Shown: piece by piece, positions 1 to 42,343 of the stretch
Layout of the letters: each line of letters opens with the position of its first letter
How positions within the stretch are numbered: the first letter of the stretch is position 1
Origin: a virus
Length of the DNA stretch: 42,343 nucleotides
Reading direction: 5' to 3' (one strand)
Virus record (IMG/VR): IMGVR_UViG_3300023294_000030
Coordinates: 1-42,343 of that record
Made by a program: the position numbers and the translations under genes
Notes under the pieces: generated by a model
What the model was told of the DNA's origin: nothing
What the model saw: only the letters and a program-made list of their open reading frames with translations
Databases searched by the model: none

Positions 1-48
1 TCCATAGTTTTACCTAGGTTATGGAGACATAGCCCGCCGGGCCGCTAG
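1..48 (+). other. possible 3' end of an upstream coding region
   Basis: Frame 1 is open from the window edge to a TAG at 46-48 and directly precedes a heptad array, as the other small genes here do. The fragment is only 15 codons long, so this could be chance. Confidence 0.2.
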
Positions 49-79
49 ACTCAAGCAGCAAGCCTCAAGCAACAAGCTT
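45..79 (+). repeat. short CAAGCNN heptad array
   Basis: Five consecutive seven-base units, the first CTAGACT and then four of the form CAAGCNN (second bases AG, CT, AA, TT). The array ends 12 bases before a TTGACA promoter hexamer. It is the leftmost of several arrays that lie between a small gene and the next promoter. Confidence 0.85.
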
Positions 80-90
80 GAAATTAATGT

Positions 91-120
91 TTGACAATAG
101 TATCCTATATGTTGTAGGAT
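91..120 (+). promoter_or_regulatory. sigma70-type promoter with overlapping inverted repeat
   Basis: TTGACA at 91-96 and TAGGAT at 115-120 are separated by 18 bases. An inverted repeat, ATCCTA (102-107) and TAGGAT (115-120), overlaps the -10 and could be an operator. The AACAGAAAGG leader and the ATG at 145 follow. Confidence 0.5.
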
Positions 121-144
121 ATCTTAAATAACAGAAAGGAACAT

Positions 145-303
145 ATGTATCAAAGAGACCATAAGATAGCTTTTGAAAATGCAATATCAAAAGGATTAAA
201 TAATCCTGGTGATTTTATGTATATGTATTCAAAAGATAATAAAGACTACTTTAAACATACAATGGATAGAAGTTATATAAACTTCGAACAGAAAGGAAAA
301 TAA
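145..303 (+). CDS. small hypothetical protein (52 aa)
   Basis: A 52-codon reading frame that starts at ATG 145, preceded by AGAAAGG at 134-140, a good Shine-Dalgarno match. The product is hydrophilic, rich in Lys, Asp and Tyr, begins MYQRDHKIAF and has no recognised domain. The end of the gene itself contains AACAGAAAGG (288-297), which serves as the ribosome-binding site of the next gene. It is the first gene of the left-end block, directly behind the promoter at 91-120. Function unknown. The evidence that it is real is the start context and its fit with neighbouring genes. Confidence 0.6.
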   Translation: MYQRDHKIAFENAISKGLNNPGDFMYMYSKDNKDYFKHTMDRSYINFEQKGK

Positions 304-306
304 ACA

Positions 307-480
307 ATGGCAAAAGAAATAGAAGAGTTAGAAGAGTTGGTTCACAAAAGAACTTATAGAACCGGTGAAGTTACACAACTACGTAGAATAGCCGATGCAA
401 TGGACGAGATCTTGTTCCTGGTGAAAAAAGATATGGCACATGTATCTAAAAAAATAGAAGAGGACAATGAAGAGAATTAA
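307..480 (+). CDS. small acidic helical protein (57 aa)
   Basis: Starts at ATG 307, three bases after the preceding stop, and ends at TAA 478-480. The product begins MAKEIEELEELVHKRTYR and is highly charged and probably all-helical, with heptad-like Leu/Ile spacing that suggests a short coiled coil. It overlaps the next gene by 14 bases, which points to translational coupling. Function not recognised; such small helical proteins are common in early regions of marine phages. Confidence 0.6.
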   Translation: MAKEIEELEELVHKRTYRTGEVTQLRRIADAMDEILFLVKKDMAHVSKKIEEDNEEN

Positions 481-670
481 TCACAACGATCTGTTGCCAT
501 GGTTCCGGGAGGACCATGGCCAGCTGCCTGCTGCATACTTAAAAAGCTGCGAGAAATTTTTCCGTGAGCTGGGTATCAAAGCCGCAAGCAACGAGCTACA
601 AGCAGAGAGATTCGAGCGTCAAGCTGCGACACTTTGGCAATATGATTTTAATATAAATAGTTTAAGGTAA
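467..670 (+). CDS. small hypothetical protein, paralogue of the 1785-1949 gene, with repeat-encoded tail
   Basis: The first 37 residues (MKRINHNDLLPWF... to the LKSCEKFFREL block) closely match the product of 1785-1949, so this is one of two copies of a small family. From about residue 40 the protein is encoded by a CAAGC/CGAGC heptad array (585-633), and the last residues by promoter-like DNA. The conserved N-terminal part is probably the functional unit and the tail is read-through into the repeat. The ATG overlaps the upstream gene by 14 bases. No function is recognised. Confidence 0.6.
   Translation: MKRINHNDLLPWFREDHGQLPAAYLKSCEKFFRELGIKAASNELQAERFERQAATLWQYDFNINSLR
585..633 (+). repeat. 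heptad array mixing CAAGC and CGAGC units
   Basis: Seven units in perfect seven-base register: CAAGCAA, CGAGCTA, CAAGCAG, AGAGATT, CGAGCGT, CAAGCTG and CGACACT. It lies inside the 3' part of the 467-670 gene and runs straight into a promoter-like stretch. It links the CAAGC type of the left end to the CGAGC type found inside genes elsewhere. Confidence 0.8.
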
Positions 671-692
671 ATTAAATAACAGAAAGGTGAAT

Positions 693-872
693 ATGCTTAC
701 AAAAGAACAATACATTAGTCTACTATCTACTATGAAAGATGAAGATTGGAAAATAATTAGAGAGCGTATGGAGGAAAAAATTCCAGGAATTAAAGGCTGG
801 AATGAAACTGTATTCAGAGCCTATTCAGAAAGAATAGTAAACGCTGGATTTAAAAACGAAAGTTTAAATTAA
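693..872 (+). CDS. small hypothetical protein (59 aa)
   Basis: ATG 693 is preceded by AGAAAGG at 681-687 with five-base spacing, which decides this start over an in-frame GTG at 687. The product (MLTKEQYISLLSTMKDEDWK...) is charged and predicted helical with no recognised domain. Its TAA overlaps the ATG of the next gene as TAATG, so the two are probably coupled. It belongs to the second left-end cassette, behind the array at 585-633 and a leader at 675-686. Function unknown. Confidence 0.6.
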   Translation: MLTKEQYISLLSTMKDEDWKIIRERMEEKIPGIKGWNETVFRAYSERIVNAGFKNESLN

Positions 873-1036
873 TGACTAAAAAAATGACTTTAAATGAATT
901 GCTGGAATCTAATTTATCTTTAGAAGAAATTGACTATATACTAGAGGAAGAAGAGGATCCGAGTTGCAAGCTGCAAGCACCTGCGACAATTTGGCAGCAC
1001 TATTTAACATATAAGTATGTTAAAATAGCTAAATAA
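872..1036 (+). CDS. small hypothetical protein (54 aa) with repeat-encoded tail
   Basis: Starts at ATG 872, overlapping the preceding stop. The N-terminal 30 residues (MTKKMTLNELLESNLSLEEI...) are acidic and helical. A three-unit heptad array at 960-980 (CGAGTTG, CAAGCTG, CAAGCAC) then lies in frame, and the tail is encoded by the promoter-like segment of the next cassette. The stop at 1034-1036 lies within the next AATAACAGAAAG leader (1032-1043). As with its neighbours, only the first part looks like selected protein. Confidence 0.5.
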   Translation: MTKKMTLNELLESNLSLEEIDYILEEEEDPSCKLQAPATIWQHYLTYKYVKIAK

Positions 1037-1051
1037 CAGAAAGATATAACA

Positions 1052-1225
1052 ATGGACAAAAGAAATATCATAGCGTCATTAGTAGAGAGTGAGACATCTT
1101 GTTTATTTGAAGACTTATTAGAAGATAAAACTTTTAAAAAGTTATTCTATAAATATTTAAAAACTAAAGATACAGAAATGGCTAGCGAATTGTTAGCTGA
1201 TTATGCAAACGAGAATTTATGCTGA
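1052..1225 (+). CDS. small hypothetical protein (57 aa)
   Basis: ATG 1052 follows the leader AATAACAGAAAG (1032-1043). The product (MDKRNIIASLVESETSCLFE...) is acidic, mostly helical and of unknown function. It ends TGC TGA, with the TGA overlapping the ATG of the next gene (TGATG at 1223-1227), a typical translational-coupling junction. It is the first gene of the third cassette. Confidence 0.6.
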   Translation: MDKRNIIASLVESETSCLFEDLLEDKTFKKLFYKYLKTKDTEMASELLADYANENLC

Positions 1226-1440
1226 TGAAAACAATGACACCCTTGAATAGATTATCAGAAATTTATGTTAAATGGATGGATAAAAATAATCTAGAAAAAA
1301 TGAGCGCGGATGAGGTATTACTAGGAACGCCTGGCCTAACTATAGCTCAATCTAATTGGTTGAAGAGATTTATAGAAATCTGGGACAGAGCAGCAAGCCG
1401 CAAGCAACAAGCCGCAAGCTGCGACACTTTGGTAATATAA
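1225..1440 (+). CDS. small hypothetical protein (71 aa) with repeat-encoded tail
   Basis: The coupled start ATG 1225 (TGATG) is preferred over the in-frame ATG at 1219. About 52 residues look like real protein (LSEIYVKWMDKNNLEKMSAD..., and a Trp-rich LKRFIEIWDR stretch). The remainder is translated from the heptad array 1387-1428 (Ala-Ser-Arg-Lys-Gln type) and the promoter-like DNA behind it. No domain is recognised. Confidence 0.55.
   Translation: MKTMTPLNRLSEIYVKWMDKNNLEKMSADEVLLGTPGLTIAQSNWLKRFIEIWDRAASRKQQAASCDTLVI
1387..1428 (+). repeat. CAAGCNN heptad array
   Basis: Six units in register: AGAGCAG, then four CAAGCNN units (CG, AA, CG, TG), then CGACACT. It is followed by a stretch nearly identical to that after the array at 585-633 (ACTTTGG...TATAAATAGTTTAAGG), so array plus promoter region is duplicated as a unit. 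Confidence 0.85.
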
Positions 1441-1489
1441 AATTAGTATAAATAGTTTAAGGTAAATTAATAAACAGAAAGATATAACA

Positions 1490-1780
1490 ATGATTAATAT
1501 AATGAATGAGTGTGATTTTACAGACGACTTCATGAGAATAAGACCTAATCAATTCTCATATAACGCTCTCCAAGCTCTTTGGCAGGGCTTCGAAGAATAC
1601 GAAGAAAACACTGGTGAAGTACTGGAATTCGATCCTATTGATATCTGTTGTAATTATTCCGAATATAAAAACTTAAAAGAAGTACAAGAAAACTATCCCG
1701 ACATAAAAAGCATGAAAGACCTTGAACGAGAAACAAAGGTCATTTCTTTTGATGGTGGTTTTGTTATACAGAATTATTAG
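1490..1780 (+). CDS. hypothetical acidic protein (96 aa)
   Basis: ATG 1490 follows an AACAGAAAG leader (1473-1481). The product is acidic, with a Trp/Tyr/Glu-rich middle (LWQGFEEYEENTGEVLEF) and a C-terminal SFDGGFVIQNY. The composition suggests a folded small protein; acidic proteins of this size in phage early regions are sometimes DNA mimics, but nothing here proves that. It is the largest of the cassette genes apart from GP88. Four bases separate it from the next start at 1785. Confidence 0.6.
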   Translation: MINIMNECDFTDDFMRIRPNQFSYNALQALWQGFEEYEENTGEVLEFDPIDICCNYSEYKNLKEVQENYPDIKSMKDLERETKVISFDGGFVIQNY

Positions 1781-1784
1781 ACCT

Positions 1785-1949
1785 ATGAAGAGAATCAAAC
1801 ACAATGATTTGATCCCGTGGTTCACCTGGAATCGCGCGGATCTTCCGGCCAGCTATGTGAAAAGCTGCGAGAAATTTTTCCGGGAGCTGGATACCAGAGC
1901 TACAAGCCGCAAGCTACAAGCCGCAAGCTTGACAATAAAGAATAAATGA
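1785..1949 (+). CDS. small hypothetical protein, paralogue of the 467-670 gene
   Basis: The start is set at ATG 1785, where homology to the 467-670 product begins (MKRI.HNDL.PWF, then LPA.Y.KSCEKFFREL). A longer frame from 1722 would overlap the upstream gene and encode no shared sequence. From residue 38 the protein is encoded by the heptad array at 1896-1930 and by promoter DNA. The two paralogues differ mostly in an eight-residue segment after PWF. Function unknown. Confidence 0.6.
   Translation: MKRIKHNDLIPWFTWNRADLPASYVKSCEKFFRELDTRATSRKLQAASLTIKNK
1896..1930 (+). repeat. CAAGCNN heptad array
   Basis: Five units in register (AGAGCTA, then four CAAGCNN units). The last unit, CAAGCTT, supplies the first two bases of the TTGACA hexamer at 1929-1934, so repeat and promoter are physically fused. 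Confidence 0.85.
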
Positions 1950-1956
1950 TTATATA
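1929..1956 (+). promoter_or_regulatory. sigma70-type promoter of the GP88-like gene
   Basis: TTGACA at 1929-1934, a 16-base spacer, and TATATA at 1951-1956. AATAACAGAAAG follows at 1965-1976 and the ATG at 1984. Confidence 0.55.
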
Positions 1957-1983
1957 GGATATATAATAACAGAAAGAAATAAT

Positions 1984-2583
1984 ATGAATAAAATAGAAGC
2001 GCTTAATATTACGGGTTCACTTAGTAAACCGTCTAAGATGCCAGGTAAAGCCTACGGCCTACCGGCTAAGGAATGTAAAACAGGATCGAAGCTGGCAAAA
2101 ATTCCAGGCAGCACCTGCTCGAGCTGTTACGCTCTCAAAGGCTGTTATGTCTTTCCCGTTGTACAATCAGCTCAGTATACGAGACTAGACGCCATACGCC
2201 ACCCGCTATGGGTTCAAGCTATGACTTTTCATTTATTACACCAGAAGGCAAATGTCTTTAGATGGCACGATTCTGGCGACGTTCAGGACCTGAAGCATCT
2301 AGCTAAAATTTTTAAAGTAGCCAGATTAACACCTGATATGAAACACTGGTTACCAACGCGCGAGGCCTGGACTCAAAAGTACCAGGACAGAAAACCAGAT
2401 AATTTAACAATACGATTTTCCATTCCCATGATTGACCAGAAAGCTTCTGGCAATTGGAAAAACACGTCAACGGTCGTTACCTCCGGGGCCACTTGTCCCG
2501 CTCCTAAGCAGGGCGGCAAGTGTTTAGACTGTCGGATGTGCTGGGATCCTTCTGTTAAAAATGTTGCTTACGGGGTTCATTAG
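1984..2583 (+). CDS. GP88-like cysteine-rich protein
   Basis: A 199-residue protein that resembles the phage 'gene product 88' family first described in mycobacteriophages; the biochemical role of that family is not known to me. Two cysteine clusters are visible: C31, C45, C48 and C54 (TCSSCYALKGCY) and C171, C180, C183 and C186 (KCLDCRMCW). Conserved-looking RWHDSGD and TREAWTQKY stretches lie between them. The clusters suggest zinc or iron-sulphur binding, which is inference. The gene follows the promoter at 1929-1956 and the repeated AACAGAAAG leader. It uses more G and C in codon third positions than its neighbours, which may mark later acquisition. Its stop codon lies in the loop of a strong hairpin. 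Confidence 0.75.
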   Translation: MNKIEALNITGSLSKPSKMPGKAYGLPAKECKTGSKLAKIPGSTCSSCYALKGCYVFPVVQSAQYTRLDAIRHPLWVQAMTFHLLHQKANVFRWHDSGDVQDLKHLAKIFKVARLTPDMKHWLPTREAWTQKYQDRKPDNLTIRFSIPMIDQKASGNWKNTSTVVTSGATCPAPKQGGKCLDCRMCWDPSVKNVAYGVH

Positions 2584-2593
2584 CCCCGTGAGC
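2566..2593 (+). terminator. strong hairpin across the GP88 stop codon
   Basis: A ten-pair stem, GCTTACGGGG (2566-2575) with CCCCGTGAGC (2584-2593), contains one G-U pair and an eight-base loop that holds the TAG stop. There is no T-run after it, so it would be a factor-dependent terminator or a 3'-end stabiliser rather than a classic intrinsic terminator. Confidence 0.45.
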
Positions 2594-2604
2594 CGCACAA
2601 ATTT

Positions 2605-2661
2605 GCCCGGGCTACCTTCACTCCGTAGCAGTTCTACCACCAGGGAAACCTGGTGCCGGGC
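2605..2661 (+). ncRNA. candidate structured RNA (three-way junction)
   Basis: The outer stem GCCCGG (2605-2610) pairs with CCGGGC (2656-2661). Directly inside it are hairpin GCTAC (2611-2615) with GTAGC (2625-2629) and hairpin CACCAGG (2638-2644) with CCTGGTG (2649-2655). The second is closed by a GAAA loop, which marks the plus strand as the likely RNA. All 18 pairs are Watson-Crick and the stems abut. The segment is far more GC-rich than its surroundings and sits between GP88 and the large heptad array. I do not match it to a named RNA class. Confidence 0.5.
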
Positions 2662-2663
2662 TC

Positions 2664-2943
2664 CAAGCCACAAGCCGCAAGCCACAAGCCGCAAGCTTTC
2701 GAACCAACCTTTTCAAGCCGCAAGCCTCAAGCCACAAGCGACAAGCTCATGAAGCCACAAGCCACAAGCCACAAGCCACAAGCGTCAAGCTCCTAAACCC
2801 TCAAGCTTCAAGCGGCAAGCCTCAAGCGACAAGCTGCAAGCAGCAAGCCTCAAGCGCCAAGCTCATGAAGCCGCAAGCAACAAGCCTCAAGCCCCAAGCT
2901 GCAAGCCTCAAGCTTCAAGCCGCAAGCGGCAAGCTCCAAGACC
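2664..2943 (+). repeat. large CAAGCNN heptad array
   Basis: About 33 copies of CAAGC, mostly in strict seven-base register, with the last two bases of each unit varying almost freely. Interruptions occur at about 2698-2715 and 2793-2803. The segment CAAGCTCATGAAGCC occurs twice (about 2744 and 2863), so part of the array is itself duplicated. Between 2584 and 2849 there is no credible gene; the rest of the array is read as the tail of the minus-strand nuclease ORF. It lies at a convergent junction. Confidence 0.9.
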
Positions 2944-3218
2944 TTGTGTCCTTGGTAAAGTTTCACGTAGCTAGAGGCGAGAGACTTTACTATGATAAAT
3001 GAATTGTGAGGGTGCCTCACATGGAAGGCAATTTGATGCGGAGAGAGACGCACTTTGTTGGTAGTTGTGACTTTCAGTTCAACAGTGAAAAAAGTATTAT
3101 TTTTGTTGTATCCCAACAGGTCTGGTGTACCTAAAGCCGCCATGTTTTCTACTCTTGTCCAAGATATTTCAGGTGTAACTTTTTTAAGTTCATTCCAGAA
3201 TTTACGTTCAGGTTTCAA
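2850..3218 (-). CDS. PD-(D/E)XK (VRR-NUC-like) nuclease, probably 5'-frameshifted
   Basis: The ORF encodes a compact PD-(D/E)XK nuclease core: GTPDLLGYN (D33), then FFTVELKV (E47, K49), then SPHQIAFH, as in VRR-NUC and phage resolvase-like nucleases. The role would be DNA cleavage or branch resolution in replication or packaging. The only start in this frame is TTG 3218 with no ribosome site. Yet the upstream gene's stop forms ATGA with an ATG at 3280, which opens a 13-codon frame (MIEGDSLEYEVFE) that stops at 3239, one base out of register. A one-base deletion near 3240 would explain both. The last 28 or so residues are encoded by the heptad array, so the original C-terminus has been replaced or extended. 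Confidence 0.7.
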   Translation of the reverse strand: MKPERKFWNELKKVTPEISWTRVENMAALGTPDLLGYNKNNTFFTVELKVTTTNKVRLSPHQIAFHVRHPHNSFIIVKSLASSYVKLYQGHKVLELAACGLKLEACSLGLEACCLRLHELGA

Positions 3219-3276
3219 GGCAACAGGGTCAGTTGGATTTATTCAAATACTTCATACTCTAAACTGTCTCCTTCAA

Positions 3277-3498
3277 TCATAATTTTTTAATTACTTCTCC
3301 CATCATCCATTTTTCAGGTTCAATGGTAAGTACCATTCTATGCGATTCTCTTACTCCTAACAATTTATTTTCTAATAATTGAATACCTTTGATGTCATAA
3401 AATTTACCATCAGGTAAAGCAACTTGAACCCTTGCATTACTAGCCATCTCAGAGGTTAAAAATTTATCTAATATAGATCTTAATTCTTTTGTTTTCAT
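3277..3498 (-). CDS. conserved small hypothetical protein (73 aa)
   Basis: Starts at 3498 behind an AAAAGGAGAAT ribosome site. The product (MKTKELRSILDKFLTSEMAS..., then VQVALPDGKFYDIKGIQLLE) reads as a short helix followed by a beta-rich region. It looks like a conserved marine phage protein of unknown function. Its TGA overlaps the ATG at 3280 (ATGA), which implies translational coupling with the downstream nuclease and supports the view that the nuclease gene originally started there. Confidence 0.7.
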   Translation of the reverse strand: MKTKELRSILDKFLTSEMASNARVQVALPDGKFYDIKGIQLLENKLLGVRESHRMVLTIEPEKWMMGEVIKKL

Positions 3499-3577
3499 AA
3501 TTCTCCTTTTTAAACCTGGAGCCCAGTATCAGTGGGTATAAATGATCATCATCCACGTCGTAAGCCAACTCCAGAAC

Positions 3578-3606
3578 TTGACATATACTCATTGTTACCT
3601 TAAAAG
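3578..3606 (+). promoter_or_regulatory. possible promoter of the small terminase gene
   Basis: TTGACA at 3578-3583, 17 bases, then TAAAAG at 3601-3606. If used, transcription would begin at or next to the ATG at 3614, giving a leaderless message. That fits the lack of a Shine-Dalgarno sequence. Confidence 0.35.
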
Positions 3607-3613
3607 TCAAGCC

Positions 3614-4237
3614 ATGGGTTTACCAAAAAGTTTAACTGAGATGCAAATGAAATTTGCTCAAGAGTTAATAAGTAATGAAGGTCGTAAGACCAAAACAGAT
3701 TGTGCAGTGGACGCTGGCTATTCAAAAGATAATGCCAGATTTACAGCTAGTAAATTAACTAATCCAAAATTGTATCCTTTAGTGGTTCGGTACATTGGAG
3801 AGCTTAGAGAAGAATACCAAAAAAAATATGAAGTCACTTTTGAAAATCATATCGCAGAATTGGCTAAACTTCGTAACGAAGCCAGAGTTAAAAAAGCCTG
3901 GAGTGCAGCGGTTAACGCGGAAGTTGCGCGTGGTAAGGCGGCCGGCCTTTATGTCGAACAAAAAATCATCCGAACAGGAAAATTAGAAGATCTTTCAGCT
4001 GAGCAATTAGAGTCCAGAATGAAAGAAATCATTAATGAATACTCACCGATTTTAGAAGGTATTGAAGTAGAAGAACTTACAGAAAAAGTTAAGACAGCAA
4101 AAGACCAAACCAACTTAACATTACCAAAGCAAGTATCCCCAGTGCTACACGAGAATGATCAATCTTCATCAGAATCCGATACTTATTCTTCATCTTCATC
4201 ATCAAAAGAATCGTCATCGTCGTCTTCTGGCTCATAA
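3614..4237 (+). CDS. terS: terminase small subunit
   Basis: A 207-residue protein of the Terminase_2 type. The N-terminal LTEMQMKFAQEL, the helix-turn-helix-like region with DAGYSKDNARFTASKL, and a long helical segment that oligomerises in the family are all visible. It recognises phage DNA and hands it to the large subunit for packaging. ATG 3614 is chosen because family similarity begins there; the upstream ATG 3542 adds an unrelated segment. The C-terminus is a run of serines (from about residue 180) encoded by TCATCT/TCATCG repeats whose opposite strand encodes the acidic tail of the gene at 4183-4338. The large subunit is not in the window. Confidence 0.8.
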   Translation: MGLPKSLTEMQMKFAQELISNEGRKTKTDCAVDAGYSKDNARFTASKLTNPKLYPLVVRYIGELREEYQKKYEVTFENHIAELAKLRNEARVKKAWSAAVNAEVARGKAAGLYVEQKIIRTGKLEDLSAEQLESRMKEIINEYSPILEGIEVEELTEKVKTAKDQTNLTLPKQVSPVLHENDQSSSESDTYSSSSSSKESSSSSSGS

Positions 4238-4338
4238 CTATCTTCTCCGTTACAAATACATTTTTCTCTAATAGCATTAATGTCTTCTTCAATTCTATCT
4301 AAGATATCTTCAACAGTTTCGTGTTTTCTTTTGATCAT
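4183..4338 (-). CDS. small protein with acidic tail (51 aa)
   Basis: Starts at ATG 4338 (MIKRKHETVEDILDRIEEDI), followed by CICNGEDSYEPED and an Asp/Glu-only tail. The N-terminal half is helical; the two cysteines could bind metal or be incidental. It overlaps the 3' end of the small terminase by 55 bases on the opposite strand, and the overlap is the low-complexity part of both proteins. It follows the zinc-binding gene at 4349-4501 by 10 bases. Real gene likely, function unknown. Confidence 0.6.
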   Translation of the reverse strand: MIKRKHETVEDILDRIEEDINAIREKCICNGEDSYEPEDDDDDSFDDEDEE

Positions 4339-4348
4339 AATGTTTTCT

Positions 4349-4501
4349 TTATTGGCAAGATAGACACTCGTCAGAATCTGCATCTAAATCTGAAAGTGTT
4401 TCTTTTTTGTTTGGTTTGCAGTTGTCACAAAAGAATTGATTATCTGTTACAAAATAATCTTTTGCACACTTACTACATTTATTGGTTTGAGGTTGTCCCA
4501 T
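4349..4501 (-). CDS. small zinc-ribbon protein (50 aa)
   Basis: ATG 4501 follows AAAGAGAATTC. The product (MGQPQTNKCSKCAKDYFVTD, then QFFCDNCKPNK, then DECLSCQ) has three CxxC pairs. The first two form a rubredoxin-like zinc ribbon and the third is at the very C-terminus. Such proteins often act as small DNA-, RNA- or protein-binding adaptors in phages. Its place directly upstream of the 4183-4338 gene suggests one transcript. The coding sense is supported by the cysteine pattern and the ribosome site. Confidence 0.6.
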   Translation of the reverse strand: MGQPQTNKCSKCAKDYFVTDNQFFCDNCKPNKKETLSDLDADSDECLSCQ

Positions 4502-4516
4502 GAATTCTCTTTACAG

Positions 4517-4804
4517 TTAAATATTTATTTTTTCAAGAGCTTTTATACACCCGATTGGATAAACATTTCTATCACTAAATGATTCTTCTTTACTATCATA
4601 ACTTGCAAATGATCTAATACATTGGTTATCTTTACTAAAAATATATCCATAACTAATCATAGTAGCCATTTCAAACTTGCTAAACTCTATTGCATCGGAA
4701 TGACTAGCGTCTCCAACAATGTCAAACCAAGTTATTTTATAGAAATAATAACGTTTTTTATTTATTACCAACGATTTGTACTTAGATTTTTTATTTTTTT
4801 TCAT
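4517..4804 (-). CDS. conserved hypothetical protein (95 aa)
   Basis: ATG 4804 lies behind AGGAGAACTTTTTAA. A Lys-rich N-terminus is followed by YYFYKITWFDIVGDASH, ISYGYIFSKDN, SFASYDS and FSDRNVYPIGCI, a pattern of a small beta-rich protein that I recall as a recurrent family in marine T7-like phages, without known function. It is the first gene of a short minus-strand unit that ends against the small terminase. A promoter may lie in the AT-rich 226 bases upstream. Confidence 0.7.
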   Translation of the reverse strand: MKKNKKSKYKSLVINKKRYYFYKITWFDIVGDASHSDAIEFSKFEMATMISYGYIFSKDNQCIRSFASYDSKEESFSDRNVYPIGCIKALEKINI

Positions 4805-5030
4805 TTAAAAAGTTCTCCTAATAGTACTTACCACAACTATTCAATATTATTAAACGCGAAAATATTTTTGAAAAGTGTGTTTTTGTGTCAAACATGTAAT
4901 AAGTCTTATATATCAACAACTTATTCGGTTACACTTTGGTCACAACGACACACTACGTTGAATAAGTCATTGAATTTAAAGACTAATTCACACATTGCGT
5001 TTTGTGACCTCTTTTTTAGTTATCATAATG
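4805..5030 (-). promoter_or_regulatory. intergenic region with possible minus-strand promoter
   Basis: On the minus strand TTGACA lies at 4891-4886, but no clear -10 stands 16-18 bases downstream; AT-rich hexamers such as AAAATA and TAATAT are nearby. An inverted repeat ACTTATTC...GAATAAGT flanks about 30 bases near 4919-4970. A 24-codon frame in the region lacks a ribosome site and is not called. Confidence 0.3.
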
Positions 5031-5720
5031 TTAACTACTTTCCTTTTTTTGTTGGTAATACTGGTCTATTTTCATCAAAAATTTGCCTTTATAGTCTTTA
5101 AACTCACTTCCATTGATAATAAACCTCTGAAAGAAGCAATCTGGAGTGCACATTAGGATCACTCCTTGCTCCATATCGGTCCCATACACCTGATCATGAG
5201 CCAAAGCATAGGCTGCCATTTGTAATTTATAGTCTTCAATCCATTCTGCTTTTTTAGGTTTGTTCGTTTGTTTGAAATCAATAATGGACTCTCGCCCCAT
5301 GTACACACCACATAGATCAGTTGCTCCTGCATACAATCCAGGATAATACAATGTGACCTCAGACCCGTATATTTCTTCTAATTCAGGAAATCCTTTGTCT
5401 ATGATCGTTTCTGCCATTCTCTTGGCCTGTACGCCTAAATCTGTTAGATCTAGGAGCCCTTGTCCTTCGACATGATGCTCTAAATAGTTGTGCATAGCCG
5501 TGCCTCTCGCTGCTGCAGTGTTTTTCACTCTTTCTGCCTCAATTTCGCCCACTTTCTGTCTCCATTTAGCCAAGGACGCTCGCTTCTCGCTGCTCTGTGT
5601 GGCCGCTAGAACCGTGGTAACCGAAGGTAGCTTCTTCTCTTCACCTACATCATAGTGTCTTGCATTATTAATCAAAGACCGCATGGACTTCGGGTATTCG
5701 TATAGTTTATTCCATTTCAT
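5031..5720 (-). CDS. PD-(D/E)XK exonuclease (Cas4/RecB-like)
   Basis: A 229-residue nuclease with all RecB-family motifs: H77 in RGTAMHNYLE, D135 in YAGATDLCG, D148 and K150 in SIIDFKQT, and Q167/Y171 in YKLQMAAYAL. Phage members degrade host DNA or process recombination ends. It is the last gene of the minus-strand operon that starts near 9772. Its ATGAAATGGAATA start sequence is repeated at the start of the inserted HNH gene, and the TGA of HNH overlaps its ATG. A three-unit GC-rich heptad patch lies in codons near residues 42-48. Confidence 0.85.
   Translation of the reverse strand: MKWNKLYEYPKSMRSLINNARHYDVGEEKKLPSVTTVLAATQSSEKRASLAKWRQKVGEIEAERVKNTAAARGTAMHNYLEHHVEGQGLLDLTDLGVQAKRMAETIIDKGFPELEEIYGSEVTLYYPGLYAGATDLCGVYMGRESIIDFKQTNKPKKAEWIEDYKLQMAAYALAHDQVYGTDMEQGVILMCTPDCFFQRFIINGSEFKDYKGKFLMKIDQYYQQKKESS
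5576..5596 (-). repeat. intragenic heptad patch
   Basis: Plus-strand units ACGCTCG, CTTCTCG and CTGCTCT in register, i.e. CNAGNNN on the coding strand. It sits in the exonuclease between its N-terminal region and the His motif. A looser set (AGCCGTG, CCTCTCG, CTGCTGC) lies at 5496-5516. Confidence 0.55.
5709..5720 (-). repeat. direct repeat flanking the HNH gene, copy 1
   Basis: Coding-strand ATGAAATGGAAT at the start of the exonuclease, identical to 6265-6254. One further A is shared (13 bases in total). Confidence 0.8.
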
Positions 5721-6283
5721 TTTATTATCCCATCCTTTTCTAGTTTATTTTGCCAATCCACACTTATCTTTTGTTTTTTAGGACCTTTATTATTATCCGA
5801 TAAAGATAACCAGCGTAAATTTTCAATTTTATAATCTAATACATTTTTATTAATATGATCTACTGCACGTAAATTATTTTTATTTTCAATAAAAGCCAAT
5901 GCAGCAAGTCTATGTATTTTGGTAGCCAAATTTACTTTTTTATTATTTTTATAACCAAAAACAAGGACAGACGGATATCCATCGGTTAATTTAGCCTTAG
6001 CCGATAATATTTTCCCTGTTTTAATATTTTGAACAAAAGGATAAATAGGTCCATCTTTTATTCTATAGACATTGTACCCACCTGTTTTAAAAATACGATA
6101 TGTATTTTTTGGTAACGTAGAAAATTGATTATAATGAATACGATAAAAATCATCAGGTAATTCACTTAGATCAACGTAATCAATATTTTTAATTATTGCC
6201 TTATCTTTTTTTACAGGAAATAAATCTAACTGTATACCTTCGGTTGTAGTACTATTCCATTTCATATAATAATTTATCTCCAT
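5717..6283 (-). CDS. HNH homing endonuclease
   Basis: A 188-residue protein with an HNH core in its C-terminal half: KIHRLAALAFI, then VDHINKN and NLRWLS, typical of free-standing phage homing enzymes (HNH_3/NUMOD type). The N-terminal half carries DFYRIHYNQFSTL and tandem YRI/YPF segments of the kind that flank such domains. It would nick or cut phage DNA lacking the gene and promote its own spread. It sits between the Mrr-fusion gene and the exonuclease and overlaps both. The start may be ATG 6283 or ATG 6265; the latter lies in the duplicated ATGAAATGGAATA. Its codon use is more AT-rich than that of the exonuclease, consistent with recent entry. Confidence 0.8.
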   Translation of the reverse strand: MEINYYMKWNSTTTEGIQLDLFPVKKDKAIIKNIDYVDLSELPDDFYRIHYNQFSTLPKNTYRIFKTGGYNVYRIKDGPIYPFVQNIKTGKILSAKAKLTDGYPSVLVFGYKNNKKVNLATKIHRLAALAFIENKNNLRAVDHINKNVLDYKIENLRWLSLSDNNKGPKKQKISVDWQNKLEKDGIIK

Positions 6284-8663
6284 CTATTAGTTCTACATTA
6301 TGTTTTTTTGCCACTTCCATAGCCCCAGGGGTAAACCTAGAACTAGTAATCACCATCATTACTTTTTCATACTCATCATCCTCTACTTCTTTAGCACCGA
6401 TCAATTCTCTAATCACATCAGGACCAATTGGTTTTTTCCAATGTTTGCACTGGACAATAAGTTTTTTAATAACACCATCTTTAAATTCTTTTAAACCACG
6501 TATATCAATACCCCCATCGTAATTATTTCGATCTATAATATCCCAGCCCTTTTTTCCCATATATTTAGACATACGTTCTTCAAAACCAGCGGGGGATAGT
6601 TCATTAATAGAAACTGCTTTATGGGATTCATGATCACTTACATATAACAACCCATGAAGACTTTTAGTTCTATAAATCACTTCTTTTTTTGTCATGCCTT
6701 TGGATCCCCAGATAGATTCTTTTACAAAAGTATAGTTTTCAGGAACAGGAATATTGTTTCGTTCTGCCAATAACAATTGGTATTTAGAAGGTTTAGATCC
6801 GGAAGGTAATTTTCTAACGTGCGCTCTTCGTTCTCCACTAAATTTCTTGTTCTCATTATAAAAAACCCTTTCTCGTTTTTCGTTACCTTTTAATCTGTTA
6901 TAACGAACACGAGGTAAATAACAATGACGGGCTATATCGGTATGAACTCCGGTAGGCACACGTTTTCCCCGATATTGCATCGTAGAATCTCGTTCAATTA
7001 AAAATTTCCAATCCCGAACGGCAGCAGCCACTTTCAAATAAATAGATTCACAAGATTTTTCTAAATTAGAATCTTCATGAATTTGTCCAGAGTTTAAAAT
7101 ACAATAATTAAAATCCATTGTTTCTTTATCAATAATATCAAAAACAACTCTTTCTTTTTCATCGGTTATAAAAAAAGTAATCCAATGTTTAGATTCAATA
7201 AACCGAACATATTTAAAATTAGGATCATCTTTTATTTCAAAATAAGCATTGAAAGGAATCCATTCTCCGGTACCATTTTGAAAAGACTCACGTAAAATAT
7301 TTTTTATGGTATTCGTAGTTTCTTCATTTAACTTTTTCAGGTGGGTAGGCATAATATCGGTAACATCAAATTCGTCTATATTTTCATAATCAAGATAAAT
7401 TGATTTTGTATTAACACATAATCCATTTTCAATGCGCATAAGCGCCTGATGGGGTTCCAACCATCCACAACTCATTATTAGTGGGGTCATCATAGTCCAA
7501 TATACATAACAATCTGGATTTATTTCCGAGGGCTTAGAAGGGCCCATTTCATGGTAATTAATAAAACCTGTAAAAGGTAAAGAAGTACCATGATTAGTAT
7601 GATACATCAAAATAGAAACATAACTAATACGATAAATAATTTCACTATTTGATATTTGATATTTTATTTTTTCATGAGATTTATAGTTTTTTAATATGTC
7701 CATACTACTTTCCAAAGAAAGTATTTTTAAAAGATTAAAAGTAGCAGACGTTATTTTTCCAAGATCTCCGTGACATTCACTAAACGAAGCGGACCATCCC
7801 TTTTTTATTTTTTCTTGAGGGATATGAGGAACAATTTCATGTACCATGTCAATTAATCTCATTAATTGTTCCATTAACATTTTGTAATAATTCATTTGTA
7901 ATAAATTTAATTTATTAGGTATATTTTTAACTAAATTTATTTTTTCTTTTGCCAATTCTGATTGTTGTATAGACAGTACTAAATCGTTTATGTGAAAAGA
8001 TTCTATAGCACCTTTTTTTAAAAAACTAGGCCCATGTTTTAATATTTGTGTTGTGATTTCGTGAAATTCATATTTTTTATTTTCATATTTTTTTAACATG
8101 TGTTCATAAAGCGAATTAATTGCTTTATTATTTAATAAAGTAATTTTAAAGGCAGTTGTTTTTGATATTTTTGGACAAACAATATAAAGAACACATTTTT
8201 CTTTTAGCTGTTTTAATAAATTTAAATCATCTAAAGAAGCTATCACCCCTATTAAAACACCATCATGGATACTTTGAAGATTTAATAATTTTTCTAAATG
8301 TTGACTAGTTTGTTCTTCATCCTCTTTATAATTACATAATTCAATGAAACCATATCCTTTTTTTCTATAATCTTCTGGCGAAACTAATAATAAACCATCT
8401 TTATAGGGTGTAATAGGAATTGCTTTATCTTTTACAATTTCTTTATATTCAGAATAATCAATTTGTTCATAATCTTTAAGTTTTATAGCAACACCATGAA
8501 GTTTGTGAAATTTTTCTTGATACTTATCAGACATATCAAATTTCTGTTTTGAAAGAAAAACATCAGGAAGCGTAAAACCTATGTTATACACATCTTCTTT
8601 AATTTCTATTTCATCGTTAACTAAAACATTTGAGTTTTCAAAATTAGTATTTAAATTATTCAT
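6252..8663 (-). CDS. large protein with C-terminal Mrr-type restriction endonuclease domain
   Basis: An 803-residue protein. Residues from about 693 to the end form an Mrr_cat-like PD-(D/E)XK domain: GFEERMSKYM, GWDIIDRNNYDGGIDI (catalytic Asp near 720), LIVQCKHW (Gln-Cys-Lys near 738-740), ITSSRFTPGAMEVA and VELIDGDKLL. The 690 residues before it match no family I recognise. They include charged helical segments and Trp/His-rich stretches (MYHTNHGTSLPFTGF, CYVYWTMMTP). A basic linker at about 590-640 is rich in Arg. Mrr domains cleave modified or foreign DNA, so the fusion may act on host or competitor DNA, but this is inference. AAAGGAAGAAA precedes the ATG. Confidence 0.7.
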   Translation of the reverse strand: MNNLNTNFENSNVLVNDEIEIKEDVYNIGFTLPDVFLSKQKFDMSDKYQEKFHKLHGVAIKLKDYEQIDYSEYKEIVKDKAIPITPYKDGLLLVSPEDYRKKGYGFIELCNYKEDEEQTSQHLEKLLNLQSIHDGVLIGVIASLDDLNLLKQLKEKCVLYIVCPKISKTTAFKITLLNNKAINSLYEHMLKKYENKKYEFHEITTQILKHGPSFLKKGAIESFHINDLVLSIQQSELAKEKINLVKNIPNKLNLLQMNYYKMLMEQLMRLIDMVHEIVPHIPQEKIKKGWSASFSECHGDLGKITSATFNLLKILSLESSMDILKNYKSHEKIKYQISNSEIIYRISYVSILMYHTNHGTSLPFTGFINYHEMGPSKPSEINPDCYVYWTMMTPLIMSCGWLEPHQALMRIENGLCVNTKSIYLDYENIDEFDVTDIMPTHLKKLNEETTNTIKNILRESFQNGTGEWIPFNAYFEIKDDPNFKYVRFIESKHWITFFITDEKERVVFDIIDKETMDFNYCILNSGQIHEDSNLEKSCESIYLKVAAAVRDWKFLIERDSTMQYRGKRVPTGVHTDIARHCYLPRVRYNRLKGNEKRERVFYNENKKFSGERRAHVRKLPSGSKPSKYQLLLAERNNIPVPENYTFVKESIWGSKGMTKKEVIYRTKSLHGLLYVSDHESHKAVSINELSPAGFEERMSKYMGKKGWDIIDRNNYDGGIDIRGLKEFKDGVIKKLIVQCKHWKKPIGPDVIRELIGAKEVEDDEYEKVMMVITSSRFTPGAMEVAKKHNVELIDGDKLLYEME
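6254..6265 (-). repeat. direct repeat flanking the HNH gene, copy 2
   Basis: Coding-strand ATGAAATGGAAT, here forming the last codons and the stop of the Mrr-fusion gene (GAA ATG GAA TAG) and the internal Met-Lys-Trp-Asn of HNH. Confidence 0.8.
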
Positions 8664-8684
8664 TTTCTTCCTTTCTTTTATTAT

Positions 8685-8843
8685 TTATATTTTCTCTTTC
8701 AAACTGTCTACATACTCCTGGGTTTCAGGATCTAGTTCCTCTTCTTCTTTCTTTCCAAATATATCGTTCCAATTCTTTCGGTAGGTATCATCCGGTATTC
8801 TAGAAACACCATCCCATTTACGTCCATGTTCTTTATCAGCCAT
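8685..8843 (-). CDS. small hypothetical protein (52 aa)
   Basis: ATG 8843 overlaps the end of the preceding gene by eight bases and lies behind AAAGGAGATTT. The product (MADKEHGRKWDGVSRIPDDT, then NWNDIFGKKEEEELDP) is charged and matches the style of small conserved pelagiphage proteins of unknown function. Together with the genes at 8836-9772 it forms a chain of overlapping small genes read from the promoter at 9805-9834. Confidence 0.6.
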   Translation of the reverse strand: MADKEHGRKWDGVSRIPDDTYRKNWNDIFGKKEEEELDPETQEYVDSLKEKI

Positions 8844-8994
8844 AAATCTCCTTTTGCATTTTTCTAGCTTGTTCTACTTGTTGATCTAACTCTTTATATT
8901 CTTCTTTTACCATTTTAGTTGCACCACGATCGTCTTCCTCAATAATAAAAAAATCCTTACCATTCCAATAGTATCCTGCAATATTTTTTTTCAT
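8836..8994 (-). CDS. small hypothetical protein (52 aa)
   Basis: The start is set at ATG 8994, which is preceded by AAGGAAACA and overlaps the TGA of the upstream gene; the in-frame ATG at 9027 has no such site. The product (MKKNIAGYYWNGKDFFIIEE) begins with a short aromatic beta-like segment and ends in a helical Lys/Glu/Gln-rich part. Function unknown. Confidence 0.6.
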   Translation of the reverse strand: MKKNIAGYYWNGKDFFIIEEDDRGATKMVKEEYKELDQQVEQARKMQKEIYG

Positions 8995-9158
8995 TGTTTC
9001 CTTGTGATAAATTGTAGAGTATTCCAAATCGTATCATCAGTGATTTCTATCTCCCCTTGATTCTGACAGGTAATACAATCGTCTTGTTTTTTCTCATCCT
9101 TAGTGTTTCCCACATATCCGTTGCCATTGCAATTAGGACAAATCATAAATCCAGTCAT
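8991..9158 (-). CDS. DnaJ-type zinc-finger small protein (55 aa)
   Basis: The product contains CPNCNGNGYVG and, after a short linker, CITCQNQGE, i.e. one complete CxxCxGxG...CxxCxxxG zinc centre of the DnaJ central domain, without a J domain. Small proteins of this kind are common in marine phages and may be chaperone-like or bind nucleic acid. The gene starts within the TGA of 9155-9307 (ATGA) and its own TGA overlaps the next ATG. Confidence 0.65.
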   Translation of the reverse strand: MTGFMICPNCNGNGYVGNTKDEKKQDDCITCQNQGEIEITDDTIWNTLQFITRKQ

Positions 9159-9307
9159 AATTGTTTTTCTTTCCTAGCTAAATAGTCTCGAGTGTTTTGT
9201 TCGACATCGGTTTCTAATACAGAAATTACTTCATCTGCTTGTCTACCTCCATCGCCCACTACTAGATTAACTGCTTCTCTGATTTCTTCTACGCTGTGCT
9301 TAGTCAT
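9155..9307 (-). CDS. small hypothetical protein (50 aa)
   Basis: ATG 9307 overlaps the TGA of the upstream gene and its stop overlaps the ATG at 9158. The product (MTKHSVEEIREAVNLVVGDG, then QADEVISVLETDVEQN) is acidic and helical. No domain is recognised. The two-sided ATGA overlaps and an open frame of exactly the intergenic length support it. Confidence 0.55.
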   Translation of the reverse strand: MTKHSVEEIREAVNLVVGDGGRQADEVISVLETDVEQNTRDYLARKEKQL

Positions 9308-9621
9308 ATTTGAGACAACCTTTCTTGAAATAAAACTTGATTAATTTTCCGAGTCATTATTTTATGGACACGATCGGAATCTAAATTAAGTGCTTCACAT
9401 ACCGTTTCAAAAGTTCCTTCTTTGTGTTTAAACCAGTTGCGAGCGCTCTTAGTATCACTTACCTCTGTAAACACTTTATGTTTTACTTTTAAAACACGAT
9501 TTGGCTTATGTAAGGCATCAAAAATAGCAGTCGCCATAACGGACCTCCACAATTTTTCTTCTGCAGTTAAAAGACTATCGCCAGACTCTAATTGTATAGG
9601 TTTACTTTGTGAGTTTGCCAT
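9304..9621 (-). CDS. conserved hypothetical protein (105 aa)
   Basis: The protein has an N-terminal segment followed by EEKLWRSVMATAIFDAL and RNWFKHKEGTFETVCEALNL, then LDSDRVHKIMTRKI. The helix-rich pattern with DSDRV...K could be a DNA-binding helix-turn-helix, but I do not assign one. It overlaps the RHH gene by 20 bases and the next gene by four. It resembles conserved early proteins of marine podoviruses of unknown function. Confidence 0.7.
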   Translation of the reverse strand: MANSQSKPIQLESGDSLLTAEEKLWRSVMATAIFDALHKPNRVLKVKHKVFTEVSDTKSARNWFKHKEGTFETVCEALNLDSDRVHKIMTRKINQVLFQERLSQI

Positions 9622-9772
9622 TTAATTTTCTTGCTTTCTCGTTTACTAATGTTTTAACTACTTGACTACGGCTCAACGTTACGTCCGGATTTAACTTATT
9701 TTGTAATTTGGTAATGATGGCGTAGGTATCATTATCTACGGTTACATTACTGTACTTGCTTTTGTCTGTCAT
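9602..9772 (-). CDS. ribbon-helix-helix-like DNA-binding protein (56 aa)
   Basis: The product begins MTDKSKYSNVTVDNDTYAII, with YSNVTV as a beta strand followed by two helices (YAIITKLQNKL and SRSQVVKTLVNEKARKL). This is the Arc/CopG-like layout, with the polar-basic second helix and a conserved-type SRSQVV turn. It is the first gene after the promoter at 9805-9834 and could repress its own operon. Assignment rests on pattern alone. AAAGAAAGG precedes the ATG. Confidence 0.6.
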   Translation of the reverse strand: MTDKSKYSNVTVDNDTYAIITKLQNKLNPDVTLSRSQVVKTLVNEKARKLNGKLTK

Positions 9773-9804
9773 TTGATTTAACCTTTCTTTATTTAATTAA
9801 ATAC

Positions 9805-9834
9805 GTTATATAGGACTTTAACATATTAAGTCAA
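9805..9834 (-). promoter_or_regulatory. sigma70-type promoter of the 9772-5031 operon
   Basis: Minus-strand TTGACT (9834-9829), 16 bases, TATATA (9812-9807). The transcript would start just upstream of the RHH gene with an AAAGAAAGG ribosome site. Confidence 0.6.
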
Positions 9835-9839
9835 GCCTT

Positions 9840-10070
9840 ATGAAAACATTTATTTTAATTGCGATGTTATGTCATCTAAACCCTAATGGCCAAGAATCTT
9901 GTGTGCCATTGGTTGCAGATCCACCTGTTTATTATCCAACAGAAGAAGTATGCAATAAAGCAGCTATAGGTAAAAGAAAAGAATTAAGAAATACTGCAGA
10001 GTTATACAAACTATATGTTACCGAAGTGTATTCTACTTGTATAGAAGACAAAAGAAAATTACCCATTTAA
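9840..10070 (+). CDS. small cysteine-containing, possibly exported protein (76 aa)
   Basis: The product begins MKTFILIAMLCHLNPNGQES, a short hydrophobic N-terminus that could be a weak signal or membrane segment, followed by a Pro/Tyr region (PPVYYPTEEVC) and a helical end with one more Cys. Similar short proteins with the FYPT.E.C pattern occur in marine phages; function unknown. It is the only plus-strand gene between 4237 and 18444. Its TAA shares the palindromic TTAA with the stop of the convergent gene. No ribosome site is evident. Confidence 0.6.
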   Translation: MKTFILIAMLCHLNPNGQESCVPLVADPPVYYPTEEVCNKAAIGKRKELRNTAELYKLYVTEVYSTCIEDKRKLPI

Positions 10071-10192
10071 GGGTGGCCTTGACCGCGTTCTATTTTTTTA
10101 GGTTTCTTATATTTTTTGGAATGTCTTCCTGGGCGTTTGCGTCTTTTTCCTTTAATGAGTTCGCTGACCCCAACTTGTGCTTTTTTAGCCAT
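10067..10192 (-). CDS. small basic protein overprinted on a zinc-ribbon gene (41 aa)
   Basis: A 41-codon frame starting MAKKAQVGVSELIKGKR, with an RKRPGRH motif, a Lys/Tyr-rich stretch and a C-terminal RGQGHP. I recall small basic proteins with a similar RPG-H...GQG pattern in marine podoviruses. It overlaps the last third of the zinc-ribbon gene (from residue 66) by 103 bases in another frame. It may bind nucleic acid. The ribosome site is weak. Confidence 0.5.
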   Translation of the reverse strand: MAKKAQVGVSELIKGKRRKRPGRHSKKYKKPKKIERGQGHP

Positions 10193-10389
10193 CTTTTATC
10201 TTCGTTTGTTATTCTTAAATATTTAATGGAGCCATTAACATATTGTCTAGTGTCTTCTCCACAGTTAGTACATCTATAATAATCTGTCACGATTGCAACT
10301 AAAATTGCTTCTTCTTCACATACAGGGCAAATACCATGAACGGTGTCTATTTGTTTAATTAAATCTCTTATAGTACTTCTTTTTACCAT
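10090..10389 (-). CDS. zinc-ribbon protein (99 aa)
   Basis: Cysteines C21/C24 (CPVC) and C40/C43 (CTNC) form a classic zinc ribbon in a body that begins MVKRSTIRDLIKQIDTVHGI. The family is familiar as a conserved small protein of T7-like marine phages; a role in transcription or replication is possible but unproven. The last 34 residues coincide with the overprinted basic gene and may be a read-through extension. The start overlaps the TAA of the endolysin gene. Confidence 0.7.
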   Translation of the reverse strand: MVKRSTIRDLIKQIDTVHGICPVCEEEAILVAIVTDYYRCTNCGEDTRQYVNGSIKYLRITNEDKRWLKKHKLGSANSLKEKDANAQEDIPKNIRNLKK

Positions 10390-10844
10390 GGTTTATATAC
10401 TGTTTTCCCTAGCTCCTCGTCTCTCGCCGCTCGAAGGGAGTTGCTACGGTTCTTCTCTGAGTTCCATGAGACATGGACCCAGCCACTGTCGGGCTCACCA
10501 TCTCGATAAAACTCGAGAATCAATTGATCGTACTCTAAATTTTCTTTAATCCAAGTAGCTAGGATTTTATTATCAATCCCTGGAACTTCTAGGTCTGCCG
10601 CGTTGCCGGTTGCATGTTGACTAGTTATTTTAGATCCTATGGCAATACACAATTCAGGACTACGGTACCCTGATGAAATCATTACCGGTGCTTCAAAATG
10701 AGACCGGATGGGTTGTAATACATTGACACACAAAGCTTTTAAATTATCAATGTGGGCAGGTGATGGGTTGTTGGGTATCCCTTTTCGCTCTGCTGTTTGA
10801 GACTTGACGAGTTCGCTTAATTGAAAATTGGCTGAGAGTTTCAT
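10383..10844 (-). CDS. endolysin, peptidase M15 (D-Ala-D-Ala carboxypeptidase-like)
   Basis: A 153-residue M15A-type peptidase. The zinc ligands are visible: H77 and D84 in SQHATGNAADLEV and H124 in WVHVSW, with the family's SSGYRSPEL before them. It would cleave peptidoglycan cross-bridges to release progeny. No signal peptide is present, so it needs a holin; the small membrane proteins at 20068 and 20673 are candidates. Its place inside the replication operon rather than beside a holin is typical of many marine podoviruses. A heptad patch of at least three units lies near its C-terminus. Confidence 0.8.
   Translation of the reverse strand: MKLSANFQLSELVKSQTAERKGIPNNPSPAHIDNLKALCVNVLQPIRSHFEAPVMISSGYRSPELCIAIGSKITSQHATGNAADLEVPGIDNKILATWIKENLEYDQLILEFYRDGEPDSGWVHVSWNSEKNRSNSLRAARDEELGKTVYKPW
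10413..10433 (-). repeat. intragenic heptad patch (endolysin)
   Basis: Plus-strand units CTCCTCG, TCTCTCG and CCGCTCG in register. The same register is loosely kept to about 10482, with units such as TTCCATG, AGACATG and GACCCAG fitting NNNCNNG. Confidence 0.55.
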
Positions 10845-11482
10845 TATTTTTTTTCTATATCGTAAAACATATCATCAGTGTCGTCTGTTTTCCAGTCCTT
10901 GTTCTCTACGTTCCACGTTGTAGTTTGGACTTTATAGTCTGGCTTAGCGTCACTAGTAGTAAAACTAGGTATGTTCCACAGAATACGATTATTAGGCTGA
11001 GCTGCATAATTACCGTTATCAAGAGCCAGAATGTGTGCACACTTATGTTCATGAGAGATTTCAGAATGTTCTGTATCCAAAACATTGGAGTCTGGATGAG
11101 CCCAGTCAATGGTGAATAAATATTCTCCAGGATACATTTTTTTATCCTTGCCAAAAAATTTACCACGTTGTCCATCTAAAAAAGAATAATTAGTAACAGC
11201 AGGATGATAACTAAAACAGTTCCACAACTGTAACTCGTCAACTTGCATATCTGGCACTTCGGTTCTTTGAAGATGTTTTTGAAAAAAAGCTGAGATAGGC
11301 AATCGATAGTAGACCGCACCATTCGGTAGTAAGGCGTGAAACAAGATGGCTCGGGTGGCGATTGATGCAAACCCGAAGACCACACACTCTTCACTTTGTC
11401 CATGATGACTTTTAAGATCATAAAGATATTCTTTCCTAACGGAACAATATAAAGGTGGTATATTTGAGTTAAGATACGCCAT
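10844..11482 (-). CDS. conserved hypothetical protein next to DNA polymerase (212 aa)
   Basis: The protein begins MAYLNSNIPPLYCSVRKEYL, continues with VFGFASIATRAILFHALL and LPISAF, and has WNCFSYHP, DWAHPD and ILALDNGNYAAQPNNRILW farther on. It looks like a folded, mixed alpha-beta protein and I recall it as a regular neighbour of the polymerase in pelagiphages, without function. The start lies three bases after the polymerase stop and its own stop meets the endolysin start. Confidence 0.65.
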   Translation of the reverse strand: MAYLNSNIPPLYCSVRKEYLYDLKSHHGQSEECVVFGFASIATRAILFHALLPNGAVYYRLPISAFFQKHLQRTEVPDMQVDELQLWNCFSYHPAVTNYSFLDGQRGKFFGKDKKMYPGEYLFTIDWAHPDSNVLDTEHSEISHEHKCAHILALDNGNYAAQPNNRILWNIPSFTTSDAKPDYKVQTTTWNVENKDWKTDDTDDMFYDIEKK

Positions 11483-11485
11483 AGT

Positions 11486-13345
11486 TTAGCCATAAATGTC
11501 TCCCCAGCTTTTGCCGGATTCATAATCTACTTTGTTAGGAACCTTGAGTGTAACAGCATTTTCCATAATCTCAACTATCTTTTTAGCATGTTCTGGAGAC
11601 TCTACCGAGATATCTAATTCATCATGTATTTGAATATGTGGTATAATACCTTCTTCATAAAGATCTAACATAGCTTTTTTAGTCATGTCGGCTGCACTTC
11701 CTTGTATCAATTTGTTTAACGCTTTGTAAGTCATGGCTCTTTTAATTCGTCTACGTCCATACGTTAGTTCTGCTTCTTCATAAGTCATAGGAGTGTGCAT
11801 ACCAAAAGTATCCGGTTCCCATTTATTAAAACGACATCGTCGTCCTAGTAAGGTTCCAATAGATCCGGATCCTTGCGCATGAGAAGAAGTTCGATTCATT
11901 AAATCTTTTACAAACGGAACGTTCTGGTGATATTGATTAAATAATTGTTCTGCTTCTTGTTTGGTACTTAATCCTAGTTCTGCTTGTAATTTTGCTTTAC
12001 CCATTCCATAAAACAATCCTAAGTTAATAGTCTTAGCTTGAGATCTAGAAATGCCTGCCATGTCTGCCACGGTTTGGTGAAAGTCTACGGAGTTATCTTT
12101 AAACTGAGCCACAATTTTAGTAACCGATTCATCAAAACAAATCGGTTCAGTGGAAGCTGCATAGTGTACCACTAATCTTGGTTCTTGTTGAGAGTAATCA
12201 AAACAACCCCACAAATGATTTTCTTCTGGAATAAATAATCCACGAATCATAGGACCTAAATCTTTATTTCTAGCAGGAATTTGTTGTAGGTTAGGATTAG
12301 AATAACTAAATCTACCGGTAACGGTTCCTCCTTGATCAGAACGAATAGGATTAATATCCGCATGAATTCTTCCTTTATGAGAATGTTTTAAAATCGTATC
12401 AATAAACGTAGTGTGAGCTTTGTTGATTTCTCTGGCTTTTGCTATCTTCTGTACTAAAGGATGTTGATGGGTAGACAAATAATTCTTAGTAAAAGAAGGA
12501 GCATTTGATTTTGCCGTTCGTTCATAAGTTAAACCAAGTTTATCAAACACGGTTGCAATACTTCTTGCTGCCCATATTTGTGGTTCTATTCCGGTTTCTC
12601 TTTTTATATCTAACAATAAGGTTTGTTCTTTTGAAACTAATGTTTTTTTCAGTACATGCGCTTTTTCATTGTCCACACGAACGCCTTTAAATTTCATATC
12701 AATCAAACAAGGAAACAATCTAGTTTCTAAATCAAATACTTCGGTTAAGTTTTGTTTATTAATTTCTACGGATAATGTTTTAAATAATTGTAAAGTTAGT
12801 TCAGCATCTTTTTCTGCATAGGCTCCCACATACATTGCCGGAAGTTTGTACATTTCTGATTTAGCATCCACGCCTGCTTGTTCGGCCGCTAGTTTTAAAC
12901 CTTTTTCATCTTTGACTTCTCTTAAATAATCATAACCAATACTATTTAAGGTATAAGAAAATCTATTTTCATCAATCAAAGAAGCCATCACCATCGTATC
13001 TACTAGGTGACCATTAATAGGAATACCTAGGGCACGAATCCAACAAACATCGTACATAGCATTGTGAAATATTTTTACTCCATCGGTTGCACATACTTCT
13101 TTGAACCAATCTAATACAATTCGTTTATCTAAGTTACCTTCTCTATGTGCAATAGGATAGTATCCAGACCAGCCTTCAATGGCTACGGCAATACCAATTA
13201 CTTCTCCGTTACCAATGACAGCACCGGATCCTCTAGTTTTTAAATCAGGATCCCTAGTCTCTAAGTCAATCGCAATATACTTTGCTTTACTTAGATCAGG
13301 AAACGTTTCCGGACAATTCCATTCGGTCGCTGCTTCAAATAACAT
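11486..13345 (-). CDS. polA: DNA polymerase I, family A with 3'-5' exonuclease
   Basis: A 619-residue replicative polymerase. Exonuclease motifs are intact: D27 and E29 (AIDLETRD), D99 (NAMYDVCW), Y176 and D180 (YAEKD). Polymerase motif A has D383 (FDYSQQEPR), motif B reads RSQAKTINLGLFYG, and motif C has D575 (IHDELD). There is no 5'-nuclease domain, as usual in phages. The residue equal to E. coli PolA Phe762 is Leu442. In marine viral PolA surveys leucine here has been tied to slower, more accurate synthesis and possibly temperate or slower life styles; this is a correlation. Confidence 0.9.
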   Translation of the reverse strand: MLFEAATEWNCPETFPDLSKAKYIAIDLETRDPDLKTRGSGAVIGNGEVIGIAVAIEGWSGYYPIAHREGNLDKRIVLDWFKEVCATDGVKIFHNAMYDVCWIRALGIPINGHLVDTMVMASLIDENRFSYTLNSIGYDYLREVKDEKGLKLAAEQAGVDAKSEMYKLPAMYVGAYAEKDAELTLQLFKTLSVEINKQNLTEVFDLETRLFPCLIDMKFKGVRVDNEKAHVLKKTLVSKEQTLLLDIKRETGIEPQIWAARSIATVFDKLGLTYERTAKSNAPSFTKNYLSTHQHPLVQKIAKAREINKAHTTFIDTILKHSHKGRIHADINPIRSDQGGTVTGRFSYSNPNLQQIPARNKDLGPMIRGLFIPEENHLWGCFDYSQQEPRLVVHYAASTEPICFDESVTKIVAQFKDNSVDFHQTVADMAGISRSQAKTINLGLFYGMGKAKLQAELGLSTKQEAEQLFNQYHQNVPFVKDLMNRTSSHAQGSGSIGTLLGRRCRFNKWEPDTFGMHTPMTYEEAELTYGRRRIKRAMTYKALNKLIQGSAADMTKKAMLDLYEEGIIPHIQIHDELDISVESPEHAKKIVEIMENAVTLKVPNKVDYESGKSWGDIYG

Positions 13346-13388
13346 AATACATCAACACCACTATAGTTACTAATAAAGCAAAATTCAT
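13335..13388 (-). CDS. candidate 17-residue membrane microprotein
   Basis: The only gap in the replication operon is filled by a frame that starts in the DUF3310 stop (ATGA at 13388) and ends with TGA inside the first codons of DNA polymerase. The product (MNFALLVTIVVLMYYVI) is almost wholly hydrophobic, long enough for one membrane span. It may only keep ribosomes moving to the polymerase start, or be a real membrane peptide. No independent ribosome site is seen. Confidence 0.3.
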   Translation of the reverse strand: MNFALLVTIVVLMYYVI

Positions 13389-13618
13389 TTGCTTATATTT
13401 TCTATTTCTAATTCACAGTAATGAATAATTTTTTTAAGATCTTCAATACCATTTTTATCTTTATAACGTACTACGTACTTGATAACATTTCCTTGAAAAA
13501 AACTCAAGCCATTGGTCTGTATAAAAGTGTATGGTTGTATTTTATGTTTAGAGTAATGATCTCCACCTTCTTGTCTATTAGTAGGAAACAAACGTTCCAT
13601 GTCTTGTCTAGTAGTCAT
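13385..13618 (-). CDS. DUF3310 protein (77 aa)
   Basis: The product shows the DUF3310 signature: GGDHYSKHKIQPYTFI, LSFFQGNVIKYVVRYK and EDLKKIIHYCELEI. The family is widespread in phages and lies in replication or nucleotide-metabolism modules; a nucleotide-binding role has been suggested, not shown. Here it lies between helicase and polymerase, its start overlapping the helicase stop as ATGA. Confidence 0.8.
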   Translation of the reverse strand: MTTRQDMERLFPTNRQEGGDHYSKHKIQPYTFIQTNGLSFFQGNVIKYVVRYKDKNGIEDLKKIIHYCELEIENISK

Positions 13619-15138
13619 ATGATTTCTTCTCCTATGTTGTATTGGTAATCGTAATCATGACTCATGATGTACAATCGTTCTTTGGCTCTAGTTACTCCCA
13701 CAAAAAACAATCGGTGTTCTGTGTCTTTATCTCGCAAAGCCGAGTCGTAGATAATTTTTTCTAAATCTGTAAATAAAATAACATTGTCACACTCTTCTCC
13801 CTTTACACTATGAATGGTTGCAATTTTAATTCTAGCTTTTTTACTTAGATCCTCGCTGCTCGCCACTAGTTCCTGGATATGTAATTTTTGTTCTTCGGTT
13901 ACATTCAATAGTTCCCAGCTGCCCGTTACTAGAAGCCCGTGGTTCAGCATCAACTCATCGATGTCTACGGTATCCACTCCGTCCAGAGACTTGCCTCCAG
14001 AGAATTTATATTTCACTTGCTCATCTTTAACGGTTAAGTATTCATAGACCTGTTGTGCTTCTGCACCTGAAACACTGGCACCTTTGTTTAAACGATTCCA
14101 GATACTAATTGCTTGTACTAAGTCATTAGGAAGTAAAGGATTATATTTACATTCAAACCTATGTCCCAGAGACATCATATACTCTACAATGGGTTTCATT
14201 TGATTGTTGGTCCTAGTTAAAATCATCCAGTTACCTGTACTAAAATCTAATTGCTCTAAACTGGCATCTTCCACTACCATCCCGGTTGCATCTCTAGGGA
14301 TCCAAACCTTCTCTCTTCGTTGCTCTACGTTCTCTAAGATAGACATAGCTACTCGATGCACGCTTCTAGGGACTCGTCTCGATTCTGTTTGTGGATCTAA
14401 AGTTCCTTCTAGGTTAATAAAAATAGTAGGGTCTGCACCTTGGAAAGAATAGATTGTCTGATCGTCATCCCCCGCAATGTAGGAACGTTTACATCGGGAT
14501 TCAATGTAAAAGAACATATCCCATTGCAAGGGACTTAGATCTTGTGCTTCATCAAGAAAGACAACGTCGAGGGGTGGACATTTATCTTTCTTAACAAACT
14601 GGGATATCATGTCTGAAAATTCAAACATGGTAAAATCTCTTTTAAAATCTTCTAGGTCTTGTTTAATTTGTTGACATAAACCCATGTCAATAGAATCAAT
14701 AACATCTAATTCTAGTGCGGCATCATCTAGTTCAGGGATCTTTTTAGATCTCGCATAGTCAATTACTTTCATATAATTGTTTCGGTACTCTGGAATTCCA
14801 CTTTCATTGGTAATGGTTTCAAACTCTAGGTCCTGACAAATGCCTGAATAGTTTTTAAATCCTTTCCAGTTGGTCCCTTGAAGTAATTGTGTATTGGTAT
14901 TGATGCCTAATTCTCTCGTCCCTAAAGCATGTAAGGTACTAACCAATACTTCTTTATTCGGATACAACATACTAATTCTATTCCTTGCTTCATTGGAAGC
15001 TGCATTACTAAACGATACATATAAAACTTTATCAGGACTGGTGTGTTCTAGTTCACGGGCCAAGTGATGATTGATTAACCGGTAGGTCTTACCCGTTCCA
15101 GGAGGTCCAGGAATAATGGTTCTATTGGAATGGAGCAT
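13615..15138 (-). CDS. UvrD/Rep-like SF1 DNA helicase
   Basis: A 507-residue helicase. Visible motifs are Walker A GPPGTGKT (residues 11-18), FSNAASNEA (Ia), VVFLDEAQDLS (II), YIAGDDDQTIYSFQGAD (III), IATIHSVKGEE (V) and LFFVGVTRAKERLYI (VI). It is shorter than UvrD and lacks most of the 1B/2B insertions, as in phage Dda-like enzymes. It would unwind DNA in phage replication, coupled to the primase (17-base overlap) and the polymerase. The segment between residues 255 and 430 holds five GC-rich seven-base periodic patches. Confidence 0.85.
   Translation of the reverse strand: MLHSNRTIIPGPPGTGKTYRLINHHLARELEHTSPDKVLYVSFSNAASNEARNRISMLYPNKEVLVSTLHALGTRELGINTNTQLLQGTNWKGFKNYSGICQDLEFETITNESGIPEYRNNYMKVIDYARSKKIPELDDAALELDVIDSIDMGLCQQIKQDLEDFKRDFTMFEFSDMISQFVKKDKCPPLDVVFLDEAQDLSPLQWDMFFYIESRCKRSYIAGDDDQTIYSFQGADPTIFINLEGTLDPQTESRRVPRSVHRVAMSILENVEQRREKVWIPRDATGMVVEDASLEQLDFSTGNWMILTRTNNQMKPIVEYMMSLGHRFECKYNPLLPNDLVQAISIWNRLNKGASVSGAEAQQVYEYLTVKDEQVKYKFSGGKSLDGVDTVDIDELMLNHGLLVTGSWELLNVTEEQKLHIQELVASSEDLSKKARIKIATIHSVKGEECDNVILFTDLEKIIYDSALRDKDTEHRLFFVGVTRAKERLYIMSHDYDYQYNIGEEII
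13849..14376 (-). repeat. cluster of intragenic heptad patches in the helicase
   Basis: Runs of plus-strand NNNCNNG heptads: four units at 13849-13876, four at 13912-13939 (63 bases on, same register), three at 13980-14000, and four at 14349-14376. A weaker run with C at every fourth position lies at 14308-14335. Each run stands out as a GC-rich island in an AT-rich gene. The period is not a codon multiple. Confidence 0.55.
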
Positions 15139-16669
15139 CTTTAGCTTTATTCTTTCTAATGATTACGGTATCTAAATCTATTTTATCAACAGCCCAGATT
15201 CGTTCTGTTTTCTCATCAATCTTTTTAAAGACTTGCTTACCTTTAAAAATGTTTTGAACTAATCTCATGGTTTTATTCTTAGGATAGGTTTTATCCGGCC
15301 AAGACTTAGTTCGTACTAAAGCTCTCCAGAAATCTTTCCATCTAAAGTAACACACACCTTCTTCTATAAATGCTTTGGACTTTTTAATATCCGATAAAGA
15401 TTTACCAGGGGCTCTGCTAACAAAATCTACTAAGACTTCTTTTAACTGAACATCAATTCTCATGTCCTCAGGAGCAGGTAAAGGTTCATTCATTTCATTT
15501 AATAACTTAGAAATCATTTTTCTCCAGATGAGTTTGGCAATTGGAAGTAATGGTTTGTTCAACTGAGTTAAACATACAATAGAAAACTTTTCAGGATCAT
15601 GTAATATTTCAGGTTCTACTTCTAAAGTTTCTCCATCTACGGTTACAAAAAACAACGGTGGATCAGAATCTAATTTTTTAATTTGTGTAATCTCCGGCAT
15701 GGCTGCACCTTCTTTTCCATACTTTCTTGTGTAACAAAGTTTCTCCTGACAAAATCCACAGATAGGTTTGTCATTACATTTGTAATCATAATTCTTTTTT
15801 TCAATAGAGTTAATTACACTGATTACATCATTGGCTTTTAAAGGTGGATTTATATATCTTGCGATGTTATATTCTTCGACTTTATTTTTCCAAGTATCTG
15901 GATTAACTTTTCTTAAATACACTCCAATATTAAACAGACCATTATTTCTTCCTGCATGATCTACATCTTCTCCTTCTACAATCGCACCATTAGATAAAAT
16001 GGTTTGTAAACAAGGTGGTCCATCAGGAAAAATAGTTTCTTCGGTTTGATTCTTTTCTAATTGAACATGTATTAGTTGCTCTTTGGTCAAAACATGTTTA
16101 TTATAATAGGCCGAAAATTGTTCCATGGTTAATGCCTTGCCAACATCATCAAACGCATAACGAACCGAACGATCCCCACCGTGATACGGCATGTTTAAAA
16201 AATTACCTACGTCTCCTCGTTCTGCTTTCACACTATTTTGTTTAGGAAATATTTCTGTCTTGGCATATCCTAAGATAGATGCCATCGCTTGTAACTTAGT
16301 TCTCATTAACGAGGCAGGTACAAACTCACTGGTAAAACAAAACACATGTGCTCCACCGGATTTTGATCTACATAAGATCAAAGGTAATTCAAATTTTCTT
16401 ATCTTTTTTATAAATGCAGTATGATCAAAATTATACACATCAATATCAATAGCACCCCATTTGCATTCGTTGTTTTCATTAATAGGTACAATTCCTAATG
16501 CTGGTTCTACTCCGTCTATATGAGATTGCCATAAGTGATCAGTAACAGGTTGTTTAATAGTAAAAGATCTAACTTCTTGCTTTCCGTTCGGTCGAACTTC
16601 AGCTGTCTTTTTGGTTTGACCATAAGCAGTATCTAATCCCTTAAAGATTTCTTTTAGTCTTTCTAACAT
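15122..16669 (-). CDS. AEP-type DNA primase (TOTE/primase-polymerase-like)
   Basis: A 515-residue protein with an archaeo-eukaryotic primase core: D75 and D77 (GAIDIDVYNFD) and H108 (RSKSGGAHVF), followed by AERGDVGNFLNMPYHGG. The central part has a PriCT-like segment (ARYINPPLKANDVISVI) and a cysteine cluster C298, C304, C307, C312 that could bind zinc or iron-sulphur. The C-terminal part is helical and likely a DNA-binding winged helix. It makes primers for the family A polymerase. ATG 16669 is preceded by AGAGGGATATA; a strong RNA hairpin lies just upstream. Confidence 0.8.
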   Translation of the reverse strand: MLERLKEIFKGLDTAYGQTKKTAEVRPNGKQEVRSFTIKQPVTDHLWQSHIDGVEPALGIVPINENNECKWGAIDIDVYNFDHTAFIKKIRKFELPLILCRSKSGGAHVFCFTSEFVPASLMRTKLQAMASILGYAKTEIFPKQNSVKAERGDVGNFLNMPYHGGDRSVRYAFDDVGKALTMEQFSAYYNKHVLTKEQLIHVQLEKNQTEETIFPDGPPCLQTILSNGAIVEGEDVDHAGRNNGLFNIGVYLRKVNPDTWKNKVEEYNIARYINPPLKANDVISVINSIEKKNYDYKCNDKPICGFCQEKLCYTRKYGKEGAAMPEITQIKKLDSDPPLFFVTVDGETLEVEPEILHDPEKFSIVCLTQLNKPLLPIAKLIWRKMISKLLNEMNEPLPAPEDMRIDVQLKEVLVDFVSRAPGKSLSDIKKSKAFIEEGVCYFRWKDFWRALVRTKSWPDKTYPKNKTMRLVQNIFKGKQVFKKIDEKTERIWAVDKIDLDTVIIRKNKAKDAPFQ

Positions 16670-16686
16670 TATATCCCTCTAGTTGT

Positions 16687-16710
16687 TCGGGTGGTATTGC
16701 TACCACCCGA
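16687..16710 (-). promoter_or_regulatory. perfect 10-bp hairpin with GNRA loop upstream of primase
   Basis: Ten perfect pairs (16687-16696 with 16701-16710) close a four-base loop that reads GCAA on the transcribed minus strand. There is no U-run, so a role as mRNA processing site, attenuator or protein-binding element is likelier than intrinsic termination. Confidence 0.55.
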
Positions 16711-16719
16711 TTGTGTCAA

Positions 16720-17433
16720 TTATTTGTTACTCAAACTTGCATTAAAGTCTTTTGCTCTTTGATACAAGCTAGCACTCGCTACTGGTCCTGCTGTTTTCAC
16801 AGCATACCCATACCATTGATTCCCTTTTCCAGAATTCAATACAGTAGATATGTTATACATATGACTGTACGAAGCTGGAGTAAAAGTACCCGTAGCATCT
16901 GTCATGGTTTGTGACATTTGTAGTGATTGCCATTTTCTACTTACTTTACCTTGAGATGAACTCATAGATATTAAAGCAGTTTCTGCCGATCCATTATCTC
17001 CCACGATAAGAACGTAGTTTTGATGTACCGTTAAAATATAATTACCATTTTGTAATCTATCTTTACCGCCATCTTTGGTTGTCTTAGATAAAATATCAGA
17101 ATTATCAGGATACATTTGTTCCGGTCTACCTGAACCAGTTCCAAACTCTGCCCATTCTTGATACTCCATTCTATAGTAACACGGTATTACGTTAATACCT
17201 TGTTCACCTGCATACAGTTTTTTAGTTACTGTATTTAGTAGCATTCCAGGTTCTGCATCTTCTACGTAATTTTGATTACGTTTCTGTGCTTCTCCTGAAC
17301 TGTTTTGTAAAAGTTTTAAGATAGGTAGAGCAAGAGATTCTTGTCTTACATTCTCAAAACCTTTGTCGGCATCTTCCCTAAATAAAATAGTAGAAGGCAT
17401 TTGTGCCGGTTTCTTTACTTGTACTTCGTCCAT
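16720..17433 (-). CDS. replication-region protein, possibly ssDNA-binding (237 aa)
   Basis: A 237-residue protein with a Gln/Ser-rich middle: ALPILKLLQNSSGEAQK, then NVIPCYYRMEYQEWAEF, YILTVHQNYVLIV, SSSQGKVSRKWQSL and a GNQWYGYAV segment. It looks beta-rich with regularly spaced aromatic residues, the sort of composition seen in OB-fold proteins. Its place between the 182-residue coiled-coil protein and the primase would suit a single-stranded DNA-binding protein, but no family signature is visible and the typical acidic tail is missing. Marked as inference. Confidence 0.65.
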   Translation of the reverse strand: MDEVQVKKPAQMPSTILFREDADKGFENVRQESLALPILKLLQNSSGEAQKRNQNYVEDAEPGMLLNTVTKKLYAGEQGINVIPCYYRMEYQEWAEFGTGSGRPEQMYPDNSDILSKTTKDGGKDRLQNGNYILTVHQNYVLIVGDNGSAETALISMSSSQGKVSRKWQSLQMSQTMTDATGTFTPASYSHMYNISTVLNSGKGNQWYGYAVKTAGPVASASLYQRAKDFNASLSNK

Positions 17434-17435
17434 AG

Positions 17436-17984
17436 TTAACTCCTTGTTATTTTTGTACGGTTACCCTCGTAAGGTTTAAAAAGATCAGAAGGCACATCGA
17501 GTCCAGACTCGATGCGCTCCCTGACTAACGCCTTGAGTGTCTGAGCATGAACACCAATTTTCTGGATAGGTTCAAAGCCCTGACCTCGTGCAAGGACAGC
17601 GTAAGTTGCTGCCTTGTTATCTTCGCCACGACCAAAGGTAACGGTGATATCATTTTTAATAACATCACCTAGACCGTTATTACGAAGCCATTGAAAAGCA
17701 TCCCCTTGTTTGTCGGCAGGGATAGACGCGCTGTAAAATTTTCCTACTTCTACAGACTCTCCGTCACTTAGCTTTAATTTTGTAATATTCATTTCCTTCA
17801 TCATGGAAGGAATTTCAAACTCTGCTAAAACTTTTGCTTGCTCTTTTAATTTCTTAACACCTTCTTCAGCATTAGCAATTTCATCTTCTAAATTTTTTAA
17901 TTCCTGCACTTTATCGGTTAGTTGTTTTGGATCAACCACAGCTTTCATTGCATCTATTTTGTCGTCTCTAAAATCTATACTCAT
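17436..17984 (-). CDS. coiled-coil conserved phage protein (182 aa)
   Basis: Residues 20-55 form a Lys/Glu-rich coiled coil (KVQELKNLEDEIANAEEGVK), followed by FEIPSMMKEMNITKLKLSDG, WLRNNGLGDVIKNDITVTFG and a helical end. I recall such proteins as a regular first gene of replication operons in pelagiphages, function not known. It is the first gene behind the promoter at 18011-18039. A 20-base perfect palindrome lies in codons near residues 157-163. Confidence 0.7.
   Translation of the reverse strand: MSIDFRDDKIDAMKAVVDPKQLTDKVQELKNLEDEIANAEEGVKKLKEQAKVLAEFEIPSMMKEMNITKLKLSDGESVEVGKFYSASIPADKQGDAFQWLRNNGLGDVIKNDITVTFGRGEDNKAATYAVLARGQGFEPIQKIGVHAQTLKALVRERIESGLDVPSDLFKPYEGNRTKITRS
17495..17514. 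repeat. perfect 9-bp inverted repeat with 2-base centre
   Basis: CATCGAGTC, CA, GACTCGATG on the plus strand, inside the coiled-coil gene and GC-rich against its surroundings. Suits a dimeric DNA-binding protein better than an RNA loop. May be coincidental. Confidence 0.45.
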
Positions 17985-18010
17985 ATTATAACCTTTCTAA
18001 TTTTCTTTCT

Positions 18011-18039
18011 AATATAATCCCTCAAAATACGTTTGTCAA
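18011..18039 (-). promoter_or_regulatory. near-consensus sigma70 promoter of the replication operon
   Basis: Minus-strand TTGACA (18039-18034), a 17-base spacer, and TATATT (18016-18011). Ribosome site AGAAAGG precedes the ATG at 17984. It lies within the last codons and just past the stop of the 18036-18389 gene. Confidence 0.75.
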
Positions 18040-18389
18040 GCCTCCGAACTAACTTTTTGATATAGATCAATTTCAATTGGATAATATCTTCTTTCCTGTT
18101 TATCCCACTTCAATAAGTTATATTTACCGTTGGTAATATCAGAAACAATAGAACAGGCAACACCAATAATAGCGGGATCTCCTGTTAATAATAAATAATC
18201 TTGGGGTGTGTAATTTTGTAGCAGTTTTCTTAATTTAAAAATTAAAGGTCCTGCACTTAAAATAATTTGTGCGTTCTCAGGTAATAAAACTTTTAGTGTA
18301 CCAAATTGAGAGGCACCAATAATATTAATTTTTGGTCTACCTTCTCTTGTCCCTGGGACATCTTGTATTACATATACTGTATTATTCAT
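18036..18389 (-). CDS. conserved hypothetical protein (117 aa)
   Basis: The start is set at ATG 18389, where the conserved part begins (MNNTVYVIQDVPGTREGRPK); the longer frame to 18482 would run through the divergent promoter and into the helicase start. The sequence continues with IIGASQFGTLKVLLP, YLLLTGDPAIIGVACSI and LLKWDKQERRYYPIEI. It is an alpha-beta protein I recall as widespread in marine podoviruses and cyanophages, without known role. It is divergently transcribed from the SNF2 helicase. Confidence 0.75.
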   Translation of the reverse strand: MNNTVYVIQDVPGTREGRPKINIIGASQFGTLKVLLPENAQIILSAGPLIFKLRKLLQNYTPQDYLLLTGDPAIIGVACSIVSDITNGKYNLLKWDKQERRYYPIEIDLYQKVSSEA

Positions 18390-18391
18390 TC

Positions 18392-18427
18392 TTGACTTTA
18401 TATAACCTAATCTATATATCTTTTCAA
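18392..18427. promoter_or_regulatory. overlapping divergent promoters
   Basis: Plus strand: TTGACT (18392-18397), 17 bases, TATATC (18415-18420), towards the helicase. Minus strand: TTGAAA (18427-18422), 17 bases, TATATA (18404-18399), towards the 18389 gene. Both share the same 36 bases, so polymerases cannot bind at once. The plus-strand leader AACAGAAAG (18426-18434) equals that of the left-end cassettes. Confidence 0.6.
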
Positions 18428-18443
18428 CAGAAAGAATAAGTAT

Positions 18444-19877
18444 ATGCATTATAAATTTAAAAGCAAGCCTTTTGCTCATCAATTAAAGGCCTTAGAAATG
18501 TCGTGGGACAAAAAAGTATTTGCGTACTTTATGGAAATGGGGACTGGTAAATCTAAAGTTTTGATTGATAATATTGCCATGCTTTATGACAAAGGTAGAA
18601 TTAATGGAGCGTTAATTATTGCTCCTAAAGGGGTTTATAAAACTTGGACGGACGAACAAATTCCAGACCATATGCCGGAGCACATAGAAAAAGAAGTGGT
18701 ATTGTGGGAATCTACAGCAGGTAAAAAGAAAGAAGAGGAACTACAAAAATTATATAAATCTTCAGACGACCTTCATATTTTAGTGATGAACGTAGAGGCT
18801 CTGTCTACTAAAAAAGGAAAAATATTTGCAGCTAAATTTTTATCTTGTCATGAGTCTATGATGGCGATTGATGAATCTACTACCATTAAAAATCCTACGG
18901 CCATCCGAACTAAAACTATTTTAGATTTAGGAAAAGATGTTAAGTACAAAAGAATTTTAACTGGGTCACCGGTTACTAAATCACCTCTTGATTTATTTAC
19001 TCAATGTTATTTTTTAGATCCCTGGTTGTTAGAACAACAATCGTATTATAGTTTTAAAACTAGGTACGCTATTACCAGACAAATCAATGTGAGCGGAAGA
19101 ATGATCCACATCGTAAGTGGATACAGAAATCTTGGCGAATTATCTAATCAGTTAAAACCTTTTTCTTTTAGATGTTTAAAAGATGATTGTTTAGATCTTC
19201 CTGCAAAAACTTACATGAAACGAATCATTCAACTGACATCGGAACAACAAAAAATATATGATCAAATGAAAAAAATGGCTCTTGCAGAATTGAATGGTAA
19301 ACTTACCACGACTGCAAACGTTATTACTCAAATGATGAGATTACAACAAATTACTTCAGGTCATTTTAAATCAGATGATGGAAAAGTTCAGGTGATTAAA
19401 AATAATAGACTCAGTGAATTACTAGATGTGTTATCAGAGATGGAAGGTAAAGCAGTTATCTGGGCTCACTGGAGACATGACATTCAAACGATTGTAGACG
19501 CTGTTAAAAAAGAATATGGAGATAATTCAGTGGTTACTTATTATGGAGATACTTCTACAGACGATCGACAAAAAGCAATTAAATCTATTCAAAATCCAGA
19601 CAGTCCTGTGCGTTTCGTTGTAGGTACCCCACAAACGGGTGGTTATGGTATCACACTAACCGGTGCTAGTACCATGATTTATTATTCTAATGGATATGAT
19701 TTAGAAAAAAGAACTCAATCCGAAGCAAGGATTGACCGTATTGGTCAAACTAGAAACATGACCTACATTGATATCATTGCAGAAAAAACAATTGATGAAA
19801 AAATTGTATTAGCTTTACGAAAGAAAATTAACATTGCGTCCCAAGTTATGGGCGAAGAGTTAAAGGACTGGATTTAA
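18444..19877 (+). CDS. SNF2-family DEAD/DEAH-like helicase
   Basis: A 477-residue SF2 protein: KPFAHQLKALEMS (Q-like), Walker A MGTGKSKV (residues 32-39), IIAPKGVYKTW (Ia), AIDEST (II, with Ser in place of Ala/His), LTGSP (III), a C-terminal lobe with VIWAHWRHDI, and QSEARIDRIGQT (VI). Phage SNF2 proteins translocate on DNA and act in replication, recombination or protein removal. It is the only large plus-strand gene in the right four fifths of the window and converges with the 19874 gene, sharing the TTAA stop. The ATG follows the repeated AACAGAAAG leader. Confidence 0.85.
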   Translation: MHYKFKSKPFAHQLKALEMSWDKKVFAYFMEMGTGKSKVLIDNIAMLYDKGRINGALIIAPKGVYKTWTDEQIPDHMPEHIEKEVVLWESTAGKKKEEELQKLYKSSDDLHILVMNVEALSTKKGKIFAAKFLSCHESMMAIDESTTIKNPTAIRTKTILDLGKDVKYKRILTGSPVTKSPLDLFTQCYFLDPWLLEQQSYYSFKTRYAITRQINVSGRMIHIVSGYRNLGELSNQLKPFSFRCLKDDCLDLPAKTYMKRIIQLTSEQQKIYDQMKKMALAELNGKLTTTANVITQMMRLQQITSGHFKSDDGKVQVIKNNRLSELLDVLSEMEGKAVIWAHWRHDIQTIVDAVKKEYGDNSVVTYYGDTSTDDRQKAIKSIQNPDSPVRFVVGTPQTGGYGITLTGASTMIYYSNGYDLEKRTQSEARIDRIGQTRNMTYIDIIAEKTIDEKIVLALRKKINIASQVMGEELKDWI

Positions 19878-20071
19878 ATATTTTTAGTAGGAATTTGAAT
19901 ATGTCTCAGAACTTTCCCTTTCTGCGGACCTCCCTTAATAACATATCCGGTAGTGCCATTACCATTAATTTCTACTTCTTTTCTACTTCTTAAAAGAGTT
20001 TCGTCTGTCAATTTTTTTAATTTTCTATCAATTTCTTTTATGATAAAACTTGTTAATCTTTCACTTGTCAT
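19874..20071 (-). CDS. small hypothetical protein (65 aa)
   Basis: The product begins MTSERLTSFIIKEIDRKLKK, a helical part followed by a beta-like region with GNGTTGYVIKGGPQKGKVL. Basic; no known domain. Its start overlaps the stop of the membrane-protein gene at 20068 as ATGA and its stop overlaps the convergent helicase stop. Likely the last gene of the late minus-strand transcript. Confidence 0.6.
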   Translation of the reverse strand: MTSERLTSFIIKEIDRKLKKLTDETLLRSRKEVEINGNGTTGYVIKGGPQKGKVLRHIQIPTKNI

Positions 20072-20253
20072 TTGGACATCCTATCTATGTGATTATAGAT
20101 TCTACCAATAACCTTGTCAAGATCCATTAATTCTTGCTGCACCATAGCTGCCATTGTTTGGAGCTCTATAAGTGATACTAATACCCAAGTAGATAAACCC
20201 ATTAAAATAGTACCTAGTAAAGCTATTAATAGTGTGTTAGTTTTTCTACTCAT
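20068..20253 (-). CDS. small membrane protein, holin-like (61 aa)
   Basis: After a short basic start (MSRKTNTLL) one long hydrophobic segment spans about residues 7-32 (LLIALLGTILMGLSTWVLVS), followed by a charged helical part. This is the layout of a one-span holin or spanin-like protein. It lies near another small membrane protein (20673), so one may be the holin for the M15 endolysin. Inference from topology only. Confidence 0.6.
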   Translation of the reverse strand: MSRKTNTLLIALLGTILMGLSTWVLVSLIELQTMAAMVQQELMDLDKVIGRIYNHIDRMSK

Positions 20254-20267
20254 TTAATTACTCCTTT

Positions 20268-20666
20268 TTAATATTCGTATACACCGCCTTTAAGGTCTAC
20301 TAAACCCGTTTCGCGGTTCAAAAACTTGTATTCGATTTTAGTTATATCAAAATCTTTTTTAATTTTTTCACATATCACTTCAGGGTCAAATTCCCCGCAA
20401 GAATATACGTCAAATTGCATTAAAGCTGGGGAAGGTTCATCCCAGACATGCATCACAATGTGTGATGTTTCTATGATAGCTGCGCCGGTAATACCTCTAT
20501 TACCTGGAACGTTATGGTAGATCACATACGGACCCATCAAGACCTTCATGTTAATACATTTAATGAAGTCTTGCAACCATTCTTTTAAGAAGGTTTCATC
20601 CATCGGTGGATTTACCGCTTCTGCTCGGACAATAAGATGTTTATGAACGAGTAGACTATCTTTCAT
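20268..20666 (-). CDS. speD: SpeD-like pyruvoyl-dependent decarboxylase
   Basis: A 132-residue protein with the bacterial class 1B S-adenosylmethionine decarboxylase layout: N-terminal HKHLIVRAEA, the self-cleavage region IIETSHIVMHVW, and FDVYSCGEF. S68 would form the pyruvoyl group, H73 matches the processing His and C90 the catalytic Cys. The usual Glu-Ser cleavage site is Thr67-Ser68 here, and the segment between H73 and C90 is two residues longer than usual. speD homologues are known in marine phages, and some bacterial and phage homologues have changed substrate to ornithine or arginine, so the substrate is open. It would alter host polyamine supply. Confidence 0.8.
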   Translation of the reverse strand: MKDSLLVHKHLIVRAEAVNPPMDETFLKEWLQDFIKCINMKVLMGPYVIYHNVPGNRGITGAAIIETSHIVMHVWDEPSPALMQFDVYSCGEFDPEVICEKIKKDFDITKIEYKFLNRETGLVDLKGGVYEY

Positions 20667-20672
20667 GGGAAA

Positions 20673-20882
20673 CTAATTAATTTGTACGAATGCAATAACT
20701 CCACTAACTAATGCACCGATTAAAATGTATAATAACTTATCTACCTTGCCGTGTATTTTATCTATGTCTTGATGAATATGTTTTTGTGTACAACGAATAT
20801 TGTCTACATCTTTTTTTACACCAGTCACATGACCATATAATGATATGATGTGTTCTCCAGTTGTTTGTGGTTTTTTAGCCAT
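20673..20882 (-). CDS. small protein with C-terminal membrane span (69 aa)
   Basis: Begins MAKKPQTTGEHIISLYGHVT, continues with a helical coiled-coil-like part rich in His, Asp and Lys, and ends with a hydrophobic span (LLYILIGALVSGVIAFV) and a very short tail. The layout resembles XhlA-type haemolysin or lysis-accessory proteins and is common in marine phages. Its start overlaps the stop of the collagen-like protein gene. Holin or lysis-accessory role is inference. Confidence 0.65.
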   Translation of the reverse strand: MAKKPQTTGEHIISLYGHVTGVKKDVDNIRCTQKHIHQDIDKIHGKVDKLLYILIGALVSGVIAFVQIN

Positions 20883-21478
20883 TATTCGTCATCTCCAGAA
20901 TCATACCCTGGGTCGTTGTCATCCCCTGGGCCTACTTCACTTCCACCACCGTAATCCCCTGCTGCATCGTTAGGACTTTCATCTTCGTCGGGTCCTCTAA
21001 CATCTCCAAAAGTAGTCCCTACTGTATTTCCACCAAAAGTATCAACACCGCCATCATTAAAACCATAAGGGTTATCAAGTTGATCGTATCCGCTTAAAGC
21101 TGGATCATTATAACCAAGAACATTCCTACCTATATCATATATACCTTTACCTATATTATACATTCCTAACAAAGGAGCTAATTGTGGAGCGAACATACCT
21201 ATTCCGGTATTAACAAGGCCTCTTTCTAAAAAACTTGCATTATTATATTTACCAAATAAATCTCCAACCCCTCCAGGGCCAGGAGGTCCAGGAGGTCCTT
21301 GATTTCCATCATCACCAGAAGGAAGAAGAGCATCTTTAATTCCAGTAATCCCAGTGATTCCAGCGTTTTGAATAGTAGAAGCTAATCTAGGGACACCGCT
21401 ATAAACATCATCTACCGAAGGTACATACTCCCCTATGTCACTTAAATACTGTTGATATGCTTCGTAAATATTAGTCAT
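20882..21478 (-). CDS. virion protein with collagen-like segment (198 aa)
   Basis: Residues 58-70 read GNQGPPGPPGPGG, a short collagen-type Gly-X-Y run, between an N-terminal helical part and a Gly/Asp-rich C-terminal part that ends in acidic residues (DDNDPGYDSGDDE). Located at the 3' end of the internal-virion gene cluster, so it is probably a structural or ejected protein. Collagen runs in phages often lie in fibres and support trimers. The GPP triplets are possible substrates for the prolyl-hydroxylase-like enzymes encoded at 32928-35018. Confidence 0.65.
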   Translation of the reverse strand: MTNIYEAYQQYLSDIGEYVPSVDDVYSGVPRLASTIQNAGITGITGIKDALLPSGDDGNQGPPGPPGPGGVGDLFGKYNNASFLERGLVNTGIGMFAPQLAPLLGMYNIGKGIYDIGRNVLGYNDPALSGYDQLDNPYGFNDGGVDTFGGNTVGTTFGDVRGPDEDESPNDAAGDYGGGSEVGPGDDNDPGYDSGDDE

Positions 21479-24400
21479 TAACTTAATCCTCTTTGTTTTA
21501 AACGCATTTGTTGTTCATCAGGACTTAATAAAGCACTTTCCGTCGGTGTCAATCCTTGATTTAACGCTGCCATTGGAGGAGCAGGTGGAGTAACTACTTG
21601 AGCATTAGGTTGAGGTTGCGGTGCTAATGGTGGAACCATAGTCACTTGCTGCTCGCTGCTAGCTGCTGGGGCCTGGCTTAAGTAATCTGTTAAAGGCAAC
21701 TCTATATTAAAATCGTCATTTAAATCAAGCCTAAACATATCTCTTCTCATTTGTTGAATGACTCTAAATGTTTCTCTACTTAATCCAGCTGGAATTTCTA
21801 GATCATTAAACTCTTCTCTCAATGCTTCTTCTTGTTCTTGAAATTTTTTTCTAGCTGTTTTAGTTATATCAAAAGGAATAAATTTATCTCTACGAATAGC
21901 GTTGTAGTTTTTACTTTCTGCACGTTCTTTAAACAAAACAAACAAATCTTTTCTATCTGCTTCTAATATTTCTGCAGCTTGTATTTTTCTTTTTAATGTT
22001 TGAAACTCTTTAAAACGTTGTTGATTCGCTACATAATATCTTGAAATAATAGTGTCTTCATCAATAGCACCACCTTTTAATACATCTGAAGTAAATAAAT
22101 TTCTTGTTTGTCTAATTCCTTGTTTAAAGTCATTAATTTTATAGTTAAGACTTTTAATCGGATTTAAAGGAATAGGTCTTAATCCTACTAATCCTGCTAA
22201 TTCTTTTCCCGTGTCATATTTTTCTCCACGTTTTCCTGGGAGTTCTGCCATAGCTCTTACTAGTCGGTCGGTTTGTTTATAAGATAAAGGAGCTACTTCT
22301 ATAAATGCATATTTAGCAGCCTTAGCTATTTTTTCACCCCAAGGAGCCCTATCATTCCATAACTGTCTTCCTTCTGCAGTTCGACCATTTCTAATAATTA
22401 AATTATTCATAACGTTAAACCAAATAGACTCATCTACATAAGGTCGTACAAATCTTGTTAAACCTTTAGTTAAACCTTTTAAAACTCCTACGGTTAAGGG
22501 AGCATCAGGATTAAACGCATCTTCTGAATTTACTCCAGCGATGACTGATTGAAAGGGATTGACTACGGTATCATAAACTAAAGCTCCCGTACCATCGATG
22601 TAATTAAAACTACCATCTTCGTTTCTAGTTAAAAACAAAGTAGAGGTTTCTGAAAAACCTGGAATAAATTCTCTAGCCGCAGAAATCATTTCTTTCGTAA
22701 TTCCATACATTCCTGCTACCATAGCGGTAGCTACTACTGGTGCCGTTGCTGTTGCAGCTCCAAATCCAACTAATCTATTTAATCCCACTGTTTGTAAAAT
22801 AGGATTTTGAGCTTCTTTTAATCCTAACTCCGCAATATTAGCAGCGGTCCTGGTTACTTCAATAGGAAATGATACAAAGTTTCCAGTAGGTAATCTTCTA
22901 CTTGCTTGTCCAAATTGTCCTACGTATGCATAATTAGGAACTGTGTTTCTAACAATATTAGCAGCTTCTTTCATGATAGAAAGATCGTCAGGCATTTTTT
23001 TAATTAATCCTTTTTTTAATGCTTTAGTGTACGCATTTTTATAGGTATCAAATTCTCCTAAAAAGTTAAATATTTTCCATTGGTCATCTTCTGCTACATA
23101 TACATCGGCTGCTTTCTCGTATATTTTTTTCATGGCTTTTCCAAACTTGCCAAAAAATTTCATGTACACATCTCCACCGCTTCCAATATCATCTAATAAT
23201 CCTTGAATATCTCTTGCAGAAGCAGAAGAACTTACGACTTGTTCTTCTAACAAAAATTTATACATAGCCTGATCTTTAGGTGTATTACGATACAATATTT
23301 GTGGTTGAATCGTGTTAAACGCTTGTTTAAAATTTTTTACCATAGTAACTGGGTTTTTAAATAAATTACCGGTCCCTAATGCAAATTGAGCGGATGTTGT
23401 AAAGTTTCTAGCATGGGTAAAAGGACCTAACATTGTTTTAGATATTTGAGTTAATCCTTTAGGAATTAAAAATAAATTTCTATAAATAGTGGTCTTTGCT
23501 ATATCGTCAAACAATAATTTTTCACTAAAATTAAATGCGTCTTGTAATTCTCTAGTAGTAAACTGACCATTTAAAGGATTGGTATAAATAGATTCTCCTA
23601 AAGGAGATTTTATTTGCATACCTTGTGGGTTAGCAATAACCGGTTGATTTCTTAAATTTTTAATAGCTTGTACACGAGTAGGATACACCGCAGCACGTTC
23701 TCCTTTTTTTATTAATTCTTTAGATTGTTGTAAGACTCCATTATAAAAATCATCCTTAGCTGCCAACGTAGATAGATCGCTCATGGTGTTAATAATGGTA
23801 TTTCTTATATCTCTTTTTTGACCAAAAAATCTTTGAAAAGATCTTAAATCTTTTTCAGATTGAATTAACGTAGTAGGTTTAAAAGTACCCCCTTTAACGT
23901 TATCTGCAATATTAATAAGTTGAGTTGCCTTATCATCTAATACGCTTAATACGGTTAAAGGAAATTCTGGAGTTTTAGTAAGAGGATTAAATGTAATATT
24001 ATTATAGACATCATCTATAATGTCATCCAAATCTTGAGGACCTAGATTTACTCCATTTTGTTTTGCATAACGTTTAAATACTTCTTTAACTCCATCAATA
24101 GCAGATTGAGCTGGTTTATAATTAAGCATAGGAAGAATACTTTTACCTTCTGCTATTCTATATTCGGAATTAAAAATATTTCTCATTCGGTCATTCATAA
24201 TTTTGGAAAACTCTGAACTAGACGCATTGATATTTTTCCCTTGTAATACTGTATTTTTAAATACATTCATTTGATTTCTAACTTTCATCATTTCTCCTAC
24301 TAAAACATTTCCCTGTTTTTTAGTAAGTCCTATTTCATCTAAGAAACCATAGAATTGATTTAATTGTTTACCATCAAATCCTTTAAAGACTACATTGCCT

Positions 24401-25623
24401 CCTTGAATAACATCATCCGTAGAAGTTAATAATTCATCTAATCTTCCTGTTAATCTTTTCCAAGCAGGATTACGACTAGACATTCCCGATTCTTTAGCAA
24501 TGTTATATAAACTTTTATCAATGTCTTTAATTAAATCTCTAGCAGTAATTTGACCTCCTGCTATTTTTCCTTCTACTTTTTTTACACCTTCAAAACTTAA
24601 TTGATCTTTAGCTCCCCTAGGTCTAAAAGGTTGTGCTATATATTTATCAATTAATCTATCTAACTCATCATCGCTATATTTTAAATTTTTTCCAGCTTCG
24701 GATATTCTTTTTGCAACTCTATTAAGTCCATAGGCAATAGGGACAGATACCACTGCACCTTCCGCTGCAAATTTAAAACGGTTCCATAATCTTCTAGCTG
24801 CTTCATCTTGTGTTGTAAATTTTTTGTCTCTATCTAAAGCACTGGGTCCTCCTAACACATCTCCCCAAGTTCCAATTCCTTCTAAATCTGCTACCAGAGC
24901 AGTTCCCGTAGCTCCTCCTAAAGTAACGGCAGCAAAATTTTGTTTTCCTGATAATTTGTTAAAATTTTTAGCACTAATAGAAGCCTTTACCGCCCCTGGA
25001 TTAGCTCTTGCTACTTTATTTAATTTAGCAGCTTTAGACCATTTGCCATAAATTTGTTTTGCTTTAACTGCTGCTTTAACTCCATAACTTGCTCCTACTC
25101 TTCCAAAAGCATATAACTGACCTAAGGCAGAAGTTAATTTTCCTACCGCAGAATCTTTTATAATATCTTCTGATCCTTGTACTATTTTACCAAATACCGT
25201 ATCGCTAAAATATTTTTCTAATGCAGCCACTTTTCCTTGATCGACTGGAACTCCTTCATCCTCTAAAGCATCTGCAATTTCTGCAGTCAAAGATACTACC
25301 CCATAAGGAATTTTAATACTAAGATCTACAATTCCAGCTACAAATCCATTGATAGGATCCACATCTCCCAAAGGAGTTAATTCACTTTCTGGAACACCTT
25401 GTACTCGTTCCGCTATTCTTCTAGCTGTTTTTCCAGCTTTTAGAAAAGTATCTCCTGCTAATTCTACGCCCTTAGGTCCAAATAAAATATCTGCAACAGG
25501 AGTAGGTTCTCCCGTTCGTTCTGGTACTTGTATAATTTTTTTAGGTTCTTCTTCTAATTCTTCTGGAATTAATTGGTAATCGGACTCGATATAGTCTTCT
25601 ATATTATTAAATTCTTCCGCCAT
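21478..25623 (-). CDS. large internal virion-like protein (1381 aa)
   Basis: The largest gene. An acidic N-terminus is followed by long helical stretches, several Ala/Gly/Val-rich segments that could insert in membranes (for example near 215-245 and the AATATAPVVATAMVAGMYG segment near 960), and a Pro/Ala/Gln-rich C-terminus (about 1320-1365). Its size and place between tail-region and small lysis-type genes fit the ejected core proteins of podoviruses (T7 gp15/gp16-like). No lytic transglycosylase motif was found by eye. A five-unit heptad patch lies in its C-terminal codons. Confidence 0.7.
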   Translation of the reverse strand: MAEEFNNIEDYIESDYQLIPEELEEEPKKIIQVPERTGEPTPVADILFGPKGVELAGDTFLKAGKTARRIAERVQGVPESELTPLGDVDPINGFVAGIVDLSIKIPYGVVSLTAEIADALEDEGVPVDQGKVAALEKYFSDTVFGKIVQGSEDIIKDSAVGKLTSALGQLYAFGRVGASYGVKAAVKAKQIYGKWSKAAKLNKVARANPGAVKASISAKNFNKLSGKQNFAAVTLGGATGTALVADLEGIGTWGDVLGGPSALDRDKKFTTQDEAARRLWNRFKFAAEGAVVSVPIAYGLNRVAKRISEAGKNLKYSDDELDRLIDKYIAQPFRPRGAKDQLSFEGVKKVEGKIAGGQITARDLIKDIDKSLYNIAKESGMSSRNPAWKRLTGRLDELLTSTDDVIQGGNVVFKGFDGKQLNQFYGFLDEIGLTKKQGNVLVGEMMKVRNQMNVFKNTVLQGKNINASSSEFSKIMNDRMRNIFNSEYRIAEGKSILPMLNYKPAQSAIDGVKEVFKRYAKQNGVNLGPQDLDDIIDDVYNNITFNPLTKTPEFPLTVLSVLDDKATQLINIADNVKGGTFKPTTLIQSEKDLRSFQRFFGQKRDIRNTIINTMSDLSTLAAKDDFYNGVLQQSKELIKKGERAAVYPTRVQAIKNLRNQPVIANPQGMQIKSPLGESIYTNPLNGQFTTRELQDAFNFSEKLLFDDIAKTTIYRNLFLIPKGLTQISKTMLGPFTHARNFTTSAQFALGTGNLFKNPVTMVKNFKQAFNTIQPQILYRNTPKDQAMYKFLLEEQVVSSSASARDIQGLLDDIGSGGDVYMKFFGKFGKAMKKIYEKAADVYVAEDDQWKIFNFLGEFDTYKNAYTKALKKGLIKKMPDDLSIMKEAANIVRNTVPNYAYVGQFGQASRRLPTGNFVSFPIEVTRTAANIAELGLKEAQNPILQTVGLNRLVGFGAATATAPVVATAMVAGMYGITKEMISAAREFIPGFSETSTLFLTRNEDGSFNYIDGTGALVYDTVVNPFQSVIAGVNSEDAFNPDAPLTVGVLKGLTKGLTRFVRPYVDESIWFNVMNNLIIRNGRTAEGRQLWNDRAPWGEKIAKAAKYAFIEVAPLSYKQTDRLVRAMAELPGKRGEKYDTGKELAGLVGLRPIPLNPIKSLNYKINDFKQGIRQTRNLFTSDVLKGGAIDEDTIISRYYVANQQRFKEFQTLKRKIQAAEILEADRKDLFVLFKERAESKNYNAIRRDKFIPFDITKTARKKFQEQEEALREEFNDLEIPAGLSRETFRVIQQMRRDMFRLDLNDDFNIELPLTDYLSQAPAASSEQQVTMVPPLAPQPQPNAQVVTPPAPPMAALNQGLTPTESALLSPDEQQMRLKQRGLS
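21642..21676 (-). repeat. intragenic heptad patch, five perfect units
   Basis: Plus-strand TCACTTG, CTGCTCG, CTGCTAG, CTGCTGG and GGCCTGG, all NNNCTNG in strict register; the coding strand reads CNAGNNN, the same form as CAAGCNN at the left end. The protein segment (LSQAPAASSEQQV) shows no repeat. Confidence 0.65.
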
Positions 25624-25632
25624 GGAACCTCC

Positions 25633-26460
25633 TTAGTATCCTGGTGCTTTTACAAATTTTGTTCCGTCGTATATATAAATTTTTCCGTCCGCTGGACTAA
25701 CGTATGCTCTGCCAGGGCTATACCTAGTTCTTTTACTATCAGTCGCTTCTGTTTTAAAGGACCCTATTCCAGTTTTAGGATCTACTATAATTATTTTAGT
25801 ATCTAATATGGTATTGCCTACATCTAATTTTGCTCTTAGATCTGGTGGTATTTTATTAGACTGAAGAGCTATTTTATATTTAGCTAAATTAATTGCTTCA
25901 ATTTCATCATATCCTGCTTCTTCATATTGTTTTGCTGCTTTAATCATTCTATTTTCAGGAGAGTCTCCTTTTAAGAAAGGAGAATTTTCTTTCATGTAAT
26001 TATCTAATACTAAACCTAACGCTTCATTGTAAGGTATGCCTCTTTGTTGAGCTACTAAAGCAGCTCTTTTTTCTAAAATATCTCTATCATCTTTAGTTAA
26101 ATTTTTAACTGCTTGTATTCCAGCTTGTGTTTTAAATTTATTTGCTTCTGCAGTTTGTTGTGCATTTAAACCAGCACCTATTTTTGAAGCTTGTCCAAAA
26201 GCGCTTCCAAACGTTTGAAGTGCCATAGGGTCTTTGGCAGCACTTGCACCAAATCCAGTTATATAATTTCTTATGCTATCTCCTTGGCTCGGAAGCATCT
26301 TTTGATATTGGTTTTCAATAAGAATCTCGTAGGGTTCTTTTTTTTGTACGTTTCCTTGCTCTTGATAGTTTTGTCTAGGAGTTAATCCAGAAGTAATACC
26401 AGTACCTTCGGAAGTAGAACCTCCTTTTCGAAACATAGGTCTTTTAAATATATTAGGCAT
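25633..26460 (-). CDS. virion protein, possibly internal (275 aa)
   Basis: Starts MPNIFKRPMFRKGGSTSEGT, a basic Gly-rich N-terminus seen on several marine phage internal proteins. It continues through a helical Ala/Gln/Lys-rich body to a C-terminal beta-like domain with SPADGKIYIYDGTKFVKAPG, which resembles a short repeat domain in tail or injection proteins. It lies ten bases before the large protein gene and is co-transcribed with it. Exact role unknown. Confidence 0.65.
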   Translation of the reverse strand: MPNIFKRPMFRKGGSTSEGTGITSGLTPRQNYQEQGNVQKKEPYEILIENQYQKMLPSQGDSIRNYITGFGASAAKDPMALQTFGSAFGQASKIGAGLNAQQTAEANKFKTQAGIQAVKNLTKDDRDILEKRAALVAQQRGIPYNEALGLVLDNYMKENSPFLKGDSPENRMIKAAKQYEEAGYDEIEAINLAKYKIALQSNKIPPDLRAKLDVGNTILDTKIIIVDPKTGIGSFKTEATDSKRTRYSPGRAYVSPADGKIYIYDGTKFVKAPGY

Positions 26461-26462
26461 GG

Positions 26463-27347
26463 TTACCTACCCATCAATGACATTAATCCACCGTAAGCAG
26501 CTGTTGGTCTTGGATTGAACATTCCATATAAATTAGCTAACGTTTGTGATGCTGCTAAACCAGGGCTAGTCATAATCGGTTGTTGAGGGCTTTGAGGTGT
26601 ACCACTTGCAATTGTTCCATATATACCTGAAGCAGTTCCTAACCTTTGTAGTGGATATTGTTCTTGTAAAATATTTCCTTGTTGAATAGCATCTAGAATA
26701 GATTGAGAGTAATTTTGCGCTCCTGCACCTGTAGCCCCTAATTGTCCGGTGATACCTGATTCAAAAGCTTGTTGTTGTTGACCAAAACCTAATTGATTTT
26801 GTAAACCTTGTTGTTGTAAACTTTGTGCTTGTGTTAAACCTTGTTGTCTTAGTGCCGCTAGCTGTCCTGCATCTGAAATATCTCTACCTCTTAAATATTC
26901 TGCTTCTCCAATTTGTCCTCGTCCTTGTCCATAAGCTCCTTGTGCATATTGACCTCCTCGTAATGTATTTAACCCTGACGCTCGCTGCTCGTTCATTAGT
27001 GCTTGAGTCGCGTCAATGACTTCTGTTTGATACGGAGACATATACGATTGATATGCACTTGGCGCAGCTAAATCTTCTGCTGCTTGTAAATAAGGTTGAT
27101 ATGCTGCAACACCGGTTCCAGCGCCTACTCCTGTTACATCTCCTTGAGGAGAAAATTGTAAGGATCCTAATCCTGCTTGCGTTGCGGTTCTTTGTTGAGA
27201 TGCTTGAATTAATGGATTAACTTGGGAAACCTTAGGCGCCATTCCACCTATATTAACTGGTTGGTTAATTTGATCTATGGTAAGATCTGTTATTCGTTCA
27301 CCCGCTGGTTCTAAAAAAGGAGCAGGGGTAGTAATATTATAAGCCAT
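26463..27347 (-). CDS. Gln/Gly/Ala-rich virion protein (294 aa)
   Basis: The middle of the protein is rich in Gln, Gly, Ala and Leu (LTQAQSLQQQGLQNQLGFG), with helical Gln repeats, and carries Tyr-Gln-rich segments (YQPYLQAA, YQSYMSPYQTEV). This composition is typical of internal or ejected virion proteins of marine podoviruses. A two-unit heptad patch occurs at 26978-26991. Start and stop abut the neighbours on both sides. Confidence 0.65.
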   Translation of the reverse strand: MAYNITTPAPFLEPAGERITDLTIDQINQPVNIGGMAPKVSQVNPLIQASQQRTATQAGLGSLQFSPQGDVTGVGAGTGVAAYQPYLQAAEDLAAPSAYQSYMSPYQTEVIDATQALMNEQRASGLNTLRGGQYAQGAYGQGRGQIGEAEYLRGRDISDAGQLAALRQQGLTQAQSLQQQGLQNQLGFGQQQQAFESGITGQLGATGAGAQNYSQSILDAIQQGNILQEQYPLQRLGTASGIYGTIASGTPQSPQQPIMTSPGLAASQTLANLYGMFNPRPTAAYGGLMSLMGR

Positions 27348-28414
27348 TAAACACTTCCTCCGTTTTCAAGTTGTTTCATCATAGAATACATTTTCTGAGC
27401 ACCTAAGTTAGTGTCTCCACCGCCTGCATTTCTTACTGCATCGGCTGTAAATACAAATTCGTTATTAGATAACATCGCAGGGATATCATCCTCCTTTTCT
27501 TTTATACCAATTGGCGGAACAAATCCACCCTGATCTCTATAATCTAGTTCTGCAATTCCTTGTTGATTTTGTCTAGGGTTACCTACCGGCATTCCCATTT
27601 GATCTGCTATTTGAGGAGCTGACATAATTCCGTCTTGTACTGAATTTCCATATGCATAACCCATTCTTCCACCATTCATTGCAGGTGCTCGTACTACATC
27701 GGCTGCAGTAAAAGATGATCTAGGAGCATTGGTTGCTTCACCTGGATTATATTGTGCTCGTTTACCTGCTTGAGCGGCTTCAAATTTTGCTTGAATTTCT
27801 TCTCTTAATTTATTAATTCTTTTTTGATCTAAGTAACTTAAAGTTGTACCTGCAAGGTAAGTAGCTGCTTTAAACAACTCTTGCAATGTTTTTGGATCAG
27901 CATTCATTAATGAGTTAAATCCTTGTGAAATAAATTCTCCTACACTAGAAGCTCCGCTTTGAATACTCTCTAGTATGTCTATGCTTTTTACAGATTCAGG
28001 TATTAAATTAGTAATCCCGTCAACTCCTCCTGAAATATTACCACCAAGTCTATCAAAAAAAGAAGATGTATCTCCAGTTCCTGCTTGGACTTCTCCTCCA
28101 AACATTCCCGGTACATTCAAACCATCTGCACCAGTTGCTTTTCCAAAACCATACGTTGCTCCCGCTTGTTTTACAGCATCGCTGATACTTCCTCGTTGAT
28201 CAAATCTTCCAATACCTCTCATTGCTGCTGCAATACCTGGTTGAAAAGGTGCAACAAACGGTGCAGCTTTCACTGCAATATCTGCTATTTCATTAGGTAT
28301 AATGTTCCTTACGAATTTTTTAAATTTACTTCCAAAGCCGTAGTTCTCTCTTGCTACGCCCATAATTCCGCCGTTTTGATATAATTGTCTGCTCATCTGT
28401 GATCTAGATATCAT
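27347..28414 (-). CDS. virion protein with conserved C-terminal module (355 aa)
   Basis: The N-terminal part begins MISRSQMSRQLYQNGGIMGV, the same basic Gly-rich type as its neighbour. The body is Gly/Ala-rich and helical. The C-terminal stretch, PAMLSNNEFVFTADAVRNAG and then GAQKMYSMMKQLE, is a module I recognise at the end of many marine phage virion proteins, function unknown. It starts the block of internal-type proteins and may have a weak promoter just upstream (TTGACC near 28494-28499). Confidence 0.7.
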   Translation of the reverse strand: MISRSQMSRQLYQNGGIMGVARENYGFGSKFKKFVRNIIPNEIADIAVKAAPFVAPFQPGIAAAMRGIGRFDQRGSISDAVKQAGATYGFGKATGADGLNVPGMFGGEVQAGTGDTSSFFDRLGGNISGGVDGITNLIPESVKSIDILESIQSGASSVGEFISQGFNSLMNADPKTLQELFKAATYLAGTTLSYLDQKRINKLREEIQAKFEAAQAGKRAQYNPGEATNAPRSSFTAADVVRAPAMNGGRMGYAYGNSVQDGIMSAPQIADQMGMPVGNPRQNQQGIAELDYRDQGGFVPPIGIKEKEDDIPAMLSNNEFVFTADAVRNAGGGDTNLGAQKMYSMMKQLENGGSV

Positions 28415-28493
28415 AATCCTTTAAATATTGTTAGTAATGAAGCAGGCGCAAAAGTCCTGAAAATACATACTTTACTTGTTTTTACAGTATAGG

Positions 28494-29324
28494 TCAATCT
28501 TTTTTAAAATCAAGATCATCCATAAACCTACCGGTATATCGATACTCACCTATATGAGTAATATATTCATCCACTAAAATGTGACATTTACCACCTATTT
28601 CAGCCCATCTTTTACAGAATCCAAAGTCTTCTCCGTAGTACTTTTTGGTTTCTGGTTCATGATAACAATCAAAGAAGTTGTACATAAACTTCTTCTCAAC
28701 CATTTCACCATTAACAATAGCGGGTTGATTAATTTTTAATTCTGGTAACTTCTCAATCATGGTATCAAACACTTCTTTTTTAATTAACATACATCCGGTA
28801 GGAGCATGACTTACTTCTGCTACTCCATTGATTGCAGTTATTTGATTCTTTCCATCTAATTTTAACGGCCAAGTAAATCCTTGTTTAGACATAGTAGCAC
28901 CGTCTTGTATATTTTTATATTTAATTCTATTAGCAATCTTATTCCAGTCTAAATCTTTTAATGGATAAGGAGCAGCTATTACATCTTTTTCTGCTGCTAC
29001 TAATTTCATAATGGTATCAAAAGAAAACTCAATATCGGAATCAATAAATAACATGTGAGTGTAGGGATGTTTTTCAAATTCTTCCATAAACGCATTGACA
29101 CATAAGTTTCTACCTTGCGTTACTAAAGAAGATTTTAATAAAGAAAAAGAAACTAGAATACCATTGACCATACATTTTTGTTGAAATGCTAATAACGCTT
29201 GAGTGTAATGAATAGAGCATTCGCTATGAACCGGAGTAGCTACAAAGATAGAAGGTAGTTTACTTACATTAGGTACTTCTTTTTTGTTATCTTTTACCCA
29301 GATAGGTTTACTTGGATCTTGCAT
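28494..29324 (-). CDS. GT-A-type glycosyltransferase
   Basis: A 276-residue protein with SIFVATPVHSECS at the start of a Rossmann-like fold, a metal-binding DxD (D95, D97 in MLFIDSDIEF), a GVAEVSHAPTGCMLI segment, and YYGEDFGFCKR, which supplies the typical acidic catalytic region. It likely transfers a sugar from a nucleotide sugar to a phage protein, phage DNA or host surface glycan. It overlaps the next glycosyltransferase gene by 17 bases, so they probably act together. The acceptor is unknown. Confidence 0.75.
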   Translation of the reverse strand: MQDPSKPIWVKDNKKEVPNVSKLPSIFVATPVHSECSIHYTQALLAFQQKCMVNGILVSFSLLKSSLVTQGRNLCVNAFMEEFEKHPYTHMLFIDSDIEFSFDTIMKLVAAEKDVIAAPYPLKDLDWNKIANRIKYKNIQDGATMSKQGFTWPLKLDGKNQITAINGVAEVSHAPTGCMLIKKEVFDTMIEKLPELKINQPAIVNGEMVEKKFMYNFFDCYHEPETKKYYGEDFGFCKRWAEIGGKCHILVDEYITHIGEYRYTGRFMDDLDFKKD

Positions 29325-30243
29325 TGATAGCTCCTTTTAAAAAGTTATTCCATAACGAACCAATACGAGTCCAGTTATAAAATCGGTTAGTATAAATAAT
29401 TTGATCTTGTAAATGTTTTTGAACAATCTCGTTGTCTAAATTACCTACCGCTGTTTCAATAGCATAGGCAAAGTTTTTAGCTAAATTTGCATACGATTTT
29501 TGATAAGGAATATAGGCCGCATATTCTGCACACGTTTCATATAAAGCTCCATAATTGGTAGTAATACAATAGAGTCCTGCCGACATAGCTTCGAGCGCCG
29601 CGACGCACGAAGTCTCTTCAAAGATACTAGGATAAGCAAAAATATCATATTTAGGTAACTGTTTTATGATATACTCATTCGGTTTATATCCAATGTAATT
29701 TACATTGGGTAGTTGAATAGCTTGTGTAAACAAAGCTTCAAAATTTTTATTGTTTGCTTGTTTGAATTGATCTCCATAAATTTGAGTAGAAGAATATACA
29801 TCTAAAGTAATTAGTGGATTGGTAATCATTTGCATAGCAGCTAAAATTACATTTAATCCTCTCCAAGGAGTAGAATGAAAAATAAGTTTGATAGGATCTC
29901 CTTTTTTATAACTCATTGCTCTAGGGGTTATTTCAGGGATACCATTTTTAATAACTAAACATTTCTCCGTAGGGATATCAAACATCATTCTATATTTTTC
30001 ATAGTTCCAATGAGAATTAAATACATACCAATCATATTTAGAATGATTCGAAGTATCTTTAAACCAAGGTGCTAAATTAGCTTGATCATATGAATTATGT
30101 TGCCATAAGATATTTACTTTATCTTTAGACAAAGGAATTTTTTCAGGGATAGAAGTAGTGATTTGAACTTGATCTAATAACCCTTTATCCGCATGTCTTT
30201 CTAAAAACTGCACTTGCAGTTCGGTTCCACCAAGTGGCTGCAT
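29308..30243 (-). CDS. GT-B-type glycosyltransferase (GT1/GT4-like)
   Basis: A 311-residue enzyme: MQPLGGTELQVQFLERH at the N-terminus, VFNSHWNYEKYR, IKLIFHSTPWRGLNVILAAM (donor-domain start) and FAYPSIFEETSCVAALEAMS, the E-x7-E type motif of retaining GT4 enzymes. It is shorter than usual at its N-terminus. With the GT-A enzyme it could decorate fibres or the host cell surface. A three-unit heptad patch (29589-29609) lies right in the E-x7-E motif codons. Confidence 0.75.
   Translation of the reverse strand: MQPLGGTELQVQFLERHADKGLLDQVQITTSIPEKIPLSKDKVNILWQHNSYDQANLAPWFKDTSNHSKYDWYVFNSHWNYEKYRMMFDIPTEKCLVIKNGIPEITPRAMSYKKGDPIKLIFHSTPWRGLNVILAAMQMITNPLITLDVYSSTQIYGDQFKQANNKNFEALFTQAIQLPNVNYIGYKPNEYIIKQLPKYDIFAYPSIFEETSCVAALEAMSAGLYCITTNYGALYETCAEYAAYIPYQKSYANLAKNFAYAIETAVGNLDNEIVQKHLQDQIIYTNRFYNWTRIGSLWNNFLKGAINARSK
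29589..29609 (-). repeat. intragenic heptad patch (glycosyltransferase)
   Basis: Plus-strand CTTCGAG, CGCCGCG and ACGCACG in register. It resembles the patch at 38851-38871 base for base (NTCGAGCGNCGCG in common), though the genes are unrelated. Confidence 0.55.
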
Positions 30244-30422
30244 TATTTTTGTCCCATTATTTTCTGTAGTAAATGTAATCCTTGATTGGTAACAGTAACA
30301 GCTGTATCTACCGCTAAATCATCTTCGTTATGATGTTGTAAAAATTCTTCTTTAGTTGCATAAGTCTTATTAGTAGACTTGCTTCTAAAGGTGTGTTCAG
30401 TAGTGGTTTCTATTTTATCCAT
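30243..30422 (-). CDS. small hypothetical protein (59 aa)
   Basis: ATG 30422 overlaps the stop of 30415-30750 and the TAA overlaps the next ATG as TAATG. The product (MDKIETTTEHTFRSKSTNKT, then YATKEEFLQHHNEDDLAVDT) is hydrophilic, with a conserved-looking His-Asn-Glu-Asp stretch and a helical C-terminus. No function is recognised. It fills the only gap between two neighbours in the same frame direction. Confidence 0.65.
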   Translation of the reverse strand: MDKIETTTEHTFRSKSTNKTYATKEEFLQHHNEDDLAVDTAVTVTNQGLHLLQKIMGQK

Positions 30423-30750
30423 TCTCTTGAGATCTATCTATTAACATGTAAGACACTGCTCCGCTAACGGCATCAGCAGTACTCGCTTGCACGCTTATAG
30501 CATCTCCTGCTTCTAAATTCAAGGTATCTACTAATAGATTTGCAGTAGATTTATTTAATTGTGCATGACCTATTTGAACCGCACTTGCACCATTCTTAGT
30601 AAGAAAAAGATCTGTATCTACATTACTAGCAGTATCATGAACCGCTTGTACCGTTTTAACAATAGCTACAGAAGAAGTACTTACGGATAATACAATAGTT
30701 ACATTAGTAGTGGTTAAATCAAATGTATTGCTTTTAAAAAAATTTGCCAT
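30415..30750 (-). CDS. small virion-type protein (111 aa)
   Basis: A Thr/Ser/Val-rich beta protein: FFKSNTFDLTTTNVTIVLSV, DTDLFLTKNGASAVQIGHA and LNLEAGDAISVQASTADA. This is similar in style to the 120-residue protein at 37455-37817 and to other beta-sandwich virion proteins of marine phages. Likely a minor structural or decoration protein. Confidence 0.65.
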   Translation of the reverse strand: MANFFKSNTFDLTTTNVTIVLSVSTSSVAIVKTVQAVHDTASNVDTDLFLTKNGASAVQIGHAQLNKSTANLLVDTLNLEAGDAISVQASTADAVSGAVSYMLIDRSQENG

Positions 30751-30915
30751 TTACGTTAAAAACCATTCTATTTGCGCTTGTTCATTTTTTAAATCTTTTT
30801 GATAACCAAAGTTTAACTCATTCTTTAATGTATTCAACCCTTCGTTCAACTGTCGTTGATTAAACACATCATATTCTTCTCTTGGTTCTGGAATCACTGC
30901 AGTAATTTTTGCCAT
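30751..30915 (-). CDS. small hypothetical protein (54 aa)
   Basis: The start is set at ATG 30915 (MAKITAVIPEPREEYDVFNQ), which overlaps the stop of the gp10-like gene; the longer frame to 30966 adds a segment that is the out-of-frame image of that gene. The product ends in a helical Lys/Asn/Glu-rich part. Short proteins with this EYDVFNQRQLNEG pattern occur in marine phages near tail genes. Role unknown. Confidence 0.65.
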   Translation of the reverse strand: MAKITAVIPEPREEYDVFNQRQLNEGLNTLKNELNFGYQKDLKNEQAQIEWFLT

Positions 30916-32855
30916 TATCTTCTTCCTCCTGCATGAATATCTAACCTCAAGGTTCCATATCTCCAAGTTTCATCCTGACCATCGTTTTCTATTTTTAAAC
31001 TAACCTGCCTACCTCTAACCCTAGTGCTTACAAAATTAGTAGTGGTACTAATAGTAAAAGGACCAGTAATTAAAGATCCTGAAGCAGATGATTGTGAATC
31101 GGTGGCTGGATAGTTAGTAAAGAACATGGTTACTTTTGCATTTCCACTTAAGTTTTTAAAGTCTGGTATAAATCTAGATACTCTCATAATATATTCACCA
31201 TCTCCTGCAATTCCTTGTTCGGAAATATCATAATCCCCTGACAAAATATAAGAAGCAATAGCAGTAGTAGATCCTCCAGCGGTTACTTCATTGGTCCCTG
31301 TTTCTTGAGCCCAGTACTGAGAAGAACCATATCTATTGGTTACCCCTTGAATGGCTGGGAAGCTCGGAGTTCCATTAGTAGTAAATTCAGTAGCGTAGGG
31401 TAAATCATAGGTAGTAGCATCATTATAGGTAGTTCTAGATAAAGAACCGGTAGTCCAACTTTGTTCGATAAAGTTATATACTACATTCCTATTAATTTGT
31501 TGCGAGCCGCTCGCTGCATAGTACCAACCCACTTCATTAAATAATGAGTTGTGATATCCATAGGTAATTTGATTAGCATCATAATTAATTCCTAATCCAT
31601 CTCCTTGAGTGGTAAATACAAAATCTTCTACTAAGGATGGAAGTTGTTTTACCGTTCCATCGTACATAAAAAATCCACCACCAAAACCCATCCAGTACAC
31701 CGCTCCTTGTGCATAGACGGCAGTGTGTTGCCCTAAACATCCACAGTTGGAACCAACTTGTCTTAATGAAAAAGTGTAAGGAGTTCCCACAAATTGTATT
31801 ACATAAGCTGCTTGATCGGTTAACACTAATACATAATCTTTTCCTTGTACGGCTGTTACGATTTCATTTCCTTGGTCAAGCAAGAAAGTACCTGCTGTAT
31901 TAGTCGCGGTAGGAGCCCAAGTATTAATATCTTCTTGATTAGAAAAACGTACCAACATTTTGTTTTGTGTAGAAGCATCTCCGACAGTAGTTTCGGTTCC
32001 CATTAAAAATAAATGTCTATCTCTGTCAGAAACTAAACTCATTAATGATCTAGTAGGAGCATCTGCTACGATAGCAGCTCTCGTTTCTAATGCTGCAGGC
32101 TCTCCTGCTAAAGGAGTCCAAGTATAGGTAGAACCGTTTCTAGCAGTTGCAACTAACAACTGTCCATAGTTATCGAGCGACCAGGAGCCAGGATCTAAGA
32201 CCACGGTAGAAGCAGATCGTGCAGTTCCCCATGCTTCTCTTCCATAAGGACCGGTTCCAAATCCATAAGCGGGGGTTTCAAATACAGGACCAATGGTTAC
32301 ATAAGGCGTAACCGTTGCAGAACCTTGAGTAGACATACCTGAACCAGATTCGGTAGTAGACATAGTAATAGTAAAATCATCATCATCTGTGGAAGTAACT
32401 TCATAAGTATTGTTAGTAAATTGACTAGCTGAAAAACCTGTTTCACCCCCAGTAGGTAAGGTAATACTAGTAAAAATAATATAAGAACCGTTTGCAACTC
32501 CATGAGCTACTTTATTAACCGTAACGGTTGCTGATCCAGTAGTAGAAGTAAAGGTAAATCCTGTAATAGGGGTCTCTAAAGGAGTAATATCATAAAACGC
32601 TCCTTCATAATAAATAACTAGCACTTTAGAAGTACCTAGTGCTGCGTATCGAACACCAGTTAAATCAGTCCAAGTGTGTTGTCCTCTGACAGGTCCTGCT
32701 ATGGTAGAGTTAACTAATTCTTCCCAACCACCTATTTTTTCAGGTTGGCCGTATCTAAAACGTACGTTATCACCGTCTACCCATTGCCCTTCGGCACCGG
32801 TCTCTGTTTGTTGTTTGTTGAATCCAGGCTTAAATTGTATCTTTTGTAAAGGCAT
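30915..32855 (-). CDS. P22 gp10-like packaged-DNA stabilisation / tail protein (646 aa)
   Basis: The N-terminus IQFKPGFNKQQTETGAEGQW, then NVRFRYGQPEKIGGW, is the signature of the gp10-type tail-hub proteins (PG....T...A.G.W.D...VRFR.G.PEKIGGW). The remainder is beta-rich with many Thr, Gly and Ser, as expected for a propeller-like tail-hub domain. It plugs or extends the portal and keeps DNA inside the capsid. A strong hairpin lies upstream (32878-32912). One heptad patch is at 32171-32191. Confidence 0.8.
   Translation of the reverse strand: MPLQKIQFKPGFNKQQTETGAEGQWVDGDNVRFRYGQPEKIGGWEELVNSTIAGPVRGQHTWTDLTGVRYAALGTSKVLVIYYEGAFYDITPLETPITGFTFTSTTGSATVTVNKVAHGVANGSYIIFTSITLPTGGETGFSASQFTNNTYEVTSTDDDDFTITMSTTESGSGMSTQGSATVTPYVTIGPVFETPAYGFGTGPYGREAWGTARSASTVVLDPGSWSLDNYGQLLVATARNGSTYTWTPLAGEPAALETRAAIVADAPTRSLMSLVSDRDRHLFLMGTETTVGDASTQNKMLVRFSNQEDINTWAPTATNTAGTFLLDQGNEIVTAVQGKDYVLVLTDQAAYVIQFVGTPYTFSLRQVGSNCGCLGQHTAVYAQGAVYWMGFGGGFFMYDGTVKQLPSLVEDFVFTTQGDGLGINYDANQITYGYHNSLFNEVGWYYAASGSQQINRNVVYNFIEQSWTTGSLSRTTYNDATTYDLPYATEFTTNGTPSFPAIQGVTNRYGSSQYWAQETGTNEVTAGGSTTAIASYILSGDYDISEQGIAGDGEYIMRVSRFIPDFKNLSGNAKVTMFFTNYPATDSQSSASGSLITGPFTISTTTNFVSTRVRGRQVSLKIENDGQDETWRYGTLRLDIHAGGRR
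32171..32191 (-). repeat. intragenic heptad patch (gp10-like gene)
   Basis: Plus-strand TATCGAG, CGACCAG and GAGCCAG, all NNNCNNG in register, GC-rich within an AT-rich gene. Confidence 0.5.
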
Positions 32856-32877
32856 AGTTATCCATATAAATAAAGTG

Positions 32878-32912
32878 CTAGGATAGATTGGTGTGGTGGA
32901 AATCTACCCTAG
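32878..32912 (-). terminator. 12-bp hairpin between oxygenase genes and gp10-like gene
   Basis: CTAGGATAGATT (32878-32889) pairs with AATCTACCCTAG (32901-32912), 12 pairs with one mismatch that is a G-U wobble in the minus-strand RNA, and an 11-base loop. CACTTTATTTAT follows on the minus strand, a weak U-tract. It is a probable partial terminator or processing site. Confidence 0.5.
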
Positions 32913-32927
32913 CGAGTGGGAACTATA

Positions 32928-33584
32928 TCATCTTTTAAACCAAGCGGGAAGACCTAAATGTGCTCTTTTGTCAAACTTATTGTCTCCAGAACCTTTAGTC
33001 GCTTTGTTATTGTAGTGTAAAAATACTTGTCCGCAATCGGTTCCTTTAAATTTATCTCTCCAGTGTTCTAAAATATTTCCTCTATAGACCAACATATCCC
33101 CAGGATTTAAATCTACCCTAGTTCCTTTAGATTTAGAAGATTTATAAGCACCTGTTTTATTATCTACCCCACCTTCTTTTTTATCTGGGTTAATATAAAT
33201 AGGCCAATCGTCTCCACCTAAATTTAGAGTGGTGGATATTTCACAGCTAAACCTATCTTTATGTCTGTGCAAAATATCCCCTTTTTTATAAATTCGTGCG
33301 TATGCGTATGTCTCAATTAATTTTAAACCTGTTTGTTTTTGCATAATAGGTTTTACTTCGGTCAGTAAAGTCTCCATGGCAATATCTCCATAATGAGAAT
33401 AGGTTTCAGGAACTTGTTGATCATTCCAGACACCGAAATAATCAGTCATAGGTGAAATGTATTTCTCATCAAATAAGGTTCTAGCTACTTTTCTTTTTAA
33501 TAAAAAGTATTTGTATACAAAATCAGCAATCTCTGGTGATATTGCTTTTTTAATTACTGTGTATCCATTTTTCTCAAAACTCAT
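32928..33584 (-). CDS. 2-oxoglutarate/Fe(II) oxygenase, 1
   Basis: A 218-residue jelly-roll oxygenase with H108-x-D110 (HRHKDRF) and a distal His (LEHWRD, H174) as the iron triad, and a DMLVYRG strand between. It probably hydroxylates protein side chains; a prolyl or lysyl target is inference. It overlaps the next oxygenase gene by four bases and is the last of three in a row. It lacks a clear Arg after the distal His at the usual distance, so 2-oxoglutarate binding may use another residue. Confidence 0.75.
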   Translation of the reverse strand: MSFEKNGYTVIKKAISPEIADFVYKYFLLKRKVARTLFDEKYISPMTDYFGVWNDQQVPETYSHYGDIAMETLLTEVKPIMQKQTGLKLIETYAYARIYKKGDILHRHKDRFSCEISTTLNLGGDDWPIYINPDKKEGGVDNKTGAYKSSKSKGTRVDLNPGDMLVYRGNILEHWRDKFKGTDCGQVFLHYNNKATKGSGDNKFDKRAHLGLPAWFKR

Positions 33585-34276
33585 TTTTTCTCCTTGGTTG
33601 TTGTTCTCACCGTATCGGTTATCATTTTTCTCACCGCTTGTAGATTAAAGTGTATAAATCTAAATGGTTCTACTCCATCATCTACGGTGTATTGATGTTC
33701 TAAGTATGCAGGGAAAAAGATCATAGTTCCAGGTTTTGGTTTGTAATGAACTTTATCGGTACCAAAAGAAATCTCTTCTGATTTCTTTAATGGTAATTGT
33801 GACATTACTTTAGCTAATCTTGGATCATTAAACACAGGCATAGAAGTATTTTCAGAACATTCTAAAAAATAAAATCCAGAGATATGATTATCATAATGAA
33901 TATGACTATTGTGATGTCCACCACCTTTATCTGCAAATTCTTGAACCCAAAATTCTGTCCAAAATAATTCATATCCTGACATATCATAACCCATATGATC
34001 CATCACATTCCAGCTAGTGGCTCCAATATATTCTTGTAATTGTTTTAATTTAGGATCTCCAATCAAAGAAGTAGAATGATAACTTAACCCGTGATCCCCT
34101 ATTTTTTTACCTGCCTTTTTCTCTCTATCCTTAATTGTTTTTTTTAAATTTTTTCTTGCTTGATTGATATAAGTATCACAAACTTTATTAGTAGACTTAA
34201 CCCATTCAGGTGCTTCTACATGATAGATAGGGGATTGAAAATAAAGGGAGGTGGATAATGGATCTTTAATAGACAT
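33581..34276 (-). CDS. 2-oxoglutarate/Fe(II) oxygenase, 2
   Basis: A 231-residue protein. HNSHIHYDNHISGFYFLE supplies the H127-x-D129 pair, and PGTMIFFPAYLEHQYT supplies the distal H194; R206 in PFRFIHFNL fits the 2-oxoglutarate carboxylate. This is the layout of the putative-oxygenase family of phages (TIGR02466-like). The N-terminal third has a Lys-rich helical stretch. It overlaps the first oxygenase gene and follows the third by one base. Confidence 0.75.
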   Translation of the reverse strand: MSIKDPLSTSLYFQSPIYHVEAPEWVKSTNKVCDTYINQARKNLKKTIKDREKKAGKKIGDHGLSYHSTSLIGDPKLKQLQEYIGATSWNVMDHMGYDMSGYELFWTEFWVQEFADKGGGHHNSHIHYDNHISGFYFLECSENTSMPVFNDPRLAKVMSQLPLKKSEEISFGTDKVHYKPKPGTMIFFPAYLEHQYTVDDGVEPFRFIHFNLQAVRKMITDTVRTTTKEKK

Positions 34277-34277
34277 A

Positions 34278-35018
34278 TTATTTAAACGGATATCCTAAAT
34301 TCCACATGACTAAAGAATATCTAGTTCCTTCTGTTACGGGTTTTACTCTATGCCAAACAAAGCTTGGGAATACTACAATAGAGCCTTTTGGTAAAATTTC
34401 TAGACAAGGTCTAGTAGGAGTTGGATCATCTGTATTTCTAAATTGAAATTCTAATTCTCCACCTTTATATTCTTTTGGATCGGACAAACTACAAGTCACC
34501 GATAGTTTTCTAATCTTTCCGTGAGTATCTTTATTATCTGGATTTGCATAAGGTTGATCCCAAGAATCACAATGCCAATCGTAAAATTGATTTAATTTGT
34601 ATTTAGTAAATTGACAAGACTCAGAAAAATCCCATTGAAAATTCCAACCAGCACTAGCATTTGCTTGATGTATATACGGTTGAACTTCTTTATAAATCCA
34701 ACGATCATTGAGCCAAGCTATATTGGAATCTCTTTTTTTTCTTAAATCGTTTAATTCTTCTTTTTCTAATTTTGTAGCTGGATCTAATGAATCTAAATCC
34801 TCGTCTGATAAATGAGCCGTTGCTTCTGAAACTTTTCTTTTCTTCTTAGGTTTTTTTGGTTGTGCTTTTTCTTTTTTTTCTAACTCTTCTAATTTTTTAG
34901 TTTGACCACCTGTCAACGCAATTTGCTCACGTTGTTCATTTCCATATTTTACAATATCATCACAAACCTTTGCAGGGATGGCTGATTTAAAATACCAGTA
35001 ATAATTTGTTAAATTCAT
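34278..35018 (-). CDS. 2-oxoglutarate/Fe(II) oxygenase, 3 (prolyl-hydroxylase/PiuC-like)
   Basis: A 246-residue oxygenase whose C-terminal half is PKHD/P4H-like: H149-x-D151 (YDWHCDSW), SVTCSLSDPKEYKGGELEF, FPSFVWHRVKPVTEGTRYSL with H223 and R233. An insertion at about 40-100 is very rich in Lys and Glu (EKAQPKKPKKKRKV) and is absent from common family members. It is first of the three oxygenase genes and has a possible promoter of its own. Target unknown; proline-rich or collagen-like virion proteins are candidates. Confidence 0.8.
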   Translation of the reverse strand: MNLTNYYWYFKSAIPAKVCDDIVKYGNEQREQIALTGGQTKKLEELEKKEKAQPKKPKKKRKVSEATAHLSDEDLDSLDPATKLEKEELNDLRKKRDSNIAWLNDRWIYKEVQPYIHQANASAGWNFQWDFSESCQFTKYKLNQFYDWHCDSWDQPYANPDNKDTHGKIRKLSVTCSLSDPKEYKGGELEFQFRNTDDPTPTRPCLEILPKGSIVVFPSFVWHRVKPVTEGTRYSLVMWNLGYPFK

Positions 35019-35036
35019 AAATTCTTTATATTCTTC

Positions 35037-35064
35037 TTTGTAGAATATATAACAAAAATGTCAA
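35037..35064 (-). promoter_or_regulatory. possible promoter of the oxygenase trio
   Basis: Minus-strand TTGACA (35064-35059), 16 bases, TACAAA (35042-35037). The -35 is perfect and the -10 is weak. The 55-base gap is unusual in this tightly packed region. Confidence 0.35.
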
Positions 35065-35073
35065 GTCAGTTAT

Positions 35074-35964
35074 TTACTCTGGCCACGTTCCCTGTTTCTG
35101 TGCACTAAATTGAGATTTTAAACTCCAGACACCTGAAGCTTTGTTTAATTCTTTTACGACTACTATTCCTGAGCCACCTGCTCCACCTGTTCCAGCATTG
35201 ATACCTGCTCCACCTCCACCACCTCCTGTATTAGTAGTACCTGAAGTTCCTGTTGTTATTGAACCTGCTCCACCGCCACCCGCTCCACCAGCTCCTGATG
35301 GTCGTGGGCCTGAATTAGTTCCTCCACCTCCGCCACCTGCATAAGTTGATGGTGATCCTGTAATTAAAGTTGTTGTACCTGCTCCACCATCTCCACCTTT
35401 ATTAGGTTGAGCATCTTGACCTGCAGCAGAAGCACCTCCGCCACCACTTCCTGTAGTTGTTAATGGTTGTGGTGCTAATCCCCCTGAATTTCCTTGTGGT
35501 GGATTTACTGGTGGTGTATTACCTGAACCTGCAGTTCCTCCATAACCAGATCCTCCTCCAGATCCTCCTGAAAAAGCTGTATAGTTATTGGTTGAACCAC
35601 CTCCACCCCCAGCACTTGTAATTGTTGAAAAAATTGAATCTGCTCCTGAAACACCTGTTCTTGTAGCTTGTGAAGGACTAATAGTTCCTGCAGCTCCACC
35701 AGCTCCTACTGTAATTGAATATGGTGTTGCTCCACAAACATTAGTTTCTACATCTCTATAACCACCTGCACCACCAGCTCCACCACCACCTGAAGTCGGA
35801 TTCATAGCTCCACCTCCACCGCCTCCCGCAACAGTAATTGCTTGAACAACTCTAGTTCCTGGTTGTGTAGTTAAAGTTCCTGATGATGTTTTGGATGTAA
35901 CTGTGCAGTTACCAAAACTAGTTTGGTTTGTTGTACCAATTATACCGCCGTTACCTCTAGCCAT
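35074..35964 (-). CDS. glycine-rich tail-fibre-like protein, 1 (296 aa)
   Basis: Begins MARGNGGIIGTTNQ, followed by about 200 residues dominated by Gly with Ala, Ser, Thr and Pro (GGGG runs flanked by AGGAG), and ends with KASGVWSLKSQFSAQKQGTW. This resembles adhesins with polyglycine-II sandwiches that bind host receptors (T-even gp38 type) and glycine-rich fibre tips of marine phages. It has a paralogue at 36524-37441. Both share the start, the Cys-Thr-Val-Thr segment and the ASGVW end. Host recognition is inferred. Confidence 0.7.
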   Translation of the reverse strand: MARGNGGIIGTTNQTSFGNCTVTSKTSSGTLTTQPGTRVVQAITVAGGGGGGAMNPTSGGGGAGGAGGYRDVETNVCGATPYSITVGAGGAAGTISPSQATRTGVSGADSIFSTITSAGGGGGSTNNYTAFSGGSGGGSGYGGTAGSGNTPPVNPPQGNSGGLAPQPLTTTGSGGGGASAAGQDAQPNKGGDGGAGTTTLITGSPSTYAGGGGGGTNSGPRPSGAGGAGGGGAGSITTGTSGTTNTGGGGGGAGINAGTGGAGGSGIVVVKELNKASGVWSLKSQFSAQKQGTWPE

Positions 35965-35984
35965 TTAAAAATCCTTTTTGGAGA

Positions 35985-36473
35985 TTAATTGCCAGTCGCT
36001 GACCAAGATGATGTGTCTGAATCCCAAGCAAATTCTTGAGGGGTAGCATCTGAAGTAGTGCCTAACCATCTCAAGTTGTCCTCATCCCAAACAATATTGT
36101 AAGGTGCGTTATCACCGTACGTAGTAATACTAGGATAAGTAACTGGTGCTTGCCAGTCATCATTTGCGTCTAGTAACCAAGAAGCGTAAGGTTGTTGGGA
36201 AAGAAATTTATTTTTTGTTGTATCATATACAGATCCAATTCCAGCATATTGTTTTCTGAAATTATTATTATATGAAGTCTGCTTCCAGCTTCCACCTTTG
36301 AAGAAATTAGAACACCATGTTTCACCATCAACATGCATATCATTATCTCCAAGAGTTCCGCCATTAGCAGCAATATCGTTTCCAACTACTACTACTCTTT
36401 TTACCATCTGATGTGTATCCGATGTAAAACCAGTAGGGTCTACTTTTGATTCTAGTTCTGCGAAATGTGCCAT
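35985..36473 (-). CDS. conserved marine tail-associated protein (162 aa)
   Basis: Of the MAHFA type: MAHFAELESKVDPTG at the start, RVVVVGNDIAANGG, WKQTSYNNNFRKQYAGIGSV, and a C-terminal Trp-rich region (VWDEDNLRWLGTTS). The family is very common near tail fibres in cyanophages and pelagiphages and is believed to be a minor tail protein. It lies between the two glycine-rich genes. Confidence 0.75.
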   Translation of the reverse strand: MAHFAELESKVDPTGFTSDTHQMVKRVVVVGNDIAANGGTLGDNDMHVDGETWCSNFFKGGSWKQTSYNNNFRKQYAGIGSVYDTTKNKFLSQQPYASWLLDANDDWQAPVTYPSITTYGDNAPYNIVWDEDNLRWLGTTSDATPQEFAWDSDTSSWSATGN

Positions 36474-36523
36474 ATTTTTTCTCCTTAATATTTATATTTT
36501 ATTTTGTAACATTTGTCTATTAC

Positions 36524-37441
36524 TTATATCCAAGTGCCACCTTTTACATTTTCGTATACGCTATTCATATCCCATACTCCAGAAGCACATTTAGGTACTG
36601 TTTGTTGAACAATCACAACTCCGGATCCACCTGCACCACCAGCTCCACCACCACAAGTACCTGATCCGCCACCGCCACCACCGCCAGTATTAGTTGTTCC
36701 AGCTACTCCAGTTCCACCATAACCACCACCGCCGTTACCACCACCACCTGCACCACCGGGTCCTGGTCCAATACTAGGACTAGCTCCACCGCCACCACCA
36801 CCACCGCCTCTTGTTGTACTATCTCCAGGCCATGCGGAAGAACCTGCTCCACCTGTACCACCGGTACCGTTTGGAAAAGAAGGTGTACTAGTATTTCCTG
36901 TTGTACCTACAGCACTTGCACCACCACCACCTGCACCGAGTCTGCCTTCTGGAATTGGATTTGACGCACCACCATTAAAACCTTGAGCGGGACTTGTAGC
37001 AGGACTAGCAGGACCAGGAGGTAAACCGCCACCACCTGAACCACCTGCACCACCGCCTGAAATAGGGGTAGGCCCTCCTGCTTGACCACCTCCGCCGCCA
37101 CCACCGTTAGATGTTATACCTATACCTACTGAATTAGTTCCTGTACTACCTCGTGCACCAGAACCACTACATGCAGCAGGAGCACCAGCTCCGCCGGCTC
37201 CTATTGTAACTGGAGTACATCTAGCAGAAATGGGTACGGGTGTAGAATGTCTATAACCGCCAGCACCACCACCGGCACCTTTTCTAGTACCTCCACCTCC
37301 ACCACCTGCTATAACTAAAATATTTGCACTAGTGACAGTACAGTTGTGTCTTGTAAAATTACTTGATGAAGTAACAACTAATGTTTGAGTTGTGACCGTT
37401 GCTACTGATTTTGTAGGTCCAATAATTCCGCCATTTGCCAT
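36524..37441 (-). CDS. glycine-rich tail-fibre-like protein, 2 (305 aa)
   Basis: A paralogue of the protein at 35074-35964: start MANGGIIGPTKS, RHNCTVTSANILVIAGGG, then a Gly-rich body with Pro-rich inserts, and the end ASGVWDMNSVYENVKGGTW. The Gly-rich loops differ between the two, as would be expected if each recognised a different receptor variant. The AGGYRHST and YRDVET segments align. GPGP and PPGP stretches occur, so this protein could also be hydroxylated by the nearby oxygenases. Confidence 0.7.
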   Translation of the reverse strand: MANGGIIGPTKSVATVTTQTLVVTSSSNFTRHNCTVTSANILVIAGGGGGGTRKGAGGGAGGYRHSTPVPISARCTPVTIGAGGAGAPAACSGSGARGSTGTNSVGIGITSNGGGGGGGQAGGPTPISGGGAGGSGGGGLPPGPASPATSPAQGFNGGASNPIPEGRLGAGGGGASAVGTTGNTSTPSFPNGTGGTGGAGSSAWPGDSTTRGGGGGGGGASPSIGPGPGGAGGGGNGGGGYGGTGVAGTTNTGGGGGGGSGTCGGGAGGAGGSGVVIVQQTVPKCASGVWDMNSVYENVKGGTWI

Positions 37442-37454
37442 AGCTGATTACCTC

Positions 37455-37817
37455 CTATGCGTCGTCCAGAATTTCGTAAGAAATCAATGCAACAAGATCC
37501 CCTGTAGCACTTGCTCCACCTTCAATTGAATCACCTTCAGTTAGATAAAAGCCATTATTTTTATCTATCAAAGATAGTGTGGCATCAGCGGGTACAGAAA
37601 TAGTGCTTGCTATTGCTCTAGTGTTTGATTGGTCATTATATTTTATTGTAACATCTGCAGCGTTACTGCCATCAATGTTAGCAATCATAATTGAATTAAT
37701 TTTATATACTTTATCAGCTGCTGCTGTAACTAAAGTCGTAGTTAAAGTTGTATCTAAGGCGAATGTTTCTGTTATACCTAAAATCGAACTTACATTTACT
37801 ATATTTGGGTTTGCCAT
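37455..37817 (-). CDS. small virion protein (120 aa)
   Basis: Begins MANPNIVNVSSILGITETFA, followed by a beta-rich Thr/Val/Ala sequence with KVYKINSIMIANIDGSNAAD. The motif is common to a conserved small protein of marine phages, probably a decoration or tail-tip protein. It sits between two tail-protein genes in the same transcript. Confidence 0.7.
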   Translation of the reverse strand: MANPNIVNVSSILGITETFALDTTLTTTLVTAAADKVYKINSIMIANIDGSNAADVTIKYNDQSNTRAIASTISVPADATLSLIDKNNGFYLTEGDSIEGGASATGDLVALISYEILDDA

Positions 37818-37829
37818 AATTTACTCCTT

Positions 37830-38393
37830 TTATCCGAAAACGATTGCCATTGCAATAGCTTTTCCTGTTGAAATTCCTGCTTCTCCAAAGCTCAAAGTAC
37901 CTGATCCATCGGTAAGCATTGCCTGTCCACTTGTACCATCTGAAACCGGTAATGTATACTGATTAATAGTATTAATATCAGCGTTGACATCTACAATATT
38001 AGTACCATCTGAGTATAAAAATTTAGTACCTTTATCGGTAGTTGACCAAGTAGTTCCTGTTCCAGATACTGTTTTAAACTCTACCGTAAAAGTACCTGTG
38101 GTACCATTTTTAATAGTGTAATTTTTTTCAATAGAATCTGGGATAGTAACAATTTGATTTCCTGTGATAGTCCCACTTAAAACAATAACTGCATTTTTAC
38201 CATTAGAAATTACACCATTACTAAAATCAAGAGCAGTTGTTTGCGCACCACCTGCAATAGAAACTGCTTCATAACCAGCAATGGCTTGTTGTACAATGTT
38301 TAAATTGGTATTAGTAATATCTCCCCATAGACCGGCTTTTTCACCAGTGACCATGAGTTCTAGTTTTAAATCTCCAGAATAGCTTGATGGCAT
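37830..38393 (-). CDS. conserved tail protein, MPSSYS type (187 aa)
   Basis: MPSSYSGDLKLELMVTGEKA, then GLWGDITNTNLNIVQQAI and GYEAVSI at the N-terminus are the hallmark of a family found in marine T7-like and T4-like phages. The rest is beta-rich, ending in GTLSFGEAGISTGKAIAMA. Role: tail-fibre or baseplate component. Confidence 0.75.
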   Translation of the reverse strand: MPSSYSGDLKLELMVTGEKAGLWGDITNTNLNIVQQAIAGYEAVSIAGGAQTTALDFSNGVISNGKNAVIVLSGTITGNQIVTIPDSIEKNYTIKNGTTGTFTVEFKTVSGTGTTWSTTDKGTKFLYSDGTNIVDVNADINTINQYTLPVSDGTSGQAMLTDGSGTLSFGEAGISTGKAIAMAIVFG

Positions 38394-38431
38394 ATTTTAT
38401 ATAATTCCTTAATTAATAGTTTTTATTCAAA

Positions 38432-39295
38432 TTATGCGGCTGTGTCAATATTATTCCAAGTGACATTAGATCCGGTAGAAACTTCAGTATACGCTACAGA
38501 GGTGCCTGTGTCAACAATTGTCCATATCTGAGACACTTCATTTCCAAGCTCTAAAGTTAACTGATTTCCTGTTAATAGTACGGATCCTGAGATCGTAAAA
38601 GTAACACTTCCTGCAGTCGTATTGATTTGTTGTCCAGTAACATCTACTAGAGTATTGGCATCTAAAACAGCGGTTCCTAAAGTGGCACTTATTTGTTGAC
38701 CGGTTAAAGCCACATCCGGTGCTACATCTACGGTTCCTACAGCTGTTGATAATTCATTTCCTACAACCGGTATATTTGCAATACCACCAACCACTACAGT
38801 TCCAGTATCGGTTTCTAAAACAAAACCAGTTACATCTGCAAAGGTAATAGCATCGAGCGTCGCGGTGCCAGAGACAATAGATAATTCATTACCGGTAACA
38901 TTAAATGCTACATCGGTTTTACCAATAGCATCTCCTAAAGAAAGTGGGATTTGATTTCCAGATGCCATAGCATCCGGTGAAGCGTCTACAGAACTTAATG
39001 CAAAAGCAGCAGTAACACCTGTTGGTGAAGCAATTGTCAAAAGATCTAATGTAGTATCTCCAAGATCTAAATTTAATTGTGAACCAGTAATAGGAACTTG
39101 AGTAGATATAGAATTGTTTCCCCAGTCAAGAGTACCCCAACCGAGTTCTCTTCCCCATCCTGAATTTAATTCTACAGTAGTAGTTACGTCTCCTTGAGAC
39201 GTACTTAATTGAGTACCAGTGACAGATATACTTACATCACTTTGTTCTCCCCAGCTGTTTATTCCCCAGGTTAGTGTACCCCAAGTATTGACCAT
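38432..39295 (-). CDS. repetitive tail-fibre-like protein (287 aa)
   Basis: The N-terminus is Trp/Gly-rich (WGTLTWGINSWGEQ). About ten copies of a short beta unit of the form V-x-V-T-G-x-Q-[LI], followed by G-x-A, make up the remainder (VTGTQLS, ITGSQLN, VTGNELS, LTGQQIS and VTGQQIN). It probably forms a trimeric beta-helix fibre. Contains the heptad patch at 38851-38871. Confidence 0.7.
   Translation of the reverse strand: MVNTWGTLTWGINSWGEQSDVSISVTGTQLSTSQGDVTTTVELNSGWGRELGWGTLDWGNNSISTQVPITGSQLNLDLGDTTLDLLTIASPTGVTAAFALSSVDASPDAMASGNQIPLSLGDAIGKTDVAFNVTGNELSIVSGTATLDAITFADVTGFVLETDTGTVVVGGIANIPVVGNELSTAVGTVDVAPDVALTGQQISATLGTAVLDANTLVDVTGQQINTTAGSVTFTISGSVLLTGNQLTLELGNEVSQIWTIVDTGTSVAYTEVSTGSNVTWNNIDTAA
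38851..38871 (-). repeat. intragenic heptad patch (fibre)
   Basis: Plus-strand CATCGAG, CGTCGCG and GTGCCAG, all NNNCNNG in register. Closely similar to the patch at 29589-29609. Confidence 0.55.
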
Positions 39296-39311
39296 AATAG
39301 GTTAGCTCCTA

Positions 39312-39752
39312 TTAGTTGCCGATTCTTAGAATAGCTGCTGAAGTGGTAAATGCTGGAAACTGAATTGTAAAAGTTCCTGAAGTCGCTGCTTTGTCTGCAC
39401 CAAAATCTAATACTGCCACCGCTTTGTTAGTCGATGAAGTATTATAAATTAAAGCTCCTCTAGCTGTGATCGTTACACCCGTAAAAGATAAATCTGCAAA
39501 ATCAACAATCGCAACACCTGATGAGACTGAAGTACTTGGATTTGGTTTTACTAAGGTTCCACCGCCGGCAGCATATTGTCCAGAATTTGGAACTTCATTG
39601 GTAGAAGCATATGCCGTAGTAGTAGAATTTAACGTTGCATCAGAAGTGTACAGAGCAAGTTTAAAAGTATCACCACCAGAAAATTGAAACGTATGTTCCC
39701 CTTCTAGTAGTTCTTGTTTAAAACTGTTTGCAACCGCTTGTGTTATAGCCAT
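39312..39752 (-). CDS. conserved virion protein (146 aa)
   Basis: A beta-rich protein: MAITQAVANSFKQELLEGEH, FKLALYTSDATLNSTTTAY, VDFADLSFTGVTITARGALI, and FTIQFPAFTTSAAILRIGN. This is a recurrent small structural protein in marine phages and cyanophages, often called a tail or fibre-associated protein. The last two segments, LIYNTS and LDFGAD, fit the family. Role not known in detail. Confidence 0.75.
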   Translation of the reverse strand: MAITQAVANSFKQELLEGEHTFQFSGGDTFKLALYTSDATLNSTTTAYASTNEVPNSGQYAAGGGTLVKPNPSTSVSSGVAIVDFADLSFTGVTITARGALIYNTSSTNKAVAVLDFGADKAATSGTFTIQFPAFTTSAAILRIGN

Positions 39753-39762
39753 AGTTTACTCC

Positions 39763-40428
39763 TTATTTTTGTTTTCCGACTTTCGGAACTCCTGTTTGGA
39801 ATTCATCAGTTCGTCTTCTTCCCATTTGCTCAATTGTAAATCCTTGTAGAGCTTGTTGATATTTACCTTCATAATATTGAATCATATCAGCTGGACCTTT
39901 TAAAAATCCAAAAGCCTCTACTAGGCATGCATACAATAAGCCATTAGGAAATTCTGTACTTAAGTATGTAGTGGTATTACTACTAGATAATCCCTCTGGT
40001 TTCAAGATATAATTTATCTGCATGTTATAATTTATATCTGGGGTAGGAGCCACCACAATGGTGTTCTCATCCCAATAACTGTAATATCTAGGTAATCCTT
40101 GTACTCCAGTAGGATCATACTCCGACATGAAGCTGGTATCCCTAAAATCTAAAAAATATCTATCTGAATTATCTGCTCCACCGGTAGAGTTAGTAATTTG
40201 ACAAGACCTGATTATTAAAGTTTGATTATTAATAAGAGGGGTACTTACAAATCGTTGCCCTGCTATAATATCTGCTTGTGCATATTGTCTATTATTATCA
40301 GAGTCTACGTCTCTTAAAAGTCTAAATTCAGTATCTGAAAGAAAGCCATCTACAATAGTAGAGGTAAATACATTGGCATCTACTTCACAATAATCTCTAA
40401 TTTTTTGTACTAATTCTGCATATGTCAT
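39763..40428 (-). CDS. head-tail adaptor or tail-tube-like protein (221 aa)
   Basis: MTYAELVQKIRDYCEVDANV, then LSDTEFRLLRDVDSDNNRQY, YYSYWDENTIVVAPTPD, and the C-terminal GFLKGPADMIQYYEGKYQQA with IEQMGRRRTDE. The family is regular in marine podoviruses and is often compared with T7 gp11/gp12 (tail tube). A connector role fits its place between virion genes, but I have no structural proof. Confidence 0.7.
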   Translation of the reverse strand: MTYAELVQKIRDYCEVDANVFTSTIVDGFLSDTEFRLLRDVDSDNNRQYAQADIIAGQRFVSTPLINNQTLIIRSCQITNSTGGADNSDRYFLDFRDTSFMSEYDPTGVQGLPRYYSYWDENTIVVAPTPDINYNMQINYILKPEGLSSSNTTTYLSTEFPNGLLYACLVEAFGFLKGPADMIQYYEGKYQQALQGFTIEQMGRRRTDEFQTGVPKVGKQK

Positions 40429-41030
40429 TATGGTTGTAAAGTAATTGGTCCTGAACTACAGCCAATTCCTCCTCCTTGTACATTTCCAAAAGTAGCCGTT
40501 CCCGGTATTTGGAAATAATAATAATTTAAAACATCTCCTACAATTCCAGAAGAATTTATTTGTCCTACGGTAATAGTATAACCGTTTTCATTATCAATGT
40601 CACTGATTGAGTCAAAAGTAGGAATCGGATTAAAGTAATATAAATCGTTATCATTAGTTGGATCAGGTATAATAGGACCGGTAGGAGGACTACCTGCTAA
40701 ACCTCTAAATCGAACTGTATTGCCAGTGCTTAATCCATGATTTTGAGAGTTTACATTAATATAAGTACTTCCAGAATATAAAATAGTTTCAAATGGATTA
40801 GGAACTAATAACACAGTAACCGCTGGTTCTTTACGATCGGGTCTAGCAAATTGTAAACCTTGTGCATCGGTACCTGCTGGTCTTGGATTTAATTGAGGTT
40901 GTTTTGATTCAAACTCAGAAGTATGAACTCTTGCTCCATTCCACTCTACTACCATTTCTTTGTAAGGAAATGCCATACCACTTCTATCGGAAATAAATTG
41001 TGCAAATTTTCCTCTCGATAAATTAGTCAT
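40428..41030 (-). CDS. virion protein, beta-rich (200 aa)
   Basis: Begins MTNLSRGKFAQFISDRSGMA, then MVVEWNGARVHTSEFESKQ and RPAGTDAQGLQFARPDRKE. The middle repeats a beta-domain with NSQNHGLSTGNTVRFRG that is common in phage tail proteins. It overlaps both neighbours by one base, so the three are translated in series. Likely a tail or connector component. Confidence 0.65.
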   Translation of the reverse strand: MTNLSRGKFAQFISDRSGMAFPYKEMVVEWNGARVHTSEFESKQPQLNPRPAGTDAQGLQFARPDRKEPAVTVLLVPNPFETILYSGSTYINVNSQNHGLSTGNTVRFRGLAGSPPTGPIIPDPTNDNDLYYFNPIPTFDSISDIDNENGYTITVGQINSSGIVGDVLNYYYFQIPGTATFGNVQGGGIGCSSGPITLQP

Positions 41031-41980
41031 TAGACTCCTGGGTAATAAGTTCGTGGACTAATATAAGAACTAGCAGAAGAACCATCTTCTTGTAAAGCTC
41101 TTAGTAATTCATCCTCGTATAATAATTTTAATTCTTGTACACGTTGAGGTGCTAATTTTTGTGCTAAATAATAAGTAAGTCCTGAACACATTGCCGGAAC
41201 AAATCTATACACTATATCCGAAGCGTTCGTGTACGATCCTGCATCTTGTATTCTTTTTACAAAAAAGAAGTTAATAGTATTTCCTGCTTCCGTAGCACTA
41301 GGTGCTAGATATAAAGTAACCGATACTCTATCAATAAGTCTTTGAACAAAATATTGAGTAGGAGTTCCTTGTTGAGACTTAGCCGATAAACCTTGATAGG
41401 TTGATCTGTCAATTTTAGTCAAAGGAAAATCTACTTGAGTAGAATTTCTATAAGAAGCTTCTAACATATCGTCATAACCATATAAAATAGTTGCATGGTC
41501 GTATACGACATCATCATCCGCGTGACTAGCTGCGGAAGTACTATTCGCGCCACGAGTGGCTCCGGTTAAACTAGTAGTGTCTGAATTTTGTCCTGAGTAA
41601 GTAATCTGTTCTGTTCCAATTAAAATAGTTCCAGAAGTAGGAAACCCTACTAAAGAATTTAAAGGAATAGTGGTCGCTGTATCATTAATGGCTGCGGATA
41701 AACTATTGAAAACCCCACTGGAAGTTCCATCAGAAGGAGATCTATAAAAATTATAAACGATTTGACCTTGAACTAAAGTAAAAGAATTATTTTCTACTTC
41801 CCAAAATTTAAGACCTCTGTTTCCCCATTCTGAAAATAAAATATTTAAAGAACGTCTAGAAGTTCTCATGTTATTTCCAGACATAGGATTTAATCCTAAT
41901 CTTTCAAAAGCTTCCGTGATAACGTCATCAATGAAGAAATTCTTATCCCAAGTATATGTGCCGGAAGTAATGTTAGTCAT
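41030..41980 (-). CDS. head-tail connector-like protein (316 aa)
   Basis: FIDDVITEAFERLGLNPMSG and LFSEWGNRGLKFWEVE are the conserved N-terminal segments of an adaptor family in marine phages. An inserted beta-domain (about 90-155) carries LIGTEQITYSG, and the C-terminus is helical (FVPAMCSGLTYYLAQKLAPQ, RVQELKLLYEDELLRALQED). P22 gp4-like or T7 gp11-like function is inferred from position and length. Confidence 0.7.
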   Translation of the reverse strand: MTNITSGTYTWDKNFFIDDVITEAFERLGLNPMSGNNMRTSRRSLNILFSEWGNRGLKFWEVENNSFTLVQGQIVYNFYRSPSDGTSSGVFNSLSAAINDTATTIPLNSLVGFPTSGTILIGTEQITYSGQNSDTTSLTGATRGANSTSAASHADDDVVYDHATILYGYDDMLEASYRNSTQVDFPLTKIDRSTYQGLSAKSQQGTPTQYFVQRLIDRVSVTLYLAPSATEAGNTINFFFVKRIQDAGSYTNASDIVYRFVPAMCSGLTYYLAQKLAPQRVQELKLLYEDELLRALQEDGSSASSYISPRTYYPGV

Positions 41981-41988
41981 TTAGACTC

Positions 41989-42306
41989 CTACCCTGCTGT
42001 TAGACCTGGACCAGAATATTTATCTGTTAATAAAGTAACTGCAGCTACTGTAAAAGTAGAAACATAAACTCCTTTTGGAAATAAAATTCCATCTTCAGGA
42101 AAAGAAAAATTAATAATATCTCCTGCAGGGACATCCGCTTGGAATAATGTGTCTCCAGTTGCACTGGTAGTTTTTAAAATAACAGTACCGGACGTTGCTA
42201 GTCCTGCAACAACAATTCCTCTTAGTCTTACAGGTGGTGCTACGATTACATTGGTAGTTGCTCCTGCAATTCTTGTTGCTTGTATGTCTGCTTTATATGA
42301 ACCCAT
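41989..42306 (-). CDS. small virion protein (105 aa)
   Basis: Begins MGSYKADIQATRIAGATTNV, then RLRGIVVAGLATSGTVILKT and FPEDGILFPKGVYVSTFTVA. It is a beta-rich protein related in style to those at 37455 and 30415, and I recall the ILFPKGVYV pattern in marine phage virion sets. It is the first gene after the edge terminator, behind AAGGAGAATAAA. Confidence 0.7.
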   Translation of the reverse strand: MGSYKADIQATRIAGATTNVIVAPPVRLRGIVVAGLATSGTVILKTTSATGDTLFQADVPAGDIINFSFPEDGILFPKGVYVSTFTVAAVTLLTDKYSGPGLTAG

Positions 42307-42323
42307 TTTATTCTCCTTAGTAA

Positions 42324-42343
42324 AGAGCTCCCGAAGGAGCTCT
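42324..42343 (-). terminator. UUCG-loop hairpin terminator
   Basis: AGAGCTCC (42324-42331) and GGAGCTCT (42336-42343) form eight perfect pairs. On the minus strand the loop reads TTCG closed by C-G, the very stable C(UUCG)G tetraloop, followed by TTTAC. It probably ends or attenuates a late transcript from the right; in T7-like genomes such a terminator follows the major capsid gene. Confidence 0.7.

Follow-up and report, generated by a model that had tools for sequence, protein, structure and literature searches.

A seven-base C and G pattern inside genes of phages related to HTVC023P, and its possible reading by a putative binder

The closest described arrangement is the omega/parS system of pSM19035, in which each omega dimer takes one 7-bp unit, full activity needs four contiguous units, and the unspaced units stand in runs that overlap promoters (PMC9499535). 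In the Beggiatoaceae, direct heptamers of one fixed sequence, TAACTGA, with an unknown binder occur at many places, mostly just 5′ of start codons, and in Streptomyces heptameric direct repeats in promoters are the sites of SARP regulators (PMC4679880, PMC5930380). Among the papers listed by literature searches for the pattern described below, none reports it, bioRxiv and most subscription papers being outside their scope. To our knowledge, no family has such a C..G seven-base pattern inside coding sequence. A single regulator with many sites, repeated or dispersed, is known from the (GAG/UAG)n RNA sites of TRAP and from mycobacteriophage stoperators, the latter being single 13-bp sites in temperate phages. 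SARP repeats are spaced about 11 bp apart, few to a promoter and outside coding sequence, unlike the patches considered here.

The window analysed is the whole 42,343-nucleotide stretch of the IMG/VR virus record IMGVR_UViG_3300023294_000030. In its minus-strand genes, the original prediction had pointed to ten G+C-rich islands built of consecutive heptads fitting NNNCNNG on the plus strand (CNNG at period 7 on the coding strand). All ten sequences are present where it placed them and every heptad of nine fits; the full fit fails at 5576-5596, where the third unit reads CTGCTCT. These islands are indeed rich in G+C (0.57-0.76, against 0.358 for the window). They are listed below together with further genic runs.

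2961 to 2981, minus strand: genic patch CTCGCCT CTAGCTA CGTGAAA in gene 2850-3218
5576 to 5596, minus strand: patch of the original prediction in the exonuclease gene, two of three heptads matching in this genome
10406 to 10433, minus strand: four heptads in the endolysin gene, one heptad longer than first listed
13849 to 13876, minus strand: four heptads, helicase codons about 421-430, site "-531"
13912 to 13939, minus strand: four heptads, helicase codons about 400-409, site "-594"
13980 to 14000, minus strand: three heptads, helicase codon about 380
14349 to 14376, minus strand: four heptads, helicase codon about 255 (252 in alignments)
21642 to 21676, minus strand: five heptads close to the end of the gene for a 1381-aa protein
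26971 to 26991, minus strand: three-heptad run in gene 26463-27347
29589 to 29609, minus strand: three-heptad run in the glycosyltransferase gene
31294 to 31314, minus strand: three-heptad run in the virion structural protein gene 30915-32855
32171 to 32191, minus strand: three-heptad run in gene 30915-32855, codon about 220, frequently occupied among relatives
38851 to 38871, minus strand: three-heptad run in gene 38432-39295

Patches recur at fixed codons in a few genes and are absent from others, such as the primase gene, whose homologues have no run across 84 kb; the proposed genome-wide scatter thus holds only in part. The trait is also found in related IMG/VR phages, in HTVC023P and, less firmly, in HTVC027P.

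Skeleton C and G bases were ascertained in the window only, from runs of at least three units, and compared in homologues with the other third-position C and G. Those at third codon positions are kept roughly twice as often as the others, in 220 of 438 cases against 2551 of 9774 in homologues of 60-75% identity, and in 188 of 244 against 3468 of 8012 at 75-99%. Counted by site, mean conservation is 0.44 for 24 skeleton sites and 0.29 for 465 others (p 0.0015). At codon positions 1 and 2, skeleton bases are no better kept in the 60-75% homologues (0.67 and 0.76, against 0.74 and 0.77). At the patch of gene 2850-3218, beside the arrays described below, 53 of 73 sequences keep 5-6 of the 6 skeleton bases across 37 hexapeptides; the mean score in phase is 4.73, none of the six other phases exceeds 2.04, and the same amino acids alone would give 3.55. 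Array-type CTTGNNG units occupy the same register there (in rows such as L199, L248, L392 and L434), and the gene itself has only weak, sub-threshold hits to the Hjc and VRR_NUC profiles. In short stretches inside ordinary genes, C and G are kept every seven bases, at one well-sampled site despite protein change, which suggests that the DNA or RNA at the patches is read in seven-base steps by something.

The window also carries plus-strand CAAGCNN arrays, as follows.

52 to 77, plus strand: four CAAGCNN heptads, with TTGACA (91-96) 13 bases downstream
1394 to 1419, plus strand: four CAAGCNN heptads within the part of a small ORF that encodes its C-terminus, then TGCGACA
1903 to 1928, plus strand: four CAAGCNN heptads running directly into TTGACA (offset 0), 5′ of the GP88-family gene 1984-2583
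2664 to 2934, plus strand: five CAAGCNN arrays (5, 5, 5, 9 and 9 units) between the GP88-family gene and gene 2850-3218

Part of the last group doubles as coding sequence for the C-terminal tail of gene 2850-3218. All arrays of the window run in one direction (29 forward matches, 0 reverse), and some phage arrays adjoin promoter-like boxes. TTGACA with at most one mismatch lies within 22 nt of 105 of 356 phage arrays (35 in one shuffle) and is fused to the array at offset 0 in 49. When TTGACA-like or GCGACA sequences are taken as -35-like boxes, 127 arrays have one in the first 22 nt and 229 have none; a -10-like box follows at 15-19 bp in 95 of the 127, in 52 of them at 17. By eye, no promoter adjoins any of eight genic patches inspected. 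Simple slippage does not explain the phage arrays, because neighbouring units share their NN in only 29 of 804 cases (0.04, where NN frequencies predict 0.08), while in bacterial arrays they do so in 205 of 261; a slippage-type simple sequence repeat with identical neighbours was rejected accordingly.

Of the three readings offered by the original prediction, binding by something with a seven-base step is favoured, the binder being putative, because conservation is higher at skeleton positions than at the rest. We tentatively hold, with somewhat less than even confidence, that patches and CAAGCNN arrays may be nucleic-acid sites for a candidate cooperative binder that would place one dimer on every 7 bp, by analogy with omega/parS. 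The sites would most likely be double-stranded DNA; protein binding, dimer geometry and the choice of DNA over RNA are what we infer. Since CNNG is its own reverse complement, a two-fold-symmetric dimer may be envisaged, and one such dimer per 7 bp would read both guanines of the core. The operators would be those arrays that precede the -35 box of a small gene cassette or are fused to it, and the patches of 3-5 units, placed in codons that tolerate them, would act as scattered secondary sites, gained and lost; that operators and patches are connected is, like any function, likewise conjectural. By itself the CNNG core holds little information, and the letters vary from phage to phage, a variation that a single conserved binder would leave unexplained; this counts against the favoured reading. 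With regard to the binder, no ribbon-helix-helix (RHH) regulator was named when 30 proteins of the window and 10 small ones of HTVC027P were scanned against Pfam, RHH proteins being short. GP88 was rejected as a candidate on its mismatched distribution, being absent from the whole HTVC023P record (tblastn) and present in 023Pt_psg01 and G005.

How the patches arose bears on the two other readings, insertion and conversion into tolerant sites. Insertion is not supported, and the patches arise by substitution: at five sites, patch codons align ungapped in homologues of at least 50% identity, namely at helicase codons 252 (53 of 53 rows), 400 (54 of 54) and 421 (54 of 54), PolA codon 100 (106 of 106) and codon 220 of gene 30915-32855 (84 of 85), and homologues that lack a patch have ordinary A+T-rich codons at the same place. 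Among distant helicases (below 40% identity), codons 396-412 show an insertion in 12 of 22 and a deletion in 18 of 22. Introns, inteins and homing insertions were discarded, there being no large gap at patch codons; the sole marked length hot spot is at PolA codons 525-530, near a weak "patch". Conversion fares better, with block switching and near-identical patches in distant clades that are absent from closer relatives. Co-infecting phages might exchange short blocks of about 30-35 bp through gene conversion or micro-recombination, so that a G+C-rich heptad cassette spreads selfishly or neutrally without any binder, an explanation that we consider unlikely. Helicase site "-531" fits it well, being all-or-none (57 of 73 homologues score 0-3 and 16 score 7-8 of 8, with none at 4-6, window strains included); the patch is in the window, not in its sister L001, and again nearly letter-for-letter in a distant clade, which amounts to two changes on the tree. 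A similar clade pattern is seen by eye at PolA codon 100, where L185 and the L017 clade have the patch in common, and at helicase codon 252, where it is in the window and L001 and in the distant L038 and, less completely, L044. However, site "-594", which is occupied more often than any other helicase site, is not all-or-none (17 of 73 homologues score 3-6), and block movement gives no reason for recombination of so short a tract between diverged flanks. It also leaves unexplained both the absence of patches from primase and other genes and the survival of CNNG with most other letters changed across the hexapeptides of gene 2850-3218.

It is quite improbable, in our estimate, that the sites act as RNA, read by an RNA-binding ring or filament that would take the triplet inside CNNG every seven nucleotides, as TRAP does with a shorter step. 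The coding-strand bias among the units of 140 distinct non-array runs (CGAG 126 against CTCG 39, CGGG 57 against CCCG 8) agrees with this, but the background is skewed likewise; runs in opposite-strand genes number seven, too few for a polarity test. Nine genic patches fold no better than shuffles (z -0.88 to +1.18), in line with the unstructured nature of TRAP sites. The array stretch 1384-1430, one of three window stretches folded, does better as RNA than shuffles (3 of 200 reach it). Rfam searches at gathering thresholds and tRNA searches gave no match, and Rho rut sites do not suit the kept G of the skeleton. Against an RNA reading, the window arrays would appear as CAAGC in transcripts of the GP88-side genes but as CTTG in those of pol sense, the sense of the genic patches, so the form carried by RNA would not be uniform; the fusion of arrays to -35 boxes favours DNA; and CNNG is not enriched at periods 5 and 6, the KAG triplets of TRAP sites being 5-6 nt apart.

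Chance clusters of G+C-rich codons, multiplied by the common ancestry of homologues and with period 7 as a look-elsewhere effect, are already disfavoured and seem improbable to us. Runs were counted as consecutive coding-strand CNNG at period 7, away from the intergenic CAAGCNN arrays (right of 3270). The codon-preserving shuffles proposed with the original prediction leave a period-7 excess in run counts of window genes: 49 chosen genes hold 13, 5 and 1 runs of at least three, four and five units, against means of 1.6, 0.1 and 0 in 40 synonymous-codon shuffles, and for window ORFs of at least 80 codons the same counts stand against 1.6, 0.19 and 0 and are reached by no shuffle (n = 200). Two stricter nulls either preserved the amino acid and the G+C of each codon or confined synonym swaps to 24-codon blocks. 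Under them, the window still exceeds expectation for runs of at least three (13 against 7.1 and 6.4) and four (5 against 1.8 and 2.0), with none of 200 shuffles reaching either count, and the excess at five or more vanishes. In the first 50 kb of HTVC023P, runs of at least four number 3 against 0.65 and 0.46 (none of 100 shuffles reach) and runs of at least three 5 against 3.3 and 2.1 (14 and 3 of 100 reach). The first 50 kb of HTVC027P is not significant, because 36 and 8 of 100 strict shuffles reach its 7 runs of at least three (6.25 and 4.7 expected); its last 7.6 kb adds two runs of at least four against 0, under plain shuffles only.

Besides HTVC027P, chance would account for the PolA codon-524 site, which tracks its amino acids EHGPGIK while skeleton positions vary, and for group counts inflated by shared ancestry and overlapping loci (53 pairs of loci have 2 kb or more in common at 99.5% or higher). 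The lag-7 autocorrelation that had been proposed as a check is also weak globally (z 1.6 for C and 2.1 for G), some other lags having larger |z|. In a strict-null scan of 911 pairs in the window alone, C..G at offset 3 and period 7 ranks only sixth (z 4.0), but its shifted twin, G..C at offset 4 and period 7, ranks first, and C..G at period 7 tops a pooled scan that included one array-encoding HTVC027P ORF. Chance is further opposed by islands chosen by G+C alone, in which C-C peaks at lag 7 in the window and at lags 7 and 14 in 240 relatives (lag 21 is fifth, ratio 1.09), G-G at lag 7, and G-C at 4, with 11 added among relatives; four control phages lack the lag-7 pattern in such islands, and a G+C-rich roseophage has a lag-7 ratio of 1.15 but no lag 14. 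The window's strict-null run counts, the skeleton conservation and the site in gene 2850-3218 speak against chance as well.

That two unrelated things are present, arrays as operators or insulators of small gene cassettes and patches as, for example, replication, recombination or packaging sites, is very unlikely: HTVC023P has genic patches and no CAAGCNN arrays in its whole record, and G001 and G016 have arrays but no strong patches (these two and G005 have none at the threshold used), yet array-type and patch-type units interchange in one register in gene 2850-3218.

With regard to distribution, no such run was found in HTVC010P, HTVC019P or 50 kb of HTVC008M. A trait of host genomes was rejected: the five-unit pattern occurs in 275 of 385 alphaproteobacterial genomes, and in most rows, by eye and untotalled, is about as common as a reversed control. 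A few rows exceed that control (e.g., G313, 18 against 0), and genomes below 1.5 Mb mostly have neither. Phages of the HTVC023P type are a widespread marine group (PMC9599517). If the favoured seven-base-step binding is true, an overlapping code would constrain protein evolution at fixed sites in marine phages related to this type, which would carry a putative binder with a seven-base step; this is testable, as HTVC027P and HTVC023P are isolates, with HTCC1062 given as host in their records. The larger proposal, a second DNA- or RNA-level code over conserved genes in which a seven-base C..G ladder would be upheld through codon and amino-acid turnover and a phage-specified oligomer would link promoter arrays and dispersed sites, is possible though rather unlikely.

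Among known repeats, the tandem CAAGCNN arrays of Pseudomonas and other bacteria have the same CAAGC core and period 7, but their neighbouring units are usually identical and 80 such bacterial loci have no excess of CNNG in their genes (299, with 310 after shuffling). The Beggiatoaceae heptamers resemble the phage units in being direct and found at many places, whereas phage genes keep only C and G, and tandem TAACTGA is not enriched here (5 two-unit matches with at most three mismatches, 8.3 by chance). SARP sites are alike in being heptameric direct repeats. Omega/parS is like the phage sites in the contiguity of its 7-bp units. It differs in its consensus, WATCACW, which has 8 two-unit matches here (at most two mismatches) against 7.1 by chance, and in that the phage patches lie inside conserved genes and the array units of the window all point one way; among the proteins scanned, no RHH protein was found. 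We do not place the phage sites as members of omega/parS, which would rather serve, by analogy, as a precedent for their mode of working.

Of the ten genic patches of period-7 heptads originally predicted in the window, an IMG/VR virus record of 42,343 bases, nine fit NNNCNNG fully, and 5576-5596 fits in two of its three units. In genes right of position 3270, coding-strand runs of consecutive CNNGNNN heptads (CNNG runs) numbered 13, 5 and 1 at lengths of at least three, four and five heptads, against 1.6, 0.1-0.2 and 0 in synonymous shuffles. These tests covered 49 genes with 40 shuffles and, separately, ORFs of at least 80 codons with 200 shuffles, none of which reached the observed counts. 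Under stricter nulls (same amino acid and G+C per codon, or block-local synonyms), the excess was smaller (13 vs. 7.1 and 6.4, respectively, at ≥3; 5 vs. 1.8 and 2.0 at ≥4), yet beyond all 200 shuffles. Period 14 was also in excess in window genes (5 vs. 0.8 at ≥3), and none was found at periods 4, 5, 6, 8, 9, 10, 11 and 13, apart from period 4 (2 vs. 0.2).

In a pooled scan of base pairs, offsets and periods 4-15 (window, HTVC027P, HTVC023P, 023Pt_psg01 and DSL-LC04, one array-encoding HTVC027P ORF included), C..G at offset 3 and period 7 ranked first (35 four-unit windows vs. 2.7), followed by its shifted twin (G..C, offset 4, period 7); in a strict scan of 911 pairs in the window, the twin ranked first and C..G sixth. 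Lag-7 autocorrelation was weak genome-wide (z 1.6 for C and 2.1 for G), but in islands picked by G+C alone the top C-C lag was 7 in the window, and the top lags were 7 and 14 in 240 relatives.

By PolA identity, the phages closest to the window are 023Pt_psg01 (61%), the Pelagibacter phages HTVC027P and HTVC023P (59% and 55%), and DSL-LC04 (50%). Related IMG/VR loci number at least 246, at least 80 via each of three proteins (PolA, the exonuclease and the product of 30915-32855) and 6 via a 1381-aa protein. The 246 compared are non-independent: several are near-identical strains of the window, and in 53 pairs, drawn from 64 loci, the two members have 2 kb or more in common at ≥99.5% identity. 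The window also encodes an 803-aa protein (6252-8663) whose C-terminal end carries a restriction endonuclease domain of Mrr type (E 4.8e-21) and which has only two homologous alignments across the 246 loci, and a phage-borne S-adenosylmethionine decarboxylase (20268-20666; Pfam AdoMet_dc, E 4.5e-17).

CNNG runs in ORFs: observed; shuffled; reversed GNNC control
246 loci, 2.02 Mb, array-encoding ORFs included, ≥3: 686; 114 (one shuffle); 156
Same, ≥4: 247; 25 (one shuffle); 6
PolA set without array ORFs, ≥4: 52; 1.7; 5
Structural set without array ORFs, ≥4: 48; 1.3; 0
Exonuclease set without array ORFs, ≥4: 67; 5.3; 1
80 array-selected viral loci without array ORFs, ≥4: 52; 4.7; 21 (high)

Among larger contigs, 25 of 27 held a four-unit window (191 windows, overlapping ones each counted and arrays included, vs. 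4 of the reversed pattern). Seventeen contigs scanned piecewise gave 32 strong genic segments vs. 1.2 shuffled and 3 in the control, with none in three of them (G001, G005 and G016). Under stricter nulls, the excess in HTVC023P was clear solely at ≥4, and that in the first 50 kb of HTVC027P was non-significant; the last 7.6 kb of HTVC027P held two further runs at ≥4 (vs. 0 in plain shuffles), and the last 10.9 kb of HTVC023P none. No ORF run at ≥3 occurred in HTVC010P, HTVC019P and 023Pt_psg01 (whole) or HTVC008M (50 of 147 kb). In the first 50 kb of two G+C-rich phages, counts at ≥3, ≥4 and ≥5 were 19, 6 and 4 for DSL-LC04 (shuffled 12.2, 1.3 and 0.3; control 26, 4 and 2) and 21, 2 and 0 for a roseophage (shuffled 23.8, 2.4 and 0.1), those at ≥3 being close to controls.

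Patches recur at fixed codons (within four codons) in few genes only:
helicase, codons 252, 380, 400 and 420
PolA, codons 64, 100, 356 and 524 (the last weak and tracking its amino acids)
exonuclease, codon ~92
1381-aa protein, codon 1316
glycosyltransferase, codon 212
structural protein, codons 220, 324 and 512

Homologues of the primase (84 kb), the 10844-11482 gene (54 kb) and the small terminase (38 kb) held no heptad run, and those of the SNF2 helicase one in 27 kb. The run-free primase is of AEP-TOTE type (15122-16669), unlike the adjacent helicase and PolA in its lack of runs. PolA (11486-13345) has a length hot spot at codons 525-530, with insertions of 6-39 residues in homologues.

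The fixed C and G of each run (the skeleton) were picked from the window alone (runs ≥3) and compared at third positions with other C/G and with non-skeleton C/G in the patch.

Third-position conservation by identity: skeleton; other C/G; non-skeleton in patch
40-60%: 269/859; 1989/9295; 133/645
60-75%: 220/438; 2551/9774; 69/377
75-99%: 188/244; 3468/8012; 99/215

At codon positions 1 and 2 the excess was absent (60-75%: 0.67 and 0.76 vs. 0.74 and 0.77). For runs ≥4 the third-position advantage was smaller (0.45 vs. 0.27 and 0.28 in patch at 60-75%; 0.91 vs. 0.75 and 0.83 at 75-99%); by site, p = 0.0015 (≥3) and 0.027 (≥4).

The clearest conserved skeleton lies in gene 2850-3218, which adjoins arrays of tandem CAAGCNN heptads and whose Pfam matches are all sub-threshold (Hjc, E 0.017; VRR_NUC, E 0.15). 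After removal of duplicates and rows without the protein motif, 73 of 95 rows were retained (window counted), scoring 6 (35 rows), 5 (18), 4 (9), 3 (1), 2 (1), 1 (4) and 0 (5). The 53 rows scoring 5-6 encode 37 hexapeptides; other phases averaged at most 2.04, and identical amino acids with local codon usage gave 3.55. In some relatives, array-type units (e.g., CTTGCGG CTTG) occupy the same register. In the stretch 14528-14900 of HTVC023P, a weak homologue (30%) ends at 14797 and is followed by runs of four units at 14810 and three at 14883, perhaps the equivalent spot in different letters.

With regard to how patches change, homologues at helicase site 13849-13876 carry either A+T-rich codons or the patch: of 73, 57 score 0-3 (of 8), none 4-6 and 16 7-8. 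Site 13912-13939 is less clear-cut (0-2 in 24, 3-6 in 17, 7-8 in 32). On a quick helicase tree of 74 rows, built without patch columns and with several long branches, the first site changed twice and the second five times; the former patch is present in the window, absent from its sister locus L001, and found with almost identical letters in a distant clade. By eye, comparable recurrences appear at codon 100 of PolA and codon 252 of the helicase. Block transfer may lie behind such gain and recurrence, as may repeated selection. Insertion, one of the routes originally proposed, is not supported: five patch sites align gap-free in homologues at ≥50% identity, except in one of 352 rows.

Array neighbours share their two free letters (NN) in 29 of 804 cases in phages, under the 0.08 expected, and in 205 of 261 in bacteria. 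Bacterial CAAGCNN repeats (80 loci among the matches listed; many phyla, often Pseudomonas) consist mostly of identical units, and genic excess was absent from these loci (299 vs. 310 shuffled; control 294). Among the phage arrays, 139 (those in 2664-2934 of the window included) have five or more units, and in these NN matches were rarer between neighbours (20/583 vs. 44.2 shuffled) and more frequent three heptads apart (49/305 vs. 24.7). This 21-bp likeness could stem either from duplication of 21 bp in frame or from phasing with two helical turns, which are hard to separate because open frames contain 200 of 218 arrays.

Counting related phages, 105 of 356 distinct arrays have TTGACA (at most one mismatch) within 22 nt (one shuffle gave 35), and in 49 of the 105 it stands at offset 0. 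TTGACA-like or GCGACA boxes accompany 127 of 356, and 95 of these 127 have a -10-like box at 15-19 bp. A plain promoter scan of window 1-4600 gave no excess (8 vs. 12.4 shuffled). Two window arrays illustrate the arrangement:
52-77, array 13 bases upstream of TTGACA (91-96)
1903-1928, array fused to TTGACA

Two small plus-strand ORFs are near-duplicates (467-670, MKRINHNDL...; 1722-1949, MKRIKHNDL...). Each stops close to a stretch of heptads, after which comes promoter-like sequence, and the region may consist of small gene cassettes in a row with arrays between them.

The simplest cause we can name for the C/G ladder would be a cooperative binder stepping 7 bp, favoured by the fixed C/G with free letters between, the unit-wise gain and loss, and the arrays at promoters. 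We infer that it would act as dimers, one per 7 bp, and that its target would be DNA, not RNA; a function, too, would be conjecture. Membership of the omega system of plasmid pSM19035 is not claimed, because its consensus WATCACW is not enriched here (8 two-unit matches with up to two mismatches vs. 7.1 by chance) and Pfam found no ribbon-helix-helix protein among 30 window and 10 small HTVC027P proteins. In the omega system, the 7-bp step is real and four contiguous units matter, according to PMC9499535.
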